From Crossiella sp. SN42 (lineage in GTDB: Bacteria; Actinomycetota; Actinomycetes; Mycobacteriales; Pseudonocardiaceae): a DNA stretch of 64,000 nucleotides. Shown here piece after piece: positions 1 to 64,000 of this stretch. The notes under the pieces were generated by a model that saw only the letters and a program-made list of their open reading frames with translations, ran no database searches and was not told the DNA's origin. How positions within the stretch are numbered: position 1 is the stretch's first letter; every line of letters begins with the position of its first letter. Made by a program: the position numbers and the translations under genes. The stretch lies in contig NZ_JAMHIV010000029.1 in assembly GCF_023897065.1 (NCBI RefSeq), forward strand, positions 62,001-126,000. The letters are read 5' to 3'.

Positions 1-1
1 G

Positions 2-37
2 CTCGACTTCGCCGCGATCGAGTCCGGCGCGGACTAG
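2..37 (+). CDS. Possible C-terminal end of an upstream gene (partial)
   Basis: One frame reads eleven codons (LDFAAIESGAD) and then TAG, and a hairpin follows at once, as expected for the end of a gene entering from the left. Upstream of an OtsB-type gene one might expect trehalose-6-phosphate synthase, but eleven residues are not enough to identify it. This is a weak call that rests on the stop codon and terminator context only. Confidence 0.35.
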   Translation, partial: LDFAAIESGAD

Positions 38-53
38 TCACTGGTTCCACACT

Positions 54-87
54 TGAGTCCCGGTCGCGGAAATCGCGGCCGGGCTCA
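54..87. terminator. Hairpin terminator after the partial gene
   Basis: Inverted repeat of about 15 bp (TGAGTCCCGGTCGCG paired with CGCGGCCGGGCTCA, one bulge) around a GAAAT loop. It lies directly after the partial reading frame that ends at base 37. There is no T-run, as is usual in high-GC actinomycetes. Confidence 0.5.
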
Positions 88-254
88 GTCGTGGGAACGG
101 GCTTTCCCGGTTCCGGAGAACGAACCGGAACTCCTGTCCGCAGTACTGCGGCGGCGGCGTATGAACGCCTTCGAAACTAGCCAGAATCCGGTGCGGCCCC
201 GCGTTAGTGTCGCCGCCTGCGACACGGGGTCGCGGTCGTGGTGAAGGAGTTCCC

Positions 255-2876
255 GTGGGTCAGTTCAGCGACGCCGGGGTGGCCCGCACGTCGAGTCCGC
301 CGGTGGCGGCGCCCGCCGCCGGGCTGACCGTGGTGCCCGAGCGCACCGCGGCCGCCGCGCTGCCCGCCGAGCTGCGCCGGGCGGTCGTGCAGCTGGCCCG
401 CACGCCAAGGTTGCTCATCGCCTGCGACTACGACGGCACCCTGGCCCCGATCGTGGCCGATCCCGAGCGGGCCCAGCCATTGCCGGAGTCGGTGAACGCG
501 TTGCGGTCGCTGGCCGCGCTGCCGTCCACCACGGTCGCGGTCATCTCCGGCCGGGCGCTGCGGGACCTGGCCACCCTGTCCCGGCTGCCGGCCGAGGTGC
601 ACCTGGTGGGCTCGCACGGCTCGGAGTTCGACGTCGGCTTCGTGCACCAGCTCGCCCCCGCCGCCAAGGACCGCCTCACCAGGGTCCGTCGCGCGCTGGA
701 AGCCCTGACCGCGAACACCCCCGGCGTGCACCTGGAGTTCAAGCCGGCCTCGGTCGCCGTGCACGTCCGCCGCGCCGATCCCGAGGTCGGCGAACGCGTC
801 TTCGCCGCCGTCCGGCAAGGCCCGTGCACCTGGCCGGACATCCAGGTCACCGAAGGAAAAGCGGTGATCGAGCTGGCCGTGATCCGCACCGACAAGGGTC
901 ACGCCCTGGACGTGCTCCGGCACCAGGTGGCCGCCTCGGCCGCGTTGTTCATCGGCGACGACGTCACCGACGAGAAGGCCTTCCAGGCCCTGGCCGGACC
1001 GGACCTGGGCATCAAGGTCGGCGACGGGCAGACCGCGGCGCAGTACCGCCTCCCGGACACCCCCGAGGTCGCCCTGGTGCTGGCCTTCTTGCTGGAGGAA
1101 CGGCGGAACTGGCTCTACGGTGAGCAGGCGGTGCCGATCGAACGCCTGACCATGCTGGCCAACGAGCGCTCGGTCGCCCTGGTCACCCCGGACGCCCGGC
1201 TGACCTGGCTGTGCCACCCGGAACCCGACTCGGCCGCGGTCTTCGCCGACCTGTTGGGCGGGCCGTCCGCGGGCCACTTCTCCATCAAGCCGGAGCGCAA
1301 CGGCCTGCCGCTGGGCCAGCGTTACGTGCCGGGCACCATGACGGTGGAAACGCGCTGGTCCAAGCTGCTGGTCACCGACTACCTGGACCACTACGCGCAG
1401 CCGCAGCGCACCGACCTGATCCGGGTGATCTCCGGTGACACCACCGCGCTGGTCACCTTCGCGCCGCGGCCGGAGTTCGGCCAGGTCCCGGTGTCGCTGG
1501 TGGCCGAACCCGGTGGCCTGCGCGTGCTGGGCACCACCGACCCGATCGTGCTGCGTTCCCCCGGCGTCGACTGGGAGATCGTCTCCGACGGCCAGCACGA
1601 CACCGCCCAGGCCGTGATCACGGTCCGCCCGGATGCCCCGGTGGTGCTGGAACTGCGTTGCGGCACCAGCGATCTGACCGCCGCCGCCCCGGAAGCCGAA
1701 CGCCGCGCCCGCGCCGACGCGTACTGGACCGAGTGGCTCGCCGCCCTGAACCTGCCCCGCACCCAGCGCGATCTGGTGGCCCGCTCCGCGCTCACCCTGC
1801 GCGGCCTCCAGCACGGCGAAACCGGCGCTTTCCTGGCCGCGGCCACCTCCTCGCTGCCGGAGGAGATCGGCGGGGTCCGCAACTGGGACTACCGCTACTG
1901 CTGGGTCCGCGACGCCGCTCTCTCCGCGCAAGCGTTGGTATCACTGGGATCCCTCGCCGAGGCCGAGTCCTACTTGAACTGGGTGCACCGGGTGCTGGCC
2001 ACCCTGACCGGCCCGGAACGCCTGCACCCGCTCTACACCCTGCACGGCACCACCCTCGGCCCGGAAGCCGTGCTGGACACCCTGCCCGGCTATGCGGGCT
2101 CCCGCCCCGTCCGCGTCGGAAACCTGGCCAACCAACAGGTCCAGCTCGACGTCTTCGGTCCGGTCGTGGACCTGGTGAAGAAGCTCAGCGACGCCAGGGG
2201 CAAGCTCACCGACGACGACTGGCGCATGGTCGAAGCCATGGCGGAAGCCGTCACCCGCCGCTGGCACGAGCCCGACCACGGCATCTGGGAGGAGCGCGCC
2301 GCGCCGCGGCACCGCGTGTACTCCAAGGTCATGTGCTGGGTCACTTTGGACCGCGCGATCGCGCTGGGGGAGACCTACGGTCGCGACCTGGATCCGAGCT
2401 GGATCCCGTTGCGGGACAACATTGCCGCGGATGTGCTGGAGCACGGCTGGAACGAGGAGGTCCAGTCCTTCACCACGGCCTACGACGGCACCGACCTGGA
2501 CGCCGCGACACTCCACATTGGACTCTCGGGACTGATTGATCCTGCGGATGAACGGTTCCAGGCCACGGTCACCGCGACCGAGGCGGAACTCCGGTCGGGT
2601 GTGACGGTGTACCGCTACCACCGCGACGATGGCCTGCCGGGCTCGGAGGGCGGCTGGCACCTGTGCGCGGCCTGGATGATCGAGGCCTACCTGCTCACCG
2701 GCCGCCGCACCGAGGCCGAGGAGCTGTTCCAGCAGATGGTGGACTGCGCCGGGCCGACCGGGCTGCTGCCGGAGGAGTACGACCCGGTGGCCGAGCGCTC
2801 GCTGGGCAACCACCCGCAGGCGTACTCGCACCTGGGCCTGATCCGCTGCGCCCAGCTGCTCGACGTGCTGGGCTAG
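255..2876 (+). CDS. Trehalose-6-phosphate phosphatase fused to a GH15-family glycoside hydrolase
   Basis: An 873-residue two-domain protein. The N-terminal half is an OtsB-type HAD phosphatase: the nucleophile motif DYDGTLAPI is near residue 57 and the distal GDDVTDEKAF is near residue 234. The C-terminal half (from about residue 290) is a GH15 glucoamylase/trehalase-like domain with GVRNWDYRYCWVRDA near residue 540 and GNHPQAYSHLGLI near residue 852. It would dephosphorylate trehalose-6-phosphate, and the second domain would hydrolyse an alpha-glucoside, possibly trehalose itself. I chose the GTG at 255 because AAGGAG lies 5 bases upstream; the longer frame from 207 has no comparable site. 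Substrate of the GH15 part is inferred from the family. Confidence 0.88.
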   Translation: MGQFSDAGVARTSSPPVAAPAAGLTVVPERTAAAALPAELRRAVVQLARTPRLLIACDYDGTLAPIVADPERAQPLPESVNALRSLAALPSTTVAVISGRALRDLATLSRLPAEVHLVGSHGSEFDVGFVHQLAPAAKDRLTRVRRALEALTANTPGVHLEFKPASVAVHVRRADPEVGERVFAAVRQGPCTWPDIQVTEGKAVIELAVIRTDKGHALDVLRHQVAASAALFIGDDVTDEKAFQALAGPDLGIKVGDGQTAAQYRLPDTPEVALVLAFLLEERRNWLYGEQAVPIERLTMLANERSVALVTPDARLTWLCHPEPDSAAVFADLLGGPSAGHFSIKPERNGLPLGQRYVPGTMTVETRWSKLLVTDYLDHYAQPQRTDLIRVISGDTTALVTFAPRPEFGQVPVSLVAEPGGLRVLGTTDPIVLRSPGVDWEIVSDGQHDTAQAVITVRPDAPVVLELRCGTSDLTAAAPEAERRARADAYWTEWLAALNLPRTQRDLVARSALTLRGLQHGETGAFLAAATSSLPEEIGGVRNWDYRYCWVRDAALSAQALVSLGSLAEAESYLNWVHRVLATLTGPERLHPLYTLHGTTLGPEAVLDTLPGYAGSRPVRVGNLANQQVQLDVFGPVVDLVKKLSDARGKLTDDDWRMVEAMAEAVTRRWHEPDHGIWEERAAPRHRVYSKVMCWVTLDRAIALGETYGRDLDPSWIPLRDNIAADVLEHGWNEEVQSFTTAYDGTDLDAATLHIGLSGLIDPADERFQATVTATEAELRSGVTVYRYHRDDGLPGSEGGWHLCAAWMIEAYLLTGRRTEAEELFQQMVDCAGPTGLLPEEYDPVAERSLGNHPQAYSHLGLIRCAQLLDVLG

Positions 2877-2938
2877 TCGCGCTGGCAGGAACAGGACATC
2901 GCCGGCGGGAGATCGGTCCAGCCGGTGAAGGTAGGAGG

Positions 2939-3886
2939 ATGGGCAACAAGACGGAGGCGAGCGGGCCGGTGTCTCCCGCCCGCTCCACCCGGCGGCCGGA
3001 ACACGAGCTGATCGCCACCGCGCTCCGGCCGCACCTCCGGCCCGCCGACCCCGCACCGGACGTGGTGGCGGTCGCGGTGGCGCGGGAACTGCCCGAGCTG
3101 GCCGCCGTGCTCCGGGCTCAGGACCGGCTGACGATCGTGCGGAAAGCGTTGGCGGACTTGCGGGTTGCCGCGGATTCCTGCCGCACCGATCCTAGGCTCG
3201 ACCTGGTCGAGGTCGGCACCTCGGTGGCCGACTGCCTGATCCGGCTGGGACGCCGCCTCAACCCCGGCGGCCGTCCGTCCGGCATTGAGTCCGGTGACGG
3301 GTTCCGGTCGGTGCGCAGGATGTTCAGCGAGCACCTCGAGCGCTGTGCCGGCGAACTGCCCCAGCAGGGCAACCCCCGACGGGGCAACTGGCAGCGTGCG
3401 CCCATCGAGGAGTGCCCGCCGCGCTCACCCAGCACGCAGCTGGCCAGGCTGAGCGCACTGACCGCGGCGTTGCCAGCCGCTGATCTTGACCGGCTGTGGG
3501 CCGAGCGGCTGACCCCGGTGCTGGACCGGTTCCGGTTCACCAGGTATCCCAGCGCGGAGGCCCGGCAGCACCTGATCCGGTTCCTGCTGGCCGGTCTGCC
3601 CGAACTGAAGAAGCTGGGACAGCTCCAGGTCTCGCTGGCCGAGGCAGAGCAGGAGCTGGACCTGCTGCGGGCGCGGACGGCCGCGCAGCGGCAGCAGTTC
3701 GGCATGGGCGAGGCGGAAGTGGTGTGGCGCAACACATTGGCCCGCGAGCTCCGGTCAGCGGCGAACGCGGTCATGGTCGGGGGCGCGCTCGGAGTCGGCT
3801 TCGGCGCGGCCTTTGACGTGGCCGCCAATGGGATCGCCCAGTCGTTGCGGGAACTGGCGGACCGGACAGAGGTGCCGAAGTGGTGA
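2939..3886 (+). CDS. Hypothetical protein, alpha-helical
   Basis: A 315-residue protein I do not recognise. It is rich in charged and leucine residues, with a probable coiled-coil stretch around residues 235-265 (LAEAEQELDLLRARTAAQRQ). Near the C terminus a Gly/Ala-rich hydrophobic patch (VMVGGALGVGFGAAFDVAA) could be a short membrane or oligomerisation segment. There are no catalytic motifs that I can name. AGGAGG abuts the ATG with no spacer, so the true start may lie slightly downstream. It follows the trehalose gene in the same direction with a 62-bp gap and is followed by a hairpin, so it may be co-transcribed. Confidence 0.6.
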   Translation: MGNKTEASGPVSPARSTRRPEHELIATALRPHLRPADPAPDVVAVAVARELPELAAVLRAQDRLTIVRKALADLRVAADSCRTDPRLDLVEVGTSVADCLIRLGRRLNPGGRPSGIESGDGFRSVRRMFSEHLERCAGELPQQGNPRRGNWQRAPIEECPPRSPSTQLARLSALTAALPAADLDRLWAERLTPVLDRFRFTRYPSAEARQHLIRFLLAGLPELKKLGQLQVSLAEAEQELDLLRARTAAQRQQFGMGEAEVVWRNTLARELRSAANAVMVGGALGVGFGAAFDVAANGIAQSLRELADRTEVPKW

Positions 3887-3892
3887 TCGGGG

Positions 3893-3926
3893 GGCGGGAC
3901 GGCCGGCCCCGCATCGGCCGTCCCGC
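3893..3926. terminator. Hairpin terminator
   Basis: GCGGGACGGCC and its complement GGCCGTCCCGC flank a short GC-rich loop seven bases after the stop of the upstream hypothetical gene. It is a plausible rho-independent-like terminator without a T-tract. Confidence 0.55.
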
Positions 3927-4191
3927 TCTTCCGATGTCCACCGGCCCCCTGCGGCCGGTGGACACGACGCGCCCAGCCCCGCTATCGAAGGCGGGCGCGG
4001 GTTCGGCGGCATCGTTTCCGCGTCGCTCCCTGATGACCCCGCCGACATCAGGCGTCGCGCGCCGGGAAATGGCCGCCGCTGCCTGGAAGAAATCCAGTTC
4101 CTGCCCCGCGAACCAGGAAAAGCATGAATGGAGGTCAACCTGTAATGGCGCGGTCGCAATGCGTGCGGATCGAGTGCGGAATCAGTGAGCC
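3927..4191. other. Non-coding stretch before the IS element
   Basis: With the preceding terminator this makes about 305 bases without a supportable gene. The short open frames here lack ribosome-binding sites and recognisable residues. I see no operator, RNA or repeat. It is simply the flank into which the IS5-like element inserted. Confidence 0.5.
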
Positions 4192-5117
4192 TTTGCCAAC
4201 CTGATCATGCGCTGGCGATCATGAGGGTCTGAACTGCGGCGATGAGCCGGTGGGCGGTGTTCGGGCTGGAGCGGATCTTCCGCAGGACCCGCCAGTTCTT
4301 CAGCTCGGCGTTGGCCCGCTCGCCGGGTCCACGGCGGCGGGCGTGGGCGGTGTTGACGTCCTTCTGCTTCCGGGACAGGCGCCGGCAGCGGCCGGTGCCC
4401 AGATCCTTCCGACGGCGCCGCTGCGGAACCGCGACCGTCGGCCCGGCGCCCTGATAGGCGGTGTCGGCCGCCGCGGGGATCTCGTGGGTGGCCAGCGCCT
4501 CGATGATCCCGTGCTCACGGGCAGCGCCCATGTCATCTCTCGCGCCGGGCAGCGGCGGCGAGATCCATACCAGCCGGCCAATCGGGTCGGCGACGACCTG
4601 CACGTTCAGCCCGTGGGCCTTGTGCTTGCCGGAGTAGAAGGCCCGGTCATAGCCCGATGTCATGCCTACCCGGTCGATGCGCAGCAAAGTGCCGTCGAGG
4701 ATCACGAACGCCTTGCGGCGGGCGACCTCGATCGCCTGGGCCAGGGTGGGAGCCATCGCGGCGAGCAGTTCGAGCGCCTCACGGATGTACCGGTACACCG
4801 TCGAGGTCCCGATGCGGAAGCCGCAGGCCAGGTCGGCGTAGGTCTCGCCCTTACGCAGGTGCGCGACCACGAGCAGCGCCTGCCGGCCGGGCGAGAGCTT
4901 CCGCCACCGGGTTCGGCGCTGGTTGCGCTGCGCTCGCAGCGCATCGGAGAGCACGCCGAGGGCGCGGCTGGACACGGTCATCCCGGACGGGTAGGACAGC
5001 ACGTTGAAGCTCCTGGTGGGACGTGTTGATCTAGGCAATCGCCCGTCTACCAGGAGGTTCGCCCATTCGAGGCCACGCCACGCTGCACACCGCTGACTGC
5101 CCGCCCAGGTCGGCAAA
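4192..5117. mobile_element. IS5-like insertion sequence, complete
   Basis: The element is bounded by terminal inverted repeats TTTGCCAACCTG (4192-4203) and the complement of TTTGCCGACCTG (5106-5117), matching in 11 of 12 bases. The transposase reads leftward and stops 2 bases inside the left repeat end. It is about 926 bp, a normal size for short IS5-group elements with one DDE transposase. I cannot see a clear target duplication. The right end lies two bases from the stop codon of the neighbouring methyltransferase gene. Confidence 0.75.
4205..5002 (-). CDS. IS5-family (DDE_Tnp_4 type) transposase
   Basis: A protein of about 265 residues. It has an N-terminal helix-turn-helix region (GRQALLVVAHLRKGETYADL then GTSTVYRYIREA). 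The DDE core begins at AFVILDGTLLRIDR, with YSGKHKAHGLNVQV and ADTAYQGAG in the middle and ERANAELKNWRVLRK near the end. This is the typical layout of actinomycete HARBI1/IS5-like transposases. I start it at the GTG at 5002 (VLSYPSGMTVSS) because relatives start there; the open frame continues further upstream. It looks intact. Confidence 0.85.
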   Translation of the reverse strand: MLSYPSGMTVSSRALGVLSDALRAQRNQRRTRWRKLSPGRQALLVVAHLRKGETYADLACGFRIGTSTVYRYIREALELLAAMAPTLAQAIEVARRKAFVILDGTLLRIDRVGMTSGYDRAFYSGKHKAHGLNVQVVADPIGRLVWISPPLPGARDDMGAAREHGIIEALATHEIPAAADTAYQGAGPTVAVPQRRRRKDLGTGRCRRLSRKQKDVNTAHARRRGPGERANAELKNWRVLRKIRSSPNTAHRLIAAVQTLMIASA

Positions 5118-5119
5118 AT

Positions 5120-5785
5120 TCATTCGTTACTTTTGGCGTCATGGCGCGCCAGCAGGTATCCGGCGGGGGGCTTGCCTGCCGCCGGAGCAACGATTCGCAG
5201 GCGTCCGAGCTCGGCGAAGTCGTGCTCGCGCAGTCGGTCGGCGAGCGCGTCGAGGGTCCACAGATACGCCGGTGACGCTCTGTGGTCGTACGGGACCCAA
5301 CCGTTGGCGTCTGCGGTGTCGGTGATCTGCACACCGATCAGCAGAGGTCCGCCCGGCTCTACCACTCGGGCGAACTCGGTCAGGACGCGCGGAAGCAGGT
5401 CCGGCGGCGTGTGGATCAACGAGAAGTGCGCCAGGATGCCCGCGATCGACTCGTCCCCTGCGTCGAGATGGAGCATAGAACCGACCTCGTAGCGCAGGTC
5501 GGGACGATACCGGCGGGCGATCGCGACCATGGCCGGTGACAGATCGATCCCGTAAGCCCGGATACCGGCTCGATCCAGGTGATCGGTCCACTGTCCGGGA
5601 CCGCAACCCGCATCGACCACAGCACCCACCGACCCACCGGCGCGGACGAGGTCGGCGAAGGCGTTGATCATCCCTGCTGACAGCGCATCGATGACTTGGT
5701 CGCCCTGTCGCACCATGTTGTCGTACAACTCGGCGACCTCGTCGTAGTCTCGGCGGGTCCGATCCAACGCTTCGTTCTCACTCAC
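5120..5785 (-). CDS. SAM-dependent class I methyltransferase
   Basis: A 221-residue Rossmann-fold methyltransferase. Motif I is VVDAGCGPGQWTDHL near residue 55, the acidic loop is YGIDLSPAMV, and the post-motif region contains ILAHFSLIHTPP and VEPGGPLLIGVQ. The family (Methyltransf_11/25) acts on small molecules or lipids; the substrate cannot be read from the sequence. The start is the GTG at 5785, which gives a normal N terminus (SENEALDRTRRDYDEVAELYD). It is squeezed between an IS element, whose end lies two bases past its stop, and a long palindromic element that begins 11 bases upstream of its start. It may therefore have lost its native promoter. Confidence 0.8.
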   Translation of the reverse strand: MSENEALDRTRRDYDEVAELYDNMVRQGDQVIDALSAGMINAFADLVRAGGSVGAVVDAGCGPGQWTDHLDRAGIRAYGIDLSPAMVAIARRYRPDLRYEVGSMLHLDAGDESIAGILAHFSLIHTPPDLLPRVLTEFARVVEPGGPLLIGVQITDTADANGWVPYDHRASPAYLWTLDALADRLREHDFAELGRLRIVAPAAGKPPAGYLLARHDAKSNE

Positions 5786-5795
5786 CCGCCGGACT

Positions 5796-5961
5796 CTAGG
5801 CCGTGTCGTCAAAGCCCCGCCCGCGGTAGCCGCGCCGGTTCGGCCGCTGGCGGCACGGCCGGAACGCCCGAATACGTCCGGTATGAGGGCGTCCCGGCCG
5901 CGCCACCAGCGGCCAAACCGATCACGACTCCCGCAGACGGGGCTTTGACGACACGGCCTAG
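5796..5961. repeat. Long palindromic element, copy 1 (MITE-like)
   Basis: A 166-bp imperfect palindrome. The outer arms start at CTAGGCCGTGTCGTC and end with the complementary GACGACACGGCCTAG; the first 24 bases of the arms match perfectly. An inner stem carries a CTGGCGGCACGGCCGGAACG-like core. A second element with the same core sits at 43432-43596. The CTAG at both ends resembles the YTAR target of IS701-type elements. It is probably a non-autonomous mobile element. Confidence 0.7.
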
Positions 5962-6164
5962 GGAACAGGTCGGGCGTAGGAGTGTCGGACACTCCAACCG
6001 CGAAGGCGAGGCGATCGATCCGTCCGCCCAGGACGGTGGGCACCACCTTTACCACCGCCCCCACCAAGCTGTCCACGACGGCCGCAGCGCTGGCACATCC
6101 ACTCCCGGGCCGCACGCTACGCCGCACAACCGCTGGCCAGCCCCCTCACCAGGTTGGCAAAGGC

Positions 6165-6959
6165 TCAGTGTTCGGCGAACTCGGTCAGCACCGGTCGTTT
6201 CGGCGGCACGCCCGCGCCCATCGAGATCCCGCGCAGCTGCCGCACCACGAACGGCGCCAGGTGCGACCCGGCCCAGCGCAGGTCGGCGTAGAGCCGCTGT
6301 CCCCTGGACGGCTCCGGCACCCCGGGCAGCGGCGCCCGCCAGTCCTCGGTCACCGGCAGGCCGAGCACCTCGGCGGTGCGCAGCGCGACCCTGCGGTGGC
6401 CCTCGGTGGCCAGGTGCACCCGGTCCGGGCACCAGTAGCGCCAGTCGGTGGTCCAGGAGCGGAAGGCCCACAGGTCCACCAGCAGGCAGTCGTGGCGGGC
6501 GGCGATGGCGTGCACGTGCGCGGTGTAGACGGCGATCTTGCCCCTGATCCGGCGCAGCAGGGAGCCCTGGTGCGGGTCGTAGCCGGTGAACACCAGCACC
6601 TGGCTGCCGGCCGCGCGCAGGTCGGCCACCACGTCCTCGAAGGCCGCGGCCACCTGGTCGGGATCGCTGCCGGGGCGGAGCAGGTCGTTGCCGCCGCCGT
6701 TGACCGTGACCAGCGCGGGCCGGGCGGCCACCGCCACCGGCACCTGCTCGGCGTGGATCTCGCCGATCAGCTTGCCGCGCACCGCGAGGTTGGCGTACCG
6801 GGCGCGCGGCTCGGTCTCGGCCAGCATCGCGGCCAGCCGGTCCGCCCAGCCCCGGTACCGGGCGTCCGGGCCGGGCTGGCAGGGCCTGCTGCCAGGGGCC
6901 GGATCGCACATGCCCTCAGTGAAGCTGTCCCCGATGGCGACCCAACTCTCCCAGCGCAT
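6165..6959 (-). CDS. SGNH/GDSL-family esterase or lipase
   Basis: A 264-residue SGNH hydrolase. Block I is AIGDSFTEG near residue 9 (catalytic Ser), block III is VNGGGNDLL near residue 90 (Asn), and the C-terminal block V is CPDRVHLATEGH near residue 185 (catalytic Asp and His). It has no signal peptide, so it is probably cytoplasmic. It would hydrolyse an ester of unknown structure. The ATG at 6959 has GGGGGA upstream. It stands alone. Confidence 0.85.
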   Translation of the reverse strand: MRWESWVAIGDSFTEGMCDPAPGSRPCQPGPDARYRGWADRLAAMLAETEPRARYANLAVRGKLIGEIHAEQVPVAVAARPALVTVNGGGNDLLRPGSDPDQVAAAFEDVVADLRAAGSQVLVFTGYDPHQGSLLRRIRGKIAVYTAHVHAIAARHDCLLVDLWAFRSWTTDWRYWCPDRVHLATEGHRRVALRTAEVLGLPVTEDWRAPLPGVPEPSRGQRLYADLRWAGSHLAPFVVRQLRGISMGAGVPPKRPVLTEFAEH

Positions 6960-7125
6960 CGCGCGTTCCCCCTGATCATTCGGCACGGTTATCGAGACAA
7001 CATCATCCGCTGCGCGGGCAGCCGCGCGTCGCGGGCGGTCGGTTTCACCCGATGGTGCTCTGTCCGGTGGCCCGCGCCCGGCACTACTCTGCCCTGGTCC
7101 GGTGATCGTGGGGAGGCGAGGTCCG

Positions 7126-7236
7126 GTGCTCGGCTGGTTGTACAGCGCGCCGTTGTGGGCATTGGCCATCGGTGGGGTCGTGCACTGGCGACGCACCCGG
7201 GACGAACCGCTGTACGCGGAGGACGAAGAGCCCTGA
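7126..7236 (+). CDS. Small single-pass membrane protein (putative)
   Basis: A 36-codon frame starting with GTG, with GGGGAGG about 10 bases upstream. The peptide begins with one hydrophobic segment (LGWLYSAPLWALAIGGVV), followed by a basic HWRRTR stretch and an acidic tail, the charge pattern expected of a small N-out membrane protein. No function is recognised. It is too short to be certain. Confidence 0.4.
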   Translation: MLGWLYSAPLWALAIGGVVHWRRTRDEPLYAEDEEP

Positions 7237-7285
7237 GCCCAGGCGCTCCCGGGTGGACTTCCGGGCAGGTCTGGAGGTCCGTCGG

Positions 7286-7330
7286 TACCGGTCGGCCCCG
7301 CGGTGCGCACGGGTGCGGGGCCGGTGGAGC
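7286..7330. terminator. Possible hairpin between small ORF and regulator gene
   Basis: CCGGTCGGCCCCGC and GCGGGGCCGG form an imperfect stem around GTGCGCACGGGT, about 55 bases after the small ORF. The rest of the gap to 7497 shows nothing else that I can name. Confidence 0.35.
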
Positions 7331-7497
7331 CGGCCATCGTGGTCACCCCGATCGGCCCGGCCACCGCCCGGTTCGAGGTGCGCGCCCGGTCAGGGAAGCC
7401 CATGGCGGTGGCGTTGTTGCGTGCGCGCGCATCGTCTCGGTGATCGTGGGACCTCACCGCACTTCTGGTAAACCGTCCTCGGGGAAAAGGGGACGAG

Positions 7498-10320
7498 ATG
7501 CCATTGGTGGGCAGGGACAACCAGCTACGGCAGTTGACCCGGCTGCTCGACGATCTGCCGGGGGGACGGCTGAGCGTCGCGGAGGTCGTCGGCGAGCCTG
7601 GGCTGGGTAAGACCAGGCTGCTGGAGGAGCTGCGCGAGCGCGCGGACGGCGTGCTGCTGGGCTGGGGCCGGGGCGTGGAGTTCGAGCCGCGGCCCGCCTT
7701 CGGCATGTTCGTCGAGGCGCTGGACCCGCTGCTGGCCGACCACCCGCTGCCCGCCGCCCTGCGCGCCCGGCTGGCCTCGGTGTTCCCGGCCTGTGCCGGG
7801 CGGGCGGCCGACGGGCTGGGCCTGGACGCCGAACGCTTCCAGCTGCACCGCGCGGTGATCAGGGCGCTGGAGCTGCTGGCCGAGCACCGCCCGCTGGTAC
7901 TGGTGCTCGACGACGTGCACTGGTGTGATCCGGCCTCGGCCGAGCTGCTCGCCCAGCTGCTGCGGCACCGCCCGCGCAGGCCGATCCTGCTGATCACCGC
8001 CTACCGGCCGCGGCAGCTGCCCAGCGCGGTGGCCGCGGTGCTCACCCGCGCGGTCCCGGCGGGCAGCAGCCGCCGGATCGAGCTGGGGCCGCTGGACCTG
8101 ACCGAGGCCAGGCGGCTGCTGGGACCGGCGGTCGGCGGGCTGCGGGCGGCCGCGCTGCACCAGGCCAGCGGCGGAAACCCGTTGTACCTCCAGGCATTGG
8201 CCCGCGCGCCGGAGTCCGCGCTGCACCCGCACCAGCTGGCCGAGCAGGTGCCCGCGCCGGCGAAGTCCGCGCTGCTGGCCGAGTTCACCCGGCTACCGGA
8301 GCAGGTCCGGCTGGTGGCCAAGGCGGCCGCGGTGATCGGCGAGCCGATCGAACCGGAGCTGGTGGCCGCCGCGGCCGGCCTCGGACTGCCGGAGACGCTG
8401 GCCGCCGCGCAGCAGCTGGTGGCCGCGGACCTGTTGCGCGCCAACGAACCCGACCGTTCGGTGACCTTCCGGCACCCGCTGCTGCGGGCCGCGGTGTACG
8501 AGTCGGCCAGCCCGCTGTGGCAGGCCACCGCGCACCGCAGGGTGGCCGAGCTGCTGCGCGCCCGCGGCGCCCCGCCCACCCAGCTGGCCCCGCACCTGGC
8601 CCGCTGCGGCAAGGTCGGCGACACCTCCGCCATCCAGGTGCTCACCACCGCGGCGGAGAACCTCCAGCTGCACGCCCCGGCCGCCGCGGCCAGCCTGCAC
8701 CGGGCCGCGCTGCGGCTGACCACCGCTGACGCCGGGGAGGACCGGCTGCGGCTGCAACTCGGTTACGCCACCAGCATCGCGCTGACCGGCAACGTCGAAG
8801 AAGCGCTGAGCGTGCTGCACGACATCCTCGCGCACACCCCCGGCGACGACGACCTCCGGCAGACCGCGGTCGGCCGCTGCGCGCTGCTGCACCGCTGGCG
8901 CGGCCAGCTCGCCGACTCCGACACCCTGGTGCGGCGGGAGCTGGACCGGGCCCCGATGACCGACACCCCGGCCGGCGCGGTGCTGTGGCTGACCAGGGGC
9001 CTGATCGAGTTCCGCCGCGGCGGCTACAAGTCCGCGCTGGCCGCCACCCGGCTGGCCTGGGCCGCCGCGATCTGGTGCCGGGACCCCTCGCTGCAGATCG
9101 CCGCCCGCGCGATGGCGGTGCTGTTCGCCCCGCCCGACGGCGGCGACGAGGCGATCGCGAACCTGGACATGGCCGCCACCGCGCTGGACCAGCTGCCGGA
9201 TGAGCAGGTGCTGCCGCTGTGGAACACGCTGATGTGGGTGGCCATGGCCGAGCAGAGCCACGACCGGCACACCGACGCGCTGCGCCACCTCGACCGCGGC
9301 CTGCACCTGGCCCGTCAGCGGCACCAGCACCTGCTGCTCTCGGAGTTCCTCACCCCGCGCGCGGTTTCCCTTGCCGCACTGGGCAAACTGCCCGAGGCGG
9401 CGACCACCGCGCGGGATGCGATCGAGGCGGCCAGGCTGGTCGGCGCGCTGCCGCCCTACCTGATCGGGCTGACCGCGCTGCTGACCACCGCGCGCTGGCG
9501 CGGCCAGATCGAGACCGCGCTGGCCGAGTCCGAGGACGTGCACCCCGGCGCCTACGACAGCGACTTCCAGCTCGGCGCCTGGGTGCTGTTCAGCCGCACC
9601 GCCGCCCGGTTCGCGCTGGGCGAGCCGGTGGACTTCCGCGCCGAGGTCGAGGCCCTCGGCGGCCCCGAGCTGCCCGGCCTGCTGCACGCCTACCGGCCCG
9701 AGCACTACGAGACCCTGACCGAGGCGGCACTGGCCCGCGGCGCGCTGACCGAAGCGGGGGAGTGGGCCGAGCGCGCGAGCCGGGTCGCGGACCGGAACCG
9801 CCCGCGCGGCTGGGGTTTCGCGCACCTGGCCCGCGCCCGCATGCAGCTCGCCACCGCCGACGGACCCGCGGCCGCGCGCACCGCGACCACCGCCGCCCGC
9901 GGCTTCCACAGCGCGGGCGACGTGGTGCAGACCGGCAGGGCGCGCCTGCTGGCCGGACTCGGCTGGGACGCCGCGGGCGAGCGCGAACAGGCCCTGGCCG
10001 AGCTGGACCGGGCCGCCGCGCTGTTCACCGGCTCCGGCGCGGAACTGCTGCTGAAGGAGACCACCCGCCACCAGCGCCGCCTGGGCCGCCGCTGCGCGCC
10101 ACCGGGTCCGGGACCGGCGCACAGCGCGCCGGGCGCGCTGACCCGGCGGGAGTCCGAGGTGGCCGCGCTGGCCGGGGAAGGCTTGACCAACAAGGCGATC
10201 GCCACCCGGCTGTTCCTGTCCGAGCGCACCGTGGAGACCCACCTGGCCCGGGTCTACCGCAAGCTCGGCGTGCCCCGCCGCTCGGCGCTGGTCGCGCACC
10301 TGCACCGCAGCGTCGGCTAG
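7498..10320 (+). CDS. LuxR-family ATPase (LAL) transcriptional regulator
   Basis: A 940-residue large LuxR-type regulator. The N-terminal AAA/NACHT-like ATPase has a Walker A motif GEPGLGKTRL near residue 32 and a Walker B motif LVLVLDDVHW near residue 137. A long alpha-helical TPR-like middle follows. The C terminus is a LuxR helix-turn-helix (LTRRESEVAALAGEGLTNKA, then ERTVETHLARVYRKLGV, residues about 880-930). This family couples ATP-dependent sensing of an effector to DNA binding and often controls metabolite clusters. Its target is not evident here. The downstream gene is a small DUF3040 protein, which is probably unrelated. Confidence 0.92.
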   Translation: MPLVGRDNQLRQLTRLLDDLPGGRLSVAEVVGEPGLGKTRLLEELRERADGVLLGWGRGVEFEPRPAFGMFVEALDPLLADHPLPAALRARLASVFPACAGRAADGLGLDAERFQLHRAVIRALELLAEHRPLVLVLDDVHWCDPASAELLAQLLRHRPRRPILLITAYRPRQLPSAVAAVLTRAVPAGSSRRIELGPLDLTEARRLLGPAVGGLRAAALHQASGGNPLYLQALARAPESALHPHQLAEQVPAPAKSALLAEFTRLPEQVRLVAKAAAVIGEPIEPELVAAAAGLGLPETLAAAQQLVAADLLRANEPDRSVTFRHPLLRAAVYESASPLWQATAHRRVAELLRARGAPPTQLAPHLARCGKVGDTSAIQVLTTAAENLQLHAPAAAASLHRAALRLTTADAGEDRLRLQLGYATSIALTGNVEEALSVLHDILAHTPGDDDLRQTAVGRCALLHRWRGQLADSDTLVRRELDRAPMTDTPAGAVLWLTRGLIEFRRGGYKSALAATRLAWAAAIWCRDPSLQIAARAMAVLFAPPDGGDEAIANLDMAATALDQLPDEQVLPLWNTLMWVAMAEQSHDRHTDALRHLDRGLHLARQRHQHLLLSEFLTPRAVSLAALGKLPEAATTARDAIEAARLVGALPPYLIGLTALLTTARWRGQIETALAESEDVHPGAYDSDFQLGAWVLFSRTAARFALGEPVDFRAEVEALGGPELPGLLHAYRPEHYETLTEAALARGALTEAGEWAERASRVADRNRPRGWGFAHLARARMQLATADGPAAARTATTAARGFHSAGDVVQTGRARLLAGLGWDAAGEREQALAELDRAAALFTGSGAELLLKETTRHQRRLGRRCAPPGPGPAHSAPGALTRRESEVAALAGEGLTNKAIATRLFLSERTVETHLARVYRKLGVPRRSALVAHLHRSVG

Positions 10321-10451
10321 AGCCCGGTGGTGCTTGCCAGTCCGGCGACGTGCGCGCAAAGCCGACACGACCTAGCGGTGTTCCCGGTTTCGGGTGGATA
10401 CTGGCGGCTGATCGAGGTAGTACCCGTGAGCAACACGGGCGGAGGCCGCGA

Positions 10452-10733
10452 ATGGCACTACGAGATCACGAGCAGCGCGCACTGGACGAGATCGAACGGC
10501 GGCTCGCCGAGGAGGATCCACGCCTGGCGGCCCGTTTCCTCGGCCTGTCCGCGCCCAGTGCCCGCACCCGGCACGCGGCGCTGGCCCTGCTCGGCGTGCT
10601 GGCCGCCTACGCCCTCGGCCTGGCCATCCTGGTGATCGGGATATCCGCCTCGCTCACCACGCTGGTGGTGCTGGGCTCGGCGATCAGCGCGGCGGTGCTG
10701 GCCACGTTCACCTGGCGGCGGCTGCGCCGCTGA
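10452..10733 (+). CDS. DUF3040-family membrane protein
   Basis: A 93-residue protein with the family's N-terminal signature (MALRDHEQRALDEIERRLAEE, residues 1-21, typical of actinomycete DUF3040). Two closely spaced membrane segments follow (ALALLGVLAAYALGLAILVI and LTTLVVLGSAISAAVLATF). The ATG has GGAGG seven bases upstream. The function of the family is unknown. It is followed by a strong hairpin. Confidence 0.88.
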   Translation: MALRDHEQRALDEIERRLAEEDPRLAARFLGLSAPSARTRHAALALLGVLAAYALGLAILVIGISASLTTLVVLGSAISAAVLATFTWRRLRR

Positions 10734-10747
10734 TCCCCGACCGCGCC

Positions 10748-10784
10748 AGCGGGCACGGCCGGAGGGAGCCCCGGCCGTGCCGCT
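10748..10784. terminator. Bidirectional hairpin terminator
   Basis: AGCGGGCACGGCCGG pairs with CCGGCCGTGCCGCT around AGGGAGC. It lies between the convergent DUF3040 gene and the secreted-protein gene, so it can serve both. Confidence 0.75.
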
Positions 10785-10788
10785 GTGC

Positions 10789-11781
10789 TCAGGCGCAGTG
10801 CCAGCGCAACGCGCCGCGGCGCTCGCCGATGGTGTAGCCGAACACCGTGTTGTCGTCGGAGATCTTGGACACCCGGGCCTCGGTCGCGCCCGCGGGCAGC
10901 GGCAGTTCGCCGAGGAACTGGGTGTCCTGCCAGACCGCGACCGGCCCGAAGCTGTCGCCCAGTTGCCCGGCGATGAGCCCGTTGCGGTTCACCGCGCTGG
11001 TGGTGCTGGCGCCCTCCCGGTAGGTCACGTTCCCGGTGTGCACGTCCCACACCCAGGACCGACCGTCCTGCAACCTGGTGCCGTAGACCTTGCCGTTGAC
11101 CAGACCGGCGCTGAGCACGCCGTTGCTGAGCTCCGCCGGCGCGATCAGCTGCCCGTCGCGCCACACCGCCGCGTTGTAGCCGCCGCCGAGCAGGATCGTG
11201 CCGTCGTCCTCGATCTCGTAGGCCGAGGCGAGCCGCAGGCTCGGCGGGTCGATGACCACGGGCGCGGCGCCGGAGGCCGGCCAGTGCACGGCAACGTTGC
11301 GCCGGTTGTCCTCGCGGTGGGCGTCGCCCACCACGTCCCCGTTGTCGGCGATGGCGACCGCGCGCACGTCGGACATGCCCGGCGGGACCGGCAGTTCGCG
11401 GTAGCCGGTCTCCGGGGAGTGGGTCAGGGGCACTCGCACGTTCGTGCCCGTGCGCAGCCCGTTGACCACCTGCACGCCCGCGGCGTTCATGTCACCGGAG
11501 GTCGCGTACCGCATACCGGCCGGGTTCTTCTGGATGTGCGGCACGCCCTGCTGCCAGCGCACCAGCACCGGGTTGGAGCTGGCGTGGTAGCCGGAGTAGT
11601 TGCCCTTGCCGTCGGCGCCGGTGACCTGGAGGTAGGCCGGGTCGTAGCCGTCCGGCGCGGTGACCGGTGAAACCTGCCAGGTGCAGTCCGGAGCCGCGGC
11701 CGCGGCAGCCGGTGCCAGCACGATCGTGGACATGGTGGCGAACGCGAGCGCAAGCGCGCTCGCGCGCAGGGTGGTGCGCAT
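10789..11781 (-). CDS. Secreted protein with HAF/beta-propeller-like repeats
   Basis: A 330-residue exported protein. It has a classical signal peptide (MRTTLRASALALAFATMSTI... AAAAAAPDC, cleavage near residue 30). The mature part repeats short units built on phrases such as VAIADNGDVVGDAHRED, AYEIEDDGTILLGGG, SAVNRNGLIAGQLGD and SKISDDNTVFGYTIGE, the pattern of bacterial HAF-repeat proteins that form a propeller-like fold. No catalytic role is apparent. It has a good GGGGAG site before the ATG. Probably extracellular. Confidence 0.72.
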   Translation of the reverse strand: MRTTLRASALALAFATMSTIVLAPAAAAAAPDCTWQVSPVTAPDGYDPAYLQVTGADGKGNYSGYHASSNPVLVRWQQGVPHIQKNPAGMRYATSGDMNAAGVQVVNGLRTGTNVRVPLTHSPETGYRELPVPPGMSDVRAVAIADNGDVVGDAHREDNRRNVAVHWPASGAAPVVIDPPSLRLASAYEIEDDGTILLGGGYNAAVWRDGQLIAPAELSNGVLSAGLVNGKVYGTRLQDGRSWVWDVHTGNVTYREGASTTSAVNRNGLIAGQLGDSFGPVAVWQDTQFLGELPLPAGATEARVSKISDDNTVFGYTIGERRGALRWHCA

Positions 11782-11902
11782 TGATCTCCCCCTCAGGAGT
11801 CCCCAGTGGTGGTGCCGGAGGTCATTCTGCAACGTTGTAAACGGGCTGCGCCACCAAGTGACTGCATTCGGCCTAGCGGGGGAGGGCGGGTTTACTTCTC
11901 CC

Positions 11903-12862
11903 ATGGTCGAATACCACCAGCGCCATGCCGACGAGTGGCTCGCACACTTCACCCGTCGCGGCCACCGCGCGCCGCGCCCTCTCGCCGCCGGGGTTGAGGG
12001 GGCCGTCTACCGGCTTGAGGAGGGCCTGGTCGCCAAGGTGTGGAGCGGCCGGTCGCCGACCGATCTTGAGCTCTCCCGCCGGGTCTACGCCGACATCGCC
12101 CGCCACCGGCTGCCCTTCGCCACCCCGGAGATCCTCGACACCGAGCTGCACGACGGCGTCTTCGTCACCTACGAACGCGAGCTGACCGGATCGCCCTTCC
12201 GCGCCGAGCCGGTGATGACCGCCGCCGAACGCGACCTGCCCGCCACCGAGACCAGCGCGCTGCTGACCGTCCTGCGCGCCCTTGCCACCGTGCCCGGCAC
12301 CGAGGCCATGCGCGAGCTCACCGTGCACGGCGACGATCGCCCGCTCTGGCGCGGCCACACGCGTTTCCCCGACGCGCTGGCCGCCCTGCTCCAGCGCGCC
12401 GTCCGCAGGCACGGCGAGGTGCTGGCCGCCCACGTGCCGGGGCTTTCCGTTGTGGTGGAACGGGTTCTGGCCGCCCTCGCGGTCCTGCCCGACGCACCGG
12501 TGACCGCCATCCACGGCGACCTCGTCCCGCCCAACATCCACGTCGACGACACCGGCAGGCCCACCGCCGTGCTCGACTTCGGCTTCTTCACCACCGCGGG
12601 CGATCCCGCGTTCGAGGCCGCGGTCACCGCCGCCATCTGGGACATGTACGGACCGCACGCCGAGCAGCACACCGCCACCCTCACCGGCCTGTTCGCCAGG
12701 GAGCTCGGCCACCCGGCCGGGACGCTCGCGCTCTACCAGGCCGTCTACGCCCTCACCACCTACGACCTGTTCTCCGCCGACGGCAGCGACGGCCACTTCC
12801 ACTGGTGTGCCGCCCTGCTCCGGAGAAGTCAGCTGCCGCCGGAGCTACCGCCGAACGGGTGA
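11903..12862 (+). CDS. Aminoglycoside phosphotransferase-family (APH) kinase
   Basis: A 319-residue APH/choline-kinase-fold protein. The glycine-rich region is GVEGAVYRLEEGLVAKVW (residues 30-48), the catalytic loop is HGDLVPPNIHVDD near residue 212 and the metal-binding motif is LDFGFF. All key residues are present. The substrate (drug, choline-like compound or protein) cannot be deduced. It is a lone gene on the plus strand, divergent from the secreted protein. Confidence 0.82.
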   Translation: MVEYHQRHADEWLAHFTRRGHRAPRPLAAGVEGAVYRLEEGLVAKVWSGRSPTDLELSRRVYADIARHRLPFATPEILDTELHDGVFVTYERELTGSPFRAEPVMTAAERDLPATETSALLTVLRALATVPGTEAMRELTVHGDDRPLWRGHTRFPDALAALLQRAVRRHGEVLAAHVPGLSVVVERVLAALAVLPDAPVTAIHGDLVPPNIHVDDTGRPTAVLDFGFFTTAGDPAFEAAVTAAIWDMYGPHAEQHTATLTGLFARELGHPAGTLALYQAVYALTTYDLFSADGSDGHFHWCAALLRRSQLPPELPPNG

Positions 12863-12975
12863 CGACAGGCGCGGTTAGCCGCGCGTTAGCGACGAGATGG
12901 CCATGCTCTGCGAGATTGTCGCTCTTGTCCAGAACGCCCACAGCGCCGCCGTGGGGCTTCGAAAGGAACCGGTAA

Positions 12976-13572
12976 GTGTCCGATCCCAACCCCTACCAGT
13001 CGTACCAGCAGACCCAGGTCGAGCAGCCCAGCAACGGGCTGGGCATCACCGGGTTCGTGCTGGGCCTGGTGGGACTGCTCCTCTCCTGGATCCCGTTCAT
13101 CGGGGTCATCGCCTGGCCGCTGGTCATCCTCGGCCTGATCTTCTCCGTGATCGGACTCATCCGGGTCAACAAGGGCCGCGCCAACAACAAGGGCATGGCG
13201 ATCGCCGGCATCGCGGTCTCCGCGATCGGCCTGCTGGTCTGCATCGCCTGGGCCGCGGTCTTCGGCGCCGCGTTCAACCAGGTGAACAATGAGATGGAGC
13301 GGGTGGCCAAGGTCGAGTACGAGATCACCGGCACCGCCACCGAGGTGGACATCACCTACGGCGAGCTGGGCAAGTCCCAGCAGGAGAAGGCCACCAGCCT
13401 GCCCTGGACCAAGCAGCTGGAGAACAAGGGCCTGATCAAGGGCGGCTCGCTGATGGCCACCTCCGGCGCCAAGGGTGGCACGCTCACCTGCAAGATCACC
13501 GTGGACGGCAAGGTGGTCGCGACCAAGACCGCCGAGGGCGCGCTCAGCGTGGTGTCCTGCATCGGCACCTGA
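12976..13572 (+). CDS. DUF4190 membrane protein with MmpS-like C-terminal domain
   Basis: A 198-residue protein. A Gln/Asn-rich cytoplasmic start is followed by two to three membrane segments in the DUF4190 arrangement (GITGFVLGLVGLLLSWIPFI, VILGLIFSVIGLI, AIAGIAVSAIGLLVCIAW). The last 90 residues resemble MmpS/DUF4333-type extracytoplasmic domains (VEYEITGTATEVDITYG, then SLPW). These domains commonly face outside and are linked to transport or envelope functions. The GTG start has AAAGGA upstream. Confidence 0.75.
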   Translation: MSDPNPYQSYQQTQVEQPSNGLGITGFVLGLVGLLLSWIPFIGVIAWPLVILGLIFSVIGLIRVNKGRANNKGMAIAGIAVSAIGLLVCIAWAAVFGAAFNQVNNEMERVAKVEYEITGTATEVDITYGELGKSQQEKATSLPWTKQLENKGLIKGGSLMATSGAKGGTLTCKITVDGKVVATKTAEGALSVVSCIGT

Positions 13573-13574
13573 TC

Positions 13575-13624
13575 AACGCGAACACCGGGGCGGGGCGGCG
13601 ACTGCCACCCCGCCCCGTTCGCGT
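13575..13624. terminator. Bidirectional hairpin terminator
   Basis: AACGCGAAC and GGGGCGGGG pair with CCCCGCCCC and GTTCGCGTT around a 12-base loop. It separates the convergent DUF4190 gene and ferredoxin reductase gene. Confidence 0.75.
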
Positions 13625-15133
13625 TCAGCTCGCCGTCCGGCCCAGCAGGCGCGAGGTGAGCCGCCGCCGTCGTGGCCGCAGCCTGCCGGCCACCGCGTCC
13701 GCCAGCAGCGCCCCGATCGTCTCGCCGGCACAGGCCTTGTTCGCGCCGATCCCGCCGCTGGGCCCGCGTTTGATCCAGCCGACCACGTAGGTCCCCGGCC
13801 GGTCCGCCACCCGTCCCTCGTGGTGCGGGATGGTGCCGCTGTCCTCGTCGAAGGGCAGTCCCGGCACCGGGATGCCGCGATAGCCGACCGCCCGGACCAC
13901 CTGGCCGGTGGCGATCTCGACCTCACCGTCCGGGCCGGTGACCCGCAGGCCGCGCACCTCGGTGTCACCGAGGACCTCCCGGGGCGCCGAGTGGAACCGC
14001 AGCACGATGCGGCGGCGGCCCGGCGGGGGAGGGGCGGCCAGGTCCACGGGTTCGCGTTTGAGGCCTTGCAGCAGACCGGCCTTGTCCAGCGGTGCGGCGG
14101 CGTCGATGGCCTGCGCGGTGCGCGGGTCGGCGTCGTCGACCACCACGTCCACGTCCGTGCGCTGGAGCAGGGCGAGCAGTTCCGGGACGGTGTACGCGGC
14201 CACCTCGGGGCCGCGCCTGGCCAGCAGCACCACCTCGCGGACCTTGCTGGTGTGCAAGCGCGCCAACGCTTCCGGGGCGATGGTGGTGCCTTCGAGGGTG
14301 CGCGGGTCGGCGGTCAGGATGCGGGCCACGTCCAGGGCCACGTTGCCATTGCCCACCACGACCACCCGCTCCGCCGAGGGGTCCACCGCGTCCGCGGGCA
14401 CATCGGGATGGCCGTTGTACCAGGCGACCACGGTGGTGGCGGCCAGGCTGCCGGCCAGCTGCTCGCCCGGGATCTCCAGCGAGCGCGCCGAGGAGGCGCC
14501 GACGGCGTAGATCACCGCGTCGTGCCGCTGGGCCAGCTCCGCCGCGGTGACCTCCGCGCCGACCCGCACGCCCAGCCGCAGCCGCAGCCGCGGGTGGTCG
14601 TGGAAGCGGGCGAAGGTCTCGCCGATCTTCTTGGTGGACGGGTGGTCCGGCGCGACGCCGTAGCGGATCAGCCCGCCGGGCACCGGCAGCCGGTCGATCA
14701 GCGTGACCCTGGCGTTGGTGTGCAGCAACAGGTCCGCCACCGCGTACATGCCGGCCGGACCGGTGCCCACCACCGCGACGTCCAGCGCCGGGAAGTCGGC
14801 CGGGATGGCGCGGGCGAACTCCGGCGGGTCCCAGTCGTGGAACATCGGCGCGTGCTCGGCGCTGGCCAGGGCGGGCGGCCGGTCGGCGTAGTAGTCGGCG
14901 TTGATGCGGGCGTAGGGCTTGAGCGGGCCTGGCAGGTCGGCGACCGGGAAGATCGCGTCGACCGGGCAGGCGTCCGCGCAGGCGCCGCAGTCGATGCAGG
15001 CCTTCGGATCCACGTAGAGCATTTCGGTGGTGCCGAAGCCCGGCTCACCCGGGGTCGGGTGGATGCAGTTGACCGGGCAGACCGCGATGCAGGACGCGTC
15101 GTTGCAGCAGGTCTGGGTGATCGCGAAGGCCAT
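13625..15133 (-). CDS. fprB: Ferredoxin-ferredoxin:NADP+ reductase fusion (FprB-like)
   Basis: A 502-residue protein. The first 80 residues hold two 4Fe-4S-type cysteine clusters (CCNDASCIAVCPVNC and CIDCGACADACP). The rest is an adrenodoxin-reductase-like flavoprotein with an FAD motif VVGTGPAGMYAV, an NADP motif VVGNGNVALDVARIL and a C-terminal GWIKRGPSGGIGANK. It passes electrons from NADPH to an oxygenase. Its start lies 3 bases after the AurF-like oxygenase stop, so the two genes form an operon and the oxygenase is the likely partner. The gene symbol follows the mycobacterial homologue by architecture. Confidence 0.88.
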   Translation of the reverse strand: MAFAITQTCCNDASCIAVCPVNCIHPTPGEPGFGTTEMLYVDPKACIDCGACADACPVDAIFPVADLPGPLKPYARINADYYADRPPALASAEHAPMFHDWDPPEFARAIPADFPALDVAVVGTGPAGMYAVADLLLHTNARVTLIDRLPVPGGLIRYGVAPDHPSTKKIGETFARFHDHPRLRLRLGVRVGAEVTAAELAQRHDAVIYAVGASSARSLEIPGEQLAGSLAATTVVAWYNGHPDVPADAVDPSAERVVVVGNGNVALDVARILTADPRTLEGTTIAPEALARLHTSKVREVVLLARRGPEVAAYTVPELLALLQRTDVDVVVDDADPRTAQAIDAAAPLDKAGLLQGLKREPVDLAAPPPPGRRRIVLRFHSAPREVLGDTEVRGLRVTGPDGEVEIATGQVVRAVGYRGIPVPGLPFDEDSGTIPHHEGRVADRPGTYVVGWIKRGPSGGIGANKACAGETIGALLADAVAGRLRPRRRRLTSRLLGRTAS

Positions 15134-15136
15134 CGG

Positions 15137-16012
15137 TCAGATGAGGTTCGCGCGCTGGTAGAACCAGGTGGCGGGCTTGGTCAGCAGACCGGCGGAGTTG
15201 AGGAACTCCATCAGGCCCGCGCAGCTGGAGCGCATCATGGACTTGTACTGCTGGTTGGCCTTGGCCTCGCGCAGCGCCCGCTTGGTGTCCAGTCCGGCGT
15301 TGGCGTAGACCTTCGGGTTCACCATGCTGGTGACGATGAAGTAGGACACGATGGAGACCACCAGCGCGTCGACCTGCCTGCGCAGCCAGCTCGCGCCGCG
15401 CAGCCGCTCCTTGGTCTCCTCCCTGGCGAACTTCATGTGCCGGGACTCCTCGACCACGTGGATATTGTTGATGGTGCGGACAAACGGGGCCACCCGCTCG
15501 TCCCGCATCCAGTCCCGCTGCATGACGTCGAGGACCTCCTCGGCGACCAGGATCGAGGCGTAGGCGGACTCCCCGGTGGCCACCGTCTTGAAGATCCGGC
15601 CCAGCTCCACCACCAGCCTGCTCGGCCGGTAGGCGGGCGCGCCGAGCTTGGCCGCGCCGCGGGCGAACATGATGGAGTGGCGGCACTCGTCGGCGATCTC
15701 GGTCAGCGCCCACTGGAAGGCCGGGTCGGTGGGGTCCTTGGCGTAGAAGTCACGCAGCACCATCTGCTGCAGGATCATCTCGAACCAGATCCCGGTGCTG
15801 GCCACCGAGGCCGACTCCTGGCGGGTCAGCTCCCGCTGCTGCTCGGGGGTCATCTCCGCCCAGTACGCGGTGCCGTACAGGCTGCACCACTCCGGGCTCA
15901 TGCCGTGGTGGGCCTCATCCAGTGGAGTGTCCCAGTCGACCTCGGTCGTGGGGTCGTAGGACAGCGCCTGCGACGAGTCCAGCAACCTCTGCGCGACGGC
16001 CTGGCTGGTCAT
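15137..16012 (-). CDS. AurF-type non-haem di-iron oxygenase
   Basis: A 291-residue ferritin-like di-iron protein of the AurF/p-aminobenzoate N-oxygenase family. Helical metal motifs are visible: QESASVASTGIWFEMIL, EIADECRHSIMF (ExxRH), VAEEVLDVMQRDW and VVEESRHMKFAREE. It would oxidise an amine or a C-H bond with O2, using electrons from the adjacent reductase. The substrate is unknown. The promoter region contains a 31-bp symmetric operator ending 27 bases from the start codon's upstream edge, so expression is probably repressed until an inducer is present. Confidence 0.84.
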   Translation of the reverse strand: MTSQAVAQRLLDSSQALSYDPTTEVDWDTPLDEAHHGMSPEWCSLYGTAYWAEMTPEQQRELTRQESASVASTGIWFEMILQQMVLRDFYAKDPTDPAFQWALTEIADECRHSIMFARGAAKLGAPAYRPSRLVVELGRIFKTVATGESAYASILVAEEVLDVMQRDWMRDERVAPFVRTINNIHVVEESRHMKFAREETKERLRGASWLRRQVDALVVSIVSYFIVTSMVNPKVYANAGLDTKRALREAKANQQYKSMMRSSCAGLMEFLNSAGLLTKPATWFYQRANLI

Positions 16013-16037
16013 GAAGACTCCTTAGAAGCCGGGTACC

Positions 16038-16070
16038 TGTTACTCGTCGTTACTGTAACCAAAAGTAACA
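16038..16070. promoter_or_regulatory. Compound symmetric operator upstream of the AurF-like oxygenase
   Basis: The sequence reads T-GTTAC-N5-GTTAC-T-GTAAC-N5-GTAAC-A: four half-sites symmetric about base 16054, the inner pair separated by one base and the outer pair displaced by N5. Such nested dyads suit two TetR-type dimers. No regulator gene is adjacent, so the regulator is encoded elsewhere. Confidence 0.75.
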
Positions 16071-16113
16071 CACAGAGCAGGTGTTGGCCCAGGCCTCATG
16101 ACCAGCCGAAACG

Positions 16114-17853
16114 TCATTCCTCCAGTTCGCCGAGATCAGGATGCTCGCGCAGGGCCACCACCGGAGCCCGGGTCGCGTGCAGTTCCAGCACCACGATCTC
16201 GTTGCGGCCCGGCCGCAGCACCGGGGCCGGGACGTAGAGCGTGCGCTGCGGGCCGCGGGACCAGTAGCGGCCCAGCGGGAAGCCGTTGACCCAGGCGTTG
16301 CCCTTGGTCCAGCCGGTCAGGTCCAGGAAGGTGTCGGCGGGTTCGGCCAGCTCCAGCACGCCGCGGTGGAAGACCGGGCCGAGCCCCGGCGGCCCGTCCT
16401 GGAAGTCCAGTCCGGACAGCTCGGTCAGCTCCAGCGGGTGCGCGGTCCAGCCCAGCAGCTCGGTGCCGTTGGCGCGGACCGGGCCGAGCAGGCCCTTGCG
16501 GTCGTGGATGCCCTGCCCGTAGTTGACCCGGCCCTGGTTCTCCACCAGCAGGCCCAGCACCGCGCCCGGCCGGACCCGGCAGCGCAGCGTGTGCTCGTGG
16601 TTCTCCCGTTCCAGCACGCCGACCGGCTGACCGTCCAGGAAGGCCTGCACCCGGTCGCCGAACGCGCTGACCTCCAGGGTGATCGGCCCGTCCTGGGCCA
16701 GCACCGTCTCGTACAGGGTGAACCCGCTGGCCTGGCCCAGCTCCTCCATGGTCGGCGGGGTGAGGAACCGCTGCCCGCCGCCGAGCGCGGCCACCGAGTT
16801 CAGCAGCGACACCGACTCGGTCAGCTCGATCGCCGGCACCGCCAGCTTGCGGCCGGGTGCCGGGACCGGTTCGTCGGGCACCGGCGCGTAGCGGGCGATG
16901 ACCTCGCGGAAAGCGTGGTACTTCGGCGCCGGGTCGCCTGCCTCGTCCAGCGGGGCGTCGTAGTCGTAGGAGGTCACCGTCGGCCGGTAGGTGCCCTTGT
17001 CGTTGGCGCCGTTGGTGAAACCGAAGTTGGTGCCGCCGTGGAAGAGGTAGATGCTCACCGAGGCGCCCGCGCCCAGCAGTTCGTCCAAAGTGGACGCCGC
17101 GTCCTCGGCCGTGCGCGTCCGGTGCACGCCGCCCCAGCGGTCGAACCAGCCGTCCCAGAACTCCGCGCACACCAGCGGCCCGCTGGGCTGCACCTCGCGC
17201 AGCCGGGTCAGCGCCTCGGTGGCCCGGCTGCCGAAGGTCGCGGTGGCCAGCACCCCCGGCAGCACGCCCCTGACCAGGTCGCCGGGCTGGTCGCAGGTGA
17301 ACAGCGGCAGGTCCACCCCGCCCTCGCGCAGCATCTCCGCGACCGCCTCCAGGTAGGCGGTCTCCTCACCGTAGGCGCCGTACTCGTTCTCCACCTGCAC
17401 CGCCAGCACCGGCCCGCCCAGGTGTGGCCGCACCTTCGGCAGCAGCTCGGCGAAGTAGTCCGCCACCGCGGCCAGGAAACGCGGATCGGTTGAGCGCAAA
17501 CGGATGTCCGGCTCGGCGAGCAGCCAGGCGGGCAGTCCGCCGCCGTCCCACTCGGCGCAGATGTAGGGGCCGGGGCGCAGCAGCACGTGCAGCCCCTCGG
17601 CGGCGGCCAGGTCCAGGAACCGTGGCAGGTCGGCGATCCCGTCCCAGTGCCACTCGCCGCGGCGCGGCTCGTGCAGGTTCCACGGCACGTAGGTGTCGAT
17701 GGTGTTCAGGCCCATCAACCGCGCCTTGCGCAGCCGGTCGGCCCACTGGTCCGGGTGCACCCGGAAGTAGTGCAGCGCGCCCGAGATCAGCCGGAAAGGC
17801 TTGCCGTGCAGGGTGAAGCCGTCTTCGGTCAGAGCCAGCATGCCGGTGCTCAT
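16114..17853 (-). CDS. Glycoside hydrolase family 35 beta-galactosidase
   Basis: A 579-residue GH35 enzyme. The N-terminal barrel is recognised by SGALHYFRVHPDQWADRL, YVPWNLHEP, the family signature LLRPGPYICAEWDGGGLP near residue 100, and the acid/base region VQVENEYGAYGEE near residue 155. The second catalytic Glu is in LVCAEFWDGWFDRWGG near residue 230. A C-terminal galactose-binding-like domain carries the GNAWVNGFPLGRYW motif. There is no signal peptide, so it cleaves imported beta-galactosides in the cytoplasm. It is the last gene of the sugar-uptake operon, overlapping the binding-protein gene by ATGA. Confidence 0.92.
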   Translation of the reverse strand: MSTGMLALTEDGFTLHGKPFRLISGALHYFRVHPDQWADRLRKARLMGLNTIDTYVPWNLHEPRRGEWHWDGIADLPRFLDLAAAEGLHVLLRPGPYICAEWDGGGLPAWLLAEPDIRLRSTDPRFLAAVADYFAELLPKVRPHLGGPVLAVQVENEYGAYGEETAYLEAVAEMLREGGVDLPLFTCDQPGDLVRGVLPGVLATATFGSRATEALTRLREVQPSGPLVCAEFWDGWFDRWGGVHRTRTAEDAASTLDELLGAGASVSIYLFHGGTNFGFTNGANDKGTYRPTVTSYDYDAPLDEAGDPAPKYHAFREVIARYAPVPDEPVPAPGRKLAVPAIELTESVSLLNSVAALGGGQRFLTPPTMEELGQASGFTLYETVLAQDGPITLEVSAFGDRVQAFLDGQPVGVLERENHEHTLRCRVRPGAVLGLLVENQGRVNYGQGIHDRKGLLGPVRANGTELLGWTAHPLELTELSGLDFQDGPPGLGPVFHRGVLELAEPADTFLDLTGWTKGNAWVNGFPLGRYWSRGPQRTLYVPAPVLRPGRNEIVVLELHATRAPVVALREHPDLGELEE

Positions 17854-19121
17854 CCTCCGGTGGTGATGGTGAAACCCTGCTCGCGGCCGTAGTCGGCGAT
17901 GCGGCGCTGCCAGTCGGCCAGCGCGGGGCCGAGGGCGGTGCGGTTGACGATGGCCTGGCCCACGGTGTCCTTGAACTGGGTGTTGGCGTAGGGCTGGTAC
18001 GGCAGGTAGTGCCAGCCGGGCCGCACCCCGTCCGAGGCCGCGGCGAAGACCCGGTTGGCCCGCTGGCCGCCGAAGAAGGGCAGCTCCTGGTCCAGGAAGG
18101 CCGGATCACGCAGCAGCGCGCGGGTGGCCGGGAACAGGCCCAGTTGACGGTTGAGCAGGCCGGCGCCCTCGGGTTCGGCGTTGAGCCAGGTGGCGAAGGT
18201 CAGCGCGGCGGCCTGCTGCTCGCTGCCCGCGACCACCGCGACCGAGGAGCCGCCGTTCTCCGCCTCGCCAGGGCTGTCCTTCGGCATCGGGGCCACCGCC
18301 CACTTCCCGCTGGACTCCGGGATCGCGTGCGCCAGGTTCGCCGGCGCCCAGGCCCCGGCCAGCCAGGTGGCGTAGCGCCCGGCCGAGGCGGCCTTCCACC
18401 ACTCGTCGGTCCAGCTCGGCACCGGCGCCACCAGCTCCTCGCGCAGCAGCGTGGACCAGGTGTCCGCGACCGCCCGCGCGCCCGGCGACCCGGTGAGGTC
18501 CAGGGTCACCGAAGTGTTGTCCCGCAACTGGAACGGCGTCGCGCCCGCGTGCCACAGCAGCCCGTCCATGGTGCCGGGGTCGCCGGGGTCCAGGAAGCCG
18601 AGGCGGACCTGCGGGTCGGCGGCCTTGATCCGGCGGCCGGTCTCGACGTACTCCGCCCAGGTGCGCGGCGGGGTGAGGCCGAGCCGGTCGAAGACGTCCC
18701 TGCGGTAGAACATCACCATCGGGCCGGTGTCCTGCGGGACGCCGTAGACCCGGCCGCCGATGGTCACCTGCGCCCAGGCCGAGTCGGTGAACCGGTCCCG
18801 CAAGGAGTCCGCGCCGAGGGCGGAGAGGTCGGCGATCTGCTTGGTGACCGCGAACTGCGGCAGCGCGGAGTACTCGATCTGCGCCAGGTCCGGCGCGCCG
18901 CGCCCGGCGCGCACCGCGATCTGCAGCTTGGTGTAGGTGTCCTTGGTCTGTCCCGCGTTGACCACCTTCACCCGGATCCCGGGGTGGATGGCCTCGAACT
19001 TGCGGGCCACCGCGTCCATGCCGGGCACCCAGGTCCAGAAGGTCAGCCGCACCCCGTCTTCCACCGGGGCGGCACAGCCGGCCAGCAGCAGGACGGCCAG
19101 CAACAGCGCGCGCATCCTCAT
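17850..19121 (-). CDS. Sugar ABC transporter substrate-binding lipoprotein
   Basis: A 423-residue family-1 extracellular solute-binding protein. It has a lipoprotein signal with lipobox LLAGC at about residues 12-16, then RLTFWTWVPGMDAVARKFE typical of sugar binders. It captures an oligosaccharide, probably a beta-galactoside given the GH35 neighbour. The start ATG at 19121 overlaps the permease stop (ATGA); a second ATG two codons later is possible. Middle gene of the operon. Confidence 0.9.
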   Translation of the reverse strand: MRMRALLLAVLLLAGCAAPVEDGVRLTFWTWVPGMDAVARKFEAIHPGIRVKVVNAGQTKDTYTKLQIAVRAGRGAPDLAQIEYSALPQFAVTKQIADLSALGADSLRDRFTDSAWAQVTIGGRVYGVPQDTGPMVMFYRRDVFDRLGLTPPRTWAEYVETGRRIKAADPQVRLGFLDPGDPGTMDGLLWHAGATPFQLRDNTSVTLDLTGSPGARAVADTWSTLLREELVAPVPSWTDEWWKAASAGRYATWLAGAWAPANLAHAIPESSGKWAVAPMPKDSPGEAENGGSSVAVVAGSEQQAAALTFATWLNAEPEGAGLLNRQLGLFPATRALLRDPAFLDQELPFFGGQRANRVFAAASDGVRPGWHYLPYQPYANTQFKDTVGQAIVNRTALGPALADWQRRIADYGREQGFTITTGG

Positions 19122-19972
19122 CCCTTCACCGCGCCGGTGGCCAGTCCGGACTGCCAGAACCGTTGCAGGAAAAGGAAAGCCACCACCAGCGGCACGATCG
19201 CCAGCAGGCTGCCGGTGAGCAGCAACGGGTACATCGCCTCGCCGCCGCCGGAACCACCGTTGGCCAGGGCGTTCCACTGCCGCAGCCCGACGGTGAGCGG
19301 GAACCGCTCCGGCGTGCTCAGCATGGTCAACGGCAGGAAGTAGTTGTTCCAGGTGGCCACCAGCGCGAACAGCAGCACTGTGACCAGGCCGGGGGCCAGC
19401 AGCCGCAGCGCGATGGTGCCGAAGATCCGCAGCTCACCCGCGCCGTCCAGCCTGGCCGCCTCCAGCAGCGAGTCCGGCACCGCCTCCAGGGCGTAGGCGC
19501 GCATCAGGTACAGGCCGAACGGGCTGGCCAGCGAGGGCAGGATGACCGCCCACGCGCTGTCCACGATGCCCGCCTCGGCGAAGAGCAGGTAGGTGGGCAG
19601 GGCCAGCGCGGTGCCCGGCACCGAGATCGCGCCCAGCACCAGCAGGAACAGCCCGCGCCTGCCGGGAAAGTCGAACTTGGCCAGCGCGTAGCCGCCCAGG
19701 GTGGCGATCAGCGCCGCGCCCCCGGCCCCGGCCACCGCGTAGAGCAGGCTGTTGCCGAACCAGCTCAGGTAGATCCCGTTGTCGTAGGCCAGCACCCGTT
19801 TGATGTTGTCCCACAAGGAGAACTCGCCGCCGAACCACAGCCCGAAGGAGCTGAACAGGTCGGCGTCGGACTTGGTCGCGCTGATGAACAGCCACACCAG
19901 CGGCAGCAGCGCGTAGCCCAGCATCAGCAGCATGGGCAGGGTTAGCGCGAGTGAGGGTCGGCGCTGTTTCAT
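19118..19972 (-). CDS. Sugar ABC transporter permease (MalG type)
   Basis: A 284-residue inner-membrane permease with about six hydrophobic segments and the conserved cytoplasmic EAA loop (LLEAARLDGAGELRIFGTI). It starts at ATG 19972, which overlaps the stop of the other permease (ATGA). No ATPase gene is present in the operon, as is usual for actinomycete systems that share an MsiK-type ATPase. Confidence 0.9.
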   Translation of the reverse strand: MKQRRPSLALTLPMLLMLGYALLPLVWLFISATKSDADLFSSFGLWFGGEFSLWDNIKRVLAYDNGIYLSWFGNSLLYAVAGAGGAALIATLGGYALAKFDFPGRRGLFLLVLGAISVPGTALALPTYLLFAEAGIVDSAWAVILPSLASPFGLYLMRAYALEAVPDSLLEAARLDGAGELRIFGTIALRLLAPGLVTVLLFALVATWNNYFLPLTMLSTPERFPLTVGLRQWNALANGGSGGGEAMYPLLLTGSLLAIVPLVVAFLFLQRFWQSGLATGAVKG

Positions 19973-20853
19973 CCCTGGCGCTCCCGGCGTTCGGTGACCG
20001 TGTGCACGACGTAGGCGATCACCACGGTGACCAGGCCGAGCAGCACGGCGATGGCGGCGGAGTAGTCGAAGCGCAGGCCGTCGAAGGCCAGGTTGTAGGC
20101 GTAGAGGTTGGGCGTGTAGCCGGTGGTGATCGAGGCCGGGGCCAGGCTCTGCAGGATGCTGGGCTCGTTGAACAGCTGGAAGCTGCCGATCACCGAGAAC
20201 ACCGTGGCCACCAGCAGCGCCGGGCGCAGCGCGGGCAGCTTCACGCTCCAGGCCACCCGCAGCGGGCCCGCGCCGTCGACCTCGGCCGCCTCGTAGAGCT
20301 CGGGCGGGATCGCGCGCAGCGCGGCGTAGCAGATGAGCATGTTGTAGCCGACGAACTCCCAGGTGACGATGTTGCCGATGGAGGCGAGCAGCCAGGAGCC
20401 GCCGAGGAAGTCCGGCAGCGGCAGGCCGAGGATCTTGCCGAGCTGTCCGGCCAGGCCGAAGTCGGTGCCGTAGAGGTAGCCCCACATCAGCGCGGCCACC
20501 ACCGCGGGCACCGCGTAGGGCACGAACACCCCGGCGCGGAACAGCCCCGGCCGCCACAGCCTGCCGCTGTCGATGGCCAGCGCCGCGGCCACCGCGAGGC
20601 CGAGCATCAGCGGCACCTGCACCGCGAGGAAACCGGTCACCCGCAGCAGGCCCGCGCCGAAGACCGGGTCGGTGAGCGCCTTGAGGTAGTTGTCCAGGCC
20701 GACGAAGACCCGCCCGCCGACCAGTCGCTCGTGGAAGAGGCTGAGGTAGCCCGCATACCCCAGGGGCAGCACCACGGTGGCCAGGAACACCAGCAGGAAG
20801 GGGGCGAAGAACGCGTACCCGGTGAGTGCGGTGCGCCTGCGCTGAGAACTCAC
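19969..20853 (-). CDS. Sugar ABC transporter permease (MalF type)
   Basis: A 294-residue permease with six predicted membrane segments (for example GYAFFAPFLLVFLATVVLPL) and an EAA loop (LYEAAEVDGAGPLRVAWSV). It is the first gene of the four-gene uptake and beta-galactosidase operon. It starts with GTG 20 bases from a perfect LacI-type operator, so the whole operon is probably controlled by the divergent LacI-family gene. Confidence 0.9.
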   Translation of the reverse strand: MSSQRRRTALTGYAFFAPFLLVFLATVVLPLGYAGYLSLFHERLVGGRVFVGLDNYLKALTDPVFGAGLLRVTGFLAVQVPLMLGLAVAAALAIDSGRLWRPGLFRAGVFVPYAVPAVVAALMWGYLYGTDFGLAGQLGKILGLPLPDFLGGSWLLASIGNIVTWEFVGYNMLICYAALRAIPPELYEAAEVDGAGPLRVAWSVKLPALRPALLVATVFSVIGSFQLFNEPSILQSLAPASITTGYTPNLYAYNLAFDGLRFDYSAAIAVLLGLVTVVIAYVVHTVTERRERQG

Positions 20854-20873
20854 TACGGTCCGCCTCGCAGGAT

Positions 20874-20889
20874 ATGTTTACGTAAACAT
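20874..20889. promoter_or_regulatory. LacI-family operator
   Basis: A perfect 16-bp palindrome, ATGTTTACGTAAACAT, with a central CG as in LacI/GalR-family sites. It lies in the intergenic region between the divergent sugar operon and the LacI-family gene, so it can control both and autoregulate. Confidence 0.88.
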
Positions 20890-20944
20890 CGATAGGGTGC
20901 GGACAGTCTGGGAGTGCCGCCGCGCGGTGTCAAGAGGGACTGGG

Positions 20945-21991
20945 ATGATGTCCGGCATGGTCAGAAGGGACCGGGTCAACTCGGTGCGCCGCCCGTCCCA
21001 GGGCGATGTGGCCCGGCTGGCCGGGGTGTCCGCGCAGACGGTGTCCAGGGTGGCCAACGAGCACCCCAACGTGGACCCGGCCACCAGGGAACGGGTGCGC
21101 GCGGCCATGGCGCAACTGGGCTACCGGCCCAACACCGCGGCCCGCGCACTGGTCACCGGCCGCTTCGGCATGATCGGCGTGGTCAGTTTTGACATCGGCG
21201 ACCTCGGCAACGCCCGCACCTTCGGCGCCATCACCGCCGCCGCGGGCGAGGCCGGGTTCTCGGTCAACTTCATGGGCGTGCGCGCGCGGACCGAACAGGC
21301 CATCGCCGAGGCGGTGGACCGGCTGGCCGTGCAGTCGGTGGACGGCATCGTGCTGATCGAGTCCCGCATCCTCGACACGCCCGCGCTGAGCCTGCCCTCC
21401 GCGCTGCCGGTGGTGGTCGCCGACGGCGACCGCGCGCACGGCTACCCCGGCGTGGACATCGACCAGGCCGACGGCGCCCGGCAGGCCGTCAACCACCTGC
21501 TCGCCCTGGGCCATGACACGGTCTGGCACCTCTCCGGCCCCTGCGACTCGCACGCCGCCCACCGCCGTGAAGCCGCCTGGCGGGACACCCTGCGCGCGGC
21601 CGGGGCCCCGGTGCCCGAACCGGTGCGCGGCGACTGGTCACCGGCCTCGGGGTACGAGCGGGGCAAGGAGTTGGCGGCCGATCCCGAGGTGCGCGCGGTG
21701 TTCGCGGCCAACGACCAGATGGCGCTGGGGCTGCTGCGCGCGCTGCACGAGGCAGGCCGGCCGGTGCCGGAGGAGGTCAGCGTGGTGGGCTTCGACGACA
21801 TCCCGGAGGCGGCCTACCTGCCGGTGCCGCTGACCACGGTGCGCCAGGACTTCGCCGAGATCGGACAGCACTGCGTGGAACTGCTGGTGGAACGCATGGC
21901 CAATCCCGGCGGACCGGCGCGGCACCTCGAGGTCTCCACCGAACTGGTGACGCGGTCGAGTACCGGCAGGCCTGCGGTCAAGGGCCATTAG
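20945..21991 (+). CDS. LacI-family transcriptional regulator
   Basis: A 348-residue repressor. The N-terminal HTH and hinge region read SQGDVARLAGVSAQTVSRVA and LGYRPNTAARALVTGRFG. The C-terminal periplasmic-binding-like domain includes VFAANDQMALGLLRALHEAG and VSVVGFDDIPEA. It presumably represses the divergent permease, binding-protein and beta-galactosidase operon until a galactoside is present. Several ATG codons lie close together (20945, 20948, 20957); I chose the first, after GGGACTGGG. Confidence 0.92.
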   Translation: MMSGMVRRDRVNSVRRPSQGDVARLAGVSAQTVSRVANEHPNVDPATRERVRAAMAQLGYRPNTAARALVTGRFGMIGVVSFDIGDLGNARTFGAITAAAGEAGFSVNFMGVRARTEQAIAEAVDRLAVQSVDGIVLIESRILDTPALSLPSALPVVVADGDRAHGYPGVDIDQADGARQAVNHLLALGHDTVWHLSGPCDSHAAHRREAAWRDTLRAAGAPVPEPVRGDWSPASGYERGKELAADPEVRAVFAANDQMALGLLRALHEAGRPVPEEVSVVGFDDIPEAAYLPVPLTTVRQDFAEIGQHCVELLVERMANPGGPARHLEVSTELVTRSSTGRPAVKGH

Positions 21992-22566
21992 CAGTACGCC
22001 GGAGCCGATTTCGCAGTACTGAGTATTCGCTTCTCAATACCGAGCGTGCTCGCGCTGCCCGATGCGTCCGGCTTGTCCCCCGCAAGGCAAGTGCGATCGG
22101 TCACTTGTCGCTGGTCCGTGGCGCGCCTGCGGGGCGGGTCAAGATCGCGGAGCGTCACCAGGTCCGTGCGCAAGGTGCCGGTAAACGCTGTACAACTTGA
22201 AGGTGGGCACCTTACCGGGTTCGAGGGCGGAAGTCCCGGAAGTTTTCGAAAATTTCGTCAATGGTGCACTTCTGGTCAACTCGATCATCGCTCGATTATG
22301 GTTGCAGCCATCGGGGTGAATTCGTGCAACTGGGTTGTCTGGGCAACTATCGTGTGATATTGGGCGCGATGGTCCGGTGATTCCACGAGTGCGATCACGT
22401 CACCCATTTCGCGCGCACGAACTGGGGATGGTTAGTGATGGGGTACGACAGGTTGCCGCCGGGGCAGGTGGCGCGGGTGCGAAGTAGCAGACCAGTTTCG
22501 CGGAGCTGATCCGCGGTGCCGGATTGACTCGTACTTGTGCGTCACACATGAGCCTTTGGGGAATTC
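21992..22566. promoter_or_regulatory. 575-base regulatory region upstream of the StrR-like gene
   Basis: There is no convincing gene here. It is less GC-rich than its surroundings. I see a direct repeat GCAGTAC (21991-21997 and 22013-22019, 22 bases apart), an inverted repeat GTATT-N8-AATAC (22023-22040) and GTTGCA-N18-TGCAAC (22301-22330). These could bind regulators of the cluster activator. I found no StrR-consensus site here. Confidence 0.4.
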
Positions 22567-23580
22567 ATGAGTATTTCTGACCCTGTTCAACCTTTGGGGT
22601 CCGGCTCCGGTCTGGAAGAAGTCGCGCCGAACTCGTGGCGCATTCGTCAGCTGGAGCGAAGTCCAACCGAGATTATCCCGATCAGCTCGCTGCGGCCGTC
22701 CGACTCGCCCCGGCTGAGCGGTGAGAACAAGGAACACGTCAAAGTCCTCGCCGAATCCGAGGCGCCGCTGCCGCCGATCATCGTGCACCGCTCCACCATG
22801 CGGGTCATCGACGGCATGCACCGGCTCAGCGCGGCCATCCTCCGCGGCTGGGACGAGATCGAGGTGCGGTTCTTCGAAGGCGGCGAGCAGGACGCCTTCG
22901 TCTTCGCGGTGGAAGCCAATGTCACGCACGGCCTGCCGCTGTCGCTGAACGACCGCACGGCCGCGGCCACCCGGATCATCGGTATCCGGCCGCAGTGGTC
23001 CGACCGCATGATCGCCACCCTGTCCGGCCTCTCGGCCAAGACCGTGGCCGCGATCCGCCGGCGTTCGAGCGAGGAAAATCCGCAGTCGAACGCCAGGGTC
23101 AGCCGGGACGGCCGGGTGCGCCCGCTCAACGCCTCCGCCGGTCGTCAGCTGGCCAGCGAGCTGATGCGGGGCAACCCCGAGGCCTCGGTCCGGGAGATCG
23201 CCAGGGCCGCCGGGGTGTCCCCGTCGACCGTGTGGGACGTCCGCGAGCGCCTGCGGCAGGGCGAGGATCCGGTGCCGGCCAGGCACCGCGGCCTCAGCCA
23301 GCCGAAGAAGCAGCCGAGGGCCGAGGTCGCCGCCCCGCCGCGCCGGGAGGTGCCGGACCGCGGCCAGATCATGGACATCCTCCAGAAGGACCCTTCGATC
23401 CGGTCGAAGGAAAAGGGCCGTCAGCTGCTGCGCTGGCTCAACTTCCACACCGTCGACCTGTCCCAGGTGGACCAGTTGGTCAACGACTTCCCGGAGCACT
23501 GCTCGGGAATCATCGCGAAGCTGGCGCGGGTCAACGCGGAAACGTGGAACGAGCTGGCGAACCGGCTGGAAAAAGAGTGA
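22567..23580 (+). CDS. StrR-type ParB-fold pathway activator
   Basis: A 337-residue DNA-binding protein of the StrR/NovG group. The N-terminal ParB-like nuclease-fold domain (residues about 30-110) contains EIIPISSLRPSDSPRLSGEN, PPIIVHRSTMRVIDGMHRLS and the following AAILRGWDEIEVRFFEG. A central helix-turn-helix lies near residues 205-225 (ASVREIARAAGVSPSTVWDV). StrR activates streptomycin genes by binding paired GTTCGA half-sites; a matching site occurs at 35440-35468 and a near-match at 54630-54657. It is first of a four-gene set leading to the cyclitol genes. The start ATG has GGGGA five bases upstream. Confidence 0.88.
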   Translation: MSISDPVQPLGSGSGLEEVAPNSWRIRQLERSPTEIIPISSLRPSDSPRLSGENKEHVKVLAESEAPLPPIIVHRSTMRVIDGMHRLSAAILRGWDEIEVRFFEGGEQDAFVFAVEANVTHGLPLSLNDRTAAATRIIGIRPQWSDRMIATLSGLSAKTVAAIRRRSSEENPQSNARVSRDGRVRPLNASAGRQLASELMRGNPEASVREIARAAGVSPSTVWDVRERLRQGEDPVPARHRGLSQPKKQPRAEVAAPPRREVPDRGQIMDILQKDPSIRSKEKGRQLLRWLNFHTVDLSQVDQLVNDFPEHCSGIIAKLARVNAETWNELANRLEKE

Positions 23581-23613
23581 CCGCGCACTACACCGGCAGT
23601 GGAAGGCGAGAGA

Positions 23614-24387
23614 ATGCAGGGGCTTGACGGCAAGGTGGCGATCGTCACCGGTGGCGCCCAGGGAATTGGCCGCGCGACCGTGGACCGGCTGGTGGCCGAG
23701 GGTGTCGCGGTCACCATCGCGGATGTCAGCGACGATTACGGCAAGGCCGCCGAGGAGGAACTGACCGAGGCCGGTGGGCGGGTCTGGTATTCCCACACCG
23801 ATGTCGCCGACGAGGAGTCGGTGATCGCCGCGGTCACCGGGACCGCGGAGCAGTTCGGCCGGGTTGACTTCCTGGTGAACTGCGCCGCGGTGTTCATCAT
23901 GCGCGGCCTTGAGGCGACCGTGGACGAATGGCGCCGCATCATGGACGTCAACATCATGGGGCAGGCGCTGTGCGTGAAGCACGCGGCGCCGCACATGGCG
24001 CGGGCCGGTGGCGGCTCGATCGTCAACATCGCGTCCATTTCCGGCCACATCGCCCAGCCCGGATACCTCACCTACAACGCCACCAAGGCGGCGGTGGCCA
24101 ACATGACCCGGTGCATGGCGCTGGATCTGGCCGATTCCGGGATCAGGGTCAACGCGGTGAACCCGGGCACGGTCTGGAACGCCAACAACGAGCGCTACCA
24201 CCGCGAGGAGCTCGGCCTGACCAGGGCGCAGGCGGACCAGCACCCGGACATCGGCGGCAAGCACATCCTCAAGCGCACCGCCGACCCCTCGGAAATCGCC
24301 TCCACCATCGCGTTCCTGCTCTCCGCCGAGGCCAGCTACGTCACCGGGGAGAACCTGATGGTCGACGGGGGCTACACCGCGCTATGA
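23614..24387 (+). CDS. Short-chain dehydrogenase/reductase
   Basis: A 257-residue classical SDR. The cofactor motif is TGGAQGIG near residue 14, NCAA replaces NNAG near residue 88, and the catalytic Ser and YNATK lie near residues 140-157. The C terminus ends VTGENLMVDGG, typical of the family. It would oxidise or reduce a secondary alcohol. Beside an inositol-phosphate synthase, oxidation of a cyclitol hydroxyl to a ketone is an attractive role (inference). I start at ATG 23614, which has AAGG upstream, rather than the GTG at 23599. It overlaps the PHP gene by ATGA. Confidence 0.9.
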   Translation: MQGLDGKVAIVTGGAQGIGRATVDRLVAEGVAVTIADVSDDYGKAAEEELTEAGGRVWYSHTDVADEESVIAAVTGTAEQFGRVDFLVNCAAVFIMRGLEATVDEWRRIMDVNIMGQALCVKHAAPHMARAGGGSIVNIASISGHIAQPGYLTYNATKAAVANMTRCMALDLADSGIRVNAVNPGTVWNANNERYHREELGLTRAQADQHPDIGGKHILKRTADPSEIASTIAFLLSAEASYVTGENLMVDGGYTAL

Positions 24388-25193
24388 CCACCTTCGACCT
24401 GCACACCCACCACTCCCGGTGCGGGCACGCGCGCGGCGAGCTGCGCAGCTACATCGAGGCGGCGATCAGCCACGGCCTGGACATCATCGGGGTGTCGGAC
24501 CATTCCCCGTTCTTCGCCGACCCGGCCGAGCAGCCGCTGCCGGGGGTGGCGATGGCGAAGTCGGAGTTCCCGGCCTACCTGGACGAGGCCATCCGGCTGC
24601 GCGCGGAATACCGCGATCGGATCAAAGTCCTGGTCGGCGTCGAGTCCGACTACTTCCCGGAGCACGCGGAGCTTTACGCGAGCATCTACGCGCGGTATCC
24701 ATTGGATTATGTGATCGGTTCGGTGCACGTGCTCGACGGTGTCGACCTGTTCCGCAGGGAGCGCTGGCAAGGGGCCAGCAAGGCTGACCTGCGGAAGGCC
24801 AAGGAAGACTACTGCGACCTGGTCGCACGTTCGGCCAGTGCCGGAATGTTCGATATCCTTGGCCACATCGACGTCATCAAGGCGGTCTGTCCGGAAATCG
24901 CGGAAATCGACACGCCCGCGGTTGACACAATGCTTGACGCGATCGTGGCGGCCGATGTGGTCGTCGAGGTGAACACCTCAGGCAAGACCAAGGACTGCGG
25001 TGGTTGGTATCCAGCCGATGACCTGCTGGAACGCGCCCAGCGCCGGGGGGTCAAGATGACCTTCGGCTCGGATGCGCACGACCCGGAACGAGTAGGGGAA
25101 GAGCACGAGCTGGTCCGGAAGCAGTTGAAGGAAATGGGCTTCCGGGAGTGGTACGTCTTCGAACAACGACGTCGGATCCGTCTGCCGCTGTAG
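24384..25193 (+). CDS. PHP-domain phosphatase (histidinol-phosphatase-like)
   Basis: A 269-residue PHP hydrolase. Metal ligands are visible as DLHTHHSRCGHARGEL at the N terminus, GVSDHSPFF near residue 38, VGVESDYFP near residue 88, GSVHVLDGVD near residue 113, ILGHIDVIK near residue 158 and GSDAHDPERVGE near residue 230. The family removes phosphate from small molecules such as histidinol phosphate. Between an SDR and myo-inositol-1-phosphate synthase it could serve as the cyclitol phosphatase (inference). It is translationally coupled to the SDR and lies 30 bases before the synthase gene. Confidence 0.87.
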   Translation: MTTFDLHTHHSRCGHARGELRSYIEAAISHGLDIIGVSDHSPFFADPAEQPLPGVAMAKSEFPAYLDEAIRLRAEYRDRIKVLVGVESDYFPEHAELYASIYARYPLDYVIGSVHVLDGVDLFRRERWQGASKADLRKAKEDYCDLVARSASAGMFDILGHIDVIKAVCPEIAEIDTPAVDTMLDAIVAADVVVEVNTSGKTKDCGGWYPADDLLERAQRRGVKMTFGSDAHDPERVGEEHELVRKQLKEMGFREWYVFEQRRRIRLPL

Positions 25194-25223
25194 CAGCTGC
25201 CATCAGGACAAAGGAATCGCAAT

Positions 25224-26327
25224 ATGACTGACGCCAAACCCACCGGTTCCGCTGAGGTGCGAGTCGCCCTGGCCGGGGTCGGCGGCTGTGCTTCCAGCAT
25301 CGCGCAAACCGTCGAGCTGGCCGGCCGCAGTTCCGAACAGCTGCACGGCATCATGTACCAGGAAATCGGCGGCTACCGCCTTTCCGATGTGAACTTCGTG
25401 GCCGCGTTCGAGGTGGACAAGCGCAAGGTCGGCCTGGACTTCGCCAAGGCGATCGTCACCGCGCCCACCGCGGCGGTGGCGCACGTGCACGTCGAGCCCA
25501 AGGGCCTGACCGTGGAGGCCGGGCCGCTGCTGGACGGCATCGAGGGCAAGCTGGCCGCGGCCATCGACCCGCACCCGGACTGCGCGAACATCACCGTCGA
25601 GCACGTCACCCAGCGGCTGCGCGAGGTGCGGGCCGAGGTGCTGCTGTGCGTGCTGCCCACCGGCGCCACCGCGGCGGTGCAGGCCTACGCCCGCGCCGCG
25701 GCGCTGGCCGGGGTGGCCTTCGTCAACGCGACGCCGGAGCCGGTGGCGCACGACCCCGAGCTGGTGGCGCTGTTCGAGGCCAACTCGGTGCCGCTGCTGG
25801 GCGATGACCTGCGCAGCCACCTGGGCGCGACCACGCTGCACACCGCGCTGCTGGAGCTGTTGCAGTCCAGGAACCTGGCGATCACCAACACCTACCAGCT
25901 CAACATCGGTGGCAACACCGACTTCCTCAACCTGTCCGACCCGGTCCGGGCGGCCGGCAAGATCCGTTCCAAGGGCAGTGCGCTCAAGGCGGCCGGCATC
26001 GATGCCACCAAGGTGATGGCCGGTCCCAACGGTTACGTCGAGTTCCTCGGCGACACCAAGACCTGCTTCCTGCGGATCGAGGCCACCTCGGTGCTGGACT
26101 CCCAGCTCAACATCGAGATCCGGATGGAGGTCGAGGACAGCCCGAACGCCGCCGGTGTGCTGGCCAACGCGGCCAGGGTCGCGAAGGTGGCGCTGGACCG
26201 CAAGCACGCCGGGGTGCTCGACGAGGTGTGCCCGTTCCTGTTCAAGCGCCCGCGTTTCGGCGCGCCGGAGTCGGTCGGCCTGGAGAAGTTCACCGGGTTC
26301 ATCGAGGGCGCGGTCCAGGCCAGCTGA
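25224..26327 (+). CDS. ino1: Inositol-3-phosphate synthase (myo-inositol-1-phosphate synthase)
   Basis: A 367-residue protein of the mycobacterial-type MIPS family. It has an N-terminal NAD-binding loop (ALAGVGGCASSIAQTVE), the conserved core GDDLRSHLGATTLHTALLE and the active-site region NIGGNTDFLNLSDP followed by a lysine-rich segment. It converts glucose-6-phosphate to inositol-3-phosphate using NAD. Actinomycetes have a housekeeping copy for mycothiol and phosphatidylinositol, but its position behind a StrR-type activator, an SDR and a phosphatase suggests a dedicated supply for a cyclitol product. The start has AAAGGA upstream. A strong hairpin follows the stop. Confidence 0.92.
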   Translation: MTDAKPTGSAEVRVALAGVGGCASSIAQTVELAGRSSEQLHGIMYQEIGGYRLSDVNFVAAFEVDKRKVGLDFAKAIVTAPTAAVAHVHVEPKGLTVEAGPLLDGIEGKLAAAIDPHPDCANITVEHVTQRLREVRAEVLLCVLPTGATAAVQAYARAAALAGVAFVNATPEPVAHDPELVALFEANSVPLLGDDLRSHLGATTLHTALLELLQSRNLAITNTYQLNIGGNTDFLNLSDPVRAAGKIRSKGSALKAAGIDATKVMAGPNGYVEFLGDTKTCFLRIEATSVLDSQLNIEIRMEVEDSPNAAGVLANAARVAKVALDRKHAGVLDEVCPFLFKRPRFGAPESVGLEKFTGFIEGAVQAS

Positions 26328-26347
26328 GCCTGGCTCTGCTTTCGAAC

Positions 26348-26384
26348 CAGTGCGGCCGGTGTCCCAGCGACACCGGCCGCACTG
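26348..26384. terminator. Terminator of the cyclitol operon
   Basis: CAGTGCGGCCGGTGTC pairs perfectly with GACACCGGCCGCACTG around CCAGC, 20 bases after the synthase stop. Confidence 0.85.
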
Positions 26385-26418
26385 TCATGCGCGGAATTCT
26401 TAAGCAGGCCAACACAAA

Positions 26419-26459
26419 AGCGCCTGTGCACCCCCGGGAGGCGGGAGTGCACAGGCGCT
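26419..26459. terminator. Terminator of the carrier-protein operon
   Basis: AGCGCCTGTGCAC pairs with GTGCACAGGCGCT around a GC-rich loop, located just past the stop of the leftward acyl-carrier-protein gene. Confidence 0.8.
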
Positions 26460-26474
26460 GTGCCGTGCGGTGGT

Positions 26475-26738
26475 TCAGGATCGATCCGCGAGCCCGGAGA
26501 TCACCTTCCACAGCGCGCCCGCGGTCGCGAAGGTCTCCGCGGAGAGCTCCTCGTCCGGGAAGCTGATGCCGTAGTGCTCCTCCAGCTCCAGCAGCAGGTC
26601 CACCGTCTGCAGCGAGTCCAGGCCGAGGTCCGCCAGGCCGGCCGCCTCAGGAAGCTCCGCCTCCGCGCCCAGTGCGGGCAGGTGCTGCCGGAGGATCTTC
26701 TCGAAGCCGGGTTCCCATTCCATGTCCAGTCCTTCCAT
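26475..26738 (-). CDS. Acyl/aminoacyl carrier protein
   Basis: An 87-residue free-standing carrier protein. The phosphopantetheine attachment site is GLDSLQTVDLLLELEEHYGI, with Ser at about residue 42 intact. It would hold an amino acid or acyl group as a thioester. Its start overlaps the acyl-CoA dehydrogenase stop (TGATG), so it ends a four-gene operon with an AMP ligase, decarboxylase and dehydrogenase, and these are its likely partners. Confidence 0.92.
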   Translation of the reverse strand: MEGLDMEWEPGFEKILRQHLPALGAEAELPEAAGLADLGLDSLQTVDLLLELEEHYGISFPDEELSAETFATAGALWKVISGLADRS

Positions 26739-27934
26739 CAGTTGGCGCCGGCCAGAGTCACGGCGGGGTCGAGCACACTCAGCGCGCCGTTCGCGGTGAG
26801 CAGCCGGGTGTCGGAGTAGGTCAGGCTGGCCGCGGTCAGGTCGCGCAGCAGCCGCTCCAACGGCACGGGGGAGTCACGCCGGTAGCCGGTGTCCAGCCCG
26901 GCGAGCTGGATCATCGCGGTGGCCGCGGCCAGGCATTCCTCCGCGGCCAGCACCTTGAGCGTGTTCAGGTGGATCTGGGTGGCGGGGGAGCCCAGCGAGC
27001 TGCCCTGCGCCCGGTGCCGCTCGACCTCGGCGCGCACCGTGTGCAGGTAGGCGCTGACCGCCTCCAGCTTGGCCCGCACCCGGGCCACCCGGACCGCGGT
27101 CAGCGAGTCCCGCAGGTCGATCTTGCTGATGGGCCGCCGCAGGTGCGCCAGCAGCGCGGACCAGACCTTCCTGGTCGCGCCCAGCCAGGAGGCGGACCAG
27201 CTCAGGTGCGCGATCGGCCCCATGCACTCCACCGCGATCTCGCGGAACTTGCCGCGGCCGCCGATCAGCCGCTCGTCGGTGACCTGGCCGGTCAGCGTCA
27301 GCTCGAGGTTCTCCACCCCGCGCATGCCGAGGGTGTCCCAGGCCCCGCGCACCTCGATGTCCAGGTCGGCGCGGTCCAGGTAGACCATGCTGACCTCCTG
27401 CGCGGCCGCCTCCGGCGAGGCGAGCATCTTGATCAGGAAGCCGTCGGCGTGCGCGGCGCCGGTGACGATCGGCGCGCGCCTGGTCAGCCGGTAGTGGCCC
27501 TGCTCGGCGTGCAGCGGGCTCTCGCTGGTGAGCAGGTGCCCGCCCACAGTGGACTCGGTGGTCACCGAGCCGAGGTAGACCTCACCGGCGGCGATCCGGG
27601 GGAGCAGCCGCTCGCGCAGCTCCGGCTGGGCGTGCCGGACCAGCACGTCCACCTGCTGGCAGTGCATGGTCCAGATCAGCGAGGTGGACAGGCAGGCGCC
27701 GCCCAGCTCACCGGCCACCTCGACCAGGTCGGTGAGCCCGCCGCCGAGGCCGCCGTGCTCGACCGGCACGAGCAGGCCCATCAGGCCGCTGGCGCGCAGC
27801 GCGGCCAGCGCCTCGACCGGGAACCGGCCGCCGCTGTCCACCTCGGCGGCGTGCTCGGCGGCCACCGCCACCACGTTCGAAAGGTCGTGGCCGCTGCGTT
27901 CTCCGGTGGGCAAGGACTTAGTTCGGGTCACCAC
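26738..27934 (-). CDS. Acyl-CoA dehydrogenase-family flavoprotein
   Basis: A 398-residue protein of the acyl-CoA dehydrogenase fold, with an N-terminal helical domain (ALRASGLMGLLVPVEHGGLG), the flavin-contacting middle region (GSVTTESTVGGHLLTSE) and a helical C terminus. In carrier-protein pathways such enzymes oxidise the carrier-bound substrate, for example prolyl or other aminoacyl thioesters. I cannot be sure of a catalytic Glu at the usual C-terminal position. The GTG at 27934 has AGGAG upstream and overlaps the end of the decarboxylase gene by 17 bases. Confidence 0.85.
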   Translation of the reverse strand: MVTRTKSLPTGERSGHDLSNVVAVAAEHAAEVDSGGRFPVEALAALRASGLMGLLVPVEHGGLGGGLTDLVEVAGELGGACLSTSLIWTMHCQQVDVLVRHAQPELRERLLPRIAAGEVYLGSVTTESTVGGHLLTSESPLHAEQGHYRLTRRAPIVTGAAHADGFLIKMLASPEAAAQEVSMVYLDRADLDIEVRGAWDTLGMRGVENLELTLTGQVTDERLIGGRGKFREIAVECMGPIAHLSWSASWLGATRKVWSALLAHLRRPISKIDLRDSLTAVRVARVRAKLEAVSAYLHTVRAEVERHRAQGSSLGSPATQIHLNTLKVLAAEECLAAATAMIQLAGLDTGYRRDSPVPLERLLRDLTAASLTYSDTRLLTANGALSVLDPAVTLAGAN

Positions 27935-29180
27935 TCATCGCTCCTGCTCGGTCTTGTGCGGCATGGACTTCGGTGCGCACGGTCGCGATCGCGCTCGCCG
28001 AGCGGACGGTCCCGCCGTCCAGCACGACCTCCACCGGCGCCGGGTGGCTGAGGAAGCCGAGCAGGCTCGCGCTGAGCCCGTAGGCGCCCGCGTTGCGGAT
28101 CGCGATCAGGTCCCCGGCGCGCACCTCGGGGAGTTCGAGGTTCCTGGACAGCACGTCGGCCGGGGTGCACAGCGGGCCGACCAGGTCCACCGGAACCCTG
28201 GGGCTGGATTCTGCGCGCGAAGTCAGGGTTTCGGCCACCGCCCTGGTGGGCAGCATCCGGCCGATGCCGGAGAGCCCGCCGAGGTGGTTGATGCCGCCGT
28301 CGAGCACCACGAAGGTGCGCTCGCCGTTGGCCTTCACATCGGTCACCGCGCACACGTAGGTGCCGCAGGAGCCGACCAGGTAGCGGCCGGACTCGAAGGA
28401 GATCCGGGGCCGCTGCTCGCGCCAGCCGGGCAGCTCGGCCTCCAGCAGGGACTCCAGCTCGCCGCGCAGCACCCGGTAGTCGACCGGGTCGCCCGGCCGC
28501 AGGTAGGGCGTGGCGAACCCGCCGCCCAGGTCCACCTCGGCCAGCTCGAAGCCGGCCTCGGCGACCTGCCGGGCGGCCCGCGCGCTGATCGCGAAGGTCT
28601 CCAGCAGCGCGGCCGGATCGTCCACTCCGGACACCGGGAACAGGTGCAGACCGTTCACCACGGCGAAATCGGTGCCCCGGAAGGCAGCCGGCTCGGCCAG
28701 CAGCTGGTCCAGCTCGATGCCGAACTGGGAGACCCCGCCCATCCGCAGCTTCCCGCCCGCGCCGCGGCCGGCGTTCACCCGCAGCAGGCAGGACACCCGG
28801 ACCTGGCGCTGCCCGGCGATCTCGTCGAGCAGGCGCAGCTGGGCGGCGGACTCCACGGAGAACCGGCGGACGCCGAGGCTGAGCGCGTGCCGCAGTTCCG
28901 CGGGCGTCTTGCCGGGGCCGGTGTGCAGGATGTCCGGCGCGGCCACCCCGGCCAGCACCGCGGTGTCCAGCTCGCCGGTGGAGGAGACCTCCGCGTGGCA
29001 GCCGAGCTCGGCCAGTTGGCGGACCAGTTCCGGGTGCGGGTTGGCCTTGAGCGAGTAGTGCAGGGTGCTGGGCTGTGGCAGCGCGGCGGAGAGCTTCGCG
29101 TGCGCGGCCCGCACCTGGGCGAGGTCGTAGAGGTAGGCGGGGGTGCCGTAGCGCCGGGCGAGCGCGGCCGGGTCGCTCAT
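27918..29180 (-). CDS. Fold-type III PLP-dependent decarboxylase
   Basis: A 420-residue alanine-racemase-fold decarboxylase related to diaminopimelate and ornithine decarboxylases. The PLP lysine is in HYSLKANPHPELV near residue 48. The glycine loop is VDLGGGFATPY, the phosphate-binding SFESGRYLVG follows, and the C-terminal active-site Cys is in VGPLCTPADVL. It resembles decarboxylases that occur beside AMP ligases and carrier proteins (exosortase-associated sets and amino-acid starter-unit pathways), so the substrate may be carrier-bound. The ATG overlaps the ligase stop (ATGA). Confidence 0.88.
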   Translation of the reverse strand: MSDPAALARRYGTPAYLYDLAQVRAAHAKLSAALPQPSTLHYSLKANPHPELVRQLAELGCHAEVSSTGELDTAVLAGVAAPDILHTGPGKTPAELRHALSLGVRRFSVESAAQLRLLDEIAGQRQVRVSCLLRVNAGRGAGGKLRMGGVSQFGIELDQLLAEPAAFRGTDFAVVNGLHLFPVSGVDDPAALLETFAISARAARQVAEAGFELAEVDLGGGFATPYLRPGDPVDYRVLRGELESLLEAELPGWREQRPRISFESGRYLVGSCGTYVCAVTDVKANGERTFVVLDGGINHLGGLSGIGRMLPTRAVAETLTSRAESSPRVPVDLVGPLCTPADVLSRNLELPEVRAGDLIAIRNAGAYGLSASLLGFLSHPAPVEVVLDGGTVRSASAIATVRTEVHAAQDRAGAMSGDPN

Positions 29181-30745
29181 GCCGACTCCTCGCTCGCCCT
29201 GGCCAGCAGCTGCTTGCGGTCGAGCTTGCCGTTGGCCGTGGTGGGCAGGCTGGGCAGCACCTGGCAGCGGGCGGGCACCTTGGCCGGTTCCAGCCGCAGC
29301 CGCAGCTCGCGCAGCACCTCGGCCGGTTCGATCTCGCCCTCTGCCCACAGCAGCGGCCCGGCCTTGCCCGGCGGGCGGACCAGCGCCGCGGCGCGCACGC
29401 CCGGGATGTCCGCGGCGGCGGCCTCGATCTCGCTGCCGCTGACCCGGACGCCGGAGTTCTTGAACACGTCGTCCAGCCGGCCGCCGATCACCAGCTCGCC
29501 GTGCTCGTCCAGGTGGCCGTGGTCGCCGGTGAACAGCACCCGCCGCCCGGTGGCCACGCAGGTGGCGAAGCGCTCGCGGGTGGGTCCGGGCGCGCGCCAG
29601 TAGCCGTCGGCCACGTGCGGGCCGAGCACCACGATCTGCCCGGTCTGGTTGCGGGGCAACGGGTTCCCCTGCTCGTCCAGGATGGCGACCTGGGTGCCGG
29701 GCAGCGGCGGGCCGACCGAGTCGGTGGGCAGGTCCACCGCGGTCGGCGGCCGGATGGAGACGCGCTTGCACTCGGTCAGGCCGTACATCGGGGCCAGCTC
29801 GGCGTTGGGGAAGGCCTTGCGCAGGCCCACCTGGTCGGCGCGGGTCAGCGCCTCGCCGGTGTTGGTGATCAGCCGCAGCGTGTCCACCTGGGTGCCCCTG
29901 CGGGCCAGGGCCACCGCCATCCGGCCGAGGGTGGGCACCACCGGCAGCACGGTCGCGCCGGCGTCGCGCATCATCGGCAGCAGCTCGGCGTTGGTGGCGT
30001 GGTCGGCCAGCACCAGGTGCGCGCCCGCGTTGGCGCACAACAGGATCTGGTACAGGCCATAGTCGAAGGCCAGCGGCAGCCTGCCGAAGACCACGTCGTC
30101 GGCGCGGTAGCGCAGCTGCTCCGCCACCGCGGCCAGCGCGGTGCCGACCTGCCGGTGGCTGCACACCACGGCCTTGGGCTGGCTGGAGCTGCCCGAGGTG
30201 TAGAGCAGGAAGGCCGGGGCCTCCGGGATCGTCTCGTCGGTCTCGGTGCGGGCGGGGGTGTGCGCCGCCTCGCCCCAGGCCTGGTTGATGCCGACGACCT
30301 TGGCCCCGGCCCCGGCGAGGTCGGGGATCTCGGCGTCGAAGGCCAGCACCAGCGCCGGGTCGGCGTCGGCGATCAGCGGCAGCAGCTGGTAGGGCCGGGT
30401 CTGCACGTGCACCGGGACCAGCGTGACGCCGAGCCGGAGCGCGCCGTGCAGCAGCGCGAGGAAGTCCACCGAGGACTCGGCGCGGGCCACCACCCGGTCG
30501 CCGGGGCGCAGGCCGCGCTCCCACAGCCAGCCGCTGAACCGCCTGCTCAGCTCGGCCAGCGCGGCGTAGTCGAGGGCACACCGGTGGTCGGTCGCGGCGG
30601 GGGCGCCGGGCGCGCGCCGGGCCGCGGCGTCCAGGGCCAGGTGCACCGGCACGGACAGCACCGGGACGCGGCTCGGGTCGCCGACGACCAAGTGTTCCGG
30701 CCATCGGCTCGTGTCAATCGACGTGCTGGTCGCGCATTCAGTCAT
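29177..30745 (-). CDS. AMP-forming acyl/aminoacyl ligase
   Basis: A 522-residue adenylate-forming enzyme. Core motifs are LLYTSGSSSQPKAVV near residue 178, YGLTECKRVSIRP near residue 318, LFTGDHGHLDEHG near residue 400 and the catalytic lysine in TTANGKLDRKQL at the C terminus. It activates a carboxylic or amino acid as AMP ester and presumably loads the carrier protein of the same operon. I start at ATG 30745 (MTECATSTS), since the upstream extension has no clear binding site. First gene of the leftward operon; the 240-bp region to its right is a divergent promoter. Confidence 0.88.
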   Translation of the reverse strand: MTECATSTSIDTSRWPEHLVVGDPSRVPVLSVPVHLALDAAARRAPGAPAATDHRCALDYAALAELSRRFSGWLWERGLRPGDRVVARAESSVDFLALLHGALRLGVTLVPVHVQTRPYQLLPLIADADPALVLAFDAEIPDLAGAGAKVVGINQAWGEAAHTPARTETDETIPEAPAFLLYTSGSSSQPKAVVCSHRQVGTALAAVAEQLRYRADDVVFGRLPLAFDYGLYQILLCANAGAHLVLADHATNAELLPMMRDAGATVLPVVPTLGRMAVALARRGTQVDTLRLITNTGEALTRADQVGLRKAFPNAELAPMYGLTECKRVSIRPPTAVDLPTDSVGPPLPGTQVAILDEQGNPLPRNQTGQIVVLGPHVADGYWRAPGPTRERFATCVATGRRVLFTGDHGHLDEHGELVIGGRLDDVFKNSGVRVSGSEIEAAAADIPGVRAAALVRPPGKAGPLLWAEGEIEPAEVLRELRLRLEPAKVPARCQVLPSLPTTANGKLDRKQLLARASEESA

Positions 30746-30985
30746 CAGCGTTGGTCCGTTCTTTTTCACGCCGCGCGTGCCGCTGTAGAGGATGCATTCC
30801 AATCGGCTCCGGCGAGAACCTACTGCCGCTGTTTGACCGCGTCCAGTGCGGGCAGGCGCGCTTGACTGTTCTTCCTCGATCTGATTGCTTATTCGGCATT
30901 AAGGGTTTGTTCGAGGAGGAACCCGAACGGTATTGACAGACGCTCCGGTGTTCGCCTGCGTCGAAATACAACCACGGAGTGTGAC
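30746..30985. promoter_or_regulatory. Divergent promoter region
   Basis: A 240-bp region between the leftward ligase operon and the rightward adenylation-condensation gene. It contains a near-dyad GTTCG-N10-CGAAC at 30909-30928 and a TTGACA (30933-30938) that may be a -35 box without a clear partner. The GTTCG dyad has shorter spacing than StrR sites, so I do not call it one. Confidence 0.45.
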
Positions 30986-33900
30986 ATGGCTGAGGGTGCG
31001 CGGGGGCAGGTGTGCGCGGGGATCGTCACCGCGGATTCACACCGGTCGCTGCCCGAGGTGGAAAGCGCCGCACTCGGCCTCGCCGCCCGGCTCAGCGCGG
31101 CCGGTCTCACCCGTGGCGACCGGGTCCTGCTCAGCGCGGACAACTCGGCCGACTTCCCGGTGGCGCTGTTCGCCCTGCTGCACCTGGACGCCTCGGTCGT
31201 GTTGCTCGATCCCCGCCACCACCAGGCAGAACGCGCGCGGGCGGCCGGGATGGCCAGGGCCCGTTTCGCGCTGCACGACTCGGCTGAGGACTTCCTGCCC
31301 GCCGGTAGCGCGCCGGGCACCACCTGCCTGCGCATCGGTGACCTGACCGGGGCCGGGAGCGTTTCCGGTGGACTTTCCTTCGCGAACTGGTATAGGCGCG
31401 GCGACGGTCTTGTCTGCTGGTCTTCCGGACCGAGTGGCGAACCGAGGGGAATCGTTCGCTCCGGCGAGTCTGTCCGGCGCAATATCGAGGCCACCCGGCG
31501 GCGGATGGGATACCGGCGGGAGGACGTGCTGCTGCCGCTGCTGCCTTTTTCGCAACAGTACGGACTTTCGCTGGTGCTGCTCTGGTGGGCGGTCGGCTGC
31601 TCGCTCAAAGTGACCCCGTTGAGCCGCCTCGACCGTGGTCTGACCGGTGAAGTCAAGGCCACCGTGGTGGACGCGACCCCGGCCACTTACCACAGTTTGC
31701 TCAATGTGCTCGAACGCCGGGAAGAACTGCGCGCCGGTATTGCCGCGGTGCGAATGTGGTGTGTCGGCGGCGCGCCGCTGGCGCCCTCGGTGGCGCAGCG
31801 GTTCCGGCGGCTGCTGGGCGCGCCGCTGCTGGACGGCTACGGCAGCACCGAGGCCGGCAACATCGCGCTGTCCTGCGTGGCCAACCCGGTCGGCTGCGGG
31901 CGGCCGCTTGATGGCGTGCGGGTGGAGATCCGCGCTGGTGACGGCGAGGCCAAGGCCGGGCAGACCGGCGAGATCTGCGTGCGCACCACCGGCCTGATGG
32001 CGGGCTACCTCGCCGAGGACGGCACGGTGGCGCCGTTCGGGCAGGAGGTCTACCGCACCGGCGACCTGGGCTTCCGGGACGGCGAGGGCAACCTGCACGT
32101 GCTCGGCAGGCGCGCCGCGGTGCACCGCCTCGGCCACACCCTCTACCCGGAGGCGCTGGCCCGCAAGGCGCGACGGTGCGGGCGGCCGGTGGCGGTGGTG
32201 CCGATCGAGGACGAGCGCCGGGGCTGCCAGCTGGTGTTCCTGGTCGCCGACCGCGGCGGGCACGAGGCCAGGTACTGGCGGGCGCGGATCGAACCGCACC
32301 TGGCTCCGTACGAGCAACCCAACCAGCTGCTGGTGGTGGACCGGCTGCCCGAGCACTGCCCGCTCGACCCGCGCCAGGGCACCCGGCTGGTGCGTGACCT
32401 GCTCGCCGCCGAGGCCGAACGGGTGCGCGCGGACCCGTCCGAACCGCTGTTCACCGAACGGGCGCCGACCGCCATGATCTACCGCGAGGACCGGGACGGC
32501 ACCCCGCTGGGAACCAGGGACGGCAACCGGCCCTCCGGCGGGCGCGGACTGCCCGCGAACTACCTCACCCATGGCGGACAACGGATCGCGGAGCCGTTGC
32601 CGCTGTCCACAGTGGCCTCCGAACACCTGCCCGGTGCTCGCGCGGGGCGAAGAAGGATCAGTCAGTCCCGAGGAGGGCTTGTGTCTGTCACCGTCGTTCG
32701 ATCTGGACCGCTGAACTGGGCCCAGCAATGGCATTGGCTGGAACAGCAACTCGATCCCGAGGAGCGATTCCTGTCCATGTCGCTGACCATGAAGCGCGCC
32801 TGCCCGGTGCCGGAGGGGCTGGCCCTCGGTGACGTCGAGGCCGCGCTGGCCACCCTGGTCGACCGGCACGAGGCGCTGCGAACCCGTTACTCCACAACGG
32901 AACCCGTGCAGTCGGTGTGCACGGCCGAAGCACCCGTGGTCGTGGTGCACGAGCTGCCGGACGAGGAGGTCGAGCCGGAGGCCGCGATCGAGCTGGCCGT
33001 CGAGCTCATCGGCGACGAGTTCGACCTGGACCGGGAATGGCCCTACCGCGCGGTGGTGTTCACCCGCGAGGCGCGGCCGGTGGTGCTGGTGGCCTTCGTG
33101 CACCACATCTCGGTGGACGCCCGCGGCGCCGACATCGTGGCCGAGGAGCTCGGCGAGCTGCTGGCGGCCGCGGCGCAGGGCCGGCCCGCCGAGCTCGGCG
33201 AGCCGCGCTGGCACCCGCTGGACCAGGCGGCGATGGAGGCCACCGAGGAGTACCAGGCCATCGCGCAGCGGGCCCGCGCGCACTGGGCGAAGCCGGAGGC
33301 GGCCGCCTCGGCGAACCTGCTCGCGCCCTACTGCGGCGACCTGCCGCAGCTGCGCACCCACTACGTCATCCACCGCTCCCGCTCGCTGCTGGCGGAGCTG
33401 CAGAAGGTCTGCGCGGAGTACGAGCTGAGCCCGTTCACCGTGGTCACCGCCGCGTTCGCGGTGCTGGTGGCGCAGCGCTCCGGCAGCGAGCGGATCGCCA
33501 TCGAGACGGTGATCTCCAACCGGTTCGACGAGGCGCAGGCGGCCAGCGTGGGCTGCTACGCGCTGATGGGCCAGATCATCGTGGACACCTCCGGCGGCCC
33601 CGACCTGCGCACGCTGCTGCGCCGCACCTGGTCGGCCGGCCTGCGGGCGTTCCGGTACGGGCACTTCGAGCCCGCCGTGCTGCTGGAGGTCGAGGCCCGC
33701 GAGGTGGCCCGGCGCGGCCTGCGCCCCAACGCGGCGCTGCACCTGAACTACCGGCCGCACAACTCGGCGGAGGTCACCGAGGACCCCTCGGCGTTCCCGC
33801 CGGACGAGGTGGCGGCCGAGACCTGGGACGGGCTGTGCGACACGCTCTACGTGCACGTCAACCCGGCCGATGACGTGATGGAGGTGGGCCTGCGCGCCGG

Positions 33901-34591
33901 GGACCACCTGCTCAGCCTGGCGGAGTCGAAGGAGCTGCTCGCCGGGCTCGAAGGGGTGCTCAAGGAACGGGACGCCCTCGGCGCTCGCCTGACCGGCACC
34001 GCCACCGCGACCCTGAACCCGGGCTGGGCCAAGGTCGGCCAGGACTGGGTGAGCCTGGAGCTGACCAAGGAGACCCTGGAGTCCTGCCCCGGGGTCACCC
34101 AGGCCGAGGTCGTGGTGGAACCCGGCGCGGACGGCGACCGGCTGCTGGCGCACGTGGTCGTCGAGGACCCCGACCTGGGACCGCCCGAGCTGCGCGACTT
34201 CCTGCTGGAACAGCTCTACCTGAACCCGTTGATCATGGCCCCGGGCTGGTACCGCTGCTACGCCGACGCGCCAGCGGAGGGAGCGGACTGGGCAGAGCAC
34301 ACCGTTGTGCGCCAAGGAGATGGGCGGCACGGCGACGGCGCCGCGCAGACCCCGGCCGAGGAGGCGCTGGCCGAAGCGCTGGCCGCCACCTACCCGGAGG
34401 CGCGGATCGACCTCGCGGACTGCTACGCCGCTGCGGGCGGCCGGTTCCTGGACATCCCCGCGGTGCTGGGGCGGCTAGCCAAGAACGGCTACACCGGGAT
34501 CTCCGCGGCCGACCTGATGTCGCCGTTGTCCTTGCGGCACATCGCCTTCCGGCTGGGCCAGGACACCGGCCCGGTGGAGGAGCGGTCGTGA
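30986..34591 (+). CDS. Adenylation-condensation protein with a degenerate carrier domain
   Basis: A 1201-residue NRPS-like protein. Residues 1-480 form an AMP-ligase domain: CWSSGPSGEPRGI near 144, YGSTEAGN near 285, YRTGDLG near 356. The usual catalytic lysine motif at the end is replaced (LDPRQGTRLVRDLL), and the A3 lysine is Arg. Residues about 566-1010 form a condensation domain with an intact HHISVDA near 706. The last 80 residues resemble a carrier protein, but the attachment serine is lost (AAGGRFLDIP near 1150 instead of GGDSL). It may therefore act as a condensing enzyme using other carriers. A good internal start exists at 32681. Confidence 0.85.
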   Translation: MAEGARGQVCAGIVTADSHRSLPEVESAALGLAARLSAAGLTRGDRVLLSADNSADFPVALFALLHLDASVVLLDPRHHQAERARAAGMARARFALHDSAEDFLPAGSAPGTTCLRIGDLTGAGSVSGGLSFANWYRRGDGLVCWSSGPSGEPRGIVRSGESVRRNIEATRRRMGYRREDVLLPLLPFSQQYGLSLVLLWWAVGCSLKVTPLSRLDRGLTGEVKATVVDATPATYHSLLNVLERREELRAGIAAVRMWCVGGAPLAPSVAQRFRRLLGAPLLDGYGSTEAGNIALSCVANPVGCGRPLDGVRVEIRAGDGEAKAGQTGEICVRTTGLMAGYLAEDGTVAPFGQEVYRTGDLGFRDGEGNLHVLGRRAAVHRLGHTLYPEALARKARRCGRPVAVVPIEDERRGCQLVFLVADRGGHEARYWRARIEPHLAPYEQPNQLLVVDRLPEHCPLDPRQGTRLVRDLLAAEAERVRADPSEPLFTERAPTAMIYREDRDGTPLGTRDGNRPSGGRGLPANYLTHGGQRIAEPLPLSTVASEHLPGARAGRRRISQSRGGLVSVTVVRSGPLNWAQQWHWLEQQLDPEERFLSMSLTMKRACPVPEGLALGDVEAALATLVDRHEALRTRYSTTEPVQSVCTAEAPVVVVHELPDEEVEPEAAIELAVELIGDEFDLDREWPYRAVVFTREARPVVLVAFVHHISVDARGADIVAEELGELLAAAAQGRPAELGEPRWHPLDQAAMEATEEYQAIAQRARAHWAKPEAAASANLLAPYCGDLPQLRTHYVIHRSRSLLAELQKVCAEYELSPFTVVTAAFAVLVAQRSGSERIAIETVISNRFDEAQAASVGCYALMGQIIVDTSGGPDLRTLLRRTWSAGLRAFRYGHFEPAVLLEVEAREVARRGLRPNAALHLNYRPHNSAEVTEDPSAFPPDEVAAETWDGLCDTLYVHVNPADDVMEVGLRAGDHLLSLAESKELLAGLEGVLKERDALGARLTGTATATLNPGWAKVGQDWVSLELTKETLESCPGVTQAEVVVEPGADGDRLLAHVVVEDPDLGPPELRDFLLEQLYLNPLIMAPGWYRCYADAPAEGADWAEHTVVRQGDGRHGDGAAQTPAEEALAEALAATYPEARIDLADCYAAAGGRFLDIPAVLGRLAKNGYTGISAADLMSPLSLRHIAFRLGQDTGPVEERS
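32671..32683 (+). promoter_or_regulatory. Internal ribosome-binding site and GTG start before the condensation domain
   Basis: AGGAGG lies four bases before an in-frame GTG within the adenylation-condensation gene, exactly at the domain junction (residue 566). Translation from here would give a free condensation protein of 636 residues (VSVTVVRSGPLNWAQQW). It may be the remnant of two fused genes or a genuine second start. Confidence 0.55.
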
Positions 34592-35355
34592 CCGAGTACC
34601 GCACCGCGCTGGTCACCGGGGCCTCCAGCGGGATCGGGCAGGCCTACGCGCGGGTGCTCGCCGCCAGGGGCTGCGACCTGGTCATCGTGGCCCGCCGGGC
34701 GGAACGCCTTGAGCTGCTGGCCACCGAGCTGCGCGAGCGGTACCAGGTGACCGTGGAGACCATGCCGGCCGACCTCACCGACGACGGCGACCTGCGCCAG
34801 ATCGAGAAGCGCCTGGCCGACACCGACCGGCCGGTCGACCTGCTGATCAACAACGCCGGCATCCCCGGCGGGGACACCGTGCTGGGGGAGGGGGCGCCCG
34901 CGGGCGAGGAGGACGTGGTCGCCACCAACGCGGTCGCACCGCTGCGCCTGATCAACGCCGCCCTGCCCGGCATGATCGAGCGCAAGGCCGGCGGCATCGT
35001 CAACGTGGCCTCCCTGGCCGGGCTGCTGCCGGGCTTCCCGCCCAGCGTGACCTACGGCGCGAGCAAGGCCTTCCTGCTCTCCTTCAGCGAGGGCCTGGCC
35101 GTGCGGGCCCGGCCGCTCGGGGTGCGGATCACCGCGGTGTGCCCCGGCTACGTGCACACCGAGATGACCGAGGGGGTCGACGACGTGCCGGAGTTCTTCT
35201 GGACCCCGAGCGAGAAGATCGTCGCCGACAGCCTGCGCGGGCTGCGCCGCAACCGGCCGCTGGTGGTGCCCAGCAAGCGGTACGGGGCGCTGGCCGCGAT
35301 GATCCGGGTCATGCCCAGGGGGCTGGCCCGGCTGTTGTCGGCGCACGCGGCCTGA
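34588..35355 (+). CDS. Short-chain dehydrogenase/reductase
   Basis: A 255-residue SDR of the DltE/YbbO-like type. The cofactor loop is TGASSGIG near residue 10, followed by NNAG near residue 88, the catalytic serine in NVASLAG near residue 142 and YGASK near residue 155. It would reduce a keto group or oxidise an alcohol. Its GTG overlaps the stop of the condensation protein (GTGA), so the two are co-translated and probably act on the same intermediate. Confidence 0.9.
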   Translation: MTEYRTALVTGASSGIGQAYARVLAARGCDLVIVARRAERLELLATELRERYQVTVETMPADLTDDGDLRQIEKRLADTDRPVDLLINNAGIPGGDTVLGEGAPAGEEDVVATNAVAPLRLINAALPGMIERKAGGIVNVASLAGLLPGFPPSVTYGASKAFLLSFSEGLAVRARPLGVRITAVCPGYVHTEMTEGVDDVPEFFWTPSEKIVADSLRGLRRNRPLVVPSKRYGALAAMIRVMPRGLARLLSAHAA

Positions 35356-35439
35356 GCCGGCGGATCGATATGATGCGAACTCACCGATCCGGAAAGCCGG
35401 ACCACTCGGCTATACCGGGATTCGCGCGGCCCGGCCGGC

Positions 35440-35468
35440 GTTCGACCGTGGAAGTTCCGCGGTCGAAC
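35440..35468. promoter_or_regulatory. StrR-type operator upstream of the HprK-like gene
   Basis: Perfect 9-bp inverted arms, GTTCGACCG and CGGTCGAAC, separated by 11 bases. This matches the published StrR binding consensus GTTCGActG-N11-CagTCGAAC in arm sequence and spacing. It lies 115 bases upstream of the GTG at 35584 and presumably is bound by the ParB-fold activator of this cluster. Confidence 0.82.
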
Positions 35469-35583
35469 ACGGTGCGGGTTAGGCTTCCCGCCGGTGAGCA
35501 CGAGTGCGCCGGGTCGCACATTCTTGATTTCTCGTGTATGTGGGCCGCGAAACCCACACTGAACCCACAATAGGAGCGCTTCG

Positions 35584-36732
35584 GTGGAACTCAGGCAGCT
35601 CACCACGAATATCCCGGCCGGTGCCACGACCCGGCGCCTGGACGTGTGGGGCCACGTGCTCGCGGTGGCCACGAACCGGCCGGAGGCGGCGGACCTGCTG
35701 GCCGACACGTTCTACCCGGCCGGGATGTTCCAGGTCCGCGAGGCCGCCGACGGCCCGGTGGCGGAGCTGACCATCGTCGACCACGCCCGCCCGCAGGCCG
35801 AGGTGGACGAGCTGATCCGCTCGGTCTCGGCCACCGGCCGGGAGAGCGACTACGAGCTCACCAGGAACTACCGGCTGCCCCGGTTCGACACCGCCGAGGG
35901 CACCCTGTTCGTGCTGCGGGATGTCAACCACACCGAGTCCGCCGCGCTGCTGCGCACCGAGGGCCGGGTGACCATCGTGCGGCCGGAGACCCCGCTGGGA
36001 CACCGGTGGCTGACCCGCATCGTGCGCGACCTGGCCACCCGCTTCGCCAAGGCCAGCGGCTCGCTGGTGCTGCACTCCTCGGCCTTCACCCACGACGGCG
36101 GCGCCTACCTGGTCATCGGCGACTCCGGCGCGGGCAAGTCCACCACCGCGATCGCGCTGGCCCGGCTGCTCTCACTCGCTGGCTGGATGGGCAACGACCG
36201 GATGCACCTGGACCGCGAGGGCGCGCAGTACCGGGCCACCGCCTGCCCGCTGCCGCTGGCGATCAACAAGGGCTCGCTGGACGTCATGGGCGTCACCGAC
36301 TTCCAGGGCTGGACGCTGCACGCCGGGTTCCCGGCGGCCGGGTCGGACTGGGACCGGTTCATGGGCGAGGACAAGCTCAAGATGAGCACCAGGGAGGTCG
36401 AGCGCTACCTGGAGGTGCCGATCGTGCCGGAGGCCCCGCTGGCCGGGGTGCTCTTCCCGAGGGTCGACCCCAGTGCGCCGTACGCCTTCGGCGAGGCCAG
36501 CCTGGAGCACGCCGCGGACGTGCTCAGCCGCAACTGCTTCTCCGTGGACGACAACCTGCAGGGCGAGGACTGGCTCGGGGTCACCGGCGCCGACCCGGTC
36601 GCGCCGCCGACGCTGGAGGCGTTCCTGGCCGACATCGCCAAGCTGCCGCTGCTGCGCTCCTCGGTGGGCAACGCCGCCGACGTGACCAGGCTGGCCGCGG
36701 ACTTCCGCCGTGCCGTGACCGCCGAACGCTGA
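35584..36732 (+). CDS. HPr-kinase-like P-loop protein 1
   Basis: A 382-residue protein whose C-terminal half has the HprK kinase fold: LVLHSSAFTHDGGAYLVIGD leads into the Walker A SGAGKSTTAIAL near residue 180. The N-terminal domain has no recognised motif. HprK-like proteins outside phosphotransfer regulation occur in peptide and natural-product clusters, where one tested member phosphorylates a serine of a lasso peptide. Here it is next to a nucleotidyltransferase and phosphatase. The GTG start has AGGAG eight bases upstream. It is the first gene downstream of the StrR-type box. Confidence 0.82.
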   Translation: MELRQLTTNIPAGATTRRLDVWGHVLAVATNRPEAADLLADTFYPAGMFQVREAADGPVAELTIVDHARPQAEVDELIRSVSATGRESDYELTRNYRLPRFDTAEGTLFVLRDVNHTESAALLRTEGRVTIVRPETPLGHRWLTRIVRDLATRFAKASGSLVLHSSAFTHDGGAYLVIGDSGAGKSTTAIALARLLSLAGWMGNDRMHLDREGAQYRATACPLPLAINKGSLDVMGVTDFQGWTLHAGFPAAGSDWDRFMGEDKLKMSTREVERYLEVPIVPEAPLAGVLFPRVDPSAPYAFGEASLEHAADVLSRNCFSVDDNLQGEDWLGVTGADPVAPPTLEAFLADIAKLPLLRSSVGNAADVTRLAADFRRAVTAER

Positions 36733-36760
36733 AGTGCCGAAGTCAAGAGAGGTGGTAGGG

Positions 36761-37867
36761 ATGCACTCTTTCCGCAAGCACGTCTCGGTCGTGCCCGGCA
36801 TGGACGAGTTCGACGAACAGGCCATCAGCGAGAAGATCCACCTGGTGGACAGCGACATCCTGGTGCTGGGCGGGTCCCTGGTGGACGGCTCCGGCACGCC
36901 GTCCTCGGACTTCGACTTCTGCGTGATCGCGCGCGAGGCCGACGACCGGTTCCACCGGGACACCTTCCCCAAGGAGGCGCACATGCGCTTCTACACCAGC
37001 GGGGACCGGGTCAAGGCCAGCTTCGACTACCTGCCGGAGAGCCTGCTCGGGGTGGACGTCGAGTACTGGACCGTGGCGCAGATCGAGCACATGCTCGACT
37101 CGCACGACAAGCTCTACGACCACATGGTCAACCGGGCGCGCAAGTCCTCCAGCTTCGCCGCCGCCTCGGTGGACTTCCGGCTGATGTCCCGGCTCAGCTA
37201 CGGGGTGGCGCTGCAGAACGCCGAGGAGTTCGAGCGGATCCGGGCCGGCATCCACCGCGACCAGCTCGCCTTCACCGCCTACCGCACCGCGGTCGGCAGC
37301 TACCCGGACTTCCGCGACCTGGCAGGCATGTGGGCCCAGCAGGACTACGAGACCGCGCTGGTCGCCGCGCGCAAGCTCGGCGTGGACACCTTCCGCGGCC
37401 TGACCCACGCCTACGGCAACACCAACCGCAACCCGAAGTACCTCAGCCGCTTCCTGACCAGGCTGCCGGACTCGCTCGCCGAGCTCTCCCAGCGGTTCCG
37501 GCACCTCAACGCCTACGGCATCGGCGATCCCGCGGACGCGCCGGAGGCCATCCTGACCTGGCTGGACCTCATCGACGCCGCCTACGCCGAGATCCGCATC
37601 CGGCGCGACCAGGTCGCCGACTTCCCCAGCCGCGCGCGGTTCCTGGAGCTGCTCAGGGGCGAGCTGCACGAGACGATGAGCTGGAACGCCGAGATCGACA
37701 ACGAGTACTGTTTCCGCGCCCGCGAGGCCGAGGACGGCCTGCCCCCGCTGCGCGAGCTGCTCACCGTGATGGAGCGGCGGGGCTCGACCGAGCACCACCT
37801 GCCGCTGCGCGAGTGGGCCAGCGGCCAGTCCGCGCCCGCGGGCGAGAACAACAAGTCGAACACCTGA
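36761..37867 (+). CDS. Nucleotidyltransferase-fold protein
   Basis: A 368-residue protein with a minimal nucleotidyltransferase core near its N terminus: LVLGGSLVDGSGTPSSDFDF (GS motif and DxD metal ligands at about residues 35-51). The helical remainder is not recognised. Such enzymes transfer a nucleoside monophosphate to a hydroxyl or phosphate. It lies 28 bases after the HprK-like gene, with AGGTGG upstream. Kinase followed by nucleotidyltransferase suggests sequential phosphorylation and nucleotidylation of an intermediate (inference). Confidence 0.75.
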   Translation: MHSFRKHVSVVPGMDEFDEQAISEKIHLVDSDILVLGGSLVDGSGTPSSDFDFCVIAREADDRFHRDTFPKEAHMRFYTSGDRVKASFDYLPESLLGVDVEYWTVAQIEHMLDSHDKLYDHMVNRARKSSSFAAASVDFRLMSRLSYGVALQNAEEFERIRAGIHRDQLAFTAYRTAVGSYPDFRDLAGMWAQQDYETALVAARKLGVDTFRGLTHAYGNTNRNPKYLSRFLTRLPDSLAELSQRFRHLNAYGIGDPADAPEAILTWLDLIDAAYAEIRIRRDQVADFPSRARFLELLRGELHETMSWNAEIDNEYCFRAREAEDGLPPLRELLTVMERRGSTEHHLPLREWASGQSAPAGENNKSNT

Positions 37868-37883
37868 GAACGGAGACCTTTCA

Positions 37884-38513
37884 GTGCGCACCGTCTACGT
37901 GGTCGCCCATCCCGAGGCCACCCACCACGTGCAGGACCTGGTGGGTGGCTGGCACGACTCGGAGCTGACCGAGAAGGGCAGGGCGGCGGCCGCGGCGATC
38001 GCGGAGTCGCTGCGGGCCCAGATCCCGGCAGACGCCGAGGTGGAGCTGTACACCTCCGACCTCAAGCGCACCCTGCAGACCGCGCAGGCGATCGGCGCGC
38101 GGTTCGGCCTGGAACCGGTGCAGGACAAGCGGTTGCGGGAGAAGTCCTACGGCGAGGCCGAGGGCAGGCCGGACCCCTGGCTGCGGGAGCGGTTCGTGCC
38201 GCCGCCGGCGGAGGGGGAGCGGATGTTCCACGACGAGAACATCCCGGGCGCGGAGACCAAGGGCGACATGGCGGTGCGGATCTATGAGGTCATGGACGAG
38301 ATCCTGGCCCGCCCGGCCGAGCACCAGATCATCGTCACCCACGGCGGCGCGCTGACCTTCGTGGTGGCCAACTGGATCAAGTTCCCGCTGGAGTCGGCGG
38401 GCTACGCCAACTTCAACGGTCCCTCGGGCAGCATCACCGTGCTGCGCCAGGACGACTACTTCCACAACCGCCAGGTGCGGGTGCTGGGCGACACCGCCCA
38501 CCTCGCGGGCTGA
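37884..38513 (+). CDS. Histidine phosphatase superfamily protein with variant RHG motif
   Basis: A 209-residue phosphoglycerate-mutase-like phosphatase. The usual LVRHGET is replaced by VVAHPEATHH near residue 5, so the phosphohistidine His remains but the adjacent Arg is Ala. A later Arg in SDLKRTLQTAQAI, the Glu region REKSYGEAEGRPD and the second His in IIVTHGGALTFVV are present. It would remove phosphate from a small molecule, perhaps the protected product, but the Arg loss may alter specificity. Co-directional with the kinase and nucleotidyltransferase genes, 17 bases downstream of the latter. Confidence 0.82.
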   Translation: MRTVYVVAHPEATHHVQDLVGGWHDSELTEKGRAAAAAIAESLRAQIPADAEVELYTSDLKRTLQTAQAIGARFGLEPVQDKRLREKSYGEAEGRPDPWLRERFVPPPAEGERMFHDENIPGAETKGDMAVRIYEVMDEILARPAEHQIIVTHGGALTFVVANWIKFPLESAGYANFNGPSGSITVLRQDDYFHNRQVRVLGDTAHLAG

Positions 38514-38543
38514 CCAGCGCGGGCGAGGCGGGCGGTGCGGGGT

Positions 38544-39569
38544 TCAGAGCCTGCTGGCGAGCTCTTCCCCGAGCCGGTCCGCCTGCCTGCGCACATCGGC
38601 GAAGTCGTAGCGGAACCGGAAGGACGGCAGCGAGTTCACCGCGGCCAGGGTGCGCTCGGCGCTGCCGGGGGCGGGCTGGTGGCCGAAGATGTTGAGGTGC
38701 TTGTTGGGCAGGTCCAGCAGCCGGTTGCCCAGCAGCTCCGCGCTCTCCGCCTGGGCCATCGGCCGGAACTCCGCCTCCGCCGGGTCGTCGGCCAGGCTCA
38801 GGTGCACCAGCGCGTCGACCTTCATGTGCTGCCCGATCTTGGAGCCGAGCAGGTCGGCGTACTCCCAGGGGTAGAGCAGCGCGGTGCCGTGCGGTTCGAC
38901 GCCGGACTCGCGCAGGCTGAGCAGGGTCTGGTTGGCCGGGTGGGTCAGCTCGGACTGGATGGCCACCGAGCGCTCCCGGCCGAAGAGCAGGTCCATGCTG
39001 TCCAGCCGCACCGAGATCGAGCGCGGCCAGCCCACCCCGGTCACCTCGCCGTGCTCGGCCACCAGGCTCACGTCGTCGTTGCACACCATCACGCCCGCGC
39101 CGTTGAGCACGCTGGCCATGATCAGCGAGGTCTTGCCCGCCCGGCTGGAGCCGACCAGGGCCACGCCGATCCCGTTGAGCTGCACCAGTCCGGCGTGCAG
39201 CAGCAGCACGCCGGCCCGGCTGGCCGCGGAGCGGTGCACCGCCCTGGTCGCCCGCAGCAGGGACTGCACCACCCAGGCCTCGCTCACCGGGGCGAGGTGG
39301 AACAGCTGCTTGGCCTGGTGGTCGACCGCGTACTCCACGGCCACCTCGCCCTGCGCGGTCACCGACTCCGGCACCGCGGCCGTCGAGGGTTCCTGGCCGG
39401 CGATCATCTGCCACTCGCCGGGCGCGGCCTCGCCCTGCTCGATGACCAGGTAGGGCGCGGCCAGGCGGTGCAGCTGCTCGGCGACGGGGGCCGGACACGT
39501 CAGCCCGGTGCGCGCGAAACGTGAGCGGACGGTGTACCGACCTATCCCACCGGTCAATTCCGCGGTCAC
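38544..39569 (-). CDS. HPr-kinase-like P-loop protein 2
   Basis: A 341-residue HprK-fold protein, divergent in sequence from HPr-kinase-like protein 1. LLLHAGLVQLNGIGVALVG precedes the Walker A motif SSRAGKTSLI near residue 140, followed by CNDDVSLVAEHGEV, the conserved acidic pair region. It starts at GTG 39569, which has AGGAGGTGG eleven bases upstream; an upstream ATG is much less likely. It faces the ABC exporter genes across a 160-bp divergent region. Two HprK-like kinases in one cluster suggest two phosphorylation targets or a heteromeric enzyme. Confidence 0.8.
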   Translation of the reverse strand: MTAELTGGIGRYTVRSRFARTGLTCPAPVAEQLHRLAAPYLVIEQGEAAPGEWQMIAGQEPSTAAVPESVTAQGEVAVEYAVDHQAKQLFHLAPVSEAWVVQSLLRATRAVHRSAASRAGVLLLHAGLVQLNGIGVALVGSSRAGKTSLIMASVLNGAGVMVCNDDVSLVAEHGEVTGVGWPRSISVRLDSMDLLFGRERSVAIQSELTHPANQTLLSLRESGVEPHGTALLYPWEYADLLGSKIGQHMKVDALVHLSLADDPAEAEFRPMAQAESAELLGNRLLDLPNKHLNIFGHQPAPGSAERTLAAVNSLPSFRFRYDFADVRRQADRLGEELASRL

Positions 39570-39730
39570 GTGCGACCACCTCCTGTATTTCAGTCGAATG
39601 CCGTGAAGAATGAGCAAGAAATGGACCGGACAAATGTGTTTCCGGGTCGGTCCGAACCATAACGACGGGCGTTCTGGGAAACAATCAGCGCGGTTCGCCG
39701 TTCGACTCCGGTCATCTAGCATGGTGCGCG

Positions 39731-41596
39731 ATGGCCACTCGTTCAGATAAGGACCAACAACCGGTGAAGATCGTGTCGATCCTGCGTGATCGGTTGATGC
39801 TGCTGAGCGAGTTGCGCCATGCCGGTCCGGTCGCGGTGGGCGGTCTGGTCGCGGTGCTGCTGGTGGTCAGCTTCGTGCCCGCGCTGACCGCGCTGGTGAT
39901 CAACGACCTGGTCGGCGCGCTGCTCGGCGGCCGGTCGACCACCTTCGCGCTGGTCGCCCTTGGCGTGATCATCCTGGCCGGGCGGCTCGGTCAGGCCGTC
40001 GCGCTGCCGGTTGACTACCTGGTCGGGCAGCGCATCGACGCCGCGCGGCAGGCCGATCTGACCCGGCTCGCGGTCTCCAGCAAGGAGATCGGCCCGCTGG
40101 AGCAGTCCAGGACGCGCGAGCTGCTCCGGCTGGCCAGGGCCGATCCGGAGTTCTGGGCCGAACGCCCGCCCGGCACGGGGGCGACCGCGCAGCTGGACCT
40201 GATGGCCCGGTGGATCGGCGTGTTCGCCGCCGCCGCGGTGCTGACCAGCTTCGCCTGGTGGCTGGCCCCGCTGGTGATCATCCCGGCGCTGGTGAGCCGG
40301 TTCATCTGGCGGCGGCAGTTCATGGAGCACATCGAGATCGAGCGCGCGGGCGTGCTCTCCGGGATCGAGGCCGACCACTGGCGGCGGATGGCCGTGGAGT
40401 GGACCGACGGCAAGGAGAGCCGCACCTTCGGGTTGCAGGGCTGGGCGGTGGACCGCTGGCGGCAGAACCTGATGGCGATGCTCTCGCCGAAGTGGACCGC
40501 CGGGCTGCGCAGTGTGCTGGCCCAGTGGCAGATCGCGGTGGTGACCGGGCCGCCGTTGATCGCGGCGTTCGCGTTGAGCGTCTGGGAGGCCGCCCAGCCC
40601 GGCGGCAGCGTGGCCGCCGCGGCCGCGGTGCTGGGCGCGGGCTGGTCGATCCTGAACCTGATGGGCTTCGCCGACGCGCTGGAGATCGAGGGCGCCATTC
40701 CCGGCTGCCGGGCCTACGCGGAGCTGCGCGCGCACTCCATCGCCAGCGAGCGGGCCGCCTCGGACTCGCCGGTGGCCGCCACCGAGCACCAGGAGGCGCC
40801 GCTGGTGCGCTTCGAGGAGGTCTCCTTCTCCTATCCCGGCAAGGGATCCTCGGTGCTGGACCGGCTGGACCTGGAGATCCGCCCCGGTGAGCTGCTGGCC
40901 ATCGTCGGCCTCAACGGCGCTGGCAAGTCCACGCTGATCAAACTGCTCGGCGGCCTCTACACGCCCACCGGCGGACGGATCACGGTGGACGGGGTCGACC
41001 TCGCCGGCACCGACATGGGGCAGTGGCGCAGCCGCTCCTGCATCGTGTTCCAGGACTTCGTGCGCTACCCGTTGTCGTTGCTGGACAACGTGGCCCTGGG
41101 CTACGCGGCGGTGCCGGCCGACCGGGAACGGGCCGAGCGGGCCGCCGCCGAGTCCGGCCTTGACAAGCTGATGGAACGGCTGCCACTGCACTGGGAGACC
41201 CCGCTGGCCAGGGCGCGCACCGGCGGCGTGGACCTCTCCGGCGGGCAGTGGCAGAAGGTCGTGCTGACCAGGGCGATGTACGCGCTGCAGAACGGGGCGC
41301 GGCTGCTGGTGCTGGACGAGCCGACCGCGCACCTGGACGTCAAGTCCGAGTTCGAGGTCTTCCACCAGCTCGCCAGGAACAAGCGGCGGGCCGGCGTGGT
41401 GCTGATCTCGCACCGGCTGTCCACCGTGCGGCTGGCCGACCGGATCGTGCTGCTCGACGGCGGCCGGATCGTGGAGTCCGGCACGCACGACGAGCTGATG
41501 GCCTACGACGGCAAGTACGCCAAGCTGTTCACGATCCAGGCCGAACGCTTCAACCAGGGCTTCGACAACCTGGTCGACGAGGGAGACACGCTGTGA
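39731..41596 (+). CDS. ABC transporter half-molecule A (membrane plus ATPase)
   Basis: A 621-residue exporter half-subunit. About five to six membrane segments occupy residues 30-340, then a full nucleotide-binding domain: Walker A GLNGAGKSTL near 392, VFQDFVRYPLSLL, signature LSGGQWQKVV near 498, Walker B LLVLDEPTAHLD near 525 and LISHRLSTV near 558. The QDFxRYP and GGQWQK features belong to a subfamily common in peptide and natural-product clusters. It overlaps the second half by GTGA, so they form a heterodimer, probably exporting the product. Confidence 0.92.
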   Translation: MATRSDKDQQPVKIVSILRDRLMLLSELRHAGPVAVGGLVAVLLVVSFVPALTALVINDLVGALLGGRSTTFALVALGVIILAGRLGQAVALPVDYLVGQRIDAARQADLTRLAVSSKEIGPLEQSRTRELLRLARADPEFWAERPPGTGATAQLDLMARWIGVFAAAAVLTSFAWWLAPLVIIPALVSRFIWRRQFMEHIEIERAGVLSGIEADHWRRMAVEWTDGKESRTFGLQGWAVDRWRQNLMAMLSPKWTAGLRSVLAQWQIAVVTGPPLIAAFALSVWEAAQPGGSVAAAAAVLGAGWSILNLMGFADALEIEGAIPGCRAYAELRAHSIASERAASDSPVAATEHQEAPLVRFEEVSFSYPGKGSSVLDRLDLEIRPGELLAIVGLNGAGKSTLIKLLGGLYTPTGGRITVDGVDLAGTDMGQWRSRSCIVFQDFVRYPLSLLDNVALGYAAVPADRERAERAAAESGLDKLMERLPLHWETPLARARTGGVDLSGGQWQKVVLTRAMYALQNGARLLVLDEPTAHLDVKSEFEVFHQLARNKRRAGVVLISHRLSTVRLADRIVLLDGGRIVESGTHDELMAYDGKYAKLFTIQAERFNQGFDNLVDEGDTL

Positions 41597-43434
41597 TCCG
41601 CTACGTGCGGCTGTGGACGGAGATCCTGGGCCTGTCCTGGCGGCACGCCCGCGGGCTGACCCTCACCGTCTTCGGCATCGAGATCGGCCTGGTGATCGCC
41701 AACATCGCCATCGCGCTGGCCATGCGCGACGCGGTGGACGAGCTGATCGCCCGGCAGGTGACGCCCGCGATCGTGGCCGCGGTGGTGGCGGCCACCGCGG
41801 CGGTTGCGGTGTTCGTGTTCAACCGGTTGCACGGGCTGGTCGGGCTGTTCCTGATCGTGGAGCGGGTCGGCGTGGTCATCGAGGACCGGCTGATGCGCGA
41901 CATCGCCTCGCTGGAGCAGATCGAGCACCTGGAGCGCAGCGACTACCTGGACCGGATCACCGTGCTGCGCGGCGCGCCCAAGCGGATGGTCAGCGGCATG
42001 TGGAACGCCGTCCGCGCCTGCTTCACCATCGTGCAGCTCATCCTGACGCTGGTGCTGCTGGGCACGGTCAGCGCCTGGCTGCTGGTGCTGCTGGTGCTGG
42101 CGATGGCCCCGCTGTGGTGCGACGGCCTGGCCCGTGAGCGCGAGGCCGACGCCGAGATCGACACCGCCGAGTACTTCCGGTTGCAGCAGCAGCTCTTCGA
42201 CATCGCCACCGACGCCGCCGCGGGCAAGGAGATCCGCACCGGGCAGGCCGGTCCCTCGGTGGGCCGGTTCCAGGCCGCGGCGATGGCCGAGGTGACGCGG
42301 GGCCGTTACCGGGCCAGGGTCAGCGCGGCCTGGTTGCGCGCGCTGGGCTGGACGGTGTTCGTGACCGGGTTCATCGTGCTGCTGTGGCTGGTGGCCCGGC
42401 AGGCCGCCACCGGCGCGGCGACCCCCGGCGACGTGGTGCTGGTGGTGACGCTGACGCTGACCCTGCAACAGACCGTGCAGACCGCGGTGGGCCAGCTGAC
42501 CACCACGATGAGCGTGGGCATCTACGTCGAGCCCTACCTCTGGCTGCGCGCCTACCTGGCCGCCGAGGCCAATGCCCGCCGGGGCGACCGGCAGCCGCCG
42601 GCCAGGCTGGAGTCCGGGATCCGGTTCGAGAACGTGCGGTTCACCTATCCCGGCACCGACAAGGTGGTGCTGGACGAGGTCAGCATCGAGCTGCCCGCGG
42701 GCAGTGTGGTCGCGCTGGTCGGTGAGTTCGGCTCCGGCAAGTCCACCATGGTCAAGCTGCTCAGCCGGTTCTACCAGCCCGACTCCGGCACCATCACGGT
42801 GGACGGGATCGAACTGTCCGAACTGGACACTGAAGCCTGGCGGGCGAGAACCAGCGCCGCGTACCAGGACTTCGGCCGCTACCCGCAGATGACCTTCGCC
42901 GAGGCGGTCGGGCTGGGCGACATCGCGCACCTCAACGACGAGGCCGCGCTGGCCAGGGCGATCGACACCGCCGACGCCGACGGGTTGGTCCGCAGGCTGC
43001 CGGACGGGCTGGCCACCCGGCTGTCCCCGGTCTACGGCGGACTCGACCTGTCCGAGGGCCAGTGGCAGAAGACCGCGTTGGCCAGGGGCAGCATGCGCAC
43101 GGATCCGTTGCTGTTCATGCTGGACGAACCCACCGCCTCGCTGGACGCACCCAGCGAGCACGCCATCTTCCAGCGCTACATGCGCCGGGCCCGGCAGCTG
43201 GCCGAGCACACCGGGGCGATCACCCTGGTGGTCTCGCACCGGCTGTCCACTGTGGCCGGTGCCGACCTGGTGCTGGTGCTGGACCGGGGAAAGCTGGTGG
43301 AACAGGGCACGCACGAGGAGCTGCTGGCCGCGGGCGGGCGCTACAGCGAGCTGTACACGTTGCAGGCCAGGGCCTACAGCATGCGGCCCGGGTTCGACCT
43401 GGTTTCCGGTGCCCCAGAAGGGAAATCCGGTTAG
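41593..43434 (+). CDS. ABC transporter half-molecule B (membrane plus ATPase)
   Basis: A 613-residue partner of half-molecule A. Six hydrophobic segments (for example LTVFGIEIGLVIANIAIALA) precede the ATPase domain with Walker A GEFGSGKSTM near 380, the slightly degenerate signature LSEGQWQKTA near 485 and Walker B LLFMLDEPTASLD near 510. The Gly-to-Glu change in the signature may make the pair asymmetric. Its TAG stop is also the first three bases of a 165-bp palindromic element. Confidence 0.92.
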   Translation: MIRYVRLWTEILGLSWRHARGLTLTVFGIEIGLVIANIAIALAMRDAVDELIARQVTPAIVAAVVAATAAVAVFVFNRLHGLVGLFLIVERVGVVIEDRLMRDIASLEQIEHLERSDYLDRITVLRGAPKRMVSGMWNAVRACFTIVQLILTLVLLGTVSAWLLVLLVLAMAPLWCDGLAREREADAEIDTAEYFRLQQQLFDIATDAAAGKEIRTGQAGPSVGRFQAAAMAEVTRGRYRARVSAAWLRALGWTVFVTGFIVLLWLVARQAATGAATPGDVVLVVTLTLTLQQTVQTAVGQLTTTMSVGIYVEPYLWLRAYLAAEANARRGDRQPPARLESGIRFENVRFTYPGTDKVVLDEVSIELPAGSVVALVGEFGSGKSTMVKLLSRFYQPDSGTITVDGIELSELDTEAWRARTSAAYQDFGRYPQMTFAEAVGLGDIAHLNDEAALARAIDTADADGLVRRLPDGLATRLSPVYGGLDLSEGQWQKTALARGSMRTDPLLFMLDEPTASLDAPSEHAIFQRYMRRARQLAEHTGAITLVVSHRLSTVAGADLVLVLDRGKLVEQGTHEELLAAGGRYSELYTLQARAYSMRPGFDLVSGAPEGKSG

Positions 43435-43596
43435 CCCGTGTCCCGTGGATCTCGTGCGTGAGCGCCGGAGTCCAGGTCGTTCCTGGTGGCACCGCCGGAA
43501 CGGCCTCGTACCGGGTTGTACGTGGCCGTTCCGGCGGTGCCACCAGGGGCGGCCTGGGCCCGGCGATCGCGTGCGAGATCCACGGGACACGGGCTA
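43432..43596. repeat. Long palindromic element, copy 2 (MITE-like)
   Basis: Outer arms begin TAGCCCGTGTCCCGTGG and end with its complement, 23 bases perfect. An inner 24-bp perfect stem has CCTGGTGGCACCGCCGGAAC at its base. The left terminus coincides with the TAG stop of the ABC exporter gene, and the ends are flanked by TTAG and CTAG. The inner core matches copy 1 at 5796-5961. It may also act as terminator between the exporter and the SDR gene. Confidence 0.75.
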
Positions 43597-43606
43597 GTCT
43601 CGGGGT

Positions 43607-44299
43607 ATGCCCAACGCCCTGGTGACCGGAGTCTCCCGCGGCCTGGGACGGCACCTGTGCCGGGCGTTGCGCGCCGCGGGCTACCGGGTGCTGGGGGCGG
43701 GACTGGCCGCCTCGCCCGACCATCCGGACGTGGATGACTACCGGGTGCTCGACCTGCGAAACCCTGAGGTGGCAAGCCCGTTCGACCCGGCCGAGGTGGA
43801 CGTGCTGGTCAGCAACGCCGGGGTGTACCTGGACGATCCCCGGCGCGGCTACGGCGACCTGTTCGCGCTCTCCGCGCAGGACCTGCGGCAGACCTTCGAG
43901 GTCAACCTCTTCGGCGCGGTGGCGCTGGTGCAGGCCTACGCGCCGCACATGATCGCGCGGGGGAGGGGCAGGATCGTCTGCGTCTCCTCCGGCATGGGCA
44001 GGCTCCAGGACGCCGACGGGGCCTCCTTCGCCTACCGCGCCTCAAAACTGGCGGCCAACTCGCTGGTCCTGTCGGTGGCCAGGCACTTCAGCGACGCCGC
44101 TGGCGACCTGGCGGCCTTCGCCTACTGCCCTGGCTGGATCCGGACCGAGATGGGCACCGAGGACGCCCCGCACGAGCCGGAGCCCTCGGCGGCGAACCTG
44201 GTCGAGCTGCTGAGGTTGCCCGCCGGCCGGTCCAACGGCCGGTTCTTCCGGGGCACGGCCGAACTGGGCTGGGACACCAGGGGACCGATGGTCGGCTGA
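43607..44299 (+). CDS. Short-chain dehydrogenase/reductase
   Basis: A 230-residue SDR. The N-terminal cofactor motif is TGVSRGLG, NAG is near residue 70, the catalytic serine is in VCVSSGMG near residue 126 and YRASK near residue 145. It is the third SDR in the cluster. The start lies 10 bases beyond the palindromic element, so it probably depends on its own promoter or read-through. Substrate unknown. Confidence 0.87.
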   Translation: MPNALVTGVSRGLGRHLCRALRAAGYRVLGAGLAASPDHPDVDDYRVLDLRNPEVASPFDPAEVDVLVSNAGVYLDDPRRGYGDLFALSAQDLRQTFEVNLFGAVALVQAYAPHMIARGRGRIVCVSSGMGRLQDADGASFAYRASKLAANSLVLSVARHFSDAAGDLAAFAYCPGWIRTEMGTEDAPHEPEPSAANLVELLRLPAGRSNGRFFRGTAELGWDTRGPMVG

Positions 44300-44415
44300 T
44301 CGTCCATTATGGACAGTGATCTCCGCCGTTGTCGCGCGACGGTGGGAAAACAGTGGGCTGACTGGCAGGATGCGAACGACGCACCCAAGGATTGTGTCCA
44401 CTGTGGAGAGGCAAG

Positions 44416-45276
44416 ATGAACCAGTACGTTCACGGATTCGTGGACGAAGGATTCGTCCTAGTCCCAGGAGTGATCGAGGAGTCCACCCGCGCCACCTGGC
44501 GGGCCGCGGTGGACCGCGCCGCGGCCGCGGTGCGCGCCAAACCCGGGGACTACGACACCAGGTACACCCTGCGCACCGAGCAGGAGACCGATACCTGGGG
44601 GGTCAGCCACATCTTCGAGCCGAGCCTGTACGACCCGGTCTTCGCCGAGGTGTTCGAGCACCCCGGCGTGATGGGTTTTGTGCACGCGGTGCTGGGTGAG
44701 AGACTGCGCTTCTGGACCGCGCACGCGCTGTGGGAACCGTCCACAGTGGACTATGAGCTGAACTGGCACAAGGACAACATGGAGACCGACCGGTACTCAC
44801 CGGACGGCCGCAGCACCCACGTCCAGTTCAACGTCTGCCTCACCGACGACGACTGCTTCCGGGTGGTCCCCGGCTCGCACAAGCGGCCGCTGACCGAGGA
44901 AGAACGCGCCCAGGCCGAGAGCAAGGGCACCGGCACGCTGCCCGGCGAGAAGGTGGTGCGGGCCAAGGCGGGCGACGTGCTGTTCATGAACCACCACGCC
45001 CTGCACCGGGGCTCCGGTTCGGCCGGGGTCGAGCGCCGCACCCTGCACGTCAACCTGCAGGCCGCCGACGAGCCCACCGGCGGGCACACCTCCTGGCGGT
45101 TCATGCGCCAGGAGGGCTACCTGGACCGGATGACGCCGGTGGTGCGGGAGATGATGGCCAACACCATCGCCTGGGACGACGCGCACCCGCTCTCCCTGGC
45201 CGAGACCATGCGCCGCCGCCGGGCCAGCCAGGGCATCAAGGGCCACGAGGCCAGAGCGGGAGGCAACGGGCGATGA
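44416..45276 (+). CDS. Phytanoyl-CoA dioxygenase (PhyH)-family Fe(II)/2-oxoglutarate oxygenase
   Basis: A 287-residue PhyH-type hydroxylase. The metal ligands are H-x-D in ELNWHKDNME near residue 116 and the distal His in NHHALHRGSGS near residue 202, with the following Arg for 2-oxoglutarate. The family hydroxylates unactivated carbons. I start at ATG 44416 (GGAG eight bases upstream), not the GTG at 44392. The stop overlaps the transketolase N-half start (ATGA), placing it in one operon with transketolase, HAD phosphatase and nucleotidyltransferase genes. Confidence 0.9.
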   Translation: MNQYVHGFVDEGFVLVPGVIEESTRATWRAAVDRAAAAVRAKPGDYDTRYTLRTEQETDTWGVSHIFEPSLYDPVFAEVFEHPGVMGFVHAVLGERLRFWTAHALWEPSTVDYELNWHKDNMETDRYSPDGRSTHVQFNVCLTDDDCFRVVPGSHKRPLTEEERAQAESKGTGTLPGEKVVRAKAGDVLFMNHHALHRGSGSAGVERRTLHVNLQAADEPTGGHTSWRFMRQEGYLDRMTPVVREMMANTIAWDDAHPLSLAETMRRRRASQGIKGHEARAGGNGR

Positions 45277-46052
45277 CCACGCCACAGCAGCTCCGGCGCG
45301 AGGCGATCCGGATGACCGCGCACGCCGAGACCGGGCACATCCCGTCCAACCTGTCCGCGATCGAGATCATCCACACCCTGTTCATGCGGGTGCTGAAGCT
45401 GGATCCGGAGCGCCCGGACTGGCCGGACCGGGACCGCTTCATCCCGAGCAAGGGCCACTGCGCGGCCGCGATCTACCTGGCCATGGCCGCGGCCGGGCTC
45501 TTCGACCGCAAGCGCCTGGACGCCTTCAACGTCGACGGCGGCGAGGTGCCCGCCATCCTGGCCCGCTACGGCCTGCCCGGCCTGGAAGCCGACTCCGGCC
45601 CGCTCGGCCGCGGCATCTCCATCGGCATCGGGGTGGCGCTGGCGGCCAAGCACGACAACCGGGACTACCGCACCTACGTGCTGGTCGGCGACGGCGAGTG
45701 CCAGGAGGGCCAGATCTGGGAGGCGGCCATGCTGGCGCCCACCCTGAAGCTGGACAACCTGGTGGTCATCGTGGACGACAACCGGCTGCAGGGCTCCTTC
45801 GTCACCAGCGAGGTGATCGAGAGCAAGCTCGACGAGCAGTTCGCCGCCTTCGGCTGGCAGGTGCACCGGGTAGACGGGCACTCGGTCGAGGAGTTGGAGG
45901 AGGCGCTGCGCGCGCCGCAGGACCGGCCGAAGGTCGTCCTGGCCACCACCGTGAAAGGCAAGGGGGTTGCCATGATGGAACACGAGCCCGACTGGCACTA
46001 CCGGCGGCTGACCTTCAGCGAGCTGGTCGTGAGTCTGCGAGGCCTGCGATGA
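45273..46052 (+). CDS. Transketolase N-terminal (thiamine diphosphate-binding) subunit
   Basis: A 259-residue TPP-binding half. It carries HIPSNLSAIEIIHTLFM, the SKGHCAAAIY motif near residue 60 and the ThDP motif GDGECQEGQIWEAAM with Asn in VVDDNRLQG near residue 175. It pairs with the next gene to make a split transketolase that transfers a two-carbon ketol unit. Split transketolases occur in several secondary-metabolite pathways that extend sugars. Overlaps both neighbours by ATGA. Confidence 0.92.
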   Translation: MTTPQQLRREAIRMTAHAETGHIPSNLSAIEIIHTLFMRVLKLDPERPDWPDRDRFIPSKGHCAAAIYLAMAAAGLFDRKRLDAFNVDGGEVPAILARYGLPGLEADSGPLGRGISIGIGVALAAKHDNRDYRTYVLVGDGECQEGQIWEAAMLAPTLKLDNLVVIVDDNRLQGSFVTSEVIESKLDEQFAAFGWQVHRVDGHSVEELEEALRAPQDRPKVVLATTVKGKGVAMMEHEPDWHYRRLTFSELVVSLRGLR

Positions 46053-47020
46053 CCACCACGGTCGGCCAGGCGGTCGGAGACCTGTTGCTGGAGAAGGGCC
46101 GCGAGTTCGGGGACACCTACCTGATCGTGGCCGACGGCAAGCTCAACGGCACCGAGCCGTTCATCGAGACCTACCCGCAGCGGTTCCTCAACGTGGGCAT
46201 CGCCGAGCAGAACGCGATCTCGGTCGCCGCTGGGCTGGCCTCGGCAGGCAAGCAGGTCTACCTGTGGAACTGCAGCACCTTCCTGCTCTACCGGCCCTTC
46301 GACCAGGTGCGGGTGGACGCCGCGTTCGCCAAGACCCGGCTGCGGCTGATCGGCACCAGCTCCGGCCTGTCCCGCAGCGCCTCCGGCATCGCGCACCTGG
46401 CGATCGAGGACCTGGCGATCATGCGGGCGCTGCCGAACATGACCGTGCTCTGCCCCGGCGACCTGGCCGAGACCCGGCAGCTGCTGGCCCAGGCGCACGA
46501 GGTGGACGGCCCGGTGTACGTGCGCTTCGCGCTGGAGAACCACGCCCTGCCCGAGATCCACGCCCCCGGCACCAAGATCCAGCTGGGCAAGGCGATCACC
46601 GTCACCGACGGCGGGGACGCGGCGCTGATCGCGACCGGGAACATGCTGCCGGTGGCCAGGGACTGGGTGGACGAGTTCGCCGAGTCCGGGCTGCGGGTGC
46701 GGCTGGTGAGCATGCCCAGCATCAAGCCCTTCGACGCCGCCGCGGTGGCCGGGCTGGTGGCCGAGGGACTGCCGATCATCACCCTGGAGGACCACTCGGT
46801 GATCGGCGGCCTGGGCACCGCGGTGGCCGAGGCGATCGCGGAAACCGGCCGTGGCGTCCCGTTCCGGCGGGTCGGCGTGCCGGATGAGTACCCGTACATC
46901 GTCGGCACCCCGGACTACCTGCACGGGCACTTCAACATCCCGGGCGTGCCCGAGCTGCGGGACTGGCTGGAGGCGGTGCGCGGGGCGGACCGGGTCCCGA
47001 CCACCGTCGCGGCGACGTGA
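46049..47020 (+). CDS. Transketolase C-terminal (pyrimidine and C-terminal domain) subunit
   Basis: A 323-residue partner subunit. It has a Glu-containing pyrimidine domain (NVGIAEQNAISVAAGLA near residue 50), FDQVRVDAAF, an active-site His in GIAHLAIEDLAI and the C-terminal domain LEDHSVIGGLGTAVAE. With the preceding gene it completes a transketolase. ATGA overlap upstream and GTGA overlap downstream show tight coupling. Confidence 0.92.
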   Translation: MTTTVGQAVGDLLLEKGREFGDTYLIVADGKLNGTEPFIETYPQRFLNVGIAEQNAISVAAGLASAGKQVYLWNCSTFLLYRPFDQVRVDAAFAKTRLRLIGTSSGLSRSASGIAHLAIEDLAIMRALPNMTVLCPGDLAETRQLLAQAHEVDGPVYVRFALENHALPEIHAPGTKIQLGKAITVTDGGDAALIATGNMLPVARDWVDEFAESGLRVRLVSMPSIKPFDAAAVAGLVAEGLPIITLEDHSVIGGLGTAVAEAIAETGRGVPFRRVGVPDEYPYIVGTPDYLHGHFNIPGVPELRDWLEAVRGADRVPTTVAAT

Positions 47021-47805
47021 GGATCCGGTACGCCGCGCTGGACCTGGACGGCACGCTGATCGACGAGGCCGACGAGCCCTACGAGGGCGTGGTGGCCGGC
47101 CTGCGGGCACTGCGCAAGCGCGGGGTGCTGCCGCTGGTGATCACCGGCAGGGCGGCCCGCTCCTTCCGCAACCTGCGGCACCTGGACGACCTGTTCGCCG
47201 AGGTCGACGACGAGGTGCTGCTCAGCGAGGGCAACGTGCGCATCGCCTTGGGCGTCAACGAGTTGTCCTTCTCGCTGAGCTGCCCGAACGAGGTGCTGCG
47301 CACACTGGCCGAGGACTCCGCCACCGACCTGGTGGCGGAGTGCTCCGGCGAGTTCTACGCCAGCAGCGCGCGGGCCGCGGCCCAGTTCGCGATGGCCTAC
47401 CGGGTGCCCAGGCGGCAGATCGAGGTCACCGGCAAGGGCACCGCGGACATCCCGTGGTTCACCGCGGTGACCATCTTCCGCAGCCGCGTCCCGGTGCCCG
47501 AGCTGGTGGCGGGGCTGGACTGCGAGGCGGTCACCATCGGCCCGTTCGGCGCGCACGTGGTGCGCCCGCGCGGCACCTCCAAGGCCGCCGCGCTGCGCAG
47601 GCACTTGCGGCGGCGGTTCAACGAGCCGGACCTCAGCGCCACCATGGCCATCGGCGACACCGCCACCGACGCCTCGATGCTGGCCGCCTGCGCGCTCGGC
47701 ATCGCCACCCAGCACGCCGACGAGGCGGCCAGCGCGGCCGCCGACCGCAAGCTCGACGGCGACCTCGCCGCATTCCTGCACGACTTCCGTCCCGAAGGGT
47801 GGTAA
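47017..47805 (+). CDS. HAD-IIB (Cof-like) phosphatase
   Basis: A 262-residue HAD hydrolase. The nucleophile motif ALDLDGTLIDE is near residue 6, Thr/Ser in VITGRAA near residue 41, Lys in RGTSKAAAL near residue 187 and the acidic pair GDTATDASML near residue 208. It probably dephosphorylates the sugar product of the transketolase step (inference). It starts with GTG overlapping the transketolase stop. Confidence 0.9.
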   Translation: MRIRYAALDLDGTLIDEADEPYEGVVAGLRALRKRGVLPLVITGRAARSFRNLRHLDDLFAEVDDEVLLSEGNVRIALGVNELSFSLSCPNEVLRTLAEDSATDLVAECSGEFYASSARAAAQFAMAYRVPRRQIEVTGKGTADIPWFTAVTIFRSRVPVPELVAGLDCEAVTIGPFGAHVVRPRGTSKAAALRRHLRRRFNEPDLSATMAIGDTATDASMLAACALGIATQHADEAASAAADRKLDGDLAAFLHDFRPEGW

Positions 47806-47809
47806 GACC

Positions 47810-48931
47810 GTGACCGAACCGGTGTCCCAGGAGACGGAGCTCGTCCTCCTGCTGTCCCTGCCGGATCCGCGGCCCGACGAGGCCGACGCGATGCTCAAGC
47901 TGCTCAACACCCCGCTGGACTGGAACCAGGTGCTGGGCATGCTGACCGTGCACCGCGTCATCGGCGTGGCCTGGCACAACATCCTGCGCTTCGTCATCGC
48001 GCACCGGCAGACCCTGCGCTCCTCCTACTTCATCAAGTCGCTCAAGGTCACCGCGGCCGGACAGGAGCTGATGGCCGAGGAGCAGCGCTCGCGCACCGCG
48101 CAGGTGCAGGCGGCGCTGAGCGCGGCCGGGGTGCGCAGCGCGGTGCTCAAGGGCGCCGCGGTGGCCGCGATGGCCTACCCCTCGGCGGGCATGCGCGCCT
48201 TCCACGACAACGACCTGCTGGTGGACCGGGAACAGCTGCCCGCGGCCACCGCGGCGTTGCAGGAGGCCGGGTACGTGCAGGGCAGCTGGGACTACGAGAC
48301 CAGCTCGGTGCGCCCGGCGGCGCGGCGGCAGGTCATGTTCATGGCCATGCACTCGCACCAGACCTACTCCTACATGAAGCCCACGCCGGAAGCCTCGGTG
48401 CTGGAGTGCCACCGCCTGGACGTGCACTTCTCCATCGACCTGATGACCGGCAACCGCAGCGACGCCGCGGTATCGGCGTTGCTGGACAACCGGATCGAGC
48501 TCAACGGGCTCAGCGTGATCTCCCCGACCGACATGCTGATCTTCAGCTGCCTGCACTTCGCCAGGGAGGCCGCGCACCGCAACGAGGTGCTCGCGCTCAA
48601 GGACCTGGTGCTCTACAAGCTGGTCGACATCCTGGCGCTGCTGGCCGGGGACCACGACTTCAGCGACCTGGCCGCGCGGGCCGGGCAGCTGGGCTTCACC
48701 AAGGAGGCCTACTTCGCGCTGCACCACTGCGCGGAGATCTTCCCCGGCCGGGTGCCGACCGAGCTGCTGGACCCGTTGCGCCCCAACGACCTCGCCTACC
48801 TGGACGAGGTGGACGACGGCAAGACCGTGGTGCACCGCTGGCAGACGCCGATGGTGCGCCGGATGTTCGACGTGCACCGGCTGCGCGAGCTGGAGGGCGA
48901 CCTGAATATCCCGGAGCTTGGCCGGAAGTAG
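47810..48931 (+). CDS. Uncharacterised nucleotidyltransferase (NTP_transf_5 family)
   Basis: A 373-residue protein of the family often found in lasso-peptide clusters (PF14907). The core is VRSAVLKGAAVAAMAYPSAG near residue 108, followed by the metal-binding MRAFHDNDLLV. The rest is helical. In paeninodin-type clusters a related protein accompanies an HprK-like kinase and asparagine-synthetase-like cyclase, the same trio seen here. It would transfer a nucleotide to a phosphorylated substrate (inference). The GTG is four bases after the HAD stop. A strong terminator follows. Confidence 0.78.
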   Translation: MTEPVSQETELVLLLSLPDPRPDEADAMLKLLNTPLDWNQVLGMLTVHRVIGVAWHNILRFVIAHRQTLRSSYFIKSLKVTAAGQELMAEEQRSRTAQVQAALSAAGVRSAVLKGAAVAAMAYPSAGMRAFHDNDLLVDREQLPAATAALQEAGYVQGSWDYETSSVRPAARRQVMFMAMHSHQTYSYMKPTPEASVLECHRLDVHFSIDLMTGNRSDAAVSALLDNRIELNGLSVISPTDMLIFSCLHFAREAAHRNEVLALKDLVLYKLVDILALLAGDHDFSDLAARAGQLGFTKEAYFALHHCAEIFPGRVPTELLDPLRPNDLAYLDEVDDGKTVVHRWQTPMVRRMFDVHRLRELEGDLNIPELGRK

Positions 48932-48942
48932 TTCCAGCACGG

Positions 48943-48991
48943 CAAAACGGGCCGGGCAGTGGCGGTTGTCGCTACTGCCCGGCCCGTTTTG
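48943..48991. terminator. Strong bidirectional terminator
   Basis: CAAAACGGGCCGGGCAGT pairs with ACTGCCCGGCCCGTTTTG, an 18-bp perfect stem with A- and T-runs, between the convergent nucleotidyltransferase and asparagine-synthetase genes. Confidence 0.92.
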
Positions 48992-48996
48992 TTGTG

Positions 48997-50736
48997 TCAG
49001 GGCAGGGAGATCTCCAGCACCATCAGGCCCCACAGCAGCCGCGAGTGGTCCTGGCCCGCGCCGTGCTCGGTGATCACCTGGCGCACGGCGGCCTCGCTGA
49101 GGAAGCCCGAGGAGCACAGCCGGGGCCGGGCGAGCACCTCGCGGGCGAAGTCCCACAGCGTGCCGCCGGGGGCCATGAAGGCGCTGACCGGGAAGGTGAA
49201 CGGCTGCTTCTCCCTGGCCGAGACCGAGGCCGGGATGGACCGGGCGCCGGCGTCCCAGAGGATCTTCTTGCGGCTGGACCCGTTGACCTTCCACGCATCC
49301 AGGGTGCGCCGGGCGAACCGGGTGACCTCCGGCTGGCAGTAGGGCACCCGGCCCTCGACCGCGTGCGCCATGGACAGGTGGTCCAGCTTGCGCAGGTTCA
49401 GGCTGGGCAGCTTGTGCAGCCGGTCGAAGCTGAGCAGCTGCTCCAGCCGGGAGGGCGCAGGGAGGGTGAGCAGCTCCAGCGCGCGCTGCCTGCTGCTGCC
49501 CCTGGAGTCGAGCAGCTCGCGGTACTCCGGGGTGTAGAGCCGCCGGTACTCCGCTTCCGGCACAAGGGAAAGCCGGTCCAGGTACCGGGCGGCCCAGCTG
49601 TCCTCGTCGGCGGCCAGCGCGGTGCTGTAGCGGCGGTAGCCGCCGAACTGCTCGTCCGCGCCGTCACCGACGAAGCAGACCCGGAAGCCGCCGGCGGAGA
49701 TCTCCCGGAACAGCGCGTAGGCGCTCAGCGCGTGCGGGGTGGCGTTGGGCGCGCCCAGGGCGGCCACCGTGGCCGGGATCAGCTCCGGCAGCTCGGCCTC
49801 GCGGATCTCCACCACCTCAAGGGGAATCCCGGCGAAGGCGGCCGCATCCCTGGCATAGGCCAGCTCGTCGGAGTCGTGCGTGCCCTCGTGCGTGACGTGG
49901 AAGCCGGTCACGTCGCCGCGGCGCTGCTTGAGCAGGGTGGCCAGCACGCTGGAGTCCAGGCCGCCGGAGACCTGCACCGCGATCGGCGCGGACTGCAACG
50001 ACATCTGCGCCACCTCGCGCGCCAGCAACGCGGCCAGGCGCTCCGGATCGTTGCCCTCGTCGGTGACCGGCTCGGTCTCCTGCCACCACCGCCGGGTGCG
50101 CGCGGTCTGGCCGTCGTAGACCAGCGCCTCGCCCGGGTGCAGCGCGGAAACCCCGGTGTACCAGGAGGATCCGTTGGGCTGGCACTGCCAGTTGAGGTAG
50201 TCGTCGACCGCGAGCGGATCCACGTCCAGGGGCTTCTCCACCAGCGCGGTCAGGCCGCGTAGCTCGGAGGAGAAGGCGATGCCGTCCTGGGTCAGCGCGT
50301 AGTACAGGCTCTTCACCGCGAGGTGGTCGCACCACAGCTTGAGCTCGCGGCCCCGGCGCAGGTCCACCACGGCGATGGCGAACATGCCCTCCAGCCGCTC
50401 TGCGAAGCGGTCGCCGTGCAGCTCGTAGTAGGGCACCAGGACCGAGCCGTCGGAGTCGCCGTCCACGTGCACGCCGCGCGCGGCCAGCTCGGCCCGGATG
50501 GCCCGGAAGTTGTAGATCTCGCCGTTGAACACCGCGTGCACCGTGCCCTCGGCGTTGCGGAAGGGCTGCCTGCCGGTGCTGGGGTCCTGAATGGACAGAC
50601 GGTTGCAGCCGATGCCCCAGTCCGCGCCGCTGGTGTGCCGCTGGACGTCCGGTCCGCCGGAGAGCTGGGCGTCCCGCGCGCCGTCTAGTGCGGTGGGGTG
50701 GAACCCATGTCCGAAGTAGCCGTAGATCCGGCACAT
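48997..50736 (-). CDS. Asparagine synthetase-like amidotransferase
   Basis: A 579-residue AsnB-type enzyme. Cys2 begins the glutaminase domain (MCRIYGYFGHG), and the domain has FNGEIYNFRAIR near residue 70. The ATP-pyrophosphatase domain starts with VSGGLDSSVLATLL near residue 257 and includes FVGDGADEQFGGYRRY near residue 355. All main motifs are present, so glutamine-dependent amidation of a carboxylate is possible. In lasso systems this family closes a macrolactam, but no precursor or leader-processing genes are visible. Divergent from the P-loop kinase gene across 134 bp. Confidence 0.88.
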   Translation of the reverse strand: MCRIYGYFGHGFHPTALDGARDAQLSGGPDVQRHTSGADWGIGCNRLSIQDPSTGRQPFRNAEGTVHAVFNGEIYNFRAIRAELAARGVHVDGDSDGSVLVPYYELHGDRFAERLEGMFAIAVVDLRRGRELKLWCDHLAVKSLYYALTQDGIAFSSELRGLTALVEKPLDVDPLAVDDYLNWQCQPNGSSWYTGVSALHPGEALVYDGQTARTRRWWQETEPVTDEGNDPERLAALLAREVAQMSLQSAPIAVQVSGGLDSSVLATLLKQRRGDVTGFHVTHEGTHDSDELAYARDAAAFAGIPLEVVEIREAELPELIPATVAALGAPNATPHALSAYALFREISAGGFRVCFVGDGADEQFGGYRRYSTALAADEDSWAARYLDRLSLVPEAEYRRLYTPEYRELLDSRGSSRQRALELLTLPAPSRLEQLLSFDRLHKLPSLNLRKLDHLSMAHAVEGRVPYCQPEVTRFARRTLDAWKVNGSSRKKILWDAGARSIPASVSAREKQPFTFPVSAFMAPGGTLWDFAREVLARPRLCSSGFLSEAAVRQVITEHGAGQDHSRLLWGLMVLEISLP

Positions 50737-50870
50737 AGTGTTGCCCCCAACGATGTGGTTGTCCGCGAACGGAAAGCGCGACGGCCTCGGCCCTTCCGGC
50801 CTGGTGATCTATCCTTAGCACGGGCCGGATGAGGCTGTATAGCGAACCAGGACGGGACGAGGGACGGCAC

Positions 50871-51440
50871 ATGCGCTGGCATCGGCTGCTGATCACGGGG
50901 GCGAGCGGGGCGGGCACCACCACCCTGGGCCGGGCACTGGCCTCCCTGCACTCGGTGCCGCACGCCGAGGCCGATGACTACCTCTGGCTGCCGACCTCCC
51001 CGCCCTATCTGCACAAGCGGCCGATGGAGGACCGGATCGCGCTGATGCGGGCGGTGTTCCTGCCGAGGGACTCCTGGGTGCTCTCCGGTTCGGTGAAGGG
51101 CTGGGGCGAGGTGATCCCGGCCCGGCTGGAGGGCGTGGTATTCCTCACCATCGACCAGCAGGCCCGGATGGCGCGGTTGCTGGAGCGGGAGGTGCTGCGC
51201 TACGGCGACAGCATCAAGCCGGGCGGCAGCAACGAGGCCGCGCACCACGAGTTCCTCGACTGGGCAAGGGGATACGACGACGACACCGCCAGCCGCAGCC
51301 TGGCCAGCGACGAGAAGTGGCTGGCCGGACTGACCTGCCCGGTGCTGCGCCTTGACAGCGCGCAACCGGTGGCCGACCTGGTGGCCGCGGTGGAGCGGTG
51401 GACCAGCGCGGAGCTGGTGGTGGGGGAGTCCGGCCCGTGA
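50871..51440 (+). CDS. P-loop kinase-like protein (adenylate kinase type)
   Basis: A 189-residue P-loop protein. Walker A is LLITGASGAGTTTLGRALA near residue 8 (a Thr in place of the usual Lys: GASGAGTTT), followed by AEADDYLWL near residue 33. It resembles small nucleoside/shikimate-kinase-like proteins of actinomycetes. The Lys loss in the P-loop could reduce ATP binding. Its stop overlaps the APH gene by GTGA. Start at ATG 50871 has GAGGGACGG upstream. Confidence 0.72.
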   Translation: MRWHRLLITGASGAGTTTLGRALASLHSVPHAEADDYLWLPTSPPYLHKRPMEDRIALMRAVFLPRDSWVLSGSVKGWGEVIPARLEGVVFLTIDQQARMARLLEREVLRYGDSIKPGGSNEAAHHEFLDWARGYDDDTASRSLASDEKWLAGLTCPVLRLDSAQPVADLVAAVERWTSAELVVGESGP

Positions 51441-52351
51441 TCGAGCGCGCGGTGCGGCTCATCGACGCGGGCGGGGCGGTGGAGCTGGAGGGCAGGGGCG
51501 TCAACCGCTCCTACCGGCTCGCTGACGGCGACCGCGTGCTGTCGGTGAAGGTGCACTGTGCGGCCACCTCGGCCGAGACCGACCACCAGCGGATCCAGCG
51601 GGTGGACGAGGCGCTGAGGGGCGCCGACTGGTACCCGCCGGTGCTGGACATCGGTCACACCGCACCGGATCGGCTGGTGGTCATCCGCCCGTTCGTGCCC
51701 GGCGCTGCCTCCGAGGACGCGGCCCGGCACCTGGACGTGCTGGCCGGTGTGCTCGGCGAGCTGGCCGCAGGCACCGCGGCGGTCCCGGCCGAACTGGTCT
51801 GGGACTACGCGACGCCCTGGCTGACCGAGGGCGAGCGGGAACACCTGGCGGCCAAGGAGATGCTCACCGGCGAGTGGGACACCTTGTTGCGCGCCATGGA
51901 CGAGCACCTCGGCGACCTGCTGGCCGGCGCGCTCCGGCTGACCGGGACCGGCGAACCCGCGCTGTACCACGGTGACCTGCACGGCCGGAACCTGATCTGG
52001 CACGAGTCCCGCCCGCTGACCGTGATCGACTGGGACGAGACCGGGTTCTCCCACCGGCCCGCCGACCTCGGCAAGGCGCTGTGGCTGTCCTGCCGCAAGG
52101 GCCGGGGCGACTTCGAGCTGGATCCGCCCGCGGTGCGCCGGTTCCTGGCGCTGCTGCGCGCCAACCCGGCGCTCCCGCTTGCCGACCCGGCCGACCTGGC
52201 CAGGCTCGGCGCGATCTGGTTCCTGCCGAGGTACCACCACGTGACGCTGCTCGCGCAGCGCGACGCCCAGTTCATCCCGTGGTACCTCGGCTGGGTTTCC
52301 CGCTTCTGGGCGCGGTTCCCGGCGAACCTGGACCTGGTCAGCCGCGGCTAG
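51437..52351 (+). CDS. APH-family phosphotransferase (possible self-resistance kinase)
   Basis: A 304-residue APH-fold kinase. An N-terminal nucleotide region (GRGVNRSYRLADGDRVLSVK) precedes the catalytic loop LYHGDLHGRNLIWHE near residue 180 and VIDWDETGF. All catalytic residues are present. In a StrR-controlled cluster with phosphatases and exporters, an APH protein may phosphorylate the product to protect the host (inference). Translationally coupled to the kinase-like gene and overlapping the convergent NDK-like gene by 14 bases. Confidence 0.82.
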   Translation: MIERAVRLIDAGGAVELEGRGVNRSYRLADGDRVLSVKVHCAATSAETDHQRIQRVDEALRGADWYPPVLDIGHTAPDRLVVIRPFVPGAASEDAARHLDVLAGVLGELAAGTAAVPAELVWDYATPWLTEGEREHLAAKEMLTGEWDTLLRAMDEHLGDLLAGALRLTGTGEPALYHGDLHGRNLIWHESRPLTVIDWDETGFSHRPADLGKALWLSCRKGRGDFELDPPAVRRFLALLRANPALPLADPADLARLGAIWFLPRYHHVTLLAQRDAQFIPWYLGWVSRFWARFPANLDLVSRG

Positions 52352-53336
52352 CGGTCCAGCGCCGGACCGCGTCCAGGGTCTGCTCACGGCTGAGACCCTC
52401 GGTGGCGCCGTGCGGGGACACCGTCTCCCCGGACTGCTCGGCCACGTTGTGGTCCCCGGCCAGCGCCGCCACCGCCTCCATCGGCAGGCCGAGCCCGGCG
52501 AGCGCGCGGCCCAGCACGGTGGCGTCCAGGCCCTGCCCGTCCGCGGCGCTGAAGTACCGCCAGCTCTGGAACATGCCCTCCAGGTGGCCCGCGGACAGGT
52601 GCACCGCGTTGCGGCCCTCGGACAGCGCGATCCCGCCCGGCCCGCCGACCAGCGCGTGCACCGCGCCGCGCAGCGAGGCCGGATCGGCCTTGCCGGGGTG
52701 CAGCTCGCCGAGCAGGTTGTCCCGCAGGTCCTCGATCTCGCGCTCGCTGTGGCACTCCAGCAGGCCGACCAGCCCGGCACTGCCGCGGTAGCCCGCGGCC
52801 AGCACCGGCAGGAACCCGTTGAGCACCACCACAGCGCGCCCGTGCAGCTGGACCACCGAGGCGTAGGAGCCCGAGCCCAGCTTGTGGATCCCGGCCTGGC
52901 GGCACCGGGCCTCCAGCGCCGCCGGGTCCAGCTCCGGGTCCAGGGTCATCGCCTCGAAGGCCCCCAGTGCGCCGGTGGCCGCCGAGGAGTCCAGCAGCGC
53001 GGCCAGTGCCCGGCTGGCACCAGAACTCAGCGCGGCGGACCCGTCAGCGGCCACCCGGTGCAGGCGGGGGTAATGCTGGAGCAGGTAGCCCCGCTCGCCG
53101 AACTCCCTGGCCGTGGTCACCGCACAGCGCAGGATGTCCACCTTGCCGTCACCGAGCACCCGGACGACCTCGCCCAGCACCTCGGTGGCGTTTTCCCCTT
53201 GCAGCACCTCAGGTTTGACCATGGTCACGAAGTGCGTGCCGCCGCCCGGCACCGGCCCGCCGAGCGGTCCGGTGTCCTGGCGGCGGCCCGTGCGCAGCAC
53301 CTCCGCGAGCAGCGGCCGCACCTGGGCGGGACTCAC
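52338..53336 (-). CDS. Nucleoside-diphosphate-kinase-like protein with a large insertion
   Basis: A 332-residue protein with NDK signatures split by a long insert. THFVTMVKPEV (residues about 37-47) matches the N-terminal Lys motif. ADPASLRGAVHALVG and GRNAVHLSAGHLEGMFQSW (residues about 230-275) match the NDK R-loop and the N-x-x-H catalytic histidine segment. The middle 100-odd residues and the C terminus have no NDK counterpart; normal NDKs are about 140 residues. It would phosphorylate a nucleotide or analogue, but the insert may recruit another substrate. The GTG overlaps the SAM synthetase stop (GTGA), implying joint action. Confidence 0.68.
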   Translation of the reverse strand: MSPAQVRPLLAEVLRTGRRQDTGPLGGPVPGGGTHFVTMVKPEVLQGENATEVLGEVVRVLGDGKVDILRCAVTTAREFGERGYLLQHYPRLHRVAADGSAALSSGASRALAALLDSSAATGALGAFEAMTLDPELDPAALEARCRQAGIHKLGSGSYASVVQLHGRAVVVLNGFLPVLAAGYRGSAGLVGLLECHSEREIEDLRDNLLGELHPGKADPASLRGAVHALVGGPGGIALSEGRNAVHLSAGHLEGMFQSWRYFSAADGQGLDATVLGRALAGLGLPMEAVAALAGDHNVAEQSGETVSPHGATEGLSREQTLDAVRRWTASRG

Positions 53337-54523
53337 CACAGGGTGATGCCCTTCTCGATCAGCTCGACGGTCAGCTCACCGGTGTTGGCAATGGCTTCCT
53401 CGACCAGCGCGGTCACCACGGCCTCGTCCGGGTCCGGCGCGGTCACCACGACCTCGTCGGGGCTCTCCAGCGGCGCTTCCTTGGAGGTGAAGATGTGCAC
53501 CTGGGTCGCCCCGCCGCACTTCTCGTGCACCTGCTGGGCCAGCCGCATGGCCATCACGTTGTAGATCTTGCCGGTGTGGTCCAGCGGGTTCTTGCCTGCC
53601 GGCGCCTCGATGCTCATCGGGCGCATCGGCGTGATCAACCCGTTGACCCGGTTGCCGCGGCCGACCACGCCGACGTCACCGGTGTCGGCGACGGAGCCGA
53701 GCGCGGTGAGGTAGGGGCGGCCGTTGCGGTCGGTGGCGTTCATCAGCAGCTCGTAGTCGGCGATGCCGAGGCCCTGGATGAACTCGTTGAGCTCCTGCTG
53801 GATGACCGCCTTGCGCGCCCAGTACTGGTCCATCGACTCGATGTGCGCGGCCAGGAACGGCATGTTCACGACCAGGCTGAACTTGTCGCCGCGGCGGCTG
53901 CCGAAAACCTTGACGTCCCAGCCGCTGTCGGGGTGCCGCTGCTTGAAGTCGGAGCCGTTGATCAGGTGCTCCAGGCCCTGCACCAGGTTCTCCAGCCGGG
54001 ACAGCGGCGCGAAACCGTGCAGCAGGTTGGTGTCGTTGGAGACCAGCCCGCCGGAGCGGACCTTCACCAGGTCATCGATGGACTGCGGCTGGTACCGGGA
54101 GACCCCGCGGCCGGAACCGTGGTGGTCCACGACGCCCAGCTCGACCACCAGGTGCTTGGCTGGGTCGAAGCCGGTGGTGACCTGCGAGAGCACATCGGAG
54201 GCGGCCCGGAACATGATGTCCTGCACCGGAATCTCGGTGCTGCCCACCCGGTAGGCGCCCTTGCCGAAGACCTTCACCCGGTACGGCGCGGTGATCTCGC
54301 CACGGCCGTAGTCGATGTCCGCGCCGCCGCCGTAGAGGGTCACCTTGTCGAACCAGTGGTGCGCGACCCCGCCGAACTCCTTCAGGCAGTGCTGGGAGTA
54401 GTAGCGCGACATGCGCTCGGCCATCGCGTCGCACATGGTGTCCGGGTGACCGACACCCTTCCGCTCCACCAGCTCGTAGGGCAGATCTTCGACCGAACGC
54501 GAGTCCCGATGAATCTGCAGCAT
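53333..54523 (-). CDS. Archaeal-type S-adenosylmethionine synthetase
   Basis: A 396-residue methionine adenosyltransferase of the archaeal family (PF01941), not the bacterial MetK family. Diagnostic stretches are [20 protein letters not shown] near residue 20, [17 protein letters not shown] near residue 50, and [17 protein letters not shown] then [17 protein letters not shown] near residue 295. It joins ATP and methionine to SAM, or a related sulfonium. Overlap with the NDK-like gene suggests a shared nucleotide substrate, perhaps a non-standard NTP (speculation). A StrR-like site lies 107 bases upstream of the start. Confidence 0.9.
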
Positions 54524-54629
54524 TGACCGACTTTCTTACTCGAATGCCGACAGGACTTAGGAAACAAAGTCCGCGGACGTCGTCTTGATGTTGCCGGAGC
54601 ATACCCACGGGTCGCCAAAATGCCGACCG

Positions 54630-54657
54630 GTTCGACGGTCGGCTGGTGTGCTCGAAC
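54630..54657. promoter_or_regulatory. StrR-like site upstream of the SAM synthetase gene
   Basis: GTTCGA and TCGAAC arms with 16 bases between them; the canonical StrR site has 17. Its distance from the start codon (107 bases) is close to that of the exact site at 35440-35468 (115 bases). A probable but weaker second target of the cluster activator. Confidence 0.55.
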
Positions 54658-54681
54658 AGTTAGGATCGGTGTGATCACGAG

Positions 54682-54716
54682 CGGCCGGGACTGTCCAAGC
54701 AGGACAGTCCCGGCCG
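54682..54716. terminator. Hairpin terminator
   Basis: CGGCCGGGACTGTCC pairs perfectly with GGACAGTCCCGGCCG around AAGCA, just after the stop of the leftward small gene. It marks the right edge of the cluster. Confidence 0.85.
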
Positions 54717-54717
54717 G

Positions 54718-55071
54718 TCACCACAGCTCGTCCAGCGCCGCCAGGCGTTTGCGGATGAGCCTGGCGTCCCGTGGCGGCAGGACCGCGACGACGAGGTTCA
54801 GGACGTGGCGCAGTTCGGCCGGATCCGGGCAGCACTCCTGGAATCCGCAGCCGTACTGGGGATCCCACAACCGGTGCGTGGGGTCGCGGACGAAGTTCCG
54901 CTTGGCGCGCAACGCCTCGACGGTGGCCTCCGGCCAGAGCCGGGTGCGTTCGAGCCGGGCGAGCTGTGCCCGGCCACGCCGGGACAGGCCTGGCGGCATG
55001 GGTGTGGCGGCTGCACCGGGCCTGCGGCGCGGTGCGTCTCCTCTGACCTGGGCAGGCGATCTACGCGCCAT
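54718..55071 (-). CDS. Small hypothetical protein
   Basis: A 117-residue basic protein. An Arg-rich N terminus is followed by a Cys-containing segment (DPQYGCGFQECCPDPAEL near residue 75) and a helical tail ending LIRKRLAALDELW. I do not recognise a named family. The ATG has AAAGGGA upstream. It stands alone between the cluster and a VOC gene. Confidence 0.6.
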   Translation of the reverse strand: MARRSPAQVRGDAPRRRPGAAATPMPPGLSRRGRAQLARLERTRLWPEATVEALRAKRNFVRDPTHRLWDPQYGCGFQECCPDPAELRHVLNLVVAVLPPRDARLIRKRLAALDELW

Positions 55072-55156
55072 GTCCCTTTCGAGTGTTCGACATGGGTCCA
55101 TTGTGCAGGCCGGGGCCGATCGGCGACAGCCCCGGCAGCCTTGCCTCCGCCGGCGC

Positions 55157-55552
55157 TCAGGACGCGGTCGCGACCTTCCACAGGTGCCCGTCCGGATCGC
55201 TGAAGTACCCCGAGTACCCGCCCCACTCGGCCGCGGTCGGCTCGTTGACCACCGCGCCACCGGCGGCCACCGCGGCCTGGATGACCTCGTCCACCACCTC
55301 CCTGGAGTCGGTGATGAAGTGCAAGGAGGACCCGCGGAACCCGGAGCCCGCCGCGGGAACGCCGGCGTCCTTGGCCACGGCATCCCATTCGTAGAGCGCG
55401 AGCTTGATGCCGCCGTCGCCGAGCAGGCAGGTGGCGAAGCCGGGGTGGTCCAGTTCGAGTGTGCAGCCGAGGCCCTCGACGTAGAAGCGCTTGGCGCGCT
55501 CCACGTCCTGTATCCCGAGCATGATGGCGCTGACCTGCAACTTGGTGTTCAT
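55157..55552 (-). CDS. VOC-superfamily (glyoxalase-like) protein
   Basis: A 131-residue single-domain VOC protein with paired beta-alpha-beta-beta-beta units: SAIMLGIQDVERAKRFYVEG at the start and GYSGYFSDPDGHLWKVA at the end. Metal-binding positions are not all obvious. It may act in resistance, isomerisation or dioxygenation; the substrate is unknown. An upstream in-frame ATG would add four residues. Confidence 0.85.
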   Translation of the reverse strand: MNTKLQVSAIMLGIQDVERAKRFYVEGLGCTLELDHPGFATCLLGDGGIKLALYEWDAVAKDAGVPAAGSGFRGSSLHFITDSREVVDEVIQAAVAAGGAVVNEPTAAEWGGYSGYFSDPDGHLWKVATAS

Positions 55553-55679
55553 GCTGGTCACCATAGGTAGCGGGCGGGTGGCCGCGCTTCTTGAATCCTG
55601 ACCGGTTGGGCCATCGACACCGCGCGCGGGCTGGGTCACGATCAGAGCCGGAAATCCCTCCACCAGAAGGGTGCCCGAG

Positions 55680-57083
55680 ATGACAACGAGCAACATCTCC
55701 CGCCGGACCCTGCTGCGCGCCGCCGCCGCGCTCGGGGTGTCCGCGCCCCTGCTCGGCGCCTGCGTGACCGGCGGCGGCACCGGGGACGGGCCGGCTGCAC
55801 GCGGGGAGCGGAGTCCGCAGAACCCGTTCGGGGTGAAGGCGGACGCGCCGCTGGAAGTGGTGGTCTTCAAGGGCGGCTACGGCGACGACTACGTCAAGGC
55901 GGCCGAGCAAGTCTACCGGCAGCGGTATCCGGGCGCGGCGATCGACCACAAGGGCATCCAGCAGGTCGGCGACGCGCTGCGGCCCCGGTTCGTGGCCAAC
56001 ACCCCGCCGGACGTGGTGGACAACACCGGCGCGGGCGCACTGGACCTCTCCGCGCTGGCCGCCGCCGGACAGTTGACCAACCTGGCCGAGCTGCTCGACG
56101 CCCCGTCCTGGGATGATCCGAACACCACCGTGCGGGCCACCCTGCTGCCGGGAGTGGTGGAGGACGGCAGCCGGGACGGGACCTGCGTGCACCTCAACTA
56201 CACCTTCACCGTGTGGGGCCTGTGGTACTCCAAGTCCCTGTTCGACAAGCACGGCTGGACCTACCCGGCCACCTGGGACGCGATGCTCGCACTCTGCGCG
56301 GAGATCAAGAAGACCGGTGTCGCGCCGTGGACCTACCAGGGCAAGTACCCCGACTACGTCACCGACCCGCTGCTCACCATGGCCGCCAAGACCGGCGGCA
56401 TGGACCTGATCAAGGCGCTGGACAACCTGGAACCGGGGGCCTGGCGGCAGGAGGCGGTGCGCGGCGCGGCCGAGGCCTTCGCCGAACTGGCCGGGCGGGG
56501 CTACCTGATGCCCGGCTCGGAAGCGTTGTCGCACACCGAGGCGCAGGCCGCCTGGTGCCAGGGCAAGGCGGCGTTCATCCCGTCCGGGTCCTGGCTGGAG
56601 AGCGAACAGCAGGCGGTCACCCCGCAGGGCTTCCAGATGACCATGGGCGTGGTGCCCGCGCGCACCACGTCGGACAAGCTGAAACCGGCCGCGGTGGAGG
56701 CCTCCAGCACCGAGTCCTACCTGGTCCCGGCCAAGGCGAAGAACGTGGCCGGCGGCCTGGAGTTCCTGCGGATGTTGTTCTCCCGCAACGCCTGCCGGGA
56801 GTTCGCGCGCACCGCGGGCACCCTGCCCTCGGTCGCGGGCGCCACCGACGGGCTGACCCTTTCCAGCGGCCTGGGCTCGGTGAGCGCCGCGGTCAACGCC
56901 GCGGGCGCCGAACTGGTCAGCTTCCGGCACCGCGGCTGGTATCCGGTGCTGCGCAAGGCGGCCGATGACGCGGTGGGTGAGCTGATCACCGGCAGGCTCA
57001 GCCCGGTGGCCTTCACCGAGCGGGTGCAGCAGGCGGCCGACGCGCTGGCCAAGGACGGCAGCGTCAAGAAGTACACCCGCTGA
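55680..57083 (+). CDS. ngcE: NgcE-like N-acetylglucosamine/diacetylchitobiose-binding lipoprotein
   Basis: A 467-residue solute-binding protein. The N terminus has a twin-arginine-like signal (SRRTLLRAAAALGVSAP) and lipobox LLGAC. Sequence such as LEVVVFKGGYGDDYVKAAEQ, FVANTPPDVVDNTGAGALD and NYTFTVWGLWYS follows the NgcE pattern closely. It captures chitin-derived sugars at the cell surface. Two permeases follow with overlapping stops; no ATPase is encoded, as in Streptomyces ngcEFG, which uses MsiK. Start at ATG 55680 with AAGG upstream. Confidence 0.85.
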   Translation: MTTSNISRRTLLRAAAALGVSAPLLGACVTGGGTGDGPAARGERSPQNPFGVKADAPLEVVVFKGGYGDDYVKAAEQVYRQRYPGAAIDHKGIQQVGDALRPRFVANTPPDVVDNTGAGALDLSALAAAGQLTNLAELLDAPSWDDPNTTVRATLLPGVVEDGSRDGTCVHLNYTFTVWGLWYSKSLFDKHGWTYPATWDAMLALCAEIKKTGVAPWTYQGKYPDYVTDPLLTMAAKTGGMDLIKALDNLEPGAWRQEAVRGAAEAFAELAGRGYLMPGSEALSHTEAQAAWCQGKAAFIPSGSWLESEQQAVTPQGFQMTMGVVPARTTSDKLKPAAVEASSTESYLVPAKAKNVAGGLEFLRMLFSRNACREFARTAGTLPSVAGATDGLTLSSGLGSVSAAVNAAGAELVSFRHRGWYPVLRKAADDAVGELITGRLSPVAFTERVQQAADALAKDGSVKKYTR

Positions 57084-58054
57084 TGGCGGGCCCGCGGCTC
57101 CGGCGGCGGGGCTCAGGGCAGGTCCGCCGGCTCTCGCGGGCGCGGCCGGGCGGACCCGCCCTGGGCTTCCTCGCCTGCGCCCTGCTGCCGGCGCTGGTGC
57201 TGCACGTGGTGTTCGTGCTGTCCCCGTACGCGCAGGCGTTCTACCTGTCGCTGACCGACTGGAACGGGGTCGGCGGCACCGCGCGGTTCGTCGGCCTGGC
57301 CAACTTCGCCCAGCTGGCCGAGGACTCGCTGTTCCTGGCCGGGGTGCGCAACAACCTGGTGCTGCTGCTGACCTTGCCGGTGGCCACTGTCGCGATTGGA
57401 CTGTTCCTGGCCACCCTGCTCCGTTTCGGTGGCCGCAGCGGGCGCTCCGGGGTGCGCGGGGCCCGGTTCTACTCGATCGTGTTCTTCTTCCCGCAGCTGC
57501 TGTCGGTCTCGATCGTGGCCGTGCTGTGGGGTTTCGCCTACAACCCGAACAGCGGCCTGATCAACGGCGCGCTGCGCGCGGTCGGCCTGGACAGGCTGGC
57601 GCGCAGCTGGCTGGCCGAGCCGGGACTGGCGCTGTTCGCGGTGCTGGCGGTGCTGATCTGGTCCGGCGTGGGTTTCTACCTGGTGCTGTTCAGCGCGGCC
57701 ATCGACGGCATCCCGCGCGAGTACTACGAGGCCGCACTGCTGGACGGGGCCGGCCGGTGGACCTCGTTCTGGCGGATCACCCTGCCGCTGCTGCGGGAGA
57801 ACGTGCAGGTGGCTTTTGTCTACCTGGGCATGGCCGCGCTGGACGGGTTCGCGCTGGTGCAGATCATGACCGTGGGACCGGGCGGGCCCGACGGCGCGAC
57901 CGAGGTGATCGGGCTGTCGCTGTACCGGACCGCCTTCAGCTACGGCAAGTTCGGCTACGCGGCCGCGATGGGCGTGGCGCTGTTCTTCGGCACCCTGGTC
58001 TTCGCGGTGCTGGCGCTGCGTGCGGGCCGCCGGGACCGGGTGGAGGTGGCATGA
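57083..58054 (+). CDS. ngcF: Sugar ABC transporter permease (NgcF-like)
   Basis: A 323-residue permease with about six membrane segments after a basic N terminus and the EAA loop (YYEAALLDGAGRWTSFWRIT). It partners with the binding protein before it and the permease after it to import amino sugars. ATG overlaps the upstream stop (TGATG). Function assigned from the neighbour's similarity to NgcE. Confidence 0.87.
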   Translation: MAGPRLRRRGSGQVRRLSRARPGGPALGFLACALLPALVLHVVFVLSPYAQAFYLSLTDWNGVGGTARFVGLANFAQLAEDSLFLAGVRNNLVLLLTLPVATVAIGLFLATLLRFGGRSGRSGVRGARFYSIVFFFPQLLSVSIVAVLWGFAYNPNSGLINGALRAVGLDRLARSWLAEPGLALFAVLAVLIWSGVGFYLVLFSAAIDGIPREYYEAALLDGAGRWTSFWRITLPLLRENVQVAFVYLGMAALDGFALVQIMTVGPGGPDGATEVIGLSLYRTAFSYGKFGYAAAMGVALFFGTLVFAVLALRAGRRDRVEVA

Positions 58055-58866
58055 GAAGGATCCCGCTGCACCTGGCGCTGCTGTCCTGGACGCTGGTCAC
58101 CGCGTTCCCGTTGCTGTGGGCGGTGCTCAGCGCGCTCAAGACCGACCGGGAGATCCTGTCCAGCCCGTGGTCGCTGCCGGAGAGTCCACAGTGGACGAAC
58201 TTCGGCCGGGCCTGGACCGAGGCCGACATCGGCCGCTACTTCCTCAACTCCGCGGTCGTGGTCGGCGGCGCCCTCGCCCTGACCATGCTGCTCGGCTCGC
58301 TCGCCGCCTACGCCCTGGCCCGCTATCCCTTCCCCGGCAACCGGTTCGTCTACTACCTGTTCGTCGCCTCGATGTTCTTCCCCACCTTCCTGGCACTGGT
58401 GCCGCTGTTCTTCACCGTGCAGCAGCTGGGCCTGCTGGGCACCCAGCTCGGCCTGGTCCTGGTCTACACCGCCTTCGCCACCCCGTTCACCATCTTCTTC
58501 CTGCACGCCTTCTTCCGTGGCCTGCCCACCGCGATCGCCGAGGCCGCCTTCCTGGACGGCTGCTCGCACGCCGGGGTGTTCTTCCGGGTGATGCTGCCGA
58601 TGGCCAAGCCGGGCCTGGTCTCGGTGGCCATCTTCAACTTCCTCGGCCTGTGGAACCAGTACCTGCTGCCCCTGGTGCTCAACCCCGACCCGGACGACTA
58701 CGTGCTGGCCCAGGGCCTGGCCGCGCTGTCCACCAGCCAGGGCTACCGCGGCGACTGGAGCGGCCTGTTCGCCGGACTGACCATCGCGATGCTGCCGGTG
58801 CTGATCGCGTACGTGGTGTTCCAGCGCCAGATCCAAGCCGGCACCACCGCGGGCGCGCTGCGGTAG
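58051..58866 (+). CDS. ngcG: Sugar ABC transporter permease (NgcG-like)
   Basis: A 271-residue permease with six membrane segments and the EAA loop (AEAAFLDGCSHAGVFFRVML). It ends the three-gene importer operon. The start at 58051 overlaps the preceding stop (ATGA). The downstream 308 bases hold no gene. Confidence 0.87.
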   Translation: MRRIPLHLALLSWTLVTAFPLLWAVLSALKTDREILSSPWSLPESPQWTNFGRAWTEADIGRYFLNSAVVVGGALALTMLLGSLAAYALARYPFPGNRFVYYLFVASMFFPTFLALVPLFFTVQQLGLLGTQLGLVLVYTAFATPFTIFFLHAFFRGLPTAIAEAAFLDGCSHAGVFFRVMLPMAKPGLVSVAIFNFLGLWNQYLLPLVLNPDPDDYVLAQGLAALSTSQGYRGDWSGLFAGLTIAMLPVLIAYVVFQRQIQAGTTAGALR

Positions 58867-59174
58867 CGCGCCGGCCGGGCGGCACGCGGAGGGTTCGGCC
58901 CAGCGGTGTCGGGCGACCGCGACCCGTTGGGCGGGCACGGCTTTGGCGTCGGCGCGCTGCGCCACTGTCGGGGGTGGCCGTGTCGAACCACCGCGCCTCT
59001 AGGTGCCGCAGTCCTGGATCGGTGCGCCCGGTGGCGATACGGCATCCCAGGGAGGCCATCGGCCGGGCCACTGGTTGATGGTGCTGTGAACGTTGGACAG
59101 GTCGGCTTCGGGCAGCCGTTCCCTCCGCGCGTCGCCGGGGCTCCCGCTACACACCCCACAACACGGCGGTGGGG
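58867..59174. other. Non-coding stretch between convergent genes
   Basis: About 308 bases between the permease stop and the aminotransferase stop. I see no ribosome-binding site with a credible reading frame, no strong hairpin and no repeat. It appears to be plain intergenic sequence. Confidence 0.5.
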
Positions 59175-60332
59175 CTAGAGGGACCGGCGGAACCGCTCAC
59201 CCAGATCGCTGAGGCGGGCCACGGGCTCGTTGGCGAAGACCAGGCGTAAGTAGTGCTCGCCGCTGGGGCCCCACCAGTTCATCGGGGTGGCCGCGATCCG
59301 GCCGTGTTCGAACAGGCGGCCGGAGAGCTCCTTTGGGGTGAGGCCAAGGGGGCGGGTGTCCAGTAACAGGGACCAGCCGCCGTGCGGGCGGATCACCGGG
59401 TAGCCGTCGAGTTGGGCGAGCATGGTCTCGCAGCGGCGTTGCCACTCGGCGGTCGCGGCGGCCACGTCGGACTCGGCGTCGGGGGCGGTCAGTGCGGCCG
59501 CGACTGCCTCCTGGGCCAGGCCGACCTGGGCGACCACGTTGGTCAGGCCCACCAGGCGGATGTCGGCCAGGATCGGGGCCGGGCCGACCACCCAGCCCAC
59601 CCGCCAGCCGGTCATCCGCAGTTCCTTGGAGGCCGAGCCCACGGTGATCACCCGGTCGGCCAGGCCCTCGTGTGCGGCCGGGTGGCTTGGTGGCAGGCCG
59701 TCGAAGCGGATGCGTTCCATGGCCGCGTCGTAGATCAGCCAGGCGTTGTGGCGCGTGCAGGCCTCGGCCAGCGCGGCCCAGTGCCGGTGGTCCAGGACCA
59801 GGCCGCTGGGCATGGCCGGGGCCATCATCAGCACGGCGGCGGTGTCCGGGCCGACCGCGGCGGCCAGTGCGGCTGGGTCGACCTGCCAGCCTGCCGGGGT
59901 GGGCTCGGTGCGGACGAAGCGGGGGCGGCCGCCCGCCAGCCGGACCCGGTTGACCAGGCCCGCGTAGACCGGGTCGCACAGCACCACCTCCTGGCCCGGT
60001 TCCACCGTGGCCAGCAGGGTGTTGAGGATGCCGTTGAGGCCGCCGACCACGCTCACGCAGTCGGTGTCCGGGTCGTACTCGCGGCCGGCGAGGCGGCCGA
60101 CGTGTGCCGCCGCGGCCGCGCGTAAGGAGTGCCTGCCCTGGAACGGGAGGTAGCTGTTGGCGGCGTCCTCCTCGATCGCCGATCTGGTGTGCGCCAAGGC
60201 GATGGCCGGTGGACGCAGGTCGGTGTCCAGGTTCTCCAGGCGCAGCAGGTCCGGGTCGGCGGTGGCGTCCGCCGCGTCGGCCAGCAGGTCCACCCCGATG
60301 CCGGGGATCTCCCGGAGCCGGCTCACCGTCAT
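59175..60332 (-). CDS. PLP-dependent class I/II aminotransferase
   Basis: A 385-residue fold-type I aminotransferase. The PLP lysine lies in VGSASKELRMTGWRVGW near residue 235; other motifs are SVVGGLNGILNTLLA (near residue 95), a YDAAMERIRFDG stretch holding the Asp near residue 200, and a C-terminal Arg region (HYLRLVFAN). It transfers an amino group between an amino acid and a keto acid, identity unknown. It is divergent from an XRE-cupin regulator, which probably controls it. Start at ATG 60332 with GGAGG upstream. Confidence 0.87.
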   Translation of the reverse strand: MTVSRLREIPGIGVDLLADAADATADPDLLRLENLDTDLRPPAIALAHTRSAIEEDAANSYLPFQGRHSLRAAAAAHVGRLAGREYDPDTDCVSVVGGLNGILNTLLATVEPGQEVVLCDPVYAGLVNRVRLAGGRPRFVRTEPTPAGWQVDPAALAAAVGPDTAAVLMMAPAMPSGLVLDHRHWAALAEACTRHNAWLIYDAAMERIRFDGLPPSHPAAHEGLADRVITVGSASKELRMTGWRVGWVVGPAPILADIRLVGLTNVVAQVGLAQEAVAAALTAPDAESDVAAATAEWQRRCETMLAQLDGYPVIRPHGGWSLLLDTRPLGLTPKELSGRLFEHGRIAATPMNWWGPSGEHYLRLVFANEPVARLSDLGERFRRSL

Positions 60333-60349
60333 CACTCCTCCGTTCGTTG

Positions 60350-60381
60350 TGCTGGTACGTGGATACCACTATGCTGGTACG
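60350..60381. promoter_or_regulatory. Direct-repeat operator between the aminotransferase and XRE-cupin genes
   Basis: TGCTGGTACG occurs at 60350-60359 and again at 60372-60381, 22 bases (about two helical turns) apart, with a small dyad GTGG-ATA-CCAC between. This is a likely binding site for the adjacent XRE regulator. Confidence 0.65.
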
Positions 60382-60382
60382 C

Positions 60383-60934
60383 ATGGAGCTGACGCAAGTC
60401 GTCGGTGGGAACGTGCAGCGGCTGCGCTCGGCCGCCGGGATCTCGCTGGCGGACCTGGCCGCGGCCGCCGACATCAGCAAGACCACGCTGCACGGCATCG
60501 AGCAGGGGCAGGGCAATCCGACCCTGAGCACGCTGTGGGCGCTGGCCACCGCGCTGCGGGTGCCGCTCGGCGACCTGCTGGACCGGCCTGCCGTCGCAGT
60601 GGAGGTGGTGCGCGCCGCGGATGACCGGCCGGAGGTGCTGGGCGAGGCGGTCAGCGCCCGGCTGCTGCACCGGTTGCGGGCCCGCGGCACGGTGGAGATC
60701 TACGACATCGAGGTCGCCCAGGCCAGGCAGGACTCGCGCGCGCACGCGGCCGGGGTCCAGGAGTGCCTGGTGCTCACCAGCGGTGGCCTGACCACCGGTC
60801 CGGCCGACGCGCCGGTCGAGCTGGACGCGGGCGACTCGGTGCGCTTCGACGCCGCCCGTCCGCACCTCTACCAGGGGCGCACCGGCGCGGACCGGGCCGT
60901 GCTGGTGATGGTCTACCCGGAACCGGGGGAGTGA
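60383..60934 (+). CDS. XRE-family regulator with cupin domain
   Basis: A 183-residue regulator. The N-terminal HTH reads LRSAAGISLADLAAAADISK and TTLHGIEQGQGNPTLSTLWA. A C-terminal cupin-like domain (residues about 95-180, with ELDAGDSVRFDAARPHLYQG) would sense a small ligand. It probably regulates itself and the divergent aminotransferase through the direct repeats upstream. Start is uncertain: ATG 60383 or ATG 60371. Confidence 0.85.
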   Translation: MELTQVVGGNVQRLRSAAGISLADLAAAADISKTTLHGIEQGQGNPTLSTLWALATALRVPLGDLLDRPAVAVEVVRAADDRPEVLGEAVSARLLHRLRARGTVEIYDIEVAQARQDSRAHAAGVQECLVLTSGGLTTGPADAPVELDAGDSVRFDAARPHLYQGRTGADRAVLVMVYPEPGE

Positions 60935-61006
60935 CGTGGGTCACTGTGGACAACCTCGGTCGCATCGCCGGGGTGTGAGTGGCAGAAGCGAACGAGGGGG
61001 CATCGC

Positions 61007-62410
61007 ATGGCATTCTCACCCGCCCGGATCCTGACCGGGGCGGTCGTGTTGTCGTTGCTGGCCAACGGGTTGGCCGTGGGCACGGCGAGCGCGGCGTCCG
61101 GGCCGGACATCCGCAGCACGGTCACCGTGCCGAGCGGTACCTACCTGGCCGGGGACCCGCTGACCGTCAAGCTCACCGTGACCAACGTCGGTGACCAGGG
61201 CGCCTACTACCTGCGCAAGCACGAACGCGCGATCTCCGGCACCGGGTTCCACATCGAGAACATGGCCGACTGGGGCGACCTCGGTCCCACCGGGCTGGGC
61301 GCGAGCTACCTGCCGGGGCAGACCAGGGAGTACACGCTGCGGGGCAGGCTCGGCCAGTTCAACGGCGACGCCCACTTCGCGCTGGGCCCGCTCTCGCCGC
61401 GCGACGTCAACCCCGCCGATGACCAGGGAACCGCGCTGGTGCGGGTGGTTCCGGCGGAGACCAAGGTGTCGGTCAGCGGACAGGTCTACGGCGACGCCGA
61501 CCGGAGCGGCTCGCCGACGCCGGGGGAGGGGCTGGCCGGGGCCACCATGGCCCTGCGCGTGCAGGACGAGCTAGCGGTGCGCACCGCGGTCACCGACGCC
61601 GAGGGCCGCTACACCTTCCCCGAGGTGCCCGTGGGCACGCACGGCCTGTCGACGGCGAGCCTGCCGGACGGCTGGGTCAGCAACTTCTCGACCGCGCTGC
61701 GCCTGGACGGCTCGGTGCCCGACACGGTGGTGCCGGTCCGGGCGCTGCGCCCACTGTCGGAGTCGTTGCAAGCCAAGCTCACCTTGGACAAGGCGAGCTA
61801 CCCGGCAGGCAGCGAGGGCGAGGTGACCGTCACCCTGACCAACATCAGCGCGCGGCCGCTGACCGGCGTCACCATCGCCTGCGACCGCGGCGACAACGGG
61901 CTCGCCCTGGACATCTCGGACCAGGCGTGGGGCGAGCTCGCCCACGACGCGGGGACCACCGTGCAGCCGGGCCAGACCAGGGAGTACCGGGCACGGGGGG
62001 CCGTGCGGCCGAAGAGCGCCGGGCGCGGCTTCGTGCACCAGGCCTGTGACTTCAGCCAGGGCGAGGAGTACAACGACGGCGAGCCCAGCGGAGACCCGCA
62101 GGCCAAGGTGACCGGGCTGGACGGTAGCGCCACCGGCGAGCTGTTCCAGGACGCCAACGGCAACGGCTCGCCGGACCCGGGGGAGGGGCTGGCGGACCGG
62201 GAGCTGCGGCTGACCGATGTGCACAACGGGCACGAGTTCACCGCCAGGACCGACGCTGCCGGGAAGTCGCGGGTGACCGGTCCGACCGGGCGCTACCGGC
62301 TGACCTCGCCCGGCTGCGACCTCGGCCAGGACAAGCTCATCGATGTGACGACGCCGGACTTCGACATCAACCAGTGGTTCGCGGCCTGCCGTCCGGCGCC
62401 CGTGCGCTGA
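61007..62410 (+). CDS. Secreted protein with repeated Ig-like/SdrD_B-like domains
   Basis: A 467-residue exported protein. A signal peptide (RILTGAVVLSLLANGLAVGTASA) precedes two similar halves. Each half has an Ig-like region containing QPGQTREYRARG or LPGQTREYTLRG and then an SdrD_B-like region with GQVYGDADRSGSPTPGEGLA in the first half and GELFQDANGNGSPDPGEGLA in the second. These calcium-binding-type folds are typical of extracellular proteins. Function unknown. It has no sortase motif or membrane anchor. A strong hairpin follows. Confidence 0.8.
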   Translation: MAFSPARILTGAVVLSLLANGLAVGTASAASGPDIRSTVTVPSGTYLAGDPLTVKLTVTNVGDQGAYYLRKHERAISGTGFHIENMADWGDLGPTGLGASYLPGQTREYTLRGRLGQFNGDAHFALGPLSPRDVNPADDQGTALVRVVPAETKVSVSGQVYGDADRSGSPTPGEGLAGATMALRVQDELAVRTAVTDAEGRYTFPEVPVGTHGLSTASLPDGWVSNFSTALRLDGSVPDTVVPVRALRPLSESLQAKLTLDKASYPAGSEGEVTVTLTNISARPLTGVTIACDRGDNGLALDISDQAWGELAHDAGTTVQPGQTREYRARGAVRPKSAGRGFVHQACDFSQGEEYNDGEPSGDPQAKVTGLDGSATGELFQDANGNGSPDPGEGLADRELRLTDVHNGHEFTARTDAAGKSRVTGPTGRYRLTSPGCDLGQDKLIDVTTPDFDINQWFAACRPAPVR

Positions 62411-62420
62411 AAAGATCAAT

Positions 62421-62458
62421 GCCACCGCCTCCGCGGGAACTCCTGCGGAGGCGGTGGC
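62421..62458. terminator. Terminator after the secreted protein gene
   Basis: GCCACCGCCTCCGC pairs perfectly with GCGGAGGCGGTGGC around GGGAACTCCT, 10 bases after the stop. Confidence 0.88.
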
Positions 62459-62498
62459 CGACCTGATCGGCAGATTCCGGAATGGCACGCGGCGGTGC

Positions 62499-63933
62499 CT
62501 AGTAGGGCTTTGTTAGGTGTCGTTGATCTGGTGTGCGCTGGCCGGAACGGGTTGTCGGCAGGTGTAGCAGTGGCCAGTCCAGGCTGCGAGTAATCGTTGG
62601 AGGTAGCGCAGGACGCCATAGAGGGTCATGCCCGCGCAGGGGCTTTTGGGTTGTGGCGCAGCTGAGTGCAGATCGCCTGTGCGACCGAGGCGAGGGTGGC
62701 GTGCCGGTGCCAGCCGAGCCAGGAGCGGCCTTCGAAGTGGTCCAGGCCCAGGCCGTCTTTGAGTTCGCGGTAGTCGTGCTCGACACGCCAACGGATCTTG
62801 GCCAGCTTAACCATGTCCCGCAGGTGGATGTCGGCGGGCAGGGTGGACAACCAGTAGTCGGTGGGCTCGGCGGCCCCGGTGGGCCACTCGGCCAGCAGCC
62901 AGCACTCCGGGAGGCTGCCGTCGGGGCCGCGGGGGATGTTGCGGTTGGCCGGGCGGACTCGCAGCGCGAGGAACCGCGAGCGCATGCCCGCGGTCGGGTT
63001 GCCGCTGGTCTTGCGGGAACCGTGACGCCAGAGCACGAACCGCCCTGCTGAGCGCCCGGCACGGGTGACCAGGGTCTTGACGGTGACGGGTTTGTCCGGG
63101 TAGGTCGTCTTCACCGGCGGGCGGCCAGTGCCGGACCAGGTCGGTGGGACCGGAGCTGACTCGCCCGGGTGGACGCTGGTGGAGGCCGAGACCGCCAGCA
63201 CGTAGGTCAGGCCGCGGTCGGTCAGCCCGTGGCGGAAGGCGGTGGCATCGCCGTAGGCGGCATCGGCGGCCACCGGCCGCGGCGGCATGCCCCAGTCGAT
63301 GGTTTCGTCGATCATGTCCAGCGCCAGCCGCCACTTCTCCCGGTGCCGCGCCTCATCGGGAATCGCGCAGCGGGCCCGTTTCCGCGAGATCTCCGCCGCC
63401 GCGTACTCGTCCTCAGCCTGGGTCTCGTCCCAGGAGACGGGCAGGAACAACCGCCAGTCCACCGCCGTGGAGGCCCAGTCGGTGACCGCGTGCACGCTGA
63501 CCCCGATCTGACAGTTGCCGCGTTTGCCCAATGCCCCGCAATACATCCGGGCCACACCCGGCGATGACGTCCCGTCCTTGGGAAAGCCGGTGTCGTCGAT
63601 GACCAGCGCATCCGGGTCAACGAACCCTGCGGCCCACACCGCCAGCCGTCGCCGGACCTCGATGGGGGACCACGTCGAGGTGGTGAGGAACTGCTGGAGT
63701 TGTTGGTGGTCGACACCCAGGCGCCCGGCCATGGGCTGCATTGACTTGCGCTTGCCGTCCAGCAGCAGCCCGCGCAGATACAGCTCGCCCTTCCCGCGCT
63801 GGTCACGGCGGTCGAACCCGCCGAACATCTCTGCGGCGAATCCCTCGATCACTGGGCGAACCTCGGCCATCTCCTCCGGCGTCACCAACCCAGAAGATCA
63901 CACCTGTGCCAACACCTAACAAAGCCCTACTAG
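62499..63933. mobile_element. IS701-family insertion sequence with target duplication
   Basis: Perfect 18-bp terminal inverted repeats (TAGGGCTTTGTTAGGTGT at 62503-62520 and its complement at 63912-63929) flanked by 4-bp CTAG duplications (62499-62502 and 63930-63933). The YTAR-type target is characteristic of IS701. The element is 1427 bp and holds one transposase gene. The CTAG at the right is also part of the stop codon of the neighbouring partial gene. Confidence 0.92.
62626..63888 (-). CDS. IS701-family transposase
   Basis: A 420-residue DDE transposase of the IS701 type. The first catalytic Asp is in LVIDDTGFPKDGTSSPGVAR near residue 98, later AADAAYGDATAF near residue 217 and a C-terminal Glu region RWRVEHDYRELKDGLGLDHF near residue 375. 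It is full length and apparently intact, so the element may still be active. About 105 bases between its stop and the left end of the element are non-coding. Confidence 0.93.
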   Translation of the reverse strand: MVTPEEMAEVRPVIEGFAAEMFGGFDRRDQRGKGELYLRGLLLDGKRKSMQPMAGRLGVDHQQLQQFLTTSTWSPIEVRRRLAVWAAGFVDPDALVIDDTGFPKDGTSSPGVARMYCGALGKRGNCQIGVSVHAVTDWASTAVDWRLFLPVSWDETQAEDEYAAAEISRKRARCAIPDEARHREKWRLALDMIDETIDWGMPPRPVAADAAYGDATAFRHGLTDRGLTYVLAVSASTSVHPGESAPVPPTWSGTGRPPVKTTYPDKPVTVKTLVTRAGRSAGRFVLWRHGSRKTSGNPTAGMRSRFLALRVRPANRNIPRGPDGSLPECWLLAEWPTGAAEPTDYWLSTLPADIHLRDMVKLAKIRWRVEHDYRELKDGLGLDHFEGRSWLGWHRHATLASVAQAICTQLRHNPKAPARA

Positions 63934-64000
63934 GCCAGTGCGCCCGCGCACGTGGTGTTCTTCGGTGGCAGGTGGCCGGTGGTCAGGTAGCGGTGCACGT
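63930..64000 (-). CDS. C-terminal end of an alpha/beta-hydrolase (TAP-like) gene (partial)
   Basis: Reading leftward from the edge of the window, 22 codons end in TAG: VHRYLTTGHLPPKNTTC followed by a short tail. The YLTTGxLPxxxTTC pattern is typical of the C-terminal domain of secreted tripeptidyl-aminopeptidase-like hydrolases in actinomycetes. The stop codon lies in the CTAG target site of the IS701 element, so the gene end was preserved. Confidence 0.6.
   Translation of the reverse strand, partial: VHRYLTTGHLPPKNTTCAGALA

Follow-up and report, generated by a model that had tools for sequence, protein, structure and literature searches.

A putative cyclitol gene cluster of Crossiella sp. 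SN42 combining several kinase folds with a SAM-synthetase paralog altered at the methionine site

Do the 27 genes found at 22,567-54,523 of a 64-kb stretch of Crossiella sp. SN42 DNA (the whole stretch is called the window) form one biosynthetic cluster, and what might they assemble? Ordinary uptake genes lie on both sides. A previous sequence-only reading had seen here phosphate or nucleotide chemistry together with a cyclitol-type core and a module for a carrier-bound amino acid, and the presence of all three in one biosynthetic cluster is supported. Nearly all the functions listed at that time, among which MIPS, PHP phosphatase, three short-chain dehydrogenases (SDRs), AMP ligase, acyl carrier protein (ACP), decarboxylase, acyl-CoA dehydrogenase, adenylation-plus-condensation protein, split transketolase, PhyH, AsnB, HAD and archaeal-type SAM synthetase, were identified by Pfam/NCBIfam. 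The consistent co-directional coupling also claimed holds only in part, because 8 of the 27 genes are on the minus strand. For all 28 proteins searched (the 27 plus that of the flanking lacI), another genome of this species has matches 92-100% identical. No product had been named for the cluster, and none matching it was found in searches of the open-access literature.

Eleven genomes from other species also contain the core of the cluster. Eight were retrieved via HprK1 and three via PF01941, and these genes are present by construction in the relatives because they served as queries. Had the first reading been wrong, relatives were expected to carry the SDR/MIPS and SAM-synthetase/NDK/kinase halves independently; in all 11 loci the two are found together, with core genes of both interleaved. 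SDR1, NDK-like and HprK2-like genes are present in 11/11 loci, MIPS and PHP in 10/11 each, the SAM-synthetase gene in 10/11 plus a contig-end fragment in the eleventh. In the locus lacking MIPS, the contig starts inside the neighbouring SAM-synthetase gene. The divergent locus G643 features a one-strand run SDR1-PHP-MIPS-APH-HprK-SAMS-NDK-like-AAA18-DegT, kept even though its APH, HprK and NDK-like proteins share only 27-32% identity with those of the window. By gene comparison, the recurrence of the core is more than chance, and it is well supported that the region is a single cluster and belongs to a small family distributed over Streptomyces and Pseudonocardiaceae.

Other genes are less constant. 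Those for ACP, acyl-CoA dehydrogenase, decarboxylase, AMP ligase, transketolase, PhyH and NT5 are found in Streptomyces spinosus and partly in G643, and not at comparable identity in the remaining relatives among the 11; the ABC pair, the StrR gene and the condensation protein are not common to most relatives. What varies from member to member is a module for a decarboxylated, carrier-bound amino acid, transketolase, PhyH, AsnB plus nucleotidyltransferase, or a DegT aminotransferase. Because these modules vary, the core is made of cyclitol, polyphosphorylation and SAM-synthetase-paralog genes. The amino-acid module of the sequence-only reading is accessory, as are transketolase, PhyH and NT5.

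The cluster opens with a regulator which we take to be StrR-like (22567..23580, +), followed by SDR1 (23599..24387, +; Pfam), a histidinol-phosphatase-like PHP-family phosphatase (24384..25193, +; Pfam 1.2e-22, NCBIfam) and the MIPS paralog (25224..26327, +; PF01658 1.1e-26). The regulator, formerly described as a ParB-fold activator, has the C-terminal HTH and a 43% identical homolog in G643, but its ParB-like N-terminus was not detected by domain search. The motif GDDLRSH(L/V)G marks the 12 distinct cluster MIPS genes (13 rows; GDDLRSHLG in the window), and GDDIKSQVG the 12 housekeeping copies and M. tuberculosis Ino1. Ari2 (PDB 6K96), the five-membered cyclitol phosphate synthase of the aristeromycin pathway, carries GDDLASHLG, and thus shares GDDL.SH.G with the cluster enzymes while having A in place of their R. 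In an unrooted tree of 27 rows (8 of 32 loci, with no match at the threshold, were dropped), Ari2, itself a long branch, is united with the cluster copies at support 1.000. The best PDB match of the window MIPS is M. tuberculosis Ino1 (238 bits), Ari2 being second (207 bits). A second MIPS is encoded elsewhere in the genome. By motif and tree position, the cluster MIPS is a paralog distinct from housekeeping Ino1 and groups with Ari2. Aristeromycin-type pathways obtain the five-membered cyclitol phosphate from fructose 6-phosphate, and their clusters are expected to hold genes for purine assembly or attachment; none of these was recognized by Pfam/NCBIfam among the 27 window proteins.

The core phosphoryl-transfer enzymes belong to four folds (APH, HprK/PEPCK, AAA18, enlarged NDK). 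The APH-fold small-molecule kinase (51398..52351, +; Pfam) and the adenylate-kinase-like small P-loop kinase AAA18 (50829..51440, +; PF13238 1.8e-6, NF004861 above cut-off) are core members unnamed in the earlier reading. The two HprK-like kinases that it proposed are weakly recognized by sequence (HprK_rel_A 6e-4 for HprK1, 35584..36732, +, with GDSGAGKST; 3e-4 for HprK2, 38544..39722, -). The AlphaFold model of HprK1 (mean pLDDT 78.6) has PEPCK as its first match, with HprK entries following from E 1e-4; both of the two PDB profile matches of HprK2 are HprK, at E 0.17. The NDK-like protein (52338..53339, -) has no Pfam or NCBIfam match at 0.001, and its proposed kinship emerges from the structure model (mean pLDDT 87.0): NDP kinases make up 49 of the best 50 of 388 Foldseek matches, none of which reaches E 0.001. 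The best NDK scores 1.3e-3, behind an unrelated flagellar doublet entry in first place (1.1e-3). N244 and H247 (NxxH) are invariant in 8/8 aligned sequences. The predicted fold and the NxxH residues are those of nucleoside diphosphate kinases, yet the protein has a large insertion. A further NDK is encoded elsewhere in the genome.

Two nucleotidyltransferases had been recognized, and prove to be of the NTP_transf_2 (NT2, 36734..37867, +; Pfam 4.3e-5, alignment, motif GS...DFD) and NTP_transf_5 types (NT5, 47810..48931, +; Pfam 3.1e-35, 74% identical homolog in G011). Among the phosphatases, PHP and the Cof-type HAD (47017..47805, +; Pfam/NCBIfam) stand. RHG is the family motif of His_Phos proteins, and the branch-1 member (37884..38513, +; Pfam) may not be an ordinary phosphatase, because AHP/THP replaces RHG.

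The archaeal-type SAM-synthetase paralog (53333..54523, -) matches the TkMAT/SsMAT family over its whole length (1.4e-93). Asn64 of TkMAT binds the methionine carboxylate, according to PMC3853416. This residue is Trp in 11/11 distinct cluster genes and 0/27 others, which have Asn (26) or Gln (1). Leu61, Ser164 and Gly166 are also changed in all 11, to Ala, Asn and Leu. In contrast, all 11 keep the catalytic His33 and the adenosine-binding residues (Tyr271, Asp201, Asp283), as expected for a functional MAT, and the paralog retains His62 and Asn161, the other methionine-carboxylate ligands. The loop with positions 144/145, and hence Asp144, is unaligned in cluster members. The flexible loop exceeds that of the archaeal enzymes in length, and does so too in the other Streptomyces group, which also differs from TkMAT at 145 (Arg as aligned). 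Judged by alignment, the nucleotide site is kept and the methionine-carboxylate site changed. The kept adenine/ribose-binding residues would suit plain ATP and an ATP-like product of the pathway equally, and Trp at one methionine ligand is no proof of a different nucleophile. A bacterial MetK is encoded elsewhere in the genome. This altered site and the Ari2 affiliation of MIPS go beyond the earlier reading.

The amino-acid module consists of a stand-alone ACP (26475..26738, -; NCBIfam only, GLDSL read from the sequence), an acyl-CoA dehydrogenase family protein (26738..27934, -; Pfam; 50% identical in G011, 53% in G643), a PLP decarboxylase of the Orn/DAP/Arg type (27918..29192, -, start codon provisional; Pfam; 46% in G011) and an AMP-forming amino-acid/acyl ligase (29177..30802, -; Pfam/NCBIfam). 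Ligase, ACP with the DSL serine and PLP enzyme are adjacent, and the decarboxylase probably acts on an ACP-bound amino acid. Butirosin biosynthesis offers a parallel of carrier-bound decarboxylation. VinN-VinL-VinO of the vicenistatin cluster are adjacent in the same way, and there thioester formation comes before decarboxylation, as stated in PMC11284099; the window module differs in having an extra acyl-CoA-dehydrogenase-like enzyme and no polyketide synthase. Next come an adenylation plus condensation protein (30986..34591, +; Pfam; HHISVD and a degenerate carrier-like tail by reading) and SDR2 (34588..35355, +; Pfam; 0/11 other-species loci). Further genes encode the halves of an ABC exporter (39731..41596, +, Pfam; 41590..43434, +, Pfam/NCBIfam), SDR3 (43607..44299, +; Pfam; 8/11 loci), a PhyH Fe/2OG-type oxygenase (44392..45276, +; Pfam; 77% in G011, 52% in G643), the N-terminal (45273..46052, +; Pfam; 77% in G011) and C-terminal (46049..47020, +; Pfam, scanned as 45998-47017; 76% in G011) transketolase subunits and an AsnB-type glutamine-dependent amidotransferase (48997..50736, -; Pfam/NCBIfam; 8/11 loci).

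The reading that we prefer, with a probability of roughly 40%, has a cyclitol phosphorylated step by step to an NTP-like intermediate, from which the SAM-synthetase paralog expels the polyphosphate by means of a non-standard nucleophile; an amino acid and other groups come from the variable modules. By cyclising a hexose phosphate, the MIPS paralog would make a cyclitol phosphate, whose ring may be five-membered as with Ari2, to be adjusted by PHP and SDR1. APH or HprK would act first, AAA18 and the NDK-like protein next, to yield a nucleoside-triphosphate-like ester, whose triphosphate could be displaced on the SAM-synthetase paralog by a nucleophile other than free methionine, or by a methionine derivative lacking a free carboxylate. 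HprK homologs of lasso-peptide clusters, able to add more than one phosphoryl group to a single serine (PMC8498205), are a precedent for multiple phosphates at the same hydroxyl. In the window the ligase would load an amino acid on the ACP, the PLP enzyme decarboxylate it, the acyl-CoA-dehydrogenase-like enzyme oxidise it and the condensation protein attach it; the ABC pair would export the product. The more specific version, in which the triphosphate made by APH/HprK, AAA18 and NDK-like enzymes is carbocyclic, and a neofunctionalised SAM synthetase alkylates a non-methionine nucleophile to give a new sulfonium/adenosyl-type product class, is in our opinion unlikely. Points against the pathway are the lack of an aminotransferase or base-attaching enzyme in the window cluster, MIPS scores nearer to Ino1 than to Ari2, the long Ari2 branch and the methyltransferases near 8/11 cores.

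The main rival, which we hold doubtful, sees in the SAM synthetase a means of self-resistance or SAM supply: the product would inhibit methionine/SAM metabolism or need methylation, and the kinases would confer resistance to an otherwise ordinary cyclitol antibiotic or activate it. Aristeromycin-type products are indeed SAH-hydrolase inhibitors (PMC11188666), the nucleotide-site residues are kept, and a Pfam-supported methyltransferase lies near the core in 8/11 relatives (homologous in seven, a different one in Umezawaea). Yet no methyltransferase, radical-SAM protein or other SAM-dependent enzyme is found among the 27 window proteins (26 checked by Pfam, the ACP by NCBIfam), and the G008-type methyltransferase, the only type sought there, has no match in the retrieved regions of the window, G004, G011 and G643. 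Moreover, the NDK-like gene accompanies the SAM synthetase in 11/11 other-species loci, and the methionine site is among the changed residues, though a resistant target could change there too. The SAM-synthetase/NDK-like pair is left unexplained by a six-membered, streptomycin-type aminocyclitol pathway, in which MIPS, phosphatase, inositol dehydrogenase, aminotransferase and inosamine kinase lead to an inosamine phosphate, here decorated by other kinases and nucleotidyltransferases. This we find distinctly improbable: MIPS groups with Ari2 and not with Ino1, and no aminotransferase, glycosyltransferase or amidinotransferase is found among the 27 proteins. In G643 and G729, MIPS, SDR1 and APH do occur together with an aminotransferase of the DegT/StrS family, and the StrR-like regulator is shared by the window and G643, but the G643 DegT lacks a homolog in the window.

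Another candidate product is a phosphorylated lasso peptide or other RiPP, for which the machinery would be the HprK-like kinase, the nucleotidyltransferase (NTP_transf), an AsnB-like cyclase and the ABC exporter. HprK homologs and nucleotidyltransferases related to those of the window are known from paeninodin- and pseudomycoidin-type clusters, where several phosphoryl groups on one serine are possible (PMC8498205), and the S. spinosus exporter carries a C39 peptidase domain. The reading is very improbable: the missing B protein (PqqD/transglutaminase fold; no match among the 27) already disfavours it, and AsnB passes the asparagine-synthase cut-off of NCBIfam (295 bits), failing that of the lasso cyclase (75 bits, cut-off 525). 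Equally hard to credit is the idea that two or three unrelated clusters came to lie side by side by chance. Strand switches are several, and most genes of the 26.5-35.4 kb and 39.7-48.9 kb tracts are absent from most relatives, but chance is already contradicted by the interleaved core of the 11 loci, and by S. spinosus, which retains both halves and most of the accessory periphery.

If the preferred reading is true, a SAM synthetase would have passed from cofactor metabolism to the assembly of a product, served by dedicated kinases that build the triphosphate leaving group, a new role for the SAM-synthetase fold. Single purified enzymes would make the question directly testable. MIPS paralog, NDK-like protein and Trp64 SAM synthetase would together be a rare signature for mining an unexplored compound family.

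Twenty-seven genes were counted at 22,567-54,523; their starts were taken from listed ORFs and a basic GC-frame caller rather than a trained gene finder. Ordinary uptake genes border the cluster. On its left side are those for a GH35 beta-galactosidase, a solute-binding protein, a permease and a LacI regulator; on its right, another solute-binding protein and permease. Nearly all the gene functions named in the sequence-only reading were confirmed by Pfam and NCBIfam. The consistent co-directional coupling that it reported is only partly true, as 8 of the 27 genes lie on the minus strand. The StrR-like protein search returned a single chance match. Outside the cluster (13625-16012, minus strand), an AurF-type N-oxygenase gene adjoins one for a ferredoxin/pyridine-nucleotide oxidoreductase.

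Related clusters were sought in other genomes. HprK1, one of the two HprK-like kinases, led to eight loci, seven in Streptomyces and one in Umezawaea tangerina (Pseudonocardiaceae); archaeal-type SAM synthetases, detected in 37 of the 392 Streptomyces genomes searched, led to three more (G491, G643 and G729). In the resulting presence matrix of 11 other-species loci, matches covering less than 40% of the query, or overlapping a better match, were left out. The short-chain dehydrogenase SDR1, the NDK-like protein and an HprK2-like protein (identity 29% in two loci) are found in all 11. MIPS, the PHP phosphatase and HprK1 (28% identity in G643) occur in 10, as does the SAM synthetase, with a contig-end fragment in the remaining locus, L004. 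The nucleotidyltransferase NT2 occurs in 9, AsnB and SDR3 in 8 each. His_Phos is clear in 7, and a 30% match was found in Umezawaea. For APH and AAA18, 9 of the 11 loci give clear matches, and those in G643 and G729 are weak (27-32%), the G643 AAA18 match being obtained only against the G008 homolog. The region had been proposed to be one cluster, and the check on its halves (22.5-26.3 kb and 35-54 kb) upholds this: both co-occur across the 11 loci, and their independence is rejected. A second genome of the window's species encodes all 28 of the proteins searched, with identities of 92-100%.

The cluster family is rare. The NDK-like protein was matched in 4 of 390 Pseudonocardiaceae genomes (two from the window's own species, one marginal), and phylum-wide in 3 of 396 Actinomycetota genomes, of which one is the window's own and the others gave short, marginal matches.

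The remaining genes are less regularly shared. SDR2 and the fused adenylation-condensation protein are each found in none of the 11 loci; StrR, the decarboxylase and transketolase N in one each; the nucleotidyltransferase NT5 in one, plus an NTP_transf_5 relative (28%) in G643; ACP and PhyH in two each. The acyl-CoA dehydrogenase ACAD reaches at least 50% identity in two loci, and matches of 25-27% were found in five. Streptomyces spinosus has both halves plus transketolase, PhyH, NT5, ACAD, decarboxylase, ligase and ACP. The tightest core is that of G643, where SDR1, PHP, MIPS, APH, HprK, SAM synthetase, NDK-like, AAA18-like and a DegT/StrS-family aminotransferase form a single run. The order in G729 is SDR1, MIPS, APH, HprK, AAA18 and a DegT homolog (56%), followed by SAM synthetase, NDK-like, SDR and PHP. 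Neither of these DegT-bearing clusters has AsnB, NT2 or His_Phos, and each of the three occurs in 7-9 of the remaining nine loci; in this small sample, the three genes and DegT may thus be alternative modules.

Seven Streptomyces members (G005, G007, G008, G009, G012, G491, G729) share an upstream set encoding a methyltransferase, a class III aminotransferase, a 347-aa nucleotidyltransferase-like protein, and HAD, acyl-CoA-dehydrogenase-like and SRPBCC proteins. An ABC permease and an epimerase are added in all but G012. The window has no counterpart of this set beyond an ABC match at 32%. Pfam was used to test the methyltransferase, AsnS-like, LD-carboxypeptidase, C39 and condensation labels in the relatives. 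In S. spinosus (L034:9726-13471), the place of the window's exporter pair and fused protein is taken by a C39-peptidase-containing ABC exporter and a free-standing condensation protein. In U. tangerina, a 193-aa protein (L031:5905-6486) having only the transketolase C-terminal domain, 50% identical to the window TKc subunit, adjoins MIPS and is perhaps a remnant. Beside the core in the same species (L032:1252-5325) lie a class II tRNA-synthetase-like ligase, an LD-carboxypeptidase and one more HprK-like protein, 29% identical to HprK2.

The cluster MIPS is a paralog, the window genome having a second copy and each of the 11 genomes compared at least two. The motif GDDLRSH(L/V)G is found in 12 distinct cluster genes, GDDIKSQVG in 12 housekeeping copies and in M. 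tuberculosis Ino1, and GDDLASHLG at the same site in Ari2, which, according to PMC11188666, makes a five-membered cyclitol phosphate from fructose 6-phosphate. All rows conserve lysine at the four positions compared. The branch uniting Ari2 with the cluster copies has support 1.000 in an unrooted tree of 27 rows, built with no outgroup and with 8 of 32 loci dropped, in which the Ari2 branch is long. Any assignment of ring size from this grouping is tentative: in score against the window MIPS, Ino1 (238 bits) is still ahead of Ari2 (207 bits).

The SAM-synthetase paralogs, 11 distinct cluster genes from 13 rows (G005 and G008 twice), were compared with 27 other sequences, 2 archaeal and 25 other Streptomyces ones. 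Sequences of 300 residues or fewer were dropped, and search matches were included where the locus had been retrieved. Residue roles are those given for the archaeal enzyme TkMAT in PMC3853416. Catalytic His33, the methionine-carboxylate ligands His62 and Asn161, ribose Asp201/283 and adenine-stacking Tyr271 are kept in all 11 cluster sequences. In all 11, Asn64, a methionine-carboxylate ligand, is replaced by Trp; the 27 others have Asn (26) or Gln (1). Both groups share 59 columns that are invariant and carry the same residue. Another seven (Tk 61, 95, 149, 164, 166, 278, 280) are invariant within each group but differ between them, and 61, 164 and 166 are sequence neighbours of methionine-carboxylate ligands. 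The flexible loop with Asp144/Leu145 does not align in cluster members; the other Streptomyces group, with Arg at 145 as aligned, also departs from TkMAT there.

The altered methionine side, the presence in other parts of the genome of a bacterial MetK (and of an NDK), and the failure to find any SAM-dependent enzyme among the 27 window proteins (26 by Pfam, ACP by NCBIfam) point to, but do not establish, a changed second substrate. A methyltransferase near the cluster in 8 of 11 relatives speaks against this and for ordinary SAM supply. Use of a wholly different nucleotide was rejected: the adenine and ribose residues are kept, which places the change on the methionine side. A second, commoner archaeal-type group exists in Streptomyces (25 loci compared, 33-39% identical to the window protein; among them L079:8649-15820 in G563, and L080 in G723). 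By eye, its neighbours in G563 look APH- and His_Phos-like; they are followed by a full-length copy of seryl-tRNA synthetase.

The NDK-like protein matches no Pfam or NCBIfam family at 0.001. Of the 50 Foldseek matches listed for its model (mean pLDDT 87.0), 49 are NDP kinases, whose TM-scores on the target range from 0.55 to 0.78; no match reaches E 0.001, a flagellar doublet entry ranking first and the best-scoring NDK standing at 1.3e-3. Its profile found only NDKs among PDB sequences, yet at E 0.5-1.8. HprK1 gives a model (mean pLDDT 78.6, poor at residues 224-265) of the PEPCK/HprK fold; among PDB sequences, its profile retrieved chiefly generic P-loop proteins, with HprK appearing only at E 0.34-0.35. 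Four plasmid records have partial HprK-like matches (29-32%). The NT2 profile yielded one chance match among PDB sequences. NT2 (36734-37867) has a conserved C-terminal tail with the consensus APAGENNKS, whose G, E and one N are invariant in 7 of 7 aligned sequences. The His_Phos protein (37884-38513) has AHP at its motif, as has one of seven relatives, the other six having THP. The replacement of RHG, the usual motif of the family, suggests that phosphatase activity may be changed or lost.

The core associates phosphoryl-transfer enzymes of four folds with a fold whose normal reaction displaces triphosphate. In the simplest chain, a cyclitol would be converted to the monophosphate by APH or HprK, to the diphosphate by the adenylate-kinase-like AAA18, and to the triphosphate by the NDK-like protein; the triphosphate would then be displaced by the SAM-synthetase paralog. 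There is precedent in lasso HprK homologs, described in PMC8498205 as placing several phosphates on one hydroxyl. A lasso/RiPP reading was rejected, no B protein being found among the cluster proteins. Among the accessory proteins, the ligase, ACP and PLP decarboxylase are reminiscent of vicenistatin, for which PMC11284099 describes thioester formation before decarboxylation. Among the open-access papers listed, none describes this core in its title or the opening of its abstract. We read the cluster as a cyclitol biosynthetic cluster in which an enzyme has possibly taken on a new role.
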